A stretch of 37,142 bases of DNA. Origin: a virus. The translations under genes were made by a program, and so were the position numbers. This document shows, piece after piece, positions 1 through 37,142 of this stretch. Below the pieces are notes generated by a model that saw only the letters and a list, made by a program, of their open reading frames with translations, was not told where the DNA came from and ran no database searches. Location of the stretch: IMG/VR virus record IMGVR_UViG_3300018892_000069, positions 1 to 37,142 of that record, one strand, 5' to 3'. Position 1 is the stretch's first letter. Each line of letters starts with the position of its first letter.

Positions 1-1227
1 ATGAGTGGCAAAAGCATAAAATACGATCCTGATTATAAGCCCAGGCTTTACAGCGGCGGATGGGATATAAATAAGGTATGGTATATTGATTACCGGGTAT
101 GGGATACTGACCAAGAAAGGTTCGTGCGAAAGCAGTATAAGGGCATGAACAAGCACAGAACATTGGCCAGGCGAAAAGCAGCCGCACTAGCCGCACTGGA
201 TGATATTAAAGCTCTGATAAAGGCGGGTGCAGTTACTGGCCAGGCTAGTACACAACAGGGCAGGTTTGATTTGCGAACGCTTACAGTTAGGCAGGCATAT
301 ACTTACTACCTCAATAATAAAAACGGTACACTAGCAGGTAATGAAGAACATACCCTTGTGAAAAAGCACAGTCCGAAAACAGCCATTGTCTCGAAAAATA
401 CATATAAGAATAACCGGACTTTAATGAATCTCTTGGTAGATTATCTCCAGGTGGCCGGAGAGCCGCGCCTGCTGTTAAAAAATTTCGATGTACACTGGTG
501 CTCACGCTTTTTAGACTATCTGCGAATAGAAAAGAATTATGTAGCAAGATCAGTCAATAATTACAAGCGTGATCTGTCAGCTCTTTTCAATTACTATATT
601 TCTATTCAGGAATTGCCGCTCAAAAATCCAACCCTGAAGCTAAAGGATCTCAATGAGCAGGATTCAGACAAACACCCGGCTTATACTACCGCTCAGATAA
701 GCCAGCTGGTGGCAAAAATCAAAGAGAAGGGGGACGATCAACTGTTGCTGTTTATAGAATGCATCTATTACCTGTTTGTTAGGCCGCGAGAAGAACTGCG
801 CCTACTAAGGGTAGGTGATATAGGACAGCATACATTACTGATCCAGTCGGGGAGTGCAAAAAACAACAAGGCAGAATACGTAACCATTCCGCACGAGTTA
901 CAGAAAAGGTTTTCCGAAAAGCGAATCCGGGAGTACCCACCCAACTATTATGTATTTACTCTCAAAGGGCAGCCGGGACCAAAGCCGGTAGGCGTGGAAT
1001 ATTTCTACACACGCCACCGGCCTTATCTACAGGAGCTGAGCCTGGATGGCTACTCGATGTACGGATACAAGCACACCGGTGCCATTGAGCTATACAAGCA
1101 GACGCTTGATATTCTATTAGTGAGCCGGCACTGTCGGCACCAGTCAACCCAACAGACCGAAACCTACCTGCGTGCGTATGGGGTAATGGTAGAATCACAG
1201 GTATTGCACATGCCAAAGTTTGGTTGA
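1..1227 (+). CDS. int: Tyrosine recombinase (phage integrase)
   Basis: A 408-residue site-specific recombinase that would integrate and excise the phage genome. Residues about 90-205 resemble a core-binding (SAM-like) domain, and 225-400 the catalytic domain. The first catalytic Arg is R261 in FVRPREELRLL. The nucleophile is Y389 in TETYLRAYG, preceded by H380 in the RHQS box. The usual HxxR box is replaced by YGYKHTG, with Tyr354 in the His position and Lys357 in the Arg position. Bacteroidota mobile-element integrases often vary here, so it may still be active. It is the only convincing + strand gene and converges on the tape measure gene. Its ATG is the first base of the window, so the promoter and att site cannot be seen. 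Confidence 0.93.
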   Translation: MSGKSIKYDPDYKPRLYSGGWDINKVWYIDYRVWDTDQERFVRKQYKGMNKHRTLARRKAAALAALDDIKALIKAGAVTGQASTQQGRFDLRTLTVRQAYTYYLNNKNGTLAGNEEHTLVKKHSPKTAIVSKNTYKNNRTLMNLLVDYLQVAGEPRLLLKNFDVHWCSRFLDYLRIEKNYVARSVNNYKRDLSALFNYYISIQELPLKNPTLKLKDLNEQDSDKHPAYTTAQISQLVAKIKEKGDDQLLLFIECIYYLFVRPREELRLLRVGDIGQHTLLIQSGSAKNNKAEYVTIPHELQKRFSEKRIREYPPNYYVFTLKGQPGPKPVGVEYFYTRHRPYLQELSLDGYSMYGYKHTGAIELYKQTLDILLVSRHCRHQSTQQTETYLRAYGVMVESQVLHMPKFG

Positions 1228-1452
1228 GAATTGTACTAGACCAGTATTTGTCCTATGGCCCAGAGCAGAACTGGCTTGCTAAGGGCTTTAGTTTTTTCTT
1301 TGAAAAATTTCTTAACATAATTCCAGTTATAGAACTGCCCTCTTTTTTGTCCTATCGTCTATGCAGCAGGCATGGGCTATTTTGGTGTTGTACTTTTCTA
1401 AGGAACTTATCATAGAAACCGGTAATCTTCACTGACGTATTTAAGTTGTTAT
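1228..1452. other. Non-coding gap between convergent integrase and tape measure genes
   Basis: About 225 bases between two converging stop codons. A 63-codon + strand frame overlaps the end of the integrase, but its composition does not look coding. I found no strong hairpin with a T-run. If attP lies beside the integrase as in many temperate phages it could be here or to the left of the window; no core repeat can be tested from this sequence alone. Confidence 0.5.
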
Positions 1453-4400
1453 TTATCCAAAACTCGATTCAGTGTCTATCTCATTTCTCAGATCCTGGGC
1501 CTGATTCAGATCAGTGAGTGAGACATACGCTTTCAGTAGAGTAGGAAAAGCTTTGACACCTGCATCAATACTTTGCAGAGTGGCAAGCATTGAGCCGGTC
1601 AGATCACTGGCCTGGTCGGTACTGGTGGCAGTGCCTGGACCAGGCGTGGCCACAGGCGCGGAACTGAAAGTACCGCCATCTTCGTAGCGCCGGCTGCTCA
1701 CAATCGGGGCACCGTTTCGGTACAGGCTTGAATGCAACAGGCTATCTACTATTTCCCGGTTGTTTGAGTACGTATTGCGCGACAAAATCATATAGGGCTC
1801 ACCGCGCTCCCATTCTCCAAGTACCTGGCCGGTGGCTCCGTCTAGCATCTTGATGCCGCCCTTGTCGTGGGTCTGACCTACGCTTGGCACGCCGGCTATT
1901 GGGTTAATAGCACCACCTTTTAAATACTGGAGCGGAGTAGCGGCAATTTTCGCAATTTGCAGGCCACCCATAATGCCGGCGGCAATGGCAGATGGAAACG
2001 GCGGAATAGCCGGCTTTGCCATGGCCGCTGTGACGGCAACGGCGGTATTGATTACAGCTTCACCGAGTCGGACGGCTTTATCGGTAGCCGCCTGGCGGCG
2101 TTTGATCTCGCGCGTTTTGCGTTCCTGCTGTTCTTCAAGTACCTGTACAGCCGCTTGATATTCTTCCTGATTAAGCCGTTTAGAGTTAAGTTCAAATTTT
2201 AAACTTTTGACTTTTTCGTCCTGTGCGCTTTTGACCTGAGCTATTTCTTTCTGGGCTGCGATGGCAGTAAAATCAGTAATGGCTTGCAGCCCTCCCTGAA
2301 GCAATTGGATACTGGCCTGAGCAATTGCTTCTTTCTTGGCCATTTCATACTCAGCTTGCTCATCAATATACTTCCGGCGTAGCTCGTCTTTCTGCGCTTC
2401 TAAATCAGCTTCTTTGAGTATTTTATCATTGACCAGGTTATCATCGAAAGCCTGAATAAGAGCTTGCTTTTCTGCTTCTGTGCCGATAAAATTCTTTAGC
2501 TCACTTTTCTTTTTCTCTTCATTTGTCTTTTCCATCTCTTCAATTTCCATCTGGCTCTGAACCTTGAGCCGGTTAGCCTGGGCATCGATTAATCCCTGTT
2601 GGGCTGCTTCGTATTCCTTACGGTCAGCGCCGGTCAAAAACCACTTCTTTTTCTGACTAGCTTCAAGCCGGTCAGCTACCCCCTGCGCCTGTAGTAAAAT
2701 CAGATCGGCTTCCGCCATTAGGGCCTTACGGCGTGCTTCCAGTTCGGCTTCTATCTGTTTACGGCGTTGCTCTTGCTCTTTCAGGTGCTGCTCCTCTCTG
2801 ATTTTGGCGTACTTTTCTTCAATAGCGGCCACTTCACTGGCCAGGCGCTCCTGGAGTGCAATGGTGGCTTGCCGCTTAGTTTCATCACGGGCTAAGCTTT
2901 TTTCGATTTCGGCAATTTCCCGGTTGGCTTTCAGCGATGCGGCCGCTACTTCACGTACTTCATCATCCTTGATAGCGGCCACCTGAGCATCCTGCATCCG
3001 TCTGAGCGCATCGGCCTGGTCTTTCTCCTGTTGTTTGCGCAGTTTGTCGGCCTGGGCTTTACGTTTTTTTTCGGCTTCTTTATCTACATACTCATTATAG
3101 CCGGTTGCCTGAACATTTCCCTCCGGAGCTTCATCCTGCTCTTTGGTTTTGGTACGGTCAATACTGGCATTAAACGCCTTACGGTATGCATCACTCATGC
3201 CCGCGCCTAATTCGGCTATCTTGCGTTTTCCCTTTTCAAACCCTTTTTGTATCCGATCGGTGTCGAGTGAAAAAATACCAGCTATTACATCTCCAACTGC
3301 GGCGAGCTCGCTCAGGGCGATTTGCTTAAGGGAACTAAAGAAAAACTTGGCCGCTGCAAGGTTGCCCTCAAAACTGGCCACCATCAGTTGAACGCCCTTT
3401 ACAATCCCATCAATAGCTTTCACTACGCCAGTGATGGCCAGCATCAGCCCGCCAAAGGCTACTTTGGCAACCGTTATAATTCCGTCAATTATACCCAAAC
3501 TGTCGAGCAGTGTGTACACCTGGCGGGCTAGCCCGCCCAAGGCAGAAAAAACCGGCGCAATCAGATCATATAGATAACTAAATACAGGTTCAAGCTTATT
3601 AAGTAGTCCATTAGCGGCCGCTCCCAATTTTTCGAGTCCTTTGGTAATGAACCCGCCAATGGCTTCCTGCATACCACCCAGACGATTGGCTAGTATCGTA
3701 AAACCACCGGTACCAGCCTTCGCAGCTGCTTCAGCAGAACCGCCGAATTCGGTCTTCAACTCTGAAAGAATCAGCTTCTGGGCACCAGCCACATCGCCGG
3801 TTTTAACCATTTGCTTAATCAGCTCTTTTTGTTGCTCGGTAAATGAAACGCCCACCCGGGACAAGGCCGTAATACCGGCAATTGGATCATTCAGGGCTTT
3901 GCCTACCTGAATGGTTGCTCCGTTCAGATCGGCCGGACCATCACCTCCCATTTTGGTGGCCAGATCCTGAATTGCAGGCAAGGCTTCCTCAAAAACGCCT
4001 TTTTTGATTTGAGTGAATGTAAGCAGCAACGAAGCTGCTTTAACCGTATCATCGTCATCGAACAAGGTTATTTTAGCCCGGTCTGTGGCCAATGAGTCGA
4101 TTTCCTGCCGGGTTAGCCCGGCAGCGTGACCGGTGGATTTAAGCGTAGCCTCTAACTGAGCCGCTGCCTGAGCAGAGCTATTATATGCCTTAACTGCATT
4201 AACACCAAAATTAAAAACAGCGCGGCCTGCTTCTATCACAGCTCCGACTGAAAAAGCGGCCAGCATAGCCGGGCCTAATCCTTTTATTTTGCCCAGAATA
4301 CCGCCGCCTCCAGATGGCTCTCCTAACGAATCACCAACACCCTTTATCTCCTTGTTGACATCGGAAATGCGTTTTTGAACATCGGTAAACTCCTTGCTCT

Positions 4401-4707
4401 TGTTAATGAAGCTTTCAGTACCAGGCGTGAGCGAACGAAGTTCACGGGCCAAATTGGCTGAATGACGCTGGAGCTGCTGCAGGCTCATACCCGCCAGGCC
4501 GAACTCGGTACGGAGTTTGGACATATCGGCATTGACCTTATTAAGCTCCTTCTGCTTGGCAATGAATTCCTCGCTGCCTTTCTTCATTGTCTTCAGTTCC
4601 TGGTTGACCAGGTCCGCTTTTCTTTGCAGGTTATCCAGCTCGGTGCGGGCTTCAGCACCCATGATTTTCAGATTAACCTGAACGTTGTCTTGTCTTACCT
4701 GTGCCAT
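1453..4707 (-). CDS. Tail tape measure protein
   Basis: A 1084-residue protein with the layout of a tape measure. It has an N-terminal coiled coil (residues about 20-125, many EL, NK and KEL heptads), then a Gly-rich turn and a hydrophobic segment at about 143-175. A second hydrophobic, membrane-like stretch falls at about 375-450, followed by long charged coiled coils (about 540-860) and an Ala-rich segment. It sets tail length and passes through the tube during DNA ejection. This length suggests a long flexible tail. The ATG at 4707 follows the 178-residue gene by 8 bases. It is the last gene of the unit started by the late element at 5283. Confidence 0.9.
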   Translation of the reverse strand: MAQVRQDNVQVNLKIMGAEARTELDNLQRKADLVNQELKTMKKGSEEFIAKQKELNKVNADMSKLRTEFGLAGMSLQQLQRHSANLARELRSLTPGTESFINKSKEFTDVQKRISDVNKEIKGVGDSLGEPSGGGGILGKIKGLGPAMLAAFSVGAVIEAGRAVFNFGVNAVKAYNSSAQAAAQLEATLKSTGHAAGLTRQEIDSLATDRAKITLFDDDDTVKAASLLLTFTQIKKGVFEEALPAIQDLATKMGGDGPADLNGATIQVGKALNDPIAGITALSRVGVSFTEQQKELIKQMVKTGDVAGAQKLILSELKTEFGGSAEAAAKAGTGGFTILANRLGGMQEAIGGFITKGLEKLGAAANGLLNKLEPVFSYLYDLIAPVFSALGGLARQVYTLLDSLGIIDGIITVAKVAFGGLMLAITGVVKAIDGIVKGVQLMVASFEGNLAAAKFFFSSLKQIALSELAAVGDVIAGIFSLDTDRIQKGFEKGKRKIAELGAGMSDAYRKAFNASIDRTKTKEQDEAPEGNVQATGYNEYVDKEAEKKRKAQADKLRKQQEKDQADALRRMQDAQVAAIKDDEVREVAAASLKANREIAEIEKSLARDETKRQATIALQERLASEVAAIEEKYAKIREEQHLKEQEQRRKQIEAELEARRKALMAEADLILLQAQGVADRLEASQKKKWFLTGADRKEYEAAQQGLIDAQANRLKVQSQMEIEEMEKTNEEKKKSELKNFIGTEAEKQALIQAFDDNLVNDKILKEADLEAQKDELRRKYIDEQAEYEMAKKEAIAQASIQLLQGGLQAITDFTAIAAQKEIAQVKSAQDEKVKSLKFELNSKRLNQEEYQAAVQVLEEQQERKTREIKRRQAATDKAVRLGEAVINTAVAVTAAMAKPAIPPFPSAIAAGIMGGLQIAKIAATPLQYLKGGAINPIAGVPSVGQTHDKGGIKMLDGATGQVLGEWERGEPYMILSRNTYSNNREIVDSLLHSSLYRNGAPIVSSRRYEDGGTFSSAPVATPGPGTATSTDQASDLTGSMLATLQSIDAGVKAFPTLLKAYVSLTDLNQAQDLRNEIDTESSFG

Positions 4708-4715
4708 AGTTGTAG

Positions 4716-5252
4716 TTATATACCATCGCTGATACTACCGCCAATCACCTGGCCGGTTGTCTGCTGATAGCGGGTTACGATGTTGTCAATCAGCACATTG
4801 AGGCTGGAATAGAAGGTGCGGGCAAACCACTTTTTCGGCTTGGTGGTGTTTTCGCGGCGTTTGGCGTGACGGATACCCCAGGCAATACGCCGGATGGCAA
4901 TATTTTCAGTGGGCACAGTGCCTGGCTTGTAGCCTGGCACATACTTAAAATTGCTTACACCTATTTTCCGCACAAAGTCTTCGATGGCCGACTGCGGGGG
5001 TAATTTCCGGTAGCTAATGTTTTTCATTTCCTGGATGCGGCCCGATTCCTGAAGATACAGCAGCAGACCAGCGGCCCCGCCCTGGGAGGCTGAAAGCACT
5101 TCGGCCCGGATGTTCCGGAGCGTCTGGCCACTGAGCACAACCCCGGCCCGGAGCAGGGATTCGGTCAGGCGGGTAATTGCGTACGTACGCCAGTACGTTA
5201 GTTCCTCATTCAGTATCTGATTGAGTTCGTCGGGAGATATTTTTTCGGCCAT
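4716..5252 (-). CDS. Putative tail/neck protein, 178 aa
   Basis: I do not recognise a family with certainty. The protein has a helical N-terminus and a basic middle (RHAKRRENTTKPKKWF). It ends in a helix beginning FARTFYSSLNVLIDNIVTRY, which recalls HK97 gp10-type head-tail completion proteins that carry a KPKxFxRxxF-like segment; this is inference only. It is first in the two-gene unit with the tape measure, 30 bases after a late element. The ATG at 5252 lies inside an 18-base perfect palindrome (5243-5260). Confidence 0.72.
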   Translation of the reverse strand: MAEKISPDELNQILNEELTYWRTYAITRLTESLLRAGVVLSGQTLRNIRAEVLSASQGGAAGLLLYLQESGRIQEMKNISYRKLPPQSAIEDFVRKIGVSNFKYVPGYKPGTVPTENIAIRRIAWGIRHAKRRENTTKPKKWFARTFYSSLNVLIDNIVTRYQQTTGQVIGGSISDGI

Positions 5253-5260
5253 GGCCGAAA
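5243..5260. repeat. Palindrome spanning a start codon
   Basis: TTTCGGCCATGGCCGAAA is a perfect 18-base palindrome with the ATG of the 178-residue gene at its centre. In mRNA it would fold with a very small loop and could hide the start codon; as DNA it could be a dimer-binding site. It encodes Met-Ala-Glu-Lys, so it may be coincidence. Confidence 0.4.
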
Positions 5261-5281
5261 GTTCGGCAGCCGGACAAAGGC

Positions 5282-5370
5282 AGGGTAGGACGGTTTTTTC
5301 AACCGGTCTTTAGAGAGTTTTTCTTGGGACTGATAGGGCAAATTCTGGGACTGTTCTGACCAATCTATTT
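5282..5370 (-). promoter_or_regulatory. Late control block A (copy of 30427-30515)
   Basis: An ungapped copy of the block at 30427-30515, with about nine differences in 89 bases by eye. Its start-proximal end carries the late core CGTCCTACC (- strand, 5284-5292). Its far end holds a fully conserved stretch (about 5340-5366) containing GGTCAGAACAGTCCCAG on the - strand. It lies between a strong terminator and the 178-residue gene, where a promoter for the tape measure unit is needed. No good host TTTG/TAnnTTTG pair is evident, so a phage activator or altered polymerase is plausible. Confidence 0.7.
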
Positions 5371-5371
5371 T

Positions 5372-5406
5372 AACAAAAATCCCCGTTTGAAACGGGGATT
5401 TTTGTT
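5372..5406. terminator. Bidirectional intrinsic terminator
   Basis: A perfect 16-base inverted repeat (AACAAAAATCCCCGTT, three-base loop, complement) with A/T tracts on both sides, so it can act in either direction. It ends the long late operon that starts at 13666 and isolates the next control block. The stop codon of the 64-residue gene lies in its right arm. Confidence 0.85.
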
Positions 5407-5599
5407 ATTGATAACCTACTCGCTTGAGTACCAAAGCGATGGCCGGATAATGGGCGCGGATAGCCGTCTGCTGGTTGTTATACATGAAGTTTTTGATACA
5501 AAACTTAGGCACATCGGCTTCCATCTCAATACCACGCCAGTTGAGTACGCGCCGGTTTTCATCCAGAAACCGGCGCAATTGGATTAGATCTTCTTCCAT
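5405..5599 (-). CDS. Hypothetical protein, 64 aa
   Basis: A small soluble protein with two likely helices and no recognisable domain. The N-terminal part (LIQLRRFLDENRRVLNW) is amphipathic. It is the last gene of the 13.7-5.4 kb late operon, with its stop codon embedded in the terminator. An 8-base stem hairpin lies just upstream. Coding status rests on position, an ATG start and protein-like composition. Confidence 0.6.
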   Translation of the reverse strand: MEEDLIQLRRFLDENRRVLNWRGIEMEADVPKFCIKNFMYNNQQTAIRAHYPAIALVLKRVGYQ

Positions 5600-5636
5600 A
5601 GTCAGAAAATAGTTTTACGCCAAGGCGTACAGGTAG

Positions 5637-5660
5637 GCAGCCCGGCTAGTGTCGGGCTGC
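5637..5660. repeat. Hairpin between two small late genes
   Basis: GCAGCCCG, an 8-base loop, then CGGGCTGC. It sits between the stop of the 68-residue gene and the start of the 64-residue gene. There is no T-run after it on the - strand, so it is more likely an mRNA structure or a weak terminator. Confidence 0.5.
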
Positions 5661-5680
5661 TGATAATATTGATTGCGGGT

Positions 5681-5887
5681 TTAGTTGAGTCCGAAGACTT
5701 TCTTCCACCAGGGGCGATTGATCTGGTTTCGGGTCATCACTACCAGTTCCCACATGGCGCGGGTCTGCTCTCTGATCTCCTTATTTTCCTGGCGCATTTC
5801 TTCTACCCCGGCCCAAGCGGCGTTAGCCAAGCGGCGCGTCTCACGGATTTCTTCGGAGATGGCATCAAATAATGGGTCTTTTTCCAT
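5681..5887 (-). CDS. Hypothetical coiled-coil protein, 68 aa
   Basis: Residues about 8-50 are an uninterrupted charged helix with heptad spacing (ISEEIRETRRLANAAW, MRQENKEIREQTRAMW). The C-terminus is aromatic and basic (RPWWKKVFGLN), which could touch a membrane surface. No family recognised. It follows the large 672-residue tail protein by 82 bases in the same operon. Confidence 0.6.
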   Translation of the reverse strand: MEKDPLFDAISEEIRETRRLANAAWAGVEEMRQENKEIREQTRAMWELVVMTRNQINRPWWKKVFGLN

Positions 5888-5969
5888 TGGTCTTCGTGTT
5901 CAGAACGCTGTCCCCCGTTTGGTTTACATATATTAATACCTTTGGGTATCAAAAGGTAACCAAATTTGG

Positions 5970-7988
5970 TTAAACACGCCAGGCAATCAATTTGCCAGGG
6001 CTCCTGAGCGGCACACTGATTTCGACTTTTTCAATAAGATAGTCATTTCCGCGAATGTGTACTTTGCGTTTCAGGTTCAGGCTACTCAAATCTTCCGGAT
6101 ACAAGGTTATCGGTATCTCAATTCGCCGACTGCGCCTGATGAATGCAAGCCAGTCTTTCCACCAGGTGTTATACAATCCATTTTCACCACCCCACTGAAG
6201 AGAATATTTTCCATTGGCAGTGGTATTGGATGCTTTCGGATACGGTTTACCAGATCCGTCATTTACCAGGCCGTGCCAGAACATAAGCCGGGGTGTACCA
6301 TCGGTTTTGACACCGCCGAAAAGGCTTGCACTGTTAAGCCGCTGCAACGCGTGCGGAACCATCCGGATACCAGCTGCCCGGTCGGGCCAGATGGCCAGGG
6401 TAGATTCTATTTTTTCGGTCTTCGCCTCCGGATCAGCGGCGGCCAGAGTGAAAGCGGCCAGCTGAGAATCTTTTTGCTTAGTGATGGGGTCTTCCTTAAA
6501 AATTGCGTCTGTCGAATCAATCTTAAAGCTAAGCTCATACACTTTCTCGTCTTCTGCGTCTACTGCCCAGCTGGGTACTACCCGACTGGTCCAGTCCAAT
6601 TCACAAGCAGCCGTAATTATATCCCGCAGCGGAATTATTTCTACTTCGCCCGTTCGCTGGCTGAAAAAGAAACCAAGGTTAAAAGGCAGTCTGAGAAAAT
6701 TAAGATACTCGCCCACAGTCAAGCCAGGCAAATGATCAGCATAGCGCAATTTATACGGAACTACCGGATAGGGAAAACCAGGGTAACTAACACGTTCAGT
6801 AGGTTGCTCAATCATGCCAAACTGCACGCCCAAATTCCAGGGGTCTAGTTGTTTGGGTTGCCCTTCTATCTGCTGATCAAAGGCAACATTGGACATGATA
6901 ACAAGGTTAGCCAGATCTGGATCTGTGCCAAAAACACTTTTCACATTCAACTTAGCTAGAGCAAAAATGCTTTCTAAAACCTTATTCTGGTACAATGCCG
7001 GCAGATGAGCATTACGCGTACGTGTACGAAAGTCGTTTTGCTCATAATGAGGCCCAGGGCCATAGGCTTGGTTAAGATTGCTGTCCAGGGCAGAGCCGGC
7101 TTCAACAGTCTGATTAACGAAACCTGAAAAAACAGTATTTTCTTTAGGGTAAAATTCGGGATTGCAAATTATAGGGAAAACGGCTTTGTCGGTGTTTTCC
7201 AGGTCCACATACCGTTCCCATACCCGGCGAAAACCATATTCCTCGAAGGAGCCGAAAGCCTGACCTATCTGTGACCCGGCTTTTATTTTAATTGACGTAG
7301 CCGGAGTGCCGTAAATGATAATAGTAAAACAGCCACCCACGGCATGAGCCAGGTCGGGTTTGTCTATCGCATCTGCGTTAAATTCAGCAGCCAGGGCAAA
7401 CAGTGAACTGGCCAGGTCGCCGTTGAAGTCAATCTGATAGGATCTGGAAAAGCCCGAACGGGAAAACTCTAATATCAGTTTGTCGCCATCGTGCCAAGGG
7501 CGGAATTTATAAAAACTCACCAGCTGACCAAACTGAATATCGGGCACGTATAAGCCAGCGGGGTCAAGCTCGGTAAAAAATATTTTGTCGCTCAGATACT
7601 CCTGATAATTGTACTGGTGCGTACCCATATCCAAGCTTCTGAGTGGCAGATCAGCTACCTCTTTGGGGATCTGGCCAGCGCCAGCTACCAGGTAGCCCGG
7701 ATACGCCCGGTTGGTGGGCTTGGTTAGTTTGAACCGGCCCTGGAGTATAAGTGAGCCATGGGCGTATAACTCGGCCGGGTAACTTTTTCTCAGGTTACCT
7801 GCACTTTGGAGTCCGCCCGCAAAACCAAACAACTCGTCGGTTTCCCGGCAAACCGGCAGGGTAAAAGGTAGCGACCGGGTACCACGAACAACTTCATAAT
7901 TAAAAACCGAACTTTCAATCTCCAGGTTGATACTCGTGTTAGGCACCAAGGGCACACTCACACCGTCTATACGAAGTTCCAGGCTCAT
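5970..7988 (-). CDS. Large tail/baseplate-type structural protein, 672 aa
   Basis: The N-terminus (about 1-110) has the beta-rich pattern of Bacteroidota phage tail proteins. It carries the segment FNYEVVRGTRSLPFTLP and then GRFKL, which resembles distal-tail or hub domains. The C-terminus ends with a small beta domain containing VHIRGNDYLIEKVEISVP, typical of hub/adsorption-apparatus proteins in these phages. I infer a role at the tail tip; no catalytic motif is visible. Its ATG overlaps the stop of the upstream 685-residue gene by four bases (ATGA), indicating coupled translation and a joint role. Confidence 0.72.
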   Translation of the reverse strand: MSLELRIDGVSVPLVPNTSINLEIESSVFNYEVVRGTRSLPFTLPVCRETDELFGFAGGLQSAGNLRKSYPAELYAHGSLILQGRFKLTKPTNRAYPGYLVAGAGQIPKEVADLPLRSLDMGTHQYNYQEYLSDKIFFTELDPAGLYVPDIQFGQLVSFYKFRPWHDGDKLILEFSRSGFSRSYQIDFNGDLASSLFALAAEFNADAIDKPDLAHAVGGCFTIIIYGTPATSIKIKAGSQIGQAFGSFEEYGFRRVWERYVDLENTDKAVFPIICNPEFYPKENTVFSGFVNQTVEAGSALDSNLNQAYGPGPHYEQNDFRTRTRNAHLPALYQNKVLESIFALAKLNVKSVFGTDPDLANLVIMSNVAFDQQIEGQPKQLDPWNLGVQFGMIEQPTERVSYPGFPYPVVPYKLRYADHLPGLTVGEYLNFLRLPFNLGFFFSQRTGEVEIIPLRDIITAACELDWTSRVVPSWAVDAEDEKVYELSFKIDSTDAIFKEDPITKQKDSQLAAFTLAAADPEAKTEKIESTLAIWPDRAAGIRMVPHALQRLNSASLFGGVKTDGTPRLMFWHGLVNDGSGKPYPKASNTTANGKYSLQWGGENGLYNTWWKDWLAFIRRSRRIEIPITLYPEDLSSLNLKRKVHIRGNDYLIEKVEISVPLRSPGKLIAWRV

Positions 7989-10042
7989 GGTATGGTGAAC
8001 TGAATTGAGTTAAGACCCCAACCGGTCGGGCCCGCCAAAAATATAACCTCGTATACCGTGCCCGAACTGAGCACAGGCAGGGTAACAATAGTAGGGCTTT
8101 GATCTGTTGGATTGAGTGCAGCAGTAATAATGTCTGACATGTTCATCCATGTATCTTTGACCAAAACATTATTGAAGGGGTTGTTGTCAATACGCCGCGT
8201 AAGTTGGTAACGCATCCAAATCGGATCATACAGAATGGTATTGTTTGAAGTCCTCACGCCAATGGCTGTTTTAGTAGGCCCAATATCCGGACGGTTATAA
8301 TTACTTACCAACGTGATAGCAGGGGACGTGCCAGTAGTGCCGTTAGGCATCAGCACATCCCGACTAAAGGTTCTGTCTCCACGCCGCACAGTAATACTGA
8401 TCAGGCCACCTACGGGTATGCTGACCGCCTGCGGGTTGTTTAGACCGCCTGCGTTTGGTAAGGGAGTCCAGGTACGGCCGTTGTTAAAACTGACCTCGTA
8501 AGGCAAAGCAGGATTGCCGCCCACAAAGTCGTCAAGTGTGGCAACACCGACTTCGGTTGTTCTGATGGTAAAATTCAGATTGGCAATAAAGCCACATTGT
8601 GTAGATTGGGCATCCAGCAATGCGCCATATATTTCCCCGCCCGTGCCATTTGTGACGATTGACCACAATTCTGTGGTATTAGGCTTACATTGGGTGCGAA
8701 TGAACTGACCGGCTGGCGCAAAGGTACATACCAAGGCTGCTTCTGCCAGCGCCTGCGCCATAGCGAGTGCCTTGGCCTGGGCATCGGCGGTGCTGAGTGT
8801 GCTGGTCGCCGTAGCTGATCGGGTGACCGGTGGGCCCACTTGCAAAGCAGGACACGTGGCAGTATAACTTTGGGTAGCCGTGAAAGTTACCACCGGCACA
8901 TTGGAATATTTGTTAACCGCGTAATTGGCTTTCAGGCGGATTTTAGCGCCAAACAGGGTTTCATCATCCACATCGTAAAGCAAATCCTTACTCTGAAGCG
9001 AATAGGGTACCGGGCCTTTCTGACTGAGCAAAAATATCTGCTCGGATAGAAACAAATCCTGCAGATAGCTGTAGTACTTGCGCGAGATGTAACCGGTAGA
9101 AACTTCCAGGGTGTTCTCGCCACTGACCTCAGTAACCTCGAATTCTCCGTCTGAAATAGTATAGTGCTGCGGCAAAAAACGCTGCACGCTTTCCGATTTA
9201 GTGGATAGCGTGCGCTGACTGCGGCCGGTGAAACACAACGTATCGAACCCGCCCAGGCCGTTTTGGAAAAGAATATATTTCACATTACGCCGGTGGCGGG
9301 TATCAATCTTATAGGTGCGAATTTCGGAAACGGCGATGCCAGACTGGTTTTCAAGCCAGACTTCGTAACTTTTCACGCCGGCTGGCAATGCCAGTTGGGT
9401 ATACCCAACCGCACAACGGTAGATTGAATTTACCTGGACACCGCCAGCAGTAGCCTTGGTTTCAACAGTATTGGTACCGTATTTCACCTTTAGAGAAAGC
9501 GAGGTCAGGCCAGGGAAATTAGTCAGGAAATACAAGTATTCTGGCTGTTCCGGTTGTATTAGTTTTTCGGCCGGCTGCCAGGTGAGAAACATCTTGGTAA
9601 CCTGAAGCACCTCGGTTATGAACACGTTGCCGGCAAAATCCTCGGAACCCAAACCAGCCGCTAACGCGTAACGGGTGGGCATCTGAGAGAAACTGCTCTC
9701 AAGTGGCACACGCTGGTAACGCAGATAATAGGGCAATACTGCGCCCGGGATTCGTACAAGTCGCTGGGCTGGTGTTGTCTCCAGTCCGTCTGGTACCGGG
9801 TTGCGAAACTGTCGGCGCAGGTAATCTTCTACGTACAATTCGGCATCCTGGTAGGTTCCATTCTGCTTCGGCCGGTGAGCAGCTTCCATATCTGCCAGCT
9901 TGACGAAGTTAGCAGAACCGGGCGCGTCGGGAACGTACAGTTCAGCCAGGTACCGTAGTTTCTCCGGAGCCGGATAGTTGGCCGGAAACGGTATGGTGAT
10001 CCGGATTGGGTTGTGGGCAAGATCAAGGGAATTGTAAGGCAT
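7985..10042 (-). CDS. Tail-tip/fibre protein with DUF5977-like repeat, 685 aa
   Basis: Beta-rich N-terminal two thirds with no motif I can name. Around residues 400-450 lies a segment like DUF5977: YTATCPALQVG, then a Ser/Thr stretch, then STADAQAKALAMAQALAEAA and a closing Cys. DUF5977 repeats occur in Bacteroidota surface and phage proteins. The C-terminal quarter looks like beta-sandwich domains (VSFNNGRTWTPL and NTILYDPIWMRYQL). It probably forms part of the tail tip or a fibre, working with the overlapping 672-residue protein. It sits 3 bases after the 157-residue gene. Confidence 0.7.
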   Translation of the reverse strand: MPYNSLDLAHNPIRITIPFPANYPAPEKLRYLAELYVPDAPGSANFVKLADMEAAHRPKQNGTYQDAELYVEDYLRRQFRNPVPDGLETTPAQRLVRIPGAVLPYYLRYQRVPLESSFSQMPTRYALAAGLGSEDFAGNVFITEVLQVTKMFLTWQPAEKLIQPEQPEYLYFLTNFPGLTSLSLKVKYGTNTVETKATAGGVQVNSIYRCAVGYTQLALPAGVKSYEVWLENQSGIAVSEIRTYKIDTRHRRNVKYILFQNGLGGFDTLCFTGRSQRTLSTKSESVQRFLPQHYTISDGEFEVTEVSGENTLEVSTGYISRKYYSYLQDLFLSEQIFLLSQKGPVPYSLQSKDLLYDVDDETLFGAKIRLKANYAVNKYSNVPVVTFTATQSYTATCPALQVGPPVTRSATATSTLSTADAQAKALAMAQALAEAALVCTFAPAGQFIRTQCKPNTTELWSIVTNGTGGEIYGALLDAQSTQCGFIANLNFTIRTTEVGVATLDDFVGGNPALPYEVSFNNGRTWTPLPNAGGLNNPQAVSIPVGGLISITVRRGDRTFSRDVLMPNGTTGTSPAITLVSNYNRPDIGPTKTAIGVRTSNNTILYDPIWMRYQLTRRIDNNPFNNVLVKDTWMNMSDIITAALNPTDQSPTIVTLPVLSSGTVYEVIFLAGPTGWGLNSIQFTIP

Positions 10043-10045
10043 GGA

Positions 10046-10519
10046 TTAAAGCTTTTTCCATTTTTCGGGGTGATAACAAACAGGCACGGACTTATCAGTC
10101 CGGAATTCAACGCGCCAGCCAAAATCGTTGTCTACGAAAATAGTATTGATTGGATCAATAGAGATACTATTTATGTCAATCCGGAAAGCATGCCGACGCG
10201 AATCGTGTCGCATCCTGGCAATAATATCCAGGGCTATAACTTCAGTACGCTGCCATATCTGGTCCTGCTTGTCATAGTCATCACCAGGAGAGTTTTCAAA
10301 CACGATAAATGCACTTTCGCGCCAGCCCTGCACATCGGCGTTATTGTCAGACAAGCGCATAGAGGGTGTTTCAAGCCACAGGCACGGGTATACCAGGTCG
10401 CTGCGGGATTGATTGATAATACGCTCACTAGCGCCGTGCACAAAGAATTTAACATCCTTGTGCTCAGTGGCCATGGTGCGGAAATAAGTTACGAAATCAG
10501 AAAAGCCCGGGCTTTGCAT
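10046..10519 (-). CDS. Putative tail-completion protein, 157 aa
   Basis: Small alpha/beta protein with no certain family. It contains VYPCLWLETPS and ends near DFGWRVEFRTDKSVPVCYHPEKW. This pattern recurs in small Bacteroidota phage proteins near tail genes, so a tail terminator or connector role is a guess. It lies between the 264-residue gene and the tail-tip genes with only a few bases either side, in the same operon. Confidence 0.62.
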   Translation of the reverse strand: MQSPGFSDFVTYFRTMATEHKDVKFFVHGASERIINQSRSDLVYPCLWLETPSMRLSDNNADVQGWRESAFIVFENSPGDDYDKQDQIWQRTEVIALDIIARMRHDSRRHAFRIDINSISIDPINTIFVDNDFGWRVEFRTDKSVPVCYHPEKWKKL

Positions 10520-10525
10520 AAGTGT

Positions 10526-11320
10526 TTAGGCCGCCATATTGTGGCGGTCATGTTTCTTTTTCTGGAGAAAAAATAAAATAGTATGAATGTCGGTATGGTA
10601 AACCTTATCAATGTCACCAAAAACACCGATTTCGGCGACATCAAACAACATTTTGATCCACAGCACGGCCGATTCATTGCCCGGCCGCTGGCCCTGCGAG
10701 TTGGGCGCTTTGTCAAAAATATCGTAGCTTTTGTAGATATTTTTTTGAAAATCAAGAAAGTATTGTAGCACCATCACCTTGGTAGCTACGTTCAGGTTCT
10801 GGAAGCTTTTGGCTCGTATGTCGGCCGCCGGCGTGGAGTACTTTTCCCTACGTTCACCGTCAAAGTTAGGGTCCATCACGTTCTTGCCCTGGTCAAGTGG
10901 CCGACAGATGGTGGCTACTAGTTTGTCAAGGTTTAAGCTGTTGCTGCTGCGTAGAAATATCTGCAGATGCAGATGTGCCATCCCAAACTCAACAGCCGCC
11001 ATGTGCGAAAAGTCCTTGAGTGGCAGGTAATACTTTTTGCCATTGAACTCGAAATGTTCAATCGGGCATGAGTCCATGGGCGTAAGCCAGCACCAGCGGA
11101 CCAGTTCCAGCAAATCAAAGCGCTCCTGTGAGCTAAGCCTGCTGATTTTCTTTTTTGAGATGAAGGGTGAAACAAGGTGCTGAAGTACGGCAATCCGGGA
11201 AGCCGGTAGTGGCTCCTGACCCATAACCAGGGGCAGGATGGTTTGAATTTGTTCAGGTGTGCATTCTTTCCAGTTTTCGGGTAGCTGGTAGGGCTTACCA
11301 AAGATTTCAAGGCGTGTCAT
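10526..11320 (-). CDS. Putative tail assembly protein, 264 aa
   Basis: The N-terminus (MTRLEIFGKPYQLPENWKEC, then TPEQIQTILPL) looks like helical Bacteroidota phage proteins encoded near tail genes, which may act as tape-measure chaperones. The rest is mostly helical with conserved-looking aromatic residues. The role is inferred from context. The C-terminal codons contain a run of A/T and a six-base-pair hairpin over the stop codon, but no canonical in-frame slippery heptamer. Confidence 0.6.
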   Translation of the reverse strand: MTRLEIFGKPYQLPENWKECTPEQIQTILPLVMGQEPLPASRIAVLQHLVSPFISKKKISRLSSQERFDLLELVRWCWLTPMDSCPIEHFEFNGKKYYLPLKDFSHMAAVEFGMAHLHLQIFLRSSNSLNLDKLVATICRPLDQGKNVMDPNFDGERREKYSTPAADIRAKSFQNLNVATKVMVLQYFLDFQKNIYKSYDIFDKAPNSQGQRPGNESAVLWIKMLFDVAEIGVFGDIDKVYHTDIHTILFFLQKKKHDRHNMAA

Positions 11321-11333
11321 GGGATAGATGGGC

Positions 11334-11789
11334 TTAGAGTTGGGTTCCGGTCAGTAGGGCAACGAGAATGAGTAACACGCCTATCCGCCTGGTATTCTTC
11401 ACCTTTTTGTGAAGTTTTTGTACCGATCTATCACAGGCTATTTCATTTTTCTTTTGTAATGCAATATACTCAGATTGTGCCTGAATGAGTGTGTCCCGTT
11501 CACAGATCTGTTCTCGCAACAAAAATATTTCGCCAGATTGAAGCTTAATCTGCTGTTTTCTCAGAATTAACTGAGATTCAAGCTTATGTATCATACTATC
11601 AAGCGTAATTACGCGCAAAGCGTCGAAATGGCCTTTCGCATTTAATTTCGTTATTTGGCGAAATTGATCACGGTTAAAACAGAACATAACATCTTTAGAA
11701 CTGTCGCTGGGGGCATACATTTTGGGGGTCAGCTGGGCTTGACAAGCCAGGCTAACGCATAGAGCTAAGAAAGTGAAAAACTGTTTCAT
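11334..11789 (-). CDS. Exported coiled-coil protein with C-terminal membrane anchor (spanin-like), 151 aa
   Basis: Residues 1-19 form a signal peptide ending in ACQAQ, a common Bacteroidota signal peptidase I site; Cys16 does not fit a good lipobox. A periplasmic coiled coil follows (about 50-125). The last 16 residues (IGVLLILVALLTGTQL) form a hydrophobic anchor after a basic NTRRI. A protein with an exported body and a second membrane anchor is the topology of spanins, which join the two membranes at lysis. It overlaps the upstream membrane coiled-coil gene by four bases (ATGA), as spanin pairs often do. Alternative: a tail-associated membrane protein. Confidence 0.62.
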   Translation of the reverse strand: MKQFFTFLALCVSLACQAQLTPKMYAPSDSSKDVMFCFNRDQFRQITKLNAKGHFDALRVITLDSMIHKLESQLILRKQQIKLQSGEIFLLREQICERDTLIQAQSEYIALQKKNEIACDRSVQKLHKKVKNTRRIGVLLILVALLTGTQL

Positions 11790-12232
11790 CGGAGCGTATC
11801 TATTTGTGTCCAGTACTGGACAAGTTCTTTGTCAGTCATACGGTCAATCCGGTGCAAAGCATCTTTTTCATTGGCAAACAGCTGGCTCATCTGATTGCGC
11901 AAACGGCGGATATCTTTGGCGTTACTTAGCACAATCTCTTCCAGCTGGGCATTCTCGCGCTGCATGTGCTTGATTTGGAGATTCTTGTGCTGGTCAGATA
12001 TTTTCTGCGCAATGGCCAGCGAATCTACGCGCCGCTCGACAGTCTTGGTTTTGGCCTGGATATGGACAACCTCTTGCTGGTCACGATCCCGGATAATGAG
12101 CTGAATGGAGAAGAAAACCAGGGTCAGCCCAAACAGTATCCAGGTGGATACACGGTTAAAATCAGCTTTCGATAGTGCTTGCTTGCTCCATCGTTTCAGC
12201 AGGGCTAGTAGGGGTTGGGTCAGAAAAATCAT
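11786..12232 (-). CDS. Inner-membrane coiled-coil protein (i-spanin-like), 148 aa
   Basis: One transmembrane helix at about 29-47 (STWILFGLTLVFFSIQLII) is followed by RDRDQQ and an almost unbroken coiled coil to the C-terminus. This matches an inner-membrane spanin subunit. The ATG at 12232 gives a 71-base out-of-frame overlap with the holin gene, unusual for this compact operon; a later start would shorten the cytoplasmic part but leave the membrane helix. The next gene overlaps by ATGA and encodes the probable partner. Confidence 0.65.
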   Translation of the reverse strand: MIFLTQPLLALLKRWSKQALSKADFNRVSTWILFGLTLVFFSIQLIIRDRDQQEVVHIQAKTKTVERRVDSLAIAQKISDQHKNLQIKHMQRENAQLEEIVLSNAKDIRRLRNQMSQLFANEKDALHRIDRMTDKELVQYWTQIDTLR

Positions 12233-12686
12233 CGTTCTTTAATTTATTGGTGGAGTCATTGATTTTCGATTCGAGGAATTGGGCAATTTGTTTCGAGATT
12301 ATTTCCAGTTTGGACGCGTACCGAATAATAGATAGTAGGGTAGCGGCCAGGAGCAGAGCCATAATAGCCGGGGGCATCCAGAAAAACACCACACTATACC
12401 TCGCTACGCCAGTGGCGACGAAGAGTAATAGCACAGCGCCAAACAGGGAACTGGTGACGGTGAACACTTTTGCGCGAACCAGCCGCCAGGTGAGCTGGCT
12501 ACCTTTGTAGAACCAGTACAGCTCCAGAAAAAGGGCTATATGATAGATCATGAACAGAAACCAGACGGCTTCAGCCGGTTTCCACACGTGCCTTTCAATA
12601 AGAGTGGTAGCAGTCGTGGCAAGCCAGGCGGCGGTCAGTGCAATCTTGTCCGAATGGGTGACGATCCCTTTGATAAGTAATTTCAT
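12162..12686 (-). CDS. Phage holin-like membrane protein, 174 aa
   Basis: Four hydrophobic helices at about 14-30, 40-60, 75-95 and 98-122, with short polar loops. A charged cytoplasmic-type tail follows, rich in Asp, Asn, Thr and Pro. Size and pattern fit the holin family common in Bacteroidota phages, which makes holes in the inner membrane at lysis. It overlaps the DUF6712-like gene by ATGA and precedes two spanin-like genes. The endolysin is in another unit (29842-30372). Confidence 0.72.
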   Translation of the reverse strand: MKLLIKGIVTHSDKIALTAAWLATTATTLIERHVWKPAEAVWFLFMIYHIALFLELYWFYKGSQLTWRLVRAKVFTVTSSLFGAVLLLFVATGVARYSVVFFWMPPAIMALLLAATLLSIIRYASKLEIISKQIAQFLESKINDSTNKLKNDDFSDPTPTSPAETMEQASTIES

Positions 12687-13666
12687 ACGCGGAAAGTCGG
12701 TTGATTTGCGTTGTCGTACAGTTCGTAGCGTCGCCGGGTCTGCGACTCGAACACCGCTTTGTAATTCGCAATGGCTGTAACGTTGTCATCCAGGTATTTT
12801 TTTAGCTCGGTCTGGTAGGTCTCGGCCAGCTTCCAGGCATCCTGACGAATTGAATCTACGTCAGCCAGGTCCGCATTCAGCCGGTTGCCAGCCGCCAGCA
12901 TCTGGTTTTGCAGCTTGAACCCAAAGGCAGTAGCGACGAACTGTACCGACGGAATAGCCAGGTACAATGTCAGTTGTGCTAATGCTTTCTGGATCAAGCG
13001 GTGGAGAATGACGCGATATGCAGGCGCAGCTGTAGCTGGGGCTAACACGTGCGCTTTCATTTCTTCGAACAGGGCAGCACCCAAGGCAGGCCGAATATAC
13101 AGGTCTTCGGCCCGGGCTATGAAGGTGCGCAGTACCAGGTACACCCGCCGGCTATTGCCAATAGGCAGAAAGGCGCTCAGTTCACGGGCGTTATTGATGA
13201 ATAGTTCTCTGGACCGGGTGTAAGCCGCAGAATTTTTCCAGACGGGGTAGTCGGCCGCATTATTTTCCAGAAACTCCAGGGCACTATCCAGAAACGTGTC
13301 TGCGTTTTCGGACGTAGCGGTTACGATTTCGTTATACGTCCACTGGCGTACCGGCGTGGAATTGCCGGTATTTGTTTCCTGTATGCCTGCATTGCCAATA
13401 GCCACACTCAGGAAGGGTATCGCATCGGCCAGCGTGTAGTAAGCCAACGCCCGCTGGATGCGGTTGATTGCCAGAATAAGCGATGCGCCTGGTGTAGTCG
13501 GGCTGTTGTAGGCGCTGTTTAGCTGCTGGTAGAACTCCTGCCCGATCACCGGTATCAGGTAGCGGATTTCGGCCTGCTCGACAAAGGGCATTAGAGTAGC
13601 ATCAGACAGGTTCTTTTGGTTTCCGGCCAGGTATTTTTTTAGATCTTCTACTGATTTGAATAGCAT
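12683..13666 (-). CDS. DUF6712-like virion protein, 327 aa
   Basis: An all-helical protein starting LFKSVEDLKKYLAGN, then FVEQAEIRYLIPVIG. This resembles the Bacteroidota phage family annotated DUF6712, found among structural genes and probably involved in head completion or head-tail joining. The exact role is not established from sequence. It is the first gene of the 13.7-5.4 kb unit, starting 42 bases after the late core at 13709-13718. Confidence 0.72.
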   Translation of the reverse strand: MLFKSVEDLKKYLAGNQKNLSDATLMPFVEQAEIRYLIPVIGQEFYQQLNSAYNSPTTPGASLILAINRIQRALAYYTLADAIPFLSVAIGNAGIQETNTGNSTPVRQWTYNEIVTATSENADTFLDSALEFLENNAADYPVWKNSAAYTRSRELFINNARELSAFLPIGNSRRVYLVLRTFIARAEDLYIRPALGAALFEEMKAHVLAPATAAPAYRVILHRLIQKALAQLTLYLAIPSVQFVATAFGFKLQNQMLAAGNRLNADLADVDSIRQDAWKLAETYQTELKKYLDDNVTAIANYKAVFESQTRRRYELYDNANQPTFRV

Positions 13667-13708
13667 CTTGGTATTGTTTTTACAAAGATGCTATAAGAAA
13701 GAAAAGTG

Positions 13709-13718
13709 AGGTAGGACG
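13709..13718 (-). promoter_or_regulatory. Late core element b
   Basis: CGTCCTACC on the - strand, preceded by an AT-rich run. It lies 42 bases before the DUF6712-like ATG and just past the stop codon of the GIY-YIG gene. It heads the longest late unit (13.7-5.4 kb). One of seven copies; this one is followed by T instead of C. Confidence 0.68.
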
Positions 13719-13721
13719 GAA

Positions 13722-14411
13722 TTAGCCCTTATCTTTCTTACTTTTATTGGGAGCACTGATTGGAATACCAGCCGCTTTCAACTTTGCGTAGTAAAGTTTG
13801 CGGGCTTCTGAAATCTTTATCCGCTGCTCGTCGGTCATTTTAATACCTTTGTTCCAAGCAACACGAGGTATGCCTGCATTCTTAAGACTTTGCAAAGTTG
13901 CTCTCAAAGCCTGGCTTTTTTTGCGTCTTGTTTCTTCGCTTTGTTTAAGCACGTGGGCTAACCCTTCGGCTTTGAGCCGGGCATAATACTCTTTTCGCTT
14001 TTGTGAGATTTTGGCTTTACGCGCTTCAGATAACGGTTTGCCCCTCAAGGCGTTTGCAATCTTTTGTTTATGTTCGCTGCTGAAAACCCGGCCTTTGGAT
14101 GCTTCGGACTTGTCGGCATTAAAAACTGCGTAACCTTTTTTGTACTGCTCGATATAAAACGCTTCTCTTTCGGCCAAAAACTCCAGCTCACAATACTCTA
14201 TCAATCCCATTTCCAAGTCATCGCTATATTGCTGATAATGGGCTAATAGGCTTTTGTTAGCGTGAATGCCTTTGCGAAGGTGACGGCAGTGGTCACGGTA
14301 TCTTTTCTGAAGTAATATGGTAGCACCAATATAGTATTTGTTCAGCCTGGGCGAACGGATAAAGTAAACTCCCGAACGTTTGTATGCTTCTTTGGGTAGC
14401 AGGTTTTTCAT
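13722..14411 (-). CDS. GIY-YIG homing endonuclease with NUMOD3 motifs, 229 aa
   Basis: The nuclease domain has GVY at 14-16, YIG at 27-29, Arg37 or Arg39 in LQKRYRDHC and Glu83 in EREAFYIEQY, so all catalytic positions are present. Two NUMOD3-type DNA-binding motifs follow (KGRVFSSEHKQKI with RGKPLSEARKAKI, and NKGIKMTDEQRIKI). It is free-standing: no intron or intein is visible around it. It sits between the portal unit and late element b, an intergenic landing site typical of phage homing genes, and may target a neighbouring locus in related phages. Confidence 0.9.
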   Translation of the reverse strand: MKNLLPKEAYKRSGVYFIRSPRLNKYYIGATILLQKRYRDHCRHLRKGIHANKSLLAHYQQYSDDLEMGLIEYCELEFLAEREAFYIEQYKKGYAVFNADKSEASKGRVFSSEHKQKIANALRGKPLSEARKAKISQKRKEYYARLKAEGLAHVLKQSEETRRKKSQALRATLQSLKNAGIPRVAWNKGIKMTDEQRIKISEARKLYYAKLKAAGIPISAPNKSKKDKG

Positions 14412-14421
14412 GGTGGAGAAT

Positions 14422-14445
14422 AAACCCCGGTCAGTGCCGGGGTTT
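14422..14445. terminator. Terminator-like hairpin
   Basis: A nine-base perfect stem (AAACCCCGG, loop TCAGTG, CCGGGGTTT), GC-rich at the core with A/T ends. It separates the 91-residue accessory gene from the GIY-YIG gene. On the - strand it is followed by TTTATTC, giving a modest T-run. Confidence 0.65.
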
Positions 14446-14462
14446 TGGGATTTAAACAGATA

Positions 14463-14738
14463 CTATTTTTTAAATTCGGCAATGGATTCAAAGAAGTCAC
14501 GCATCAGATACAAATGAAAAAGCTGATTAGCCAAGTCGAGCCGGTTTACATCATGGTCAGGTAAAAGAACAATGGTGCGTATCGAATCATCCAGCGCATT
14601 CCAAGCATGACGCGGATTGGACTGGTAGTAGGCATGGAGCATTTCAAACAAAGGAGCTACATTGAAGTAACTGCCTGTGCAAGGGTTGAGAACCATAATC
14701 GGTTCCAGGGGGTGATCTTTTTTCGGTGTACTTAGCAT
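14463..14738 (-). CDS. Conserved hypothetical protein, 91 aa (paralogue of 20497-20766)
   Basis: From residue 10 on it is nearly identical to the 89-residue protein at 20497-20766 (shared LEPIMVLNP, APLFEMLHAYYQSNPR and the LYLMRDFFESIAEFKK ending). Differences are mainly at the N-terminus and a two-residue insertion. No known domain; probably a small helical protein. It forms its own cassette with a host-type promoter, a structured leader of about 180 bases and a terminator, placed between the portal and the next late unit. It looks like a moron gene. Confidence 0.75.
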   Translation of the reverse strand: MLSTPKKDHPLEPIMVLNPCTGSYFNVAPLFEMLHAYYQSNPRHAWNALDDSIRTIVLLPDHDVNRLDLANQLFHLYLMRDFFESIAEFKK

Positions 14739-14773
14739 GGTACTTGAAAATATAAAATCCCGGTAGTCAGAGC

Positions 14774-14918
14774 TGCTAAGTACACCAGTGGCGTATCTCG
14801 CCCGCCTTTCGGTTAGGGCACTCTTTTTCCGGGATGTTTTTGTTAGAAACGTCTAAAAATAAAAAAACCACGACCATAGAATTTTGGTGTGGCATCACTG
14901 CCACTGTTGTACTTAGCA
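14774..14918. repeat. Long inverted repeat in the leader of the 91-aa gene
   Basis: Arms at 14774-14792 and 14900-14918 pair over 19 bases with one mismatch, around a 107-base loop. They lie in the leader between a host-type promoter and the ATG at 14738. A third copy of the arm core (GTACTTAGC on the + strand) overlaps the start codon, so the leader could form alternative structures that hide or expose translation initiation. Confidence 0.6.
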
Positions 14919-14921
14919 TTG

Positions 14922-14952
14922 CAAAGATACAACACGGCCTTTTGCCATCAAA
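14922..14952 (-). promoter_or_regulatory. Bacteroidota sigma-AB type promoter
   Basis: On the - strand, TTTG (14949-14952), 19 bases, then TATCTTTG (14922-14929). This matches the Bacteroidota -33/-7 consensus TTTG-N19-TAnnTTTG. It would drive the 91-residue accessory gene independently of the late units. Confidence 0.75.
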
Positions 14953-14992
14953 GTAAATTAGACGGAAACGGCTTTTTTGCGCACCAACAATT

Positions 14993-16276
14993 CTAGCGGG
15001 CCGACGGATCGGATAGGTTATTGACCATTGACTTACCGGACGGATTGTCGGCAAGCGTTGTGAGTTGAATATCCACAATGCCAATGAAAATATCCCTGTC
15101 CCAGCCCATGATTTTCTTTGCAACTGTGTTAAACGGTTGAAGTAAAATCTTCCGCTTGGTGGGAGTCCTTAAGGCAATGTGCATATCATAGGATATGCGT
15201 TTCTCCGAACCGGAGCCACCCAATTTTGAGTTTTGGTCAATGCCCGCCAGGCTTGGATCAATACCGTGACCGCTGGCGTGGGCGGTATTAGCCTGCCGGT
15301 CTAGTTCGATATATGCTTCAGTATTCATCTTGTCTTCGAGAGGTTCGATTTTCCAGCCGGGAATGGGTTTTCCCATCGCGTCGGTCTGGAATTTTGAGAC
15401 GAATGCCTTGGCTACGTTTTCAACCCCGGAGAGCCATTGATTCATGTTATCAAGCAGATCCGCTTCCGCTTTTTGCTGCGCCTTGTCATCCCCAAATTGC
15501 AGAAAATAGTCGGCCGGAATCTCAATGTGGTATTTGAGGTTATAGCCATTAGCAAGCCCGCTTTTGTGGAATTTCGGTATCTCATTGGATACCTCAGTCC
15601 ATTTGCGGGTGCCGTACCAGGTGGGCAGTGAGTAGTAAGGCTGACCAGGTACCGGATCACGGCCGTGATAACAGAACTGAAAAAACCGGGTGGGTTGGGT
15701 TCTGTCCCAGGACGGGATCACCGTGGCTTCGGGTTCCTTAAAGTTTTTCCAGTCTGGGTGCAGTACGTAGTCTTCGATGCGGCCGACTGTAGGACTAATG
15801 ACTGAAGCCCGCACATCCGTACAATCAAAGCATTGGATAGCTTCGATATTAGTTGATGTACCCAGGGTGAAGACAGTGAATACATTGCTCCAGAACTCCA
15901 GGTTGTAGGCCGCCTGCATGATATAGTTTTCAGCCTCAATTTCTTCCAGCCAATCCTCGATTTCGGGCATTGCAATGGGCACGAAGGTCTCCTTGTTCTC
16001 CACGATCTGACGCCGGAACACACCCAGCCGACTGCCAATTAGGAAATCCCGTGCAGTGGTGATCAATTGTGGCTTCAGATGGTTTTCCCATATAAGCCGG
16101 AACATTTCCTGCGGCAGCAGATTGTTTTTTCCCCAAGGAGCTATTTTCAAATTACCCTTTCTGAGTTCGGTACCGCCATTAACTGTGTCCTGGAACTTGC
16201 CGCCGGTGAAGGAAACCGATGCCTGGGCATCTTTCAGGACGTAGAAGCCCTCCGATAGTCTGACTACGTTGCTCAT
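14993..16276 (-). CDS. Portal protein, 427 aa
   Basis: Forms the ring through which DNA enters and leaves the head. It has the portal pattern of Bacteroidota phages: an N-terminal segment leading to WGKNNLLPQEM, a helical wing, then a C-terminal region with ASGHGIDPSLAGI and KLGGSGSEKRISYDMHIALR, followed by a long helix. Length fits the family. It overlaps the upstream 98-residue gene by one base (TGATG) and follows the terminase genes in transcription order, interrupted by the HNH gene. Confidence 0.85.
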   Translation of the reverse strand: MSNVVRLSEGFYVLKDAQASVSFTGGKFQDTVNGGTELRKGNLKIAPWGKNNLLPQEMFRLIWENHLKPQLITTARDFLIGSRLGVFRRQIVENKETFVPIAMPEIEDWLEEIEAENYIMQAAYNLEFWSNVFTVFTLGTSTNIEAIQCFDCTDVRASVISPTVGRIEDYVLHPDWKNFKEPEATVIPSWDRTQPTRFFQFCYHGRDPVPGQPYYSLPTWYGTRKWTEVSNEIPKFHKSGLANGYNLKYHIEIPADYFLQFGDDKAQQKAEADLLDNMNQWLSGVENVAKAFVSKFQTDAMGKPIPGWKIEPLEDKMNTEAYIELDRQANTAHASGHGIDPSLAGIDQNSKLGGSGSEKRISYDMHIALRTPTKRKILLQPFNTVAKKIMGWDRDIFIGIVDIQLTTLADNPSGKSMVNNLSDPSAR

Positions 16277-16572
16277 CAGTGCTGTATTTGTACGCCGTTA
16301 TAGTGTGTAATCAGTGCTATTTTAAGGGCAAATGGCTGGTCGGTTTCCACATCATGGAGCAACAGGATACCACGCCGCTTGACATTGTACCTGAATCCGG
16401 TTGATCCAGTGGTTTTACCCAGTGCCGGGTTTGTTCCTGATTTGCGGACACGGTTTTTTTTGCCTACGGTGCCGTCCTTCTTTACGTATTGTATAGAGAA
16501 AACATGTGGCCGGTCGTTGTGAACGGCCTGGTCAATTTCTGCTAGCGCAACGTGTATTTTAATTTTGAGCAT
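16276..16572 (-). CDS. Small conserved phage protein, 98 aa
   Basis: The frame is open further upstream, but those codons overlap the HNH gene and the late element. The ATG at 16572 gives a compact protein starting MLKIKIHVALAEIDQAVH. It contains VFSIQYVKKDGTVGKKNRV and ends ALKIALITHYNGVQIQH. Small beta-rich proteins with this pattern sit between terminase and portal genes in Bacteroidota prophages; their function is not known to me. It is first in the unit with the portal and overlaps its start by one base. Confidence 0.75.
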   Translation of the reverse strand: MLKIKIHVALAEIDQAVHNDRPHVFSIQYVKKDGTVGKKNRVRKSGTNPALGKTTGSTGFRYNVKRRGILLLHDVETDQPFALKIALITHYNGVQIQH

Positions 16573-16582
16573 CTTAAATGAT

Positions 16583-16627
16583 AATTGCCATGTTTGACCT
16601 AATGATTGGAGTGCAAACATGGCAATT
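16583..16627. repeat. Leader inverted repeat with ATTGCCAT arms
   Basis: AATTGCCATGTTTG at 16583-16596 pairs perfectly with 16614-16627 around a 17-base loop. It lies in the leader between late element c and the ATG at 16572, so it would fold in the mRNA. The arms share the CAATTGCC family seen near 17.9-18.0 and 21.85 kb. Confidence 0.6.
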
Positions 16628-16639
16628 GTCAAAGCGTAA

Positions 16640-16649
16640 TGGTAGGACG
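16640..16649 (-). promoter_or_regulatory. Late core element c
   Basis: CGTCCTACC on the - strand with TTTT just before it. It lies 67 bases before the 98-residue gene and just downstream of the HNH stop codon. It heads the 98-residue/portal unit. Confidence 0.68.
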
Positions 16650-16666
16650 AAAACCGTCGTGTAAAT

Positions 16667-17791
16667 TTAACTTCCCTGGGAGCGTTTTCGGAATATTTCG
16701 GATTCGCTAACAGCGGGCGGATCAGTGATATGTTTCCAGGTGTGTCCAAGCGCAATCGCACGAACCGTACCACGGTTAATATTTAACTCGTGGGCTATCT
16801 GCGAAATGGTGCGGTGAGTAATCTGGGTGCGAATGTAACAGACTTGTTCTTCAGTGAGACTGGTAGCCAGGGTCTGATGTATCCGGGCATCTTTCATATT
16901 GTCAGTTTGGGTGCCCCATTCCAGATTAGAAAGGTGGTTATTGGCCGGATTGCCGTCCAGGTGGCGGGCCACTTCACCGGGTAAAGGTTCCCGCACAAAA
17001 GCAGAAAGTACCAAACGGCTGACACGGTATTTTTTATTATTGATGGTAACTAACGCGTAAGTGTCGGTTGCAGATAGTATTTTGAGGAGTCGATAACCGG
17101 TTTTGTTTTTTTTGACTACTTGTCCGCTGGCAGAAATGTAGTGCGAATGCATGCCTGGAATCAAGCGGTAGTCTTTAAGCGTGAAATCATGCGCTTCATC
17201 GGGTTGAACAGTTCCGTAGGCATATCTTTTGGCAGATTGGTCATAAACGTATTCAGCGCGAATCAAAGCAATAGGTTGGGGTATCGTTTGCCTGATAATG
17301 GTGTAGACTTGAGACAAGGATCGTGCATAGCGTTGTGCCAATTCTTCCACCGAATAAATTGTAGAAAGAGCTTTTATCTCTTGATGCATGAGGCGAGTTT
17401 GAAAATCAAGTCTTGGTTTTTCTTTGAGACGACGCGGTTTGAAAAGCATTGCCCGGATTTGCTTCTTTTGTTCTTTAATCAGTGAACCCAAGCGGTCAGC
17501 AGTTGCCCATGCCAAATTTGAGAGATTATTGTTAGAAGGATTACCATCCAGATGCACAGCCATTTCGTCTGGCTCCGGTAATCTTTCCCAGGCCATCAAT
17601 ACCAAACGATGTACCTGATGATGCTTTTTATTAATCTTGACAGTGCGATTGCCATGAGGATGAATGCGCTGATATAACACACGATAATTGCCATTTTTGT
17701 GTGAGTAAACTGTTCCAGAGCTACTAACATAATAATCAACAAAACCAGGAATCTCATTAATCTGATCTTTTCTCGCATTTTTTTCTGTCAT
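16667..17791 (-). CDS. Double NUMOD4-HNH homing endonuclease, 374 aa
   Basis: Two similar NUMOD4-HNH modules in one chain. The first begins INEIPGFVDYYVSSSGTVYS and carries VHLDGNPSNNNLSNLAWAT. The second begins YRLIPGMHSHYISASGQVV and carries RHLDGNPANNHLSNLEWGT. A C-terminal helix-turn-helix follows (TISQIAHELNINRGTVRAIA). HNH enzymes of this type cut DNA at homing sites. The duplicated module suggests an internal tandem duplication or a two-site binder. It is free-standing between terL and the portal unit and has its own promoter. Confidence 0.88.
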   Translation of the reverse strand: MTEKNARKDQINEIPGFVDYYVSSSGTVYSHKNGNYRVLYQRIHPHGNRTVKINKKHHQVHRLVLMAWERLPEPDEMAVHLDGNPSNNNLSNLAWATADRLGSLIKEQKKQIRAMLFKPRRLKEKPRLDFQTRLMHQEIKALSTIYSVEELAQRYARSLSQVYTIIRQTIPQPIALIRAEYVYDQSAKRYAYGTVQPDEAHDFTLKDYRLIPGMHSHYISASGQVVKKNKTGYRLLKILSATDTYALVTINNKKYRVSRLVLSAFVREPLPGEVARHLDGNPANNHLSNLEWGTQTDNMKDARIHQTLATSLTEEQVCYIRTQITHRTISQIAHELNINRGTVRAIALGHTWKHITDPPAVSESEIFRKRSQGS

Positions 17792-17834
17792 ATCGCTTGT
17801 AATTTGTTGTTTTACAATTGTTTAACTTTTTATT

Positions 17835-17866
17835 TAAATATACACCATATATACTTATTGTGCAAA
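17835..17866 (-). promoter_or_regulatory. Promoter for the HNH gene
   Basis: On the - strand, TTTG (17863-17866), 20 bases, then TATATTTA (17835-17842), close to the Bacteroidota consensus with one mismatch in the -7 box. The HNH ATG follows 43 bases later. Confidence 0.6.
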
Positions 17867-17943
17867 AATTCTTGACGCACGCCGCACCCCGCGCCCTGTA
17901 GCGTAATGGCAATTGCCGGAAATTTTTTGGCGGAATATATGAT

Positions 17944-17970
17944 GGGGGGTATGGGTGGGCAGGGTGGGGG
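17944..17970 (+). other. G-quadruplex-capable tract
   Basis: Five G-runs on the + strand: GGGGGG, TAT, GGG, T, GGG, CA, GGG, T, GGGGG. Loops are 1-3 bases, ideal for a stable quadruplex. I noticed no comparable tract elsewhere in the window. It lies between the terL stop and the HNH promoter, beside a long hairpin. Confidence 0.65.
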
Positions 17971-17979
17971 TAACAGGGT

Positions 17980-18027
17980 ATGGCAATTGCCTACACCACG
18001 CCTGGGCATGGTGTAGGCAATTGCCAT
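17980..18027. repeat. 19-base perfect inverted repeat after terL
   Basis: Arms at 17980-17998 and 18009-18027 are perfectly complementary, with a 10-base loop. Each arm ends in the palindrome GGCAATTGCC. It starts 23 bases past the terL stop. No T-run follows on the - strand, so it is either a factor-dependent or weak terminator, an mRNA stabiliser or a protein-binding site. Confidence 0.75.
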
Positions 18028-18050
18028 GTGTAGTAGTAATTAGTAAGCAA

Positions 18051-19535
18051 TTAGGAAAGGAAGGTTACCTTATAGGGTGTTGCTATGGATGCACCGGCGT
18101 GTTTGGCGAAACGTTTGAATAGTAGATAGTCTAACGCATCTGAGTAGTGGGTAGCCCGGGCCTGGTCAATGATAAGACGCTCCAGGTTTTTGTCTTTAGA
18201 CCAGTCTGGTTTGATTGGTGTGTTCAGGATGGATATAATCAGGTACTTACAAGTATTTTGGTTAATCCTGATCCTGGGTAGCCTGGCGTTATCTTCACCT
18301 AGTATTGTATTGACTACCCGATGTTTCATTTGGTGGGGTGGGTTTTGTGTTAGTATGTTTAAGGTGAATGACCAGCCTGCTTGGGTTAGCAATGCCTGTA
18401 TCTGATCATAGAATGTTTGATTAGAGCCCGCTGACCTGTTATTACCGCTACTGTCACCATAGATATTAAGGCGCTTGGTTGGGTGATCCTTATAGGTATC
18501 CAGGAGTTTTTTAGTTATTTCTTCGACCAGGCTGTTTACTGATTCCTTCACGTGCAAAGCATTTACAATACGATATTCCTGGCCATGCTCCTGACCTACC
18601 ACGCAACAGGTAAAGTGGGCGTTGAAGTCAAACGATACATCTAAGGGTTTTTTAGGGTTAACATCACTGGCCGTAACACTGGTGAGGCCGGTTTCATCGT
18701 CATGATTGTAATAATAGGTTTGCCAAGCGCAATGCTTGGATTCGCTAAAACTGGGATAAAAAGTGTTGGGTACCCGGCTCAGGCGCTGGTTCATCACTTC
18801 GACTCGGAATTCTAAATCAGTTAGTTCAGCTTTCAGGTCATTGAAGTAATCAGGAGGTAAAACATGCTGATTATCAAAGGCAGTACTTTCAACATAGAGG
18901 TACTTGGCCGGATTTTCTTTTTGGAGGCTTTCATATTTATAAATCCACTCGCCGGAAGGAAGCCAGGCGGCCGACGAATAATGGCAAAATGTCCAGTGCC
19001 AGGGAGTCGAAAACCGGTACCGGTTAGCCCGGATTGAGGGCAGCAGTATTTTATTGACCACTTCTTCTTTCATCAGCGCACTTTCATCAACGCTTCCACC
19101 GTCAAAATTTCCGCCCCGGCTCAGGTCGGCCCGGTCCATCGATAGCATTTCAATTGTGAAGCCATTGATAAAGGTGATGCAATTTTTAAAGTTGCGGGGC
19201 GGCTGAAAAGGCTTGAACCAATGGGCCGGTGGCCGGGTGCCGATAATGTAATGCCCTAATTTGCTTTCCTTATCATATTCCATCAGGCCAATATTGCTCC
19301 AGGCATCCATGGCAGCCGGCAGCGTTTTGGTAAGGATTTGGTTATAGGTTAGCCCGGCCAAAAAGCATTTACCCCTGGGCAACTGGTTAAAACGCATATA
19401 CTCCACCATACCAAGGCTCGTAGATTTGCCGGACCCACGGCCACCGACAAAACCGCGCCGTTTGGCCGTGGAATTGACAAAACGAATTTGTTTTTCGTTG
19501 GCATATACCTGCTTAGGACTCTGGCTGGTCGTCAT
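18051..19535 (-). CDS. terL: Terminase large subunit
   Basis: The packaging motor, with an ATPase and a nuclease domain. The Walker A motif GGRGSGKST is at residues 31-39, and the Walker B plus catalytic Glu is in FDGGSVDESA. The nuclease (RNase H fold) acidic residues lie in PLDVSFDFN, NIYGDSSG and HYSDALDYLL. Length (494 aa) is normal for the family. A frame extends to a TTG at 19547, but the ATG at 19535 fits better and overlaps the small subunit by 23 bases. The unit is terS-terL only. Confidence 0.93.
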   Translation of the reverse strand: MTTSQSPKQVYANEKQIRFVNSTAKRRGFVGGRGSGKSTSLGMVEYMRFNQLPRGKCFLAGLTYNQILTKTLPAAMDAWSNIGLMEYDKESKLGHYIIGTRPPAHWFKPFQPPRNFKNCITFINGFTIEMLSMDRADLSRGGNFDGGSVDESALMKEEVVNKILLPSIRANRYRFSTPWHWTFCHYSSAAWLPSGEWIYKYESLQKENPAKYLYVESTAFDNQHVLPPDYFNDLKAELTDLEFRVEVMNQRLSRVPNTFYPSFSESKHCAWQTYYYNHDDETGLTSVTASDVNPKKPLDVSFDFNAHFTCCVVGQEHGQEYRIVNALHVKESVNSLVEEITKKLLDTYKDHPTKRLNIYGDSSGNNRSAGSNQTFYDQIQALLTQAGWSFTLNILTQNPPHQMKHRVVNTILGEDNARLPRIRINQNTCKYLIISILNTPIKPDWSKDKNLERLIIDQARATHYSDALDYLLFKRFAKHAGASIATPYKVTFLS

Positions 19536-20034
19536 GGGAGATATCAATCACATTTTGGGTAAGTACTTGCGGATCGGAGTTAAAGAGCACCGGTACCGGA
19601 ATCAGGAACAGGTTCGGGTCAATGGTCTGGGCTTCGTCGCTAAATACGGCCTTGATTCTGGCCGCGTTTTCGATGGCGCGAATCATCGCGTTATGATCAC
19701 CATTTTTGCGGGCAAGCCTGGCCGCCAGCATGAAGTTTTCATACATGATACTGCGCTGAGCTTTGCGGTCATTTTCTATCACGTCGCCAAAAAGCTCCAG
19801 CGACTCACGCACCACCACGTATGCCTGGGAGGTGCTCAACTGGTATTCCTTTTCGATCAGAGCCACGACCCGGTTGCGGCTGTACATCATGCAGAGCCAC
19901 GACCAAGCTTTGCGGTATCGTTCCAGGGTTTGGCGTTCGGTGTCAGTAAGGGGTTCGGACTCGATCAGGTGTGCCCGGAACTTGTCCAGCTTGTCGCCGA
20001 TGGGTATAGTGAGAGATTTGGATTTTCTTGGCAT
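19513..20034 (-). CDS. terS: Terminase small subunit
   Basis: A 173-residue helical protein starting MPRKSKSLTIPIG, with a helix-turn-helix-like segment (VALIEKEYQLSTSQAYVVV). This is the layout of phage small terminases that recognise the packaging site. It lies directly before terL and overlaps it. The frame is open further upstream, but those codons cross a strong hairpin and a late element, so the ATG at 20034 is chosen. Confidence 0.82.
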   Translation of the reverse strand: MPRKSKSLTIPIGDKLDKFRAHLIESEPLTDTERQTLERYRKAWSWLCMMYSRNRVVALIEKEYQLSTSQAYVVVRESLELFGDVIENDRKAQRSIMYENFMLAARLARKNGDHNAMIRAIENAARIKAVFSDEAQTIDPNLFLIPVPVLFNSDPQVLTQNVIDISHDDQPES

Positions 20035-20041
20035 AAAAAAA

Positions 20042-20068
20042 GCGTTTCTGCGAAATTCGCAGAAACGC
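20042..20068 (-). terminator. Terminator-like hairpin in the terS leader
   Basis: A 12-base perfect stem (GCGTTTCTGCGA and complement, three-base loop). On the - strand it is followed by TTTTTTT and then the terS ATG. It looks like an intrinsic terminator for the accessory cassette at 20.1-21.0 kb. However, it lies downstream of late element d, so late transcripts would also have to read through it. Confidence 0.75.
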
Positions 20069-20076
20069 CGGTGGCA

Positions 20077-20086
20077 GGGTAGGACG
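20077..20086 (-). promoter_or_regulatory. Late core element d
   Basis: CGTCCTACCC on the - strand with TTTT just before it, 42 bases before the terS ATG. A terminator-like hairpin lies between it and the ATG. Confidence 0.7.
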
Positions 20087-20098
20087 AAAAGATTAGGA

Positions 20099-20476
20099 TT
20101 ATTCTTTGCTTTTGATCTCGTTTCTAAGGTCAAAAATGGCTTTGAGCACCATATCAAAGTTGTCCTGAGTCCTTTCCGAAAAAGCTGTCATTTGCCCTTT
20201 CAGAAGAGCAATTTCTTCTTTTAACTGCTCCTGGGTAGTAAGCAGAAAATCAATATTGTCCGATTGACGGATAGCGTGCTGCATCAGTTGCAATTGTGCC
20301 GACCGCAGAGCAGTTGTATCAGACTTAACCGGGCCGGTCTCGCTTCTAAGCACCGAAACATCAGATCTAAGCAGTGACATTTCCTGGCTGAGAATATCCA
20401 TCCGGCGCAGCACTTCGGCCATTAGTTCTTCTAATTGAGCAATTCTTTGCTTTTCGTTCATTGTATAAATGTACAT
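20099..20476 (-). CDS. Coiled-coil protein, 125 aa
   Basis: Almost the whole chain is heptad-patterned (RIAQLEELMAEVLRRMDIL, DVSVLRSETGPVKSDTTALR, EEIALLKGQMTAFSERTQ), indicating a long helical coiled coil, probably oligomeric. No domain recognised. It follows the 89-residue paralogue by 20 bases in the same accessory cassette. ATGs at 20476 and 20461 are both possible; the first is given. Confidence 0.65.
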   Translation of the reverse strand: MYIYTMNEKQRIAQLEELMAEVLRRMDILSQEMSLLRSDVSVLRSETGPVKSDTTALRSAQLQLMQHAIRQSDNIDFLLTTQEQLKEEIALLKGQMTAFSERTQDNFDMVLKAIFDLRNEIKSKE

Positions 20477-20496
20477 TTTTGGTTTTGAAAAGGATA

Positions 20497-20766
20497 CTAT
20501 TTCTTAAACTCAGCTATTGACTCAAAGAAGTCACGCATCAGGTACAGATGAAAAAGCTGGTTAGCCAGCTCCATCCGGTCGTGGTCAGGCACAAGCACAA
20601 TTGTCCTGATTGAGTCATCAATCGCGTTCCAGGCGTAGCGCGGATTAGACTGGTAGTAAGCGTGAAGCATCTCGAACAATGGCGCAACATTGAAGTACTT
20701 GCCCGTGCGCGGATTAAGAACCATAATCGGCTCCAGGGGCTGATCGGTTTGGGGATTGGTTTTCAT
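20497..20766 (-). CDS. Conserved hypothetical protein, 89 aa (paralogue of 14463-14738)
   Basis: Shares almost its whole sequence with the 91-residue protein 6 kb away, including the FFESIAEFKK ending and the surrounding stop TAG-TATC. It sits in an equivalent place: behind a TATCTTTG promoter box and a leader with a long inverted repeat, between two late units. Two copies in one genome suggest a mobile or recently duplicated accessory gene. Function unknown. Confidence 0.75.
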   Translation of the reverse strand: MKTNPQTDQPLEPIMVLNPRTGKYFNVAPLFEMLHAYYQSNPRYAWNAIDDSIRTIVLVPDHDRMELANQLFHLYLMRDFFESIAEFKK

Positions 20767-20792
20767 GTGATTTTAGACAGCTTTTGGCAAAC

Positions 20793-20889
20793 AAAACAGC
20801 GGTGTTGCCTGACCCGCTGTCTGAGCCTCACATGGAAAGCTCCCATACCCCATTACAAGGAATGGACGGGGGTGCAACACCGCTGTTTT
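20793..20889. repeat. Inverted repeat in the leader of the 89-aa gene
   Basis: AAAACAGCGGTGTTGC at 20793-20808 and its exact complement at 20874-20889, with a 65-base loop. Its sequence differs from the leader repeat of the paralogous gene at 14.8 kb, but its place in the leader is the same. Confidence 0.65.
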
Positions 20890-20987
20890 TTGATAAAAAT
20901 AGTATCAAAGACCAATGGTATAGGCACAAAAAAAGCCCGCAAAAAAGGTTTTGGGGGCCGCAGCTCCCATATGAAATTCAGACAGTG

Positions 20988-20995
20988 CAAAGATA
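20988..20995 (-). promoter_or_regulatory. Promoter -7 box for the 89-aa cassette
   Basis: TATCTTTG on the - strand, an exact TAnnTTTG match and identical over TGTATCTTTGCA to the box before the paralogue. The -33 TTTG is not at the best spacing (nearest is 10 bases upstream), so strength is uncertain. Confidence 0.55.
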
Positions 20996-21002
20996 CAAAA
21001 AA

Positions 21003-21042
21003 AATCAAACTACCCATCTGTTTTTCGACGGATAGTTTGATT
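21003..21042 (-). terminator. Intrinsic terminator of the 252-aa gene
   Basis: Arms 21003-21015 and 21030-21042 pair with one G-U position and are followed by eight T on the - strand. It lies just past the stop codon of the 252-residue coiled-coil gene and directly abuts the next cassette's promoter. Confidence 0.78.
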
Positions 21043-21059
21043 AAAAATATCACTATCAT

Positions 21060-21818
21060 TTAAAGCGACAGCAGCTTAATCTTTTCGTCAATGTCAGCCA
21101 TCTCTGCTTCCAGCTTAGCCAGTTTCTCGGCTTTCAACGTTGAGCCGGGGTCGGCTTCGGCTGCTTTCCTGGCTTTGCTCAGGTTCGGAGCCAGGCGCGT
21201 TCGCTGAAGCTTTAGCGAATCAAGCGAGGCTTTTGCTTCAGCTTGCTGCTGTGCTTGCTCATCGGTTTGCTCTGGCTCGCTCTGAGCTAAGTGGCTCAGT
21301 CGCTCTTTCTGCTCTGCCAATTCCCGGTACTGTTCTTCGATAGCCGTTACATGCTCAATAAGTAGCATCCGGTCAGCTACGGCCTGTGGCTCGTTGCTAT
21401 CGCCGCTGGCAACCAGCAGGTTAGACAGTTCGGCCTTGCGGGCATACAGTTCGGATTGTTTGAGCGTAATTGCCTCAATTTCCGCTAACGCTATTGTTGA
21501 ATCAGCCAAATCCACAATGGAAATATGCGGTGTATTGGGCGATGAAAGCACAACTACTTTGGCTTCACTGGGTTGGCTTTCCAGTAGCTCAGGCTGTGTA
21601 AGCAGTTTGCTCAACTCATAGGTCAGCTTTTCGCAGTTCACCTGGCTCTGCTTTTTCATCAGGGTCTGGATCAATATGCGGTTACGACAATAGCGGCTGA
21701 GCAGAGCCAGCCCACTGGCGTATTCGGCTTCTGGGTTATCGAGCCAGGCTTGTATTTCCTGGGTGGCTTGCAGGGCTGTTTCGCTCATCTGTGGGACATT
21801 TGATTCGTGGGTATCCAT
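21060..21818 (-). CDS. Coiled-coil phage protein, 252 aa
   Basis: Helical N-terminal part (EIQAWLDNPEAEYASGLALL, YCRNRILIQTLMKKQ). A charged coiled coil rich in Glu, Gln and Ala follows from about residue 125, ending KLEAEMADIDEKIKLLSL. Similar conserved proteins of unknown role follow capsid genes in Bacteroidota phages. The frame reaches 21938 but crosses a terminator and late element e, so the ATG at 21818 (MDTHESN) is chosen. It is a single-gene unit with its own late element and terminator. Confidence 0.7.
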   Translation of the reverse strand: MDTHESNVPQMSETALQATQEIQAWLDNPEAEYASGLALLSRYCRNRILIQTLMKKQSQVNCEKLTYELSKLLTQPELLESQPSEAKVVVLSSPNTPHISIVDLADSTIALAEIEAITLKQSELYARKAELSNLLVASGDSNEPQAVADRMLLIEHVTAIEEQYRELAEQKERLSHLAQSEPEQTDEQAQQQAEAKASLDSLKLQRTRLAPNLSKARKAAEADPGSTLKAEKLAKLEAEMADIDEKIKLLSL

Positions 21819-21865
21819 AGGGTGTGTGTTAAGTGAATGGCAATTGCGGGTTGAATAAGGGTAGC

Positions 21866-21885
21866 AAGTTGGCAATTGCCAGCTT
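21866..21885. repeat. GGCAATTGCC palindrome in a late leader
   Basis: A 20-base palindrome with one G-U pair, centred on GGCAATTGCC. It lies between late element e and the 252-residue gene, and is followed by a partial copy (GGCAATTGCG) at 21839-21848. It belongs to the same family as the palindromes at 17.9-18.0 kb. Confidence 0.55.
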
Positions 21886-21889
21886 ACAA

Positions 21890-21899
21890 GGGTAGGACG
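21890..21899 (-). promoter_or_regulatory. Late core element e
   Basis: CGTCCTACCC on the - strand with TTTTTT before it. It follows immediately after a terminator and lies 71 bases before the 252-residue gene. Confidence 0.7.
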
Positions 21900-21901
21900 A
21901 A

Positions 21902-21928
21902 AAAAGCCACCGGATTCCAGTGGCTTTT
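21902..21928. terminator. Intrinsic terminator of the capsid unit
   Basis: AAAAGCCAC, 9-base loop, GTGGCTTTT, with T-runs on both strands. It lies 23 bases past the stop of the 66-residue gene and ends the protease/capsid unit. Confidence 0.78.
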
Positions 21929-21951
21929 GTTCCATCAAACACTATAAACAA

Positions 21952-22152
21952 TCAACTTCTTTTCTTACCGGTCGAAGTAATCCCTAAGTCGGCCAGTGGC
22001 CCCGGTTCAGGAGCGGCCTTAACCTGCACATACCTGCTCTGTTTTTTATACATAAAAGCAAGTTCCTCCTGGGTAACGGTAGCAAACTCGATAGTTCTGT
22101 CGCCGATAACTACACTCTGTAGTCCTTCGGTATTGATAAGTTCGTATTCCAT
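21952..22152 (-). CDS. Small conserved phage protein, 66 aa
   Basis: Compact alpha/beta protein starting MEYELINTEGLQSVVIGDR, with a basic tail (GITSTGKKRS). Small proteins like this follow capsid genes in Bacteroidota prophages; role unknown. It has a strong Shine-Dalgarno sequence, AAAGGAGGT, ending 5 bases before the ATG, which is unusual for this phylum. It is last in the capsid unit. Confidence 0.7.
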   Translation of the reverse strand: MEYELINTEGLQSVVIGDRTIEFATVTQEELAFMYKKQSRYVQVKAAPEPGPLADLGITSTGKKRS

Positions 22153-22157
22153 ATCTG

Positions 22158-22166
22158 ACCTCCTTT
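22158..22166 (-). promoter_or_regulatory. Unusually strong Shine-Dalgarno site
   Basis: AAAGGAGGT on the - strand, 5 bases before the ATG at 22152. Bacteroidota genes rarely use such sites and most other genes here lack one. Confidence 0.7.
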
Positions 22167-22167
22167 C

Positions 22168-22707
22168 TTAAGGCGTGGTCGCCGGTGGCGGAGTAACCGG
22201 CGGGGCCAGTATTGGAATTTCTCCTGTGAAGAAATACGGCTCATTAGACTGTCCCCCCGTAAAACCAACTTCACGCCCGTTTTTGTCATCGAATTTCTTT
22301 CCAGACGTATACTTACTAGTAAACATTAACCCGCGGCGGGTGTTGCCGGCGATTTTCTTTTGGCCCAACGCGTCTTCCACAATAACAACAAACTCGCTGT
22401 TGTAAGAGCTGTTAATGATCTTATCCACCCTTGGATTTGAGCGGGGAACGTAAACAGCAACACCCACTTTGCAGGCTTGGTTGCCCTGGTCACCTACGGT
22501 TTCGGAAGTGAGTTCACCCGTATCAAGCGCAAAATCCCAAACTACAAACCCTTTTCCGGTTTTGGGCGTAACAGTGGCAATGCTGTAGGAAGCTTCGACT
22601 ACGGCACTGATAGACTGTAAGTCACGTTTGGCAATGACATATAATTTATTCTGGCCACCAGGATTGGGGCCGCATTCTTCGGATATTCCGGCAACACTTA
22701 CACACAT
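22168..22707 (-). CDS. Virion protein, possible tail tube or head decoration, 179 aa
   Basis: Related to the 184-residue protein at 29096-29650. Both have ECGPNPGGQNKLYVI / ACGHNQGGIHYLRVI near the start and a YVP motif in the middle. Near the end are GKKFDDKNG / GNDYADKNG followed by a beta strand. Beta-rich, with a Pro/Thr-rich tail (ILAPPVTPPPATTP). Directly after the capsid gene, it could be the tail tube or a head protein; the sequence does not decide. Confidence 0.72.
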   Translation of the reverse strand: MCVSVAGISEECGPNPGGQNKLYVIAKRDLQSISAVVEASYSIATVTPKTGKGFVVWDFALDTGELTSETVGDQGNQACKVGVAVYVPRSNPRVDKIINSSYNSEFVVIVEDALGQKKIAGNTRRGLMFTSKYTSGKKFDDKNGREVGFTGGQSNEPYFFTGEIPILAPPVTPPPATTP

Positions 22708-22738
22708 ATTAGTAAAAATTAGCTGATTAAAGGATTAA

Positions 22739-22764
22739 GACAGTCCCACCGTAGCGGGACTGTC
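22739..22764. terminator. Hairpin between capsid and the next gene
   Basis: GACAGTCCC, loop, GGGACTGTC (nine base pairs) between the major capsid stop and the 179-residue start. The T-content after it is poor. It could be a partial terminator or mRNA end that keeps capsid transcript high. Confidence 0.55.
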
Positions 22765-22801
22765 AAGGGAACAAAGTGTGATAATTACGCCAGGGCGCTG
22801 A

Positions 22802-23755
22802 TTACGCTTGGTCGTTGGTCCAGATCAGTTCAGCAATGCCATATTCCACCCCTGCGTTGAAGTCTACCATTACGCTAATATTACGAAGCGCGTATTCAAC
22901 GGTAAGTGTGTCAATTCGCGACTGGTCGTCAACAAGCCAGTAGAAGTTTTCCTGTGGCGTAACAATCAACCTGTTAGAGCCGGTAAGGCCGGGTTCTACC
23001 ACAAAACGGATGCTGGTACCATCAATAATCTGCTGCTCAAAACCGTTGTTGTACGGAAGAGCACCAAAAGTCGTCTGATAATCCTGATTGTACCGGCGCA
23101 TGTTAAGCGGCGAAAGCAGCATGACCATGGGCACAGAGTTGTACTCCGGATCAGCCACCACCCTATCAACCAGGGCGCTTACCTGATCGTAAGCGTTCAC
23201 TGCCGTAATGGGCGCACCGGCCAAAACGTTTGAAGCCGGGATGTTGCCAGCCGTAATGTCAGCGGCAACCTTGGTGAGCAAGCCGTCCATTATGTCAGCC
23301 GCAGCAGTACCAGCAGCATTGTACACACCGGTGAATACTGCCCGAAGGTGAATGTCACGGCGCAGGCGTTCAATAATTTTTGTCATAATAAACGCCTCGA
23401 ACGGAAACTGATAGATGTCGATTTTACCGCCCGAAACTTGCCCCAAATACGACTTGTACAATGTTGTAATTTGGGTGGGTGTAAAACGCAAATCTACCTT
23501 ACCTGGGCGCACTTTACCGATACGAGCCTTGAAGTTAGCCCCACCTTTGGGAGTAAAGGTGTCTTTGTTCCCTGGTTGGAGAACTTCGGTTATGAACAAC
23601 TCAGTAAGCGGAATTTCGTCCTTAACATCCGCCAAAGGCGTCATGTAGTTCAGAAACGACAAATTGCTTAAAAGAATTTTTGAAAGTAGCTGGTAATCCT
23701 CCGACAAAGCGTAATCTTTCATTTTAGCCGGCAATGCAGACAAATTAAGTGACAT
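22802..23755 (-). CDS. Major capsid protein, 317 aa
   Basis: Has the character of an HK97-fold capsid protein in Bacteroidota phages. A charged N-terminal arm is followed by an E-loop-like region (GGANFKARIGKVRPGKVDLRF), a long spine helix (FPFEAFIMTKIIERLRRDIH), a P-domain and a final hydrophobic strand (VMVDFNAGVEYGIAEL). It comes directly after the protease/scaffold gene, the standard order. The frame runs to a TTG at 23779, but the ATG at 23755 (MSLNLSALPAKM) is better. Confidence 0.85.
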   Translation of the reverse strand: MSLNLSALPAKMKDYALSEDYQLLSKILLSNLSFLNYMTPLADVKDEIPLTELFITEVLQPGNKDTFTPKGGANFKARIGKVRPGKVDLRFTPTQITTLYKSYLGQVSGGKIDIYQFPFEAFIMTKIIERLRRDIHLRAVFTGVYNAAGTAAADIMDGLLTKVAADITAGNIPASNVLAGAPITAVNAYDQVSALVDRVVADPEYNSVPMVMLLSPLNMRRYNQDYQTTFGALPYNNGFEQQIIDGTSIRFVVEPGLTGSNRLIVTPQENFYWLVDDQSRIDTLTVEYALRNISVMVDFNAGVEYGIAELIWTNDQA

Positions 23756-23841
23756 AGCTGTAGTATTCCCCACCCCCAAGGGGAGATTTTTGAGTGAGTT
23801 AGCCCCTGTGGGGATAGGGGTTTTGGATTATTTATCGGATA

Positions 23842-23857
23842 CCTGCCTGTCGGCAGG
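23842..23857. repeat. Short hairpin after the protease gene
   Basis: CCTGCC, TGTC, GGCAGG, adjoining the protease stop codon. It is followed toward the capsid gene by C/G-rich repeats (CCCCTGTGGGG type) near 23.8 kb. Possibly processing or attenuation between protease and capsid. Confidence 0.45.
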
Positions 23858-24271
23858 CTATTTTGCTTTTGATTTTTGGGCGGCTGCCTGGCGTCTGGCG
23901 GCTTCGTCTTCCCAGCCCACTTTGACCTGGTCGGCGCTGCTCAGGCTATTTGCCTGATCTTGCTGGCGGGTATCACGCACCTGGTGCTCCTTCTGCCATC
24001 CTTCCAGGCGGGTAATAGTAGCAGTCTGGCTGTCAATGGTTGCTTGCAGAGCAGCGGCCGCCTCCTGGTGCTCTGCAGCCTGATCACTCAGTTCCGTATT
24101 CAGAGCGGTGATCTTCTCGTCACGCTCGCCCAGCTGGGCTTGCAGCGTGGCAATCTGGATGTCCTTTTCGGCCAGGGCGCTTTCTGCCTGTTGAGCCTGA
24201 ATTTCGGTCACTTCAGCTGACGCTGAAGCATCCGTTTGCCCGAACAGGGCAGATAGTTTTGGAAATATCAT
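23858..24271 (-). CDS. Possible nested scaffold protein (internal start)
   Basis: An in-frame ATG at 24271, codon 309 of the protease gene, would yield a 137-residue protein. It starts MIFPKLSALFGQTDAS and consists mostly of coiled coil. Position and composition mirror the C/Nu3 arrangement of lambda. There is no Shine-Dalgarno site, but the sequence before it is A-rich, as is usual for Bacteroidota starts. Inference only. Confidence 0.4.
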   Translation of the reverse strand: MIFPKLSALFGQTDASASAEVTEIQAQQAESALAEKDIQIATLQAQLGERDEKITALNTELSDQAAEHQEAAAALQATIDSQTATITRLEGWQKEHQVRDTRQQDQANSLSSADQVKVGWEDEAARRQAAAQKSKAK

Positions 24272-25195
24272 TTCAGTATTTGCGTTGGATTTGGGTGAAT
24301 TGCTATTGGAATTGCGCACCATTGATGCTGCAATGTTTATGGCATCCTTCAGGGTGCCTATGCTATCGGCCATACCGTACTCAATGGCCTGTCGACCGTC
24401 GTAAACTTTGGCGCTGAAAACGTTTTCTTTAGAGGAAAGTCTTTTGCCCCTGCCCTCTTTGACTGTGGCCACGAACGTATCATTGATCGAATTAAGGCGC
24501 TCCTTGAACATCTGGTAAGCTTCCGGGCTTAGGGCTTCGGAGCTATTGCCCATCACCTTGTGAACAGAGGCGTCAGCGGTGATGTATGTCACCTTAAGCC
24601 CTTCTTTTGCCAGCCAACCGCTCTCGTCCAGGTGCGCTATCAGGGTGCCTACGGAGCCGACAAACGAGGTTGTCTTAGACGACATGACAATGTGCCGGGT
24701 CTGGGAAGCTACCCAATAGCCGGCAGATGCCGTGAGCCCGTCCACGAACGTCACCACCGGCTTGCTCCCCTGCTTAACTACGTTGCCTAAATACTCGGTA
24801 CCATCCACCGATCCGCCAGGCGTGTCCATGGCCAGCACAATCGCGTCTACTTCCCTATTCTGATAGGCTTCTTCCAAAGCGGCTGCCACGCGGGCGGTAC
24901 TCGTACCGGCCTGGCAATAGCCTACCTCTTTCAGCATGGTGCCTTTGACACGGATCACCTGAACGGTAACCGGCTGGGCTCCGCCCTGGCCACCTTTGAT
25001 AGCTGACTGATATAGTGTAGACCTATAAGCAGATGTAGCTGTGACAATACCCGGCTTGGCTTGCTCTTTCTCGCCGGCAAAAAGGTCGTTAACGGCCATG
25101 CCTTCGGCAATGCGCTTTAGAATAAGCGGCTGGTAAATATTGAAATAGCGGCTATCAATGGCCCACGCGTTAACGGAAAGAAGAATGTCCAGCAT
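23858..25195 (-). CDS. S49 (SppA-like) prohead protease with scaffold-like C-terminus, 445 aa
   Basis: Residues about 75-290 are an S49 peptidase. DTPGGSVDG is at 124-132, the Ser157 nucleophile is in GLTASAGYW, and Lys213 in DASVHKVMG is the likely general base. From about residue 309 the chain is acidic coiled coil (EKDIQIATLQAQLGERDEKI and more), like capsid scaffolds. Lambda-type phages make the scaffold separately from an internal start; an in-frame ATG at 24271 (MIFPKLSALFG) is well placed for that. It would clip scaffold and capsid during head maturation. First gene of the capsid unit, 47 bases after late element f. Confidence 0.88.
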   Translation of the reverse strand: MLDILLSVNAWAIDSRYFNIYQPLILKRIAEGMAVNDLFAGEKEQAKPGIVTATSAYRSTLYQSAIKGGQGGAQPVTVQVIRVKGTMLKEVGYCQAGTSTARVAAALEEAYQNREVDAIVLAMDTPGGSVDGTEYLGNVVKQGSKPVVTFVDGLTASAGYWVASQTRHIVMSSKTTSFVGSVGTLIAHLDESGWLAKEGLKVTYITADASVHKVMGNSSEALSPEAYQMFKERLNSINDTFVATVKEGRGKRLSSKENVFSAKVYDGRQAIEYGMADSIGTLKDAINIAASMVRNSNSNSPKSNANTEMIFPKLSALFGQTDASASAEVTEIQAQQAESALAEKDIQIATLQAQLGERDEKITALNTELSDQAAEHQEAAAALQATIDSQTATITRLEGWQKEHQVRDTRQQDQANSLSSADQVKVGWEDEAARRQAAAQKSKAK

Positions 25196-25239
25196 TTGGC
25201 TACAGTTTTACGGTAGCAAAAATGCTGGACAAATATGCG

Positions 25240-25743
25240 TTAGGGTAGGACGGATTTTTGGGGTTGTTGCTGCTCCCAGTACCGGCTCTGTGCCTGGTGT
25301 ACAAATTCGGACGGCAGGATACTATTCCACCCCGGCAACTGGTGGACAAGGGCAGCAAATTCAAAACAGTACAGATGATCAGCCGCGCCGGGACCTGTCC
25401 GGCCGATCCATTTCCTGAATACTATTTTCCAGATACAGTAGAATAGGAACGAACGGCGGTCATACCGTTTGCCGATGTGAAGGCCAATCAATCCCGGATC
25501 ACACCGGAGCGGGATGATCCATATATGGCGATTGGGCCACCGCTGTTTCCATATTTCGTAATTAGATGGGTAAACGCCAATGCCGCGTGCTTCTACGATC
25601 ATGCGTCCAGCTGGTGATTCCCACACCAGGGCGCAGTGGTGCCACTTGCCGACTACCAGGCGCATAATAGCATAGAGCAAGCTGCTGAAAGGATACCGCC
25701 AGTTCCAGGGATTAGAAACAAGTATTATGTTTCCGGTTCTCAT
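25240..25743 (-). CDS. Permuted papain-like (YiiX/NlpC-P60-type) protein, 167 aa
   Basis: The order of residues fits a circularly permuted NlpC/P60 fold. A His near the start is in KWHHCALVWES, and IVEARGIGVYPSNYE follows, as in YiiX-like proteins. Then comes a helix with YDRRSFLFYCIWK, and a late Cys in HLYCFEFAALVHQL could be the nucleophile. Such proteins cut peptides or amides, including cell-wall peptides; here it may help at the tail tip or in lysis. Family assignment is tentative. It is the last gene of the unit starting at 30372, with its stop three bases from late element f. Confidence 0.65.
   Translation of the reverse strand: MRTGNIILVSNPWNWRYPFSSLLYAIMRLVVGKWHHCALVWESPAGRMIVEARGIGVYPSNYEIWKQRWPNRHIWIIPLRCDPGLIGLHIGKRYDRRSFLFYCIWKIVFRKWIGRTGPGAADHLYCFEFAALVHQLPGWNSILPSEFVHQAQSRYWEQQQPQKSVLP
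25243..25252 (-). promoter_or_regulatory. Late core element f
   Basis: CGTCCTACCC on the - strand, preceded by AAAAATC. It lies 47 bases before the protease ATG and heads the protease/capsid unit. Confidence 0.7.
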
Positions 25744-26228
25744 AATGTTGCCAGCCAGGCTGCGGTTTGCACAAAAACATAGGGCGGATTGACCATTTCT
25801 ACGCGTCGGCGCATGGCCGCTTCAATCATTTGTTCAATGCTTTGCAGCCGCACTGGGTTGCGCCGATCCCAGTGCCACCAAAGAATTGCGTTATACTCGC
25901 CGATTTTTTTAGGAACCTGCACATTAACCATAATAGGCTGATTGTAGTCCGGATAGGTTTCTATGCCATTGTCTGTAACCATTGCGTACTGCCCATTGTG
26001 AATAGTCCGGGTTTCGGTAACTGGATTGCCGGCAGCATCAACGATAGGTAACCGGGTAGTATTATCTACCCGCATGGGTTGTTGCGGCTCGGCAACAGTA
26101 GGTAGGCCGGGCTGCTCTTTTACGATGCTGTAATAGACGAAAATATACTTTTCGTCGTCATTATGATACAGCCCATTATATTTCAAAAAAGTGGAAACCG
26201 GGCCTGATTGATTAATGAGTAGTTTCAT
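25740..26228 (-). CDS. Hypothetical tail-region protein, 162 aa
   Basis: No family recognised. Alpha/beta, with a Pro-rich middle, IHNGQYAMVTDNGIETYPDY, and a helix near the end (SIEQMIEAAMRRRVEM). A GTG at 26267 is possible but overlaps the LRR gene; the ATG at 26228 (MKLLINQSG) leaves a 23-base gap. It overlaps the next gene by four bases. Position after fibre genes suggests an accessory or fibre-chaperone role, which is inference. Confidence 0.62.
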   Translation of the reverse strand: MKLLINQSGPVSTFLKYNGLYHNDDEKYIFVYYSIVKEQPGLPTVAEPQQPMRVDNTTRLPIVDAAGNPVTETRTIHNGQYAMVTDNGIETYPDYNQPIMVNVQVPKKIGEYNAILWWHWDRRNPVRLQSIEQMIEAAMRRRVEMVNPPYVFVQTAAWLATL

Positions 26229-26251
26229 TGGGTTACATTTAAAGGTTTCGA

Positions 26252-27565
26252 TTAAGACATGTTCCACCCGTATTGGTTGTTAAGAACCCATCGCATCTCT
26301 TGGCTACTGGCCGGGGTACCGTTACTGGAGCCAGCTACGTAACCGGCTGGCTGCTGATAAGTGCCTGTCGCCGTTGGGTTTCCTTCTCCGGAAATAGTGC
26401 AGGTTACATTTCGCCAAATGTTATTGTTTCCCCCTGGTGTCATTGAAGCATTGGCAACTACCAGATTATAATAGTCAGCAATGTGCTGATCAAGCCGGGC
26501 TGGCTGACCTGCGAACCGGCCTTGTAGCTCTATGTTTTTCAACTTGGTCAGATTTTGCCAGCCAGCAGGTAATGCACCTGTAGCTAAAACTGCCGTAGAT
26601 AATCCTTGCCCGCGTGCTGAGTATTGCAGGTTGACCAGACCAGTCATCAGTTCGATATTAACCAGGCTGGTTACAGCACATTGACGTATTTCCAGAGTTT
26701 GAATACTAGTATTATTTGCTAAATTTAAGGGTGCTTGACTACCTATAATTACTGGATTTGCACTTATAAGTACTTCAGCCCCTAAGCGAATTGTTTTTAA
26801 GGGTAAACTAGAAAAGTTACTAGGAAATGTTACTGTTCCTGAAGCGCTACGCATATCTAATGATGTAAGCCCAGGAAATATAGTTACAAAACTACTTGGT
26901 AGTGCTCCTGCCCATCCTCTTAGATTCAGTGTACGCATAGTTGGCATAGGTGCTGCGGCGGCTGGTAAACTAGCCCATTGTACACTTAGAGTAGCTAATT
27001 TTGGCATTTGAAAAAATGTAGTACCAAATTGTGCTGTCGGGATATTATTACTAGTTAAAGTAAGTGTAAGTAATTCTTTAAATCTATCCCACGTATCAGG
27101 TAATGTAGTTATCGAACATGATCTAAGATCAAGTGACTCTAATTTTGGCATATTTGATAACTCTGGCGGTAAAAAACCTAAAGAGTTAAAGGGTAATCCT
27201 AACGAAGTTAAATTTACTAAATCATTAAAACCAACCGGCAACCTTCCATTTATAACACCTTGCCCAAAATGAATACTGGAAATGCTAAAGCTATTACCAA
27301 AGGAAATAATCATTCTTCTTTGTGTATTATCAGGATATGTTTTATGATTGAAGAGATTAAAGCTTGTCCCAGTTAATAAACTACGTGTTCCATCCCCCCA
27401 CTGAATCACAAATGTTTGTGAAACAGATGAAGTAATAGTGGTTGATCTACCTCCATTATCTCCACCAAACCGATTAGCTCCTTGTGAAAATTGTGGTGTA
27501 AATAGAAAATCTAACGTAGGTGTACGAGCTCCTTTGACACCAATCAAATTATAAGTTCCATTCAT
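26252..27565 (-). CDS. Leucine-rich-repeat protein in the tail-fibre position, 437 aa
   Basis: Residues about 110-345 form LRR units with spacing LTSLGLPFNSLGFLPPEL and LESLDLRSCSITTLPDTW, continuing with variable repeats. The N-terminus has FVIQWGDGT, a PKD-like or beta motif. The C-terminus has a Gly/Thr-rich stretch and WVLNNQYGWNMS. LRRs bind proteins or glycans, so this may recognise the host surface. The codons are clearly more AT-rich than in the neighbouring genes, suggesting acquisition. It sits between the fibre and a small tail protein, in the same unit. Confidence 0.78.
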   Translation of the reverse strand: MNGTYNLIGVKGARTPTLDFLFTPQFSQGANRFGGDNGGRSTTITSSVSQTFVIQWGDGTRSLLTGTSFNLFNHKTYPDNTQRRMIISFGNSFSISSIHFGQGVINGRLPVGFNDLVNLTSLGLPFNSLGFLPPELSNMPKLESLDLRSCSITTLPDTWDRFKELLTLTLTSNNIPTAQFGTTFFQMPKLATLSVQWASLPAAAAPMPTMRTLNLRGWAGALPSSFVTIFPGLTSLDMRSASGTVTFPSNFSSLPLKTIRLGAEVLISANPVIIGSQAPLNLANNTSIQTLEIRQCAVTSLVNIELMTGLVNLQYSARGQGLSTAVLATGALPAGWQNLTKLKNIELQGRFAGQPARLDQHIADYYNLVVANASMTPGGNNNIWRNVTCTISGEGNPTATGTYQQPAGYVAGSSNGTPASSQEMRWVLNNQYGWNMS

Positions 27566-27567
27566 AG

Positions 27568-29091
27568 TTATGTGTACGATTGTTGCTTATCGAACTTGAC
27601 AATTAGGCTTGTGCCATCGCTGAACACATGGCCCGCCAGCACATGAATAGAATTTGCCGTACCAGTCAAAATGATAATATTGCCATTGGCAACTATATCC
27701 ATGTTTCCACCCCCACGACTGTTTGAAGGCACGGTAATATTCACATCGGCAACAACGGTTTTTATCATGGTGAGCGTAAAAAATCTGTCTTCGGCCAGAC
27801 TAGAAAACGCCAGGGCAAAGGCTTGATTAACATCCAAAAGCTTAAAGCTGGTGTGTTGCCGGGTTCCCAAATCCAGGGTACGGGTTTGCGCTACGGCTGT
27901 TATCGGGGCCAGCGTGACCATAGTGCCAGCAGTGATCCGATCCATGGACTGGCTATGGGTATTTACCTTATTGGTTAGTTTGCCCAGTATTTGAATCAGG
28001 CTGTCAGTCGCACCCGGTTCGCCTGGCAAATTCACATCCAGACCGGCTGCTATGGTTGCCAAAACACGGGCTTCAATATTGGCTATGAAGTGCTTTATTT
28101 TACTGAAGCCCAGAATAATATTATCAGTGGAAAGTAACTCTCCAGCAACAGAGCCAAGGCCCACCAGAAGCTTTGCCATCACCGCAGCTGTACTAATGAC
28201 TGCGTTAGAAGCAGTACCGCTCAACTCACCGCCCAAGCTAGGATTAACATTAACCTGCATGTCTAATCCTTCTTGCTCCATTACCTTACTCCAGCTCGAA
28301 TTACTGGCGAACCAGCGATAAATTGCCCAGCCTGATCCTACTGTTGGGTCGCCAGTAGCATTACTAACCCAGACCGATTCCCCGTCTTGCAAGGGTGGAT
28401 TGGCACTAGTTTGCAGTGCATTGCGGGCCGAAATGCTGGCCACCGGTGGCCGGTTAACAGAAGTAACAGAGCTTAACTGCTCTGTGATGTAGCTCTTAAT
28501 CCGGTTAATGGACCAAGTGGCATTACTGCCAGTAGTCGCCAAGTCATCGAGCAAGGCTTGGAGCACTGACCTGGCCAGCTGCCCGGCCTGATTCAGACCG
28601 ACAACGCCGCCAGGCTGGTTGATTAACGCCGTTGAAATCTTTGAAGCTAACTGATCAAGGATGTATTGCGCCGTTACAGGCGTGCCGGTTGCCGTCAGCA
28701 GCTGAGTATCTGTATTTTGTATGTGTGTAGGGGATACTTCTCTCCAGACCTGACCTTCCGTTGGTGGAATGTTTTGGTTGTTATTTACACGTGATTCCCA
28801 TATTTGATTTTGGTACGTTACCTGCCGACCAATGATGTAGGGTGTAGCCGTACTCCAGGCAGGTATGCTGGCCAGCTGAGCAGCTGGTACCGGCAGTTGA
28901 GACGTGGGCACTTTCCCGTTCACCAGATCGGCTTTAGCCGCCATTTCCTCTTGTAGCAATCCGGATGAGTCGATTATAGCATTGAGCACATTTCGCGCGT
29001 CTTCTGGCCGAATGGCTTCAATTACATTATCGAGAAACTTCTGGGTTACCAGTTGCTTCAGTTGCTGACGGTTTTGGGGTGTGGTAGACAT
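27568..29091 (-). CDS. Tail fibre-type protein with carbohydrate-binding segment, 507 aa
   Basis: N-terminal helical attachment region (QLVTQKFLDNVIEAI, EDARNVLNAIIDSSG). At about residues 77-117 there is a CBM5/12-like module (AWSTATPYIIGRQVTYQNQIW, then NIPPTEGQVWREV). Long helical and beta regions follow, ending in a beta-rich domain (ITVPSNSRGGGNMDIVANGN). Typical of a side fibre contacting surface sugars. The frame is open to a TTG at 29121, but the ATG at 29091 follows the upstream stop directly. Confidence 0.76.
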   Translation of the reverse strand: MSTTPQNRQQLKQLVTQKFLDNVIEAIRPEDARNVLNAIIDSSGLLQEEMAAKADLVNGKVPTSQLPVPAAQLASIPAWSTATPYIIGRQVTYQNQIWESRVNNNQNIPPTEGQVWREVSPTHIQNTDTQLLTATGTPVTAQYILDQLASKISTALINQPGGVVGLNQAGQLARSVLQALLDDLATTGSNATWSINRIKSYITEQLSSVTSVNRPPVASISARNALQTSANPPLQDGESVWVSNATGDPTVGSGWAIYRWFASNSSWSKVMEQEGLDMQVNVNPSLGGELSGTASNAVISTAAVMAKLLVGLGSVAGELLSTDNIILGFSKIKHFIANIEARVLATIAAGLDVNLPGEPGATDSLIQILGKLTNKVNTHSQSMDRITAGTMVTLAPITAVAQTRTLDLGTRQHTSFKLLDVNQAFALAFSSLAEDRFFTLTMIKTVVADVNITVPSNSRGGGNMDIVANGNIIILTGTANSIHVLAGHVFSDGTSLIVKFDKQQSYT

Positions 29092-29095
29092 ACTA

Positions 29096-29650
29096 TTATA
29101 GTTGAGAGCGTAGGAAGCCAAAGGAGAAACCGTTACTAAACACCTTCCTAAGTGGCGGCGTGGCTCCTTCGTACATTAGATAGAAATAAGCTTTATGGCT
29201 CGTTTCAGTAGAAAATTTCAGCTTGTAACCATTTTTGTCCGCGTAATCATTCCCAGTGTCCAAGTCAGATGAGAACGCCAGGGGAGCATCCAGGGAGCCT
29301 ACCAACTTAGCCTGATTATTGCCGTCCACATATAAACAAACGCAACGCACACCCGTGAGCTGGGCAACGGCAAAAGCCAGATCAGGTGAGTCTTTCGGGA
29401 CGTAGATTTGAATCTGCGGTCGGAAAAACTCACCATTATTGTCTTCATTCATAGCTTCGGTAAAGCTGCCGGACGTAAACCAGATATCAGCGTACAGCGC
29501 CTGATCGCGGAGCACCAGCGGAAGGGGAATTTTGTGCTCAACCGGTTCGGGAATGGAAACAACATTGCGCACAGGAATTACACGGAGGTAGTGAATACCT
29601 CCCTGGTTGTGCCCACAGGCCGGTGGCAGATCCTTCAGCGTTATACTCAT
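29096..29650 (-). CDS. Virion protein paralogous to 22168-22707, 184 aa
   Basis: Same layout as the post-capsid protein 6.4 kb away: CGxNxGG near the start, YVP in the middle, DKNGYKLKF near the end. Overall identity is low, so the duplication is old. Beta-rich. Being next to the fibre, it may be a tail-tip or fibre-base version of the same fold. Confidence 0.68.
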   Translation of the reverse strand: MSITLKDLPPACGHNQGGIHYLRVIPVRNVVSIPEPVEHKIPLPLVLRDQALYADIWFTSGSFTEAMNEDNNGEFFRPQIQIYVPKDSPDLAFAVAQLTGVRCVCLYVDGNNQAKLVGSLDAPLAFSSDLDTGNDYADKNGYKLKFSTETSHKAYFYLMYEGATPPLRKVFSNGFSFGFLRSQL

Positions 29651-29838
29651 TTTTTCCGAAACAGCTTAAGAATCAGAAAAGGTGGCCATCCTACCCAGAC
29701 CAGCAACACGGCCAGAAAAAACACGTAGATCACCTGGTGCTTGCGCGGCGCACCGTACAGGCTGTTGGTAAAAATAGTATTCAGCTGAGTGCAGACGAAG
29801 ACAAACCCGGCCAGCAGATATAGCAGAAAGTAGATCAT
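29647..29838 (-). CDS. Small membrane protein, 63 aa
   Basis: Two hydrophobic helices at about 2-20 and 36-58 with a short basic loop and a basic tail (KLFRKK). It lies between the endolysin and a virion protein gene, overlapping the latter by ATGA. It could be a second holin, an antiholin or a pinholin partner for the adjacent endolysin. Confidence 0.65.
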   Translation of the reverse strand: MIYFLLYLLAGFVFVCTQLNTIFTNSLYGAPRKHQVIYVFFLAVLLVWVGWPPFLILKLFRKK

Positions 29839-29841
29839 AAC

Positions 29842-30372
29842 TCAGGAATTTTGCCTGTGAAGGATAGCTGTTTCGATCATCCGGGCTACACTTTTCAGCG
29901 TCTTGGCGTAATCAGGAGCAGTCGCATAGCCGGCCTTGGCAATAGCGTCTATAAACAAATCCGGATTGCCTTTGACCAGTAAAGCCGCCGCATAGCGCTT
30001 GTTTTTAAAGAAAAACTGCGCATGATCAGTAAAGCAGGCTTCAGGAGTAGTATACTTCCTAAAGTAGTCCTTCACCACGTACTTGTAGAGCTTCTTTGTC
30101 TTATCCCAGGTAACAGAGATGACCTGCGGAAACTTAGCCTTGTTAGTGGCCAGGTACTCGGTAGTGGTGAGCAGCTGCTCGTTGCCGTTGATGCCGTCCG
30201 TGTCTTTCACGCCGAAGAACATGTGTCCGGGTGCGCTCTTTCCCCAGGCCGATTCTACCGCAGCCTGAGCGAGTATAGCTACAGCACTGATTCCTGTTTT
30301 TTCCTGAGTCTGTAGCGCAAAGTGGTAAAACTTGTCTACAAACGCTTTTGCTACTGGATTTACCTTAGACAT
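29842..30372 (-). CDS. GH73 glucosaminidase endolysin, 176 aa
   Basis: FlgJ/LytG-like N-acetylglucosaminidase that cuts cell-wall glycan. The catalytic Glu is E40 in AILAQAAVESAWGKSAPG, followed by MFFGVK. The later KYVVKDYFRKYTTPEACFTD and the closing GYATAPDYAKTLKSV segment are family hallmarks. There is no signal peptide, so it needs the holin to reach the wall. First gene of its unit, 55 bases after late element g. Confidence 0.88.
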   Translation of the reverse strand: MSKVNPVAKAFVDKFYHFALQTQEKTGISAVAILAQAAVESAWGKSAPGHMFFGVKDTDGINGNEQLLTTTEYLATNKAKFPQVISVTWDKTKKLYKYVVKDYFRKYTTPEACFTDHAQFFFKNKRYAAALLVKGNPDLFIDAIAKAGYATAPDYAKTLKSVARMIETAILHRQNS

Positions 30373-30426
30373 AGTGTATATATATTAGTTGAACTATGGC
30401 ACGAAGGTATGCAGCAGTTAAGCAGT

Positions 30427-30515
30427 AGGGTAGGACGGTTTTTTTAACTGGTTTTTACAGGGTTTTTCTTAGGACTAATAAGGCAAATTCTGGGACTGTT
30501 CTGACCAATTTATTT
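30427..30515 (-). promoter_or_regulatory. Late control block B with core element g
   Basis: About 90% identical, without gaps, to block A at 5282-5370. The core CGTCCTACCC (- strand) is at 30428-30437, 55 bases before the endolysin ATG. The far end abuts the stop of the 157-residue early gene. Conservation outside coding sequence at two loci, both before late units, points to a strong phage late promoter plus activator site. Confidence 0.72.
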
Positions 30516-30522
30516 TTCAGTT

Positions 30523-30996
30523 TCAGGCCGCACTTTGTAATTCTATTTTCTGGTTTTGGCGGGCAATCCGGTCCTTATAGTCGCGCCAGACCTTGCGCAG
30601 GGTATCAATATCATAATCGTCGGGATTGATCTCATACTGCTCATAAAAAATCTTCACCGCTGACCAGTCTGATTGACCACCCAGCACCTGACCTATCATA
30701 TAATGAATGAAAGCCGTCTGCATGTATTTCTCAAAATAGTCACCCAGCTCCCTTAAGCGTTGGTCTGAAATTGTATAGTGTTTCAGATCCTGCGGTAGTT
30801 GGATTTTGAGACTGTTTTTTTCGGATTCCTGCGCCTGGCGCGGCCGTAGCTGGCGAAACGGCTCGTAATCAACCACCAGGCGAATCAGACGGCCTAAATC
30901 CGATTTTTGATGCATAAGTACAGGCTCCTTGCCATAACTTTTGATCATGAAGGCTTTAACGTGAGCACGGACAGGGACGGAAAGTATCTTTGGCAT
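30523..30996 (-). CDS. Candidate regulator at the early/late boundary, 157 aa
   Basis: No recognised domain with certainty. Basic N-terminus (MPKILSVPVRAHVKAFMIKS), then YGKEPVLMHQKSDLGRLIRL. The helical C-terminus contains YEQYEINPDDYDIDTLRKVW and RDYKDRIARQNQK, which looks DNA-binding. It is the last early gene and directly abuts late block B, the classic spot for a late activator. It has its own 92-base upstream gap with a hairpin. The regulator role is inference. Confidence 0.6.
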   Translation of the reverse strand: MPKILSVPVRAHVKAFMIKSYGKEPVLMHQKSDLGRLIRLVVDYEPFRQLRPRQAQESEKNSLKIQLPQDLKHYTISDQRLRELGDYFEKYMQTAFIHYMIGQVLGGQSDWSAVKIFYEQYEINPDDYDIDTLRKVWRDYKDRIARQNQKIELQSAA

Positions 30997-31043
30997 TAGA
31001 GTGCGCGAGAGCGTTTTTTACCAAATATCTTCAAAAGTCGGCG

Positions 31044-31073
31044 AGTATTTCTTTCAGAATTAGTAGAAATACT
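31044..31073. repeat. Inverted repeat before the boundary gene
   Basis: AGTATTTCT, 12-base loop, AGAAATACT, in the 92-base gap upstream of the 157-residue gene. There is no T-run after it on the - strand. It could be an operator or a weak terminator of the early transcript. Confidence 0.55.
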
Positions 31074-31088
31074 ACATTTGTTACTTTT

Positions 31089-31589
31089 TCAATTTAAAAT
31101 ATCGTCGTGGAATTTATCACAGACAACGCAGTAGCGTTGTCTTATGTCTTCCAGGTTAAAGCTTTTTCTACCGCAGGTAAGGCAGTGAATGTATTGAAGG
31201 CCCGAATATGAAGTTTCAATAATGTATCCACGACTATTGAAAAAAGCTAATCCTGCGCTGTTTCCATCTGGTTCATACCAGGAAAAGATAAAATTACCAA
31301 GTGGCATAACCGGAGATACAATCACTTTTATATCAAGATGCCTGAATAGATGATAGCTGAAAGTGTCTTTGTAAACATCAGCCATATAAACATATAGAGG
31401 TGCGCCTTTTTCTTCTATTGTTTTTATAAAATCTTGATCATTGGCAAGATTCTCATCAATCGTTTTAATATAATCAATGAGCACAGTATTTTTGAATTGC
31501 TCATTTTCCATTTGTAATTCGTCAAATTTTTCAAGCACCTTCATCACGGTTTTAAACCATGCTTTATCATAATGTATGGGGTCTTTCAT
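31089..31589 (-). CDS. Zinc-ribbon phage protein, 166 aa
   Basis: The C-terminus has HCLTCGRKSFNLEDIRQRYC followed by VVCDKFH, a four-Cys zinc ribbon plus His found in many small phage proteins of unknown function. The middle (VIVSPVMPLGNFIFSWYEPD) looks like a small alpha/beta domain. It may bind nucleic acid or modify a host enzyme. Early operon, 26 bases after the upstream gene. Confidence 0.7.
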   Translation of the reverse strand: MKDPIHYDKAWFKTVMKVLEKFDELQMENEQFKNTVLIDYIKTIDENLANDQDFIKTIEEKGAPLYVYMADVYKDTFSYHLFRHLDIKVIVSPVMPLGNFIFSWYEPDGNSAGLAFFNSRGYIIETSYSGLQYIHCLTCGRKSFNLEDIRQRYCVVCDKFHDDILN

Positions 31590-31615
31590 CAGTCAGGGAT
31601 TTTCTTATGGAAATT

Positions 31616-31972
31616 TTATTTTTTCATCTCCAATTCGAGTGCACCACGGATTTTGGCTTTGGCTAGTTCCTTTCCGCCGGTCAGCCTGTCAACAGATTGC
31701 ATATTATAATGAAAGGCAATTTCTTTTCCTTCACCTTCCATATCCTGCTTGTTTATCCATTCGCAGATTTCCCGGTACTCCTTTGGAGTCCCGTTGCTAT
31801 CTGCTAGATCAAACAGATAATCAACTTTTTCATCTAGGGTGGGCTCAGAAAAATTTTGTGGATGCCGCCTGTAAATTATGAGCATCAGTTCATTTGTCTC
31901 TTTTTGTATGTCAACAGTGCGTCTTTTACCATTTCGATCTGTATAAACCATAACGTTTTCAAGTAGTTTCAT
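31616..31972 (-). CDS. Hypothetical protein, 118 aa (paralogue of 34359-34787)
   Basis: Shares its plan with the gene at 34.4-34.8 kb: MKLLENVMVYTDRNGKR / MELLDKVFIYKNQQGDR, VDYLFDLA / VNYLYRLA and GTPKEYREICEWI / GTGKEYRQICRWV. It ends KAKIRGALELEMKK. No known domain. This copy appears intact and shows where the other copy has shifted frame. Purine-rich AGGAGAG lies 12 bases before its ATG. Confidence 0.7.
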   Translation of the reverse strand: MKLLENVMVYTDRNGKRRTVDIQKETNELMLIIYRRHPQNFSEPTLDEKVDYLFDLADSNGTPKEYREICEWINKQDMEGEGKEIAFHYNMQSVDRLTGGKELAKAKIRGALELEMKK

Positions 31973-31986
31973 TAGTTTTCGCTCTC

Positions 31987-32253
31987 CTATGGGTGTTTAG
32001 TTGGGGAATTTGTTAGACTATGAGAAATGCAGAAATCTTCGGCGAATTGTAAGCTAATGTCATGAATCGCATAAAGAGCTATACTTTCGTCTCTGAATAC
32101 GATTGCTTGTTCACGTAAGCAATGTTCAACACCTTGGTAATATCCTACGGCAGAAACAACAACGCAACAGGCGCCGTCATCATCAAAGTCATAGCGAACA
32201 AGCACATCTGGATATTCAGGACTTGTTTCAATGATTCTAAAATATTTACTCAT
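31987..32253 (-). CDS. Hypothetical early protein, 88 aa
   Basis: Small alpha/beta protein starting MSKYFRIIETSPEYPDVLVR with a DFDDDGACCVVV strand; no family recognised. GGAGGACGGAGAG just before the ATG is a Shine-Dalgarno-like site. Early operon, between the membrane zinc-finger gene and the 118-residue gene. Confidence 0.6.
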   Translation of the reverse strand: MSKYFRIIETSPEYPDVLVRYDFDDDGACCVVVSAVGYYQGVEHCLREQAIVFRDESIALYAIHDISLQFAEDFCISHSLTNSPTKHP

Positions 32254-32283
32254 TCTCTCCGTCCTCCGTGGCGGGTCATTGGT

Positions 32284-32874
32284 TTAAGCGGCTTTTTGAG
32301 CCTTACAGAATTGTTTATGAGCATTAAGGGCGTGCTGGTTTTTCACTGCTTTTCCGCAGTCCGGGCAGGCAATCGCTTCCTGATCAGCCAAGAGCACGGC
32401 CGGCCCTGGTTGATCAACCGGTCGGGCCGTGGGTACCGGCCTGGCTTTGGGCGTGGTTTCAGACTTGATCTTCCGGATCAGCTTCTCGTCCGATATCCGC
32501 TTTCCTATAATATCGGAGAAAAACCAAACAGAAATTGAAAGCATGGCGTAAATCATTGCCTTGGCAATGGCCAGTGGCAAGGGCTGCTCAAATATCTGGT
32601 AATTCCAGCACAGGTTAATGGTAAGAAACCCACCGGCGAAACCAGCTGCTACCCATCGGTTACCTTCCAGGATAGAAATAAGTATAGCCATTTCCAAACC
32701 GCAGGCGCACAGGATAGCGTATACCCAGGCCAGCTCAGGCCGGAACTGGCTAAGCAGAGCCGGGTTAGCCTGGGAAAACACAAACGCAAAATTGACTACC
32801 TGGCCGAGTAAAACACAGAGTAAGGCGGCAAAAATGAATTTCTCAGATTTGAGAAATAGTATGATTGTATTCAT
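32284..32874 (-). CDS. Four-helix membrane protein with C-terminal zinc finger, 196 aa
   Basis: Transmembrane helices at about 13-34, 50-70, 73-90 and 101-123. A basic Pro-rich linker follows (TTPKARPVPTARPVDQPG). The last 28 residues form a C2HC zinc finger: C170, C173, H186, C190. The ATG at 32874 overlaps the upstream stop (ATGA) and is preferred over the longer frame. A membrane-anchored finger could tether DNA, RNA or a protein to the inner membrane, for example in exclusion or replication. Function unknown. Confidence 0.7.
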   Translation of the reverse strand: MNTIILFLKSEKFIFAALLCVLLGQVVNFAFVFSQANPALLSQFRPELAWVYAILCACGLEMAILISILEGNRWVAAGFAGGFLTINLCWNYQIFEQPLPLAIAKAMIYAMLSISVWFFSDIIGKRISDEKLIRKIKSETTPKARPVPTARPVDQPGPAVLLADQEAIACPDCGKAVKNQHALNAHKQFCKAQKAA

Positions 32875-33224
32875 AGAGATGTTTGTATTAATATCCAATA
32901 CTGCTTGTAACCCGTCAACCCATATGCGTACTTCCATCTATATCCCCACTGGTGCAGCTTCTCATACAGCAAGGCACTTTTTATTCTTTCCGCTTTTAGT
33001 GTTTCTCCTATTATAGCAGAGACGATAACATAACTTTCTCCAAATAGCTTTGCAGTTGTCTTTTTTCGCCTGTGTTCTACATACGCTTCAATCGCTAGTT
33101 TTCTTTTGCGTGTTAGTGGCTCACGCGGCAGGGCTTTAGCAATCTTGACTTTCTTTTTTATAGCTTTGTTGTCATAGCAGTTTGGGTGGATATTATTCGT
33201 GTACACGAATCTCAATACTTTCAA
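32871..33224 (-). CDS. Hypothetical basic protein, 117 aa, uncertain start
   Basis: Lys/Arg-rich N-terminal half (NKAIKKKVKIAKALPREPLT, RKRKLAIEAYVEHRRKK), then an alpha/beta end with GYRWKYAYGLTGYKQYW. The only starts in this frame are TTG at 33224 or a GTG shortly after, and both overlap the upstream gene. The ATG just after repeat R1 (MTTK) is in another frame and stops after five codons, so the true start may have been lost by a one-base change. Confidence 0.55.
   Translation of the reverse strand: MKVLRFVYTNNIHPNCYDNKAIKKKVKIAKALPREPLTRKRKLAIEAYVEHRRKKTTAKLFGESYVIVSAIIGETLKAERIKSALLYEKLHQWGYRWKYAYGLTGYKQYWILIQTSL
33177..33198 (-). repeat. Early linker repeat R1
   Basis: - strand TAATATCCACCCAAACTGC, a degenerate copy. 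It begins with the TAA stop of the 318-residue gene. The ATG that follows opens only five codons. Confidence 0.6.
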
Positions 33225-34149
33225 ACGGAACCTTTAGGCTAGTGCTATGCCACATAGCACTAGCTGTAACTAACAGATAAGTCGGATCAAGGTATATTAC
33301 GCGACACTCAAAACACCACTCCTGGGGATCAGAAATTATATATCTCTCTATAACTGCCAGCGTGTCGTTATACCTATACATTCTCTGTTCAAAACCGCGT
33401 GTGATAACAAATGGCTTTCCGGCTTCAATGTGTTTTAACTTTTCCTCGTTAGTCATTGGTTCTTGCGTTTGGGTGGATGCGTCAGCGATACCTTCCGCCT
33501 CTTTGATACTAAGCTTACTTTCATCAATAAACAATTCAGCCGGCGGAATTTGCAGCCAATTACATACGCGTAGAAAGACCATCATGTCCGGTATTTTGCC
33601 ATCCTCTATTCGACCTAGTGTTGATGGGCTAACTTCACCAATTTCATCGGCTAACTCACGAAGTCCGCGGCCTGCTCGTTCCGTTCTAACCAGCACGGCC
33701 AACCGATCGGTATCTAGTTTGTGCTCCATGACTTTAATCTTTTTGGGGGGGATGTTTCTGCTTTGGCGTTTGGAGAGATACTCTGCGGTTCGGTACTCTT
33801 CAATTAGTTTCATTTTTCGCTCAACATGTAGTTGAATAAATGCTTCAGCTGCCATGTTTTTTGTTCCTAACCACGCAATCAGTTCTGCTGTTAAAAATTC
33901 GATTTCGCTTAGAACTTTGTTCAAAGATTCCCGTAGTTCATTTGGAAAGTCTGACTGGTAAGCCGAGACTATACCCCAACCATCAAAAAAATGTAGCTCA
34001 TAGCTTTCCCGGTGTATATACCAGTCCTGATTCCAGGAGAAATAGCGGTCTACTACGTCCATTTCTCCCAACTCACGGTCGTATACTTCTACAGCCTGAG
34101 AGTCTGTAACTGTAAGATGCCCTAAGTGCTTTAATCTGTCGTCTATCAT
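33193..34149 (-). CDS. XRE-type HTH protein fused to a downstream module, 318 aa
   Basis: Three parts. Residues 1-140 are unknown, with a helical end. Residues about 141-215 are a Cro/cI (XRE) HTH (LAVLVRTERAGRGLRELADE, VSPSTLGRIEDGKIP, NWLQIPPAELF). Residues 232-318 start MTNEEKLKHIEAGKPFVITR and look like a separate small protein. The junction (DASTQTQEP) is encoded by a copy of the early linker repeat whose usual TAG stop has become GAC, so two genes seem to have been joined. The ATG at 34149 directly follows repeat R3. It may regulate early genes; it is not in the usual divergent repressor position. Confidence 0.75.
   Translation of the reverse strand: MIDDRLKHLGHLTVTDSQAVEVYDRELGEMDVVDRYFSWNQDWYIHRESYELHFFDGWGIVSAYQSDFPNELRESLNKVLSEIEFLTAELIAWLGTKNMAAEAFIQLHVERKMKLIEEYRTAEYLSKRQSRNIPPKKIKVMEHKLDTDRLAVLVRTERAGRGLRELADEIGEVSPSTLGRIEDGKIPDMMVFLRVCNWLQIPPAELFIDESKLSIKEAEGIADASTQTQEPMTNEEKLKHIEAGKPFVITRGFEQRMYRYNDTLAVIERYIISDPQEWCFECRVIYLDPTYLLVTASAMWHSTSLKVPFESIEIRVHE
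33459..33480 (-). repeat. Early linker repeat R2 (inside a gene)
   Basis: - strand GCATCCACCCAAACGCAAGA, followed two bases later by an in-frame ATG at 33456. Unlike the other copies it lacks the TAG stop at its start, so the frame reads straight through. Confidence 0.65.
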
Positions 34150-34176
34150 GGATTTTGCGTTTGGGTGGATACTATT
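34150..34176 (-). repeat. Early linker repeat R3
   Basis: 27 bases identical to R4. On the - strand it runs from the TAG stop of the 78-residue gene (AAATAGTATCC) through CACCCAAACGC to AAAATCC, and the HTH gene ATG comes next with no gap. Confidence 0.78.
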
Positions 34177-34408
34177 TTTGTTTTGGTTTACGTACATTTT
34201 CGGCAATCCAAGTATCAAAATCTGGGAACTTATACGGGTCAGCCTCATATGCCTCAGAGGCATACCAGCAGTCAAGCAGTAGGTCTATCAGGGCTTGTTC
34301 AGCAGTTTCAGCGTTAAAATTTGCCAGACGAATTCTGGCTAGATCAATCTGTGCAAGATCAATAAGTACGAACCTGGGTTCTTTCTCTGGACTCATAACG
34401 TTGTTCAT
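34172..34408 (-). CDS. Hypothetical early protein, 78 aa
   Basis: A small acidic helical protein (ARIRLANFNAETAEQALIDL, PYKFPDFDTWIAENV) with a basic end (VRKPKQK). No family recognised. Its stop TAG is the first part of repeat R3, and its ATG follows repeat R4 by six bases, so it forms a complete repeat-bounded cassette. Confidence 0.62.
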   Translation of the reverse strand: MNNVMSPEKEPRFVLIDLAQIDLARIRLANFNAETAEQALIDLLLDCWYASEAYEADPYKFPDFDTWIAENVRKPKQK

Positions 34409-34787
34409 TCCTGGATTTTGCGTTTGGGTGGATACTATTCTTCAATAGGTTCGGCTTCAATTGCCCTACGAATAACTGATTTATGTCACTTTCATTGGAG
34501 CTTAAATCAATGCGTCCCATTGTAATATGAAAGTCCCAGTATGCCAAATCATCTCGTTTTTCCAATACTCTACCAACCCACCTGCATATCTGTCTGTACT
34601 CTTTGCCTGTTCCATTGAAGGCTAAACGGTATAGGTAATTAACTTCTTCCTCTGTAGTTAACTCATCTACGCGCTCAGGATGAAGATTAATCAGTTCCTG
34701 CTGTATAGTATCTATTTTTTCAGAGTGGCAAAGGATACGATCTCCCTGCTGATTTTTATAAATGAATACTTTATCGAGTAATTCCAT
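34359..34787 (-). CDS. Hypothetical protein, apparent frameshift near the end (paralogue of 31616-31972)
   Basis: Matches the 118-residue paralogue through FHITMGRIDL (about residue 94). After SSNES the frame diverges and reads through repeat R4 into the start of the next gene, an end unlike the paralogue. In another frame the DNA from about 34485 encodes KSVIRRAIEAEPIEE and stops at the TAG inside R4 (34437-34439), matching the paralogue's KIRGALELEMKK. So the ancestral end was 34437. Mutation, programmed shift or sequencing error are all possible. Confidence 0.7.
   Translation of the reverse strand: MELLDKVFIYKNQQGDRILCHSEKIDTIQQELINLHPERVDELTTEEEVNYLYRLAFNGTGKEYRQICRWVGRVLEKRDDLAYWDFHITMGRIDLSSNESDINQLFVGQLKPNLLKNSIHPNAKSRNEQRYESRERTQVRTY
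34415..34441 (-). repeat. Early linker repeat R4
   Basis: 27 bases identical to R3; the 78-residue gene starts six bases later. Its TAG is the expected stop of the frameshifted gene upstream. Confidence 0.78.
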
Positions 34788-34791
34788 TCGA

Positions 34792-34815
34792 GGTTGTTGC
34801 GTTTGGGTGGATACC
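34792..34815 (-). repeat. Early linker repeat R5
   Basis: - strand GGTATCCACCCAAACGCAAC; four bases before the ATG at 34787. The upstream stop lies 12 bases earlier instead of inside the repeat. Confidence 0.7.
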
Positions 34816-34824
34816 GAGTTTGCG

Positions 34825-35094
34825 TTAATATCTGTAATCCATTAGATTAAAATCAATAAACCCTTCAAGAGTTAAATTCCCCACGCCATAAAAAACTCTC
34901 AGCCCTTCATCGGTTATCTCCTTAATGGAGAATCCGTAATGCCCTGATTCATTCAAGCCGTAGAAATACTTAAATTCTCCTACGTAATCGAAATAAACTT
35001 GAAAGGTTAACTCTGCATTGTCATACAGGACTGAAAAAACCGGATCTGGCCGAGTGGCACTTTTAAGCAGCTCTTCAAATTCGTGGCGTTTCAT
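34825..35094 (-). CDS. Hypothetical early protein, 89 aa
   Basis: Small beta-rich protein (VFSVLYDNAELTFQVYFDYV, HYGFSIKEITDEGLRVFYGV), no family recognised. The frame has an earlier ATG inside repeat R6, but the ATG at 35094 (MKRHEF) is where the other repeat-linked genes start relative to the repeat, so it is chosen. Confidence 0.62.
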   Translation of the reverse strand: MKRHEFEELLKSATRPDPVFSVLYDNAELTFQVYFDYVGEFKYFYGLNESGHYGFSIKEITDEGLRVFYGVGNLTLEGFIDFNLMDYRY

Positions 35095-35095
35095 C

Positions 35096-35122
35096 GGTTT
35101 TTGCATTTGGGTGGATACTATT
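35096..35122 (-). repeat. Early linker repeat R6
   Basis: - strand AATAGTATCCACCCAAATGC with one base different from R3/R4 in the core. It contains the TAG stop of the 131-residue gene and ends one base before the next ATG. Confidence 0.75.
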
Positions 35123-35513
35123 TTCTCAATTGTAACAGGTTAGAAAGCCGGTAAGATTTGATCGTCTGGTCAATTTCATTTATTGCGAGCTGTAGCCAGT
35201 GGTTGCCAAAGCTGAACAGTATCTGCTGGTGGAGCAGGTATACATAACTTACCGGTAGCGAGAGAGTAAGCTTCGGCCGACAGGTCCGGGAGCTGGCCAA
35301 GAGCCGACGCTCAAGAAGCTGGTAGAGCCGGCGCAAATCCCGTAGCGTGGCAATCTGCTCGTAGTCTGCCTTATCATTAAAAGCTTGGTAGGCGTAGCTC
35401 ATATTGATTTCCAGGTTTTCAGCCTGTTCGGCAACTGCATCAGTCAGCGCCTTAAGCATGTCCCGGTCCAGCACCAGCCGGGTTTTTTCTTCCTGAAAAT
35501 GGGTAGTTGTCAT
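35118..35513 (-). CDS. Hypothetical early protein, 131 aa
   Basis: Helical protein (RLVLDRDMLKALTDAVAEQ, LRDLRRLYQLLERRLLASS) ending in NEIDQTIKSYRLSNLLQLRK; no family recognised. It overlaps the upstream gene by ATGA, and its TAG stop begins repeat R6. Confidence 0.65.
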   Translation of the reverse strand: MTTTHFQEEKTRLVLDRDMLKALTDAVAEQAENLEINMSYAYQAFNDKADYEQIATLRDLRRLYQLLERRLLASSRTCRPKLTLSLPVSYVYLLHQQILFSFGNHWLQLAINEIDQTIKSYRLSNLLQLRK

Positions 35514-35848
35514 AGCTCAATGTCGTCACCTGATTTCTGGGTTTTGAACTGCGTTTTATTCTGCACCCGGTGATCGGTCCAGTGGCCGTTTTGCCATTCC
35601 AGCAACAGTATTTCGGCGGTTGGCTGGAAAAAGCCGATTTTACGGTAAGTGTTGGCGTAAATCTCAATCCTGGCTATACGGTTCTCATTTTTAGCAACGT
35701 AGGTACGAAACCGCTCAAGTTCACGGGTCATACGCTGGGAGCGGGTACCGAACCCACCCAGGCCGTACATGGGAACTGTATTCTGATCCTGGTAATAGAC
35801 CACCATTACGGTGACGGCGTTAAATTTTTCGCTCTCAGTTACTTGCAT
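35510..35848 (-). CDS. Hypothetical early protein, 112 aa
   Basis: Frame is longer upstream, but that part is the shadow of the replication gene. The ATG at 35848 (MQVTESEKFNAVTVM) gives a compact alpha/beta protein with VVYYQDQNTVPMYGLGGFG and a basic helix (SQRMTRELERFRTYV). No family recognised. It overlaps both neighbours by a few bases, so it is part of one translated operon. Confidence 0.65.
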   Translation of the reverse strand: MQVTESEKFNAVTVMVVYYQDQNTVPMYGLGGFGTRSQRMTRELERFRTYVAKNENRIARIEIYANTYRKIGFFQPTAEILLLEWQNGHWTDHRVQNKTQFKTQKSGDDIEL

Positions 35849-37142
35849 TCGAGGGAGTGTGGTTACGGGTTTGGGAATAAACAAAAGCATTAAAAGCATC
35901 ATACGACTCCTGATGTCGCATTTTGGATAAGCGGTTTCTCCAGTATGAGTAAAGCTGGAGCTCAGACATTGGAGCATTGCCTTTGGGTGGCTTGCCTGAT
36001 TTGACCGACCGCAGGGCCTTGGCCAGTTCACGACGGCCTTGGGCCGCAATCCACCACTCGTAGGTTTTGGCAAAGCCGCACTTGGTGTTGTTGATGTCAA
36101 AATACACGTGCGGCTGCATGAGTCTAAAATCTTTTCGCTCAACGTAAGCGGCAACCATATCAACCCGTTCGTGGAGCATCTCCGAAAACTTCTGCCAGCC
36201 CTTCAGAGACCAGTTTTGTTTAGAAACGCCGTTATTAAAAACCCCTTCCCAGATAATTTTCCGGATTCGTTCTTCGTCCTGCGACTTGTATCGGGTATCG
36301 TCATAGAGCCTGACGCGGGCGTACTCCCAGAATGCTAACATTATTAGCCGTAGCTGTGCCTTAAGTTGATCTTCTGCCTGCTTTTCCGGTTTTCCGTACA
36401 TTTTTTCCCGCAGCCGTGTCCCAGCGCCGCGCCCCCCAGCCTGGTTCGGTTCTTTTTGTTCTTCGGTTCGGTTCTCAGGTTCCAGGCGGACACCGGTTCC
36501 ATCCTGGCTGGCTGGGTTAGTAACTGGCTGGGGACTGACGGCAGGGCTGGGTTCGCTTCGTCGTGACACCTTATCCGCCTTCGGTTCACCGGTTCTTGGG
36601 TTCTTTAGTTCTATAGTTCCCTGGTCCTTGCGGGGGGGTGTTACCAGGCTCGTGTTGTCATCCGGACCTGGGGTTGGTAACAAATCAACAGCGTTATTAA
36701 TACTATTTTGGTTCTTAGAGTAAGATAACACCGAGCATTTTGCACCAAAGTGCCCTAAATTAGCCGAATTAGAGGGGTTGAACTTTTTTGAAATTTCGTC
36801 CAGGTAAGTGGCCGGCGGTGCCTCTCCACAGAGTAACCAACACCTTATCCACACCGCAAAACGACATTTGGGATTGCGCACCGTTCGCGTGCCATCAGCC
36901 GAATTGTTCTGGCCAGGGATATGAATAAGCCCAAAATCTTCCAGCTTCTGTAACTGCCGGTAAACAGTTGTAGGATGACCAACATCTCCCAGGCTGGCCA
37001 ACTCCGGACGGCTGGTATAAATGGTGATCCATCCATGGTTAGGAGTGATACCGTAGGTGTTATACTCTCTGGCAGTCTTCTGAGCCAGGGCACCTATCAC
37101 ATGTGTGAGTTGTCTGCGGATTACAATACGTTTGCAGACCTG
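35835..37142 (-). CDS. Winged-helix replication-type protein, cut by window edge
   Basis: The frame is open to the right edge, so the N-terminus is missing; a GTG at 37100 is just an internal Val. The visible part begins with a winged-helix segment (PTTVYRQLQKLEDFGLIHIP) after TPNHGWITIYTSRPELASLG. A long Pro/Glu/Arg-rich linker and a helical C-terminal domain (WSLKGWQKFSEMLHERVDMV, YFDINNTKCGFAKTYEWWIA) follow. This resembles phage and plasmid replication initiators or primosome loaders in early operons. It leads the early genes seen here. Specific role uncertain. Confidence 0.68.
   Translation of the reverse strand, partial: QVCKRIVIRRQLTHVIGALAQKTAREYNTYGITPNHGWITIYTSRPELASLGDVGHPTTVYRQLQKLEDFGLIHIPGQNNSADGTRTVRNPKCRFAVWIRCWLLCGEAPPATYLDEISKKFNPSNSANLGHFGAKCSVLSYSKNQNSINNAVDLLPTPGPDDNTSLVTPPRKDQGTIELKNPRTGEPKADKVSRRSEPSPAVSPQPVTNPASQDGTGVRLEPENRTEEQKEPNQAGGRGAGTRLREKMYGKPEKQAEDQLKAQLRLIMLAFWEYARVRLYDDTRYKSQDEERIRKIIWEGVFNNGVSKQNWSLKGWQKFSEMLHERVDMVAAYVERKDFRLMQPHVYFDINNTKCGFAKTYEWWIAAQGRRELAKALRSVKSGKPPKGNAPMSELQLYSYWRNRLSKMRHQESYDAFNAFVYSQTRNHTPSNASN

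Follow-up and report, generated by a model that had tools for sequence, protein, structure and literature searches.

A repeated 9-base element as the probable upstream half of a late-gene promoter common to many Bacteroidota viruses

The late genes of a 37,142-bp virus record, analysed here over its entire length (the window), are preceded in seven places by one 9-base element that very likely represents the upstream half of a late-gene promoter common, with variant words, to many Bacteroidota viruses. The reading favoured here, to which the sequence lends a probability of about three in four, is an activator-dependent two-part late promoter in which the element replaces the -33 box and would be read by a 157-aa phage protein, while hairpins at the start site would insulate the transcription units. 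It also seems reasonably probable that these features belong to a new late-transcription system across temperate siphophages of Bacteroidota (Duneviridae, Helgolandviridae, Cytophagales phages and gut prophages), in which a fast-diverging activator family and the -40/-32 box co-evolve into a lineage-specific late-promoter code and units are insulated by start-site hairpins or leaderless starts.

Architecture of the seven window sites

Because nearly all genes lie on the - strand, the element, GGTAGGACG on the + strand, reads CGTCCTACC ahead of the genes. All seven copies reported in an earlier note were recovered at the same coordinates and in one orientation (Table 1), and the record holds no eighth; shuffled sequence yields an expectation of 0.16 copies, and no shuffle reached seven. 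The statement in that note that every copy lies between genes or just past a stop does not extend to the copy at 25244, which falls inside the last codons of a 167-aa ORF (25240-25743). When trained solely on other phages, a matrix picks out precisely these seven sites in the window, with scores of 23.7-30.3, the next score on the window coding strand being 5.3 and the maximum on the other strand 12.8. Since about 80 bp of upstream DNA are similar between the copies at 5284 and 30429, these two are not fully independent. The near-identical stretches (5284-5370 and 30429-30520) stop just past the element, and one unit boundary seems to have been duplicated.

Alignment of the seven copies reveals a second box: counted from C1, all seven have A at +30 and TT at +33/+34, and five have G at 36. 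The AnnTT word occupies a single shared offset in 7/7 copies and any other offset in at most one, the chance of which is about 8e-13 per offset. Judged from its letters, this box, nAnnTT(T)G, is the Bacteroidota -7 promoter element. In Flavobacterium johnsoniae, that element comprises T-12, A-11, T-8, T-7, T-6 and G-5 and is accompanied by TTTG at -33 (PMC6847099). By the same numbering, the window box matches the Bacteroidota -7 consensus TANNTTTG from T-12 to G-5, with A-11, T-8 and T-7 present in 7/7 sites and G-5 in 5/7; T-12 is poorly conserved, being weak in the window and more regular in relatives. TTTG is absent near -33 from all seven window sites, where CGTCCTACC instead fills -40 to -32, a placement that follows from the one fixed distance to the -7 box. 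Each window site accordingly joins a phage box to a host-type downstream box at fixed spacing, and, given this fixed promoter register, chance, packaging and other DNA-site roles were set aside.

The element had been described as unlike the Bacteroidota promoter, which is correct for the 9-mer itself, as it takes the place of the -33 box, but not for the whole site, which carries a host-type -7 element at host spacing. The earlier description of the sites was likewise accurate for the word, and overlooked the second box and the flanking inverted repeats; it also named no regulator. There is strong support for its proposal that a phage-specific late promoter or activator element groups seven units into one regulon.

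As to the genes that follow, their assignment to late units holds for DUF6712, S49 protease, glucosaminidase, terminase, tape measure and portal, whereas "TerS" and "178-aa" are named by position alone. Relatives of the window portal include portals of Duneviridae phages, and TerL used as a single-sequence query returned no relatives among the viral contigs. Several neighbouring genes were observed in passing. Homing endonuclease genes of the GIY-YIG (13725-14411) and HNH (16670-17791) types lie directly upstream of copies 6 and 5, respectively, at the 3' end of the preceding units. A 437-aa leucine-rich-repeat protein (LRR_8; 26255-27565), an odd cargo for a phage, has its gene between those of the endolysin and the protease. 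A paralogous pair, 22171-22707 (179 aa) in the 22-kb gene cluster and 29099-29650 (184 aa) beside the endolysin, belongs to a family that is duplicated in relatives as well.

Table 1. Positions of the late-promoter sites, downstream units, start-site hairpins and candidate activator in the window; +1 positions are predicted, and z and MFE refer to the read-through RNA unless stated otherwise.
Feature	Position	Strand	Remarks
Candidate activator, 157-aa protein	30526-30996	-	last gene before the first late promoter; 86 bp to the site
Copy 1, CGTCCTACC	30429..30437	-	-7 box TACCTTCG 30402-30409; +1 30397
Unit 1, glucosaminidase-type endolysin	29845-30372	-	putatively driven by copy 1
Copy 2, CGTCCTACC	25244..25252	-	-7 box CATTTTTG 25217-25224; +1 25212
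Hairpin 2	25186..25231	-	covers -7 box and protease start codon; MFE -24.7, z -6.9; from +1, z +0.3
Unit 2, S49 protease	23861-25195	-	putatively driven by copy 2
Copy 3, CGTCCTACC	21891..21899	-	-7 box CAACTTGC 21864-21871; +1 21859; directly past a terminator T-run
Hairpin 3	21838..21881	-	z -2.7; from +1, z +0.1
Unit 3, 252-aa gene	21063-21818	-	downstream of copy 3
Copy 4, CGTCCTACC	20078..20086	-	-7 box GAATTTCG 20051-20058; +1 20046
Hairpin 4	20041..20069	-	terminator-like; MFE -20.9, z -5.0; from +1, z +0.3
Unit 4, terS-position gene and terL	ATG at 20034; terL 18054-19547	-	downstream of copy 4
Copy 5, CGTCCTACC	16641..16649	-	-7 box CATGTTTG 16614-16621; +1 16609
Hairpin 5	16579..16631	-	z -4.8; from +1, z +0.5
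Unit 5, 98-aa gene and portal	16279-16572; portal 14996-16276	-	downstream of copy 5
Copy 6, CGTCCTACC	13710..13718	-	-7 box CATCTTTG 13683-13690; +1 13678
Hairpin 6	13660..13694	-	covers -7 box and start codon; z -6.0; from +1, z +0.2
Unit 6, DUF6712 gene	12686-13666	-	downstream of copy 6
Copy 7, CGTCCTACC	5284..5292	-	-7 box GAACTTTC 5257-5264; +1 5252
Hairpin 7	5246..5272	-	covers -7 box and start codon; z -2.4
Unit 7, 178-aa gene and tape measure	4719-5252; tape measure 1456-4707	-	downstream of copy 7

Related phages and variant upstream words

Among related phages and prophages, where the earlier note had suggested looking, about 20 carry the composite promoter in front of late genes. 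Scanning viral contigs with two patterns gave many isolated copies attributable to chance, along with a few records in which several copies share a strand; records with a single CGTCCTACC copy are mostly chance matches and were left out as support. Of 50 records with at least one CGTCCTACC, five carry more than two copies (four each in G001, G003 and G004, three each in G002 and G005), the other 45 carrying two at most. These five have most morphogenesis genes in common with the window. Their copies stand ahead of genes, with TAGCTTTG, TACCTTTC, TAAGTTTG or similar boxes placed at the window spacing; these boxes are nearer to canonical TAnnTTTG than those of the window. A homolog of the 157-aa protein is encoded in four of the five records with at least three CGTCCTACC copies and in none of the 45 others (Fisher p 2e-5); the exception, G004, possesses four exact copies and no detectable homolog, and seems to be missing part of its early end. 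Pontibacter and Spirosoma are the hosts that could be named, and a profile search detected the protein family in 53 of 390 Cytophagales genomes.

In phages with close homologs of the 157-aa protein, which carry CGTCCTA[C/T], the combination of GTCCTA[C/T] and a -7 box occurs 60 times in the forward (coding-strand) direction and never in reverse, a count that includes one prophage twice, as G235 repeats the prophage of G003. Phages with distant homologs lack the GTCCTA[C/T] word and have others in its place (TGTCCTTTT, TGTCTTAAA and TGTCACAA). A de novo search for repeated words in the -7 register retrieved five copies of TGTCCTTTT in G355 and five to six of GTCCTTTTT in G388, both at the same offset. 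Cellulophaga phage Ingeline_1 likewise has five TGTCCTTTT copies at that offset, which stand ahead of late genes that include those for portal, tape measure and protease, and a gut phage has three copies of TGTCCTTTA. In Flavobacterium phage 6H, four copies of TGTCTTAAA are found, with the -7 box one base closer in three of them, and in Flavobacterium phage laban6-1 all five copies of TGTCACAA have the -7 box at the same offset and precede annotated genes starting at 32685 (holin), 30945 (protease), 26905, 19137 and 10070 (tape measure). Polaribacter phage Leef_1 also carries TGTCCTTTT. Profile searches gave weak to moderate homologs of the 157-aa protein in Leef_1 (E 1.7e-15), laban6-1 (3e-8), 6H (2.5e-6), the gut phage (5e-6) and Ingeline_1 (1.3e-3), the homology of laban6-1, 6H and Ingeline_1 being weak (E 3e-8 to 1e-3) and drawn from profile searches of a few ORFs. 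The corresponding proteins are gp42 in laban6-1 and gp41 in Ingeline_1. As a separate observation, L349 (MZ447863, Microcystis phage Mea-Yong924-1) has a portal, sites of the TGTCCTTTT type and a weak homolog of the candidate activator, which suggest that this phage, catalogued under Microcystis, may really be a Bacteroidota phage.

Hairpins across the start site

For 60 sites, RNA beginning where the 9-mer ends and reaching 15 bases beyond the ATG was folded and compared with dinucleotide shuffles. In this set, which comes from related phages that are not independent and was partly selected by presence of the box (the seven window copies and 74 CGTCCTAY copies are free of that selection), read-through RNA has a mean z of -2.5, with 60% of sites at p<=0.05, whereas the same RNAs begun at +1 have a mean z of +0.2, with 1.7% at p<=0.05. 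Base pairs crossing +1 number 10.8 compared with 7.8 in shuffles (p 1e-5). Six of the seven window copies show a significant read-through hairpin; the copy at 30429 (z -0.5) belongs to the approximately 40% of the 60 sites without one. What recurs between sites is the structure and not the sequence of the arms, which is why a shared sequence-specific DNA palindrome was dropped as a candidate. In many phages (the window, G001, G002, G058 and G291), the hairpin that accompanies the terminase site resembles a terminator: the -7 box forms its tip, and a T-run precedes the ATG. In window copy 4, T7 and the ATG follow the hairpin. At non-terminase sites, the start codon is held in the 3' arm.

It is plausible, from these modelled folds, that the hairpin silences read-through RNA and spares promoter-initiated RNA. 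Its 5' arm consists of promoter DNA and its 3' arm, carrying a T-run or the start codon, of the mRNA start, so RNA arriving from an upstream unit would form the hairpin and be terminated or left untranslated, while RNA initiated at the promoter would lack the 5' arm and remain free. In phage T4, hairpins cover the start region of e, soc, 49 and I-TevI, and the late promoters of gene e lie in the 5' strand of its hairpin, which blocks read-through translation (PMC3014915). The folding behaviour of gene e, in which read-through RNA folds over the start region and promoter-derived RNA does not, is reproduced in silico at most of the sites studied here. The present phages differ from T4 in that most late units carry such a hairpin, terminator versions are included and the hosts lack Shine-Dalgarno sequences. 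Flavobacterium lacks them and tunes translation through structure close to the start codon (PMC6847099).

The hairpins might alternatively be mere terminators of the preceding units that overlap compact promoters, with no translation-blocking role, a reading that deserves serious attention but is the less probable one. The T-runs before the ATG at several sites (20078 in the window; G001, G002, G058 and G291) are consistent with it, but 31 of the 60 sites, by a loose count, have a 3' arm that contains the start codon and no T-run, and the site at 21891 already possesses a separate upstream terminator. Termination and a block to translation can, moreover, coexist.

Candidate reader of the upstream box and comparison with known systems

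The promoter layout proposed here is [C/T]GTC-nnnnn (-40 to -32), N19 and tAnnTTTG (-12 to -5). Box and spacing suggest that host RNA polymerase carrying the housekeeping sigma factor of Bacteroidota would read the -7 element, whereas a phage activator sitting on the 9-mer, most probably the 157-aa protein, would stand in for the -33 contact. As this activator accumulated, the seven units would fire together, namely lysis, protease/capsid, the 252-aa gene, terminase, portal, DUF6712 and tape measure.

That the 157-aa protein reads the 9-mer is likely, and the strongest computational argument for its family is that word and protein change together at one promoter position. Among families present in five or six of six compared phages, it is the only one that is not recognisably structural, paralogous or antisense. 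The site commonly follows directly after the regulator gene (10500 in laban; 86 bp away in the window), one such site lies 100-200 bp past the gene in most of the phages, and the homolog gene of laban6-1 directly precedes its first site. As an observation beside these, two weaker element-like sites lie side by side in G001 (33022 and 33132; scores 13.9 and 17.2), where the regulator gene ends, and may be autoregulatory or the first late promoter.

The protein belongs to no Pfam, PHROG or NCBIfam family. In its AlphaFold2 model (pLDDT 86.5), three helices make up a C-terminal part whose alignment to helix-turn-helix domains (TnpE, MuA, BlaI, MntR, PadR and Noc; Z up to 4.8) is weak. A fold search of the PDB with this model produced no match at E <= 0.001, and the sole good viral fold match is an uncharacterised protein of Leef_1 (E 1.9e-5, TM 0.71). 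The family has no Pfam hit, and MotA is not among the fold matches listed, though the protein may still be MotA-like. No sigma domain was detected in the family, the sole sigma-r4-like match in the scanned genes lying within an HNH endonuclease.

It is unlikely that the 9-mer is read by a different factor of phage or host origin, an alternative or ECF sigma factor for example, and that the 157-aa family only travels with the sites. The assignment of the 157-aa protein as putative binder draws on covariation and linkage, and the G004 fragment has sites and no detectable homolog, as such a factor would allow; yet the comparison of six phages turned up neither a sigma factor nor any further regulator family in common, the word shifts with divergence of the 157-aa family across hosts, and the 157-aa gene adjoins the first late promoter in most phages.

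Start sites bear on the position of the element relative to the RNA. With +1 placed by the published Flavobacterium johnsoniae numbering and ATG counted for ORFs of at least 40 codons, an ATG falls exactly at the predicted +1 in 20 of 91 sites (8/60 in the close family and 12/31 among distant ones), far above neighbouring offsets; in window copy 7, this +1 coincides with the A of the ATG. The mRNAs from such sites would be leaderless, which supports the promoter register. An RNA leader, nut/qut-like antitermination or translation signal, as the earlier note had also entertained, could account for an element before every late unit with hairpins nearby, but is very improbable because the element lies at -40 to -32 from the predicted +1 with a promoter box at fixed spacing, is placed outside the mRNA by the ATG at +1 in many related sites, and is followed by RNA that is unstructured when begun at +1.

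The activator-dependent promoter favoured here has a partial counterpart in phage T4, whose middle promoters combine a MotA box with AsiA in sigma appropriation. There, too, the box of a phage factor occupies the place of the host -35 element and a host-type downstream box is kept (PMC6755090). The present system differs in that it serves late rather than middle genes, would use a seemingly unrelated, uncharacterised protein and operates in a different host phylum; no AsiA-like partner was identified in it. A search of open-access literature by sequence and topic found no account of how these Bacteroidota phages transcribe their late genes. If the reading is right, it provides a predictive promoter signature together with a candidate activator family absent from Pfam, PHROG and NCBIfam, a set of orthogonal promoters and activators usable in Bacteroidota genetics, and a case in which the T4 trick of hiding a late promoter in a translation-blocking hairpin is deployed across a whole late regulon. 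Since variant sites are present in the cultured phages Ingeline_1, laban6-1, 6H and Leef_1, the system is open to direct testing; in Leef_1, the profile homolog of the 157-aa protein comes from the gp39 region and has no recorded function, and the TGTCCTTTT element differs from that of the window.

Compared with the Bacteroidota housekeeping promoter (sigma-ABfr, TTTG/TAnnTTTG), the phage late site has the same -7 box and the same spacing from upstream element to box, but a 9-base phage word in place of TTTG at -33 and a relaxed T-12. The window also contains a canonical host promoter, TTTG-N19-TATCTTTG, which lies in the accessory region (14893-14952, - strand), unlike the promoters of the late units, and precedes the accessory 91-aa gene and the GIY-YIG gene.
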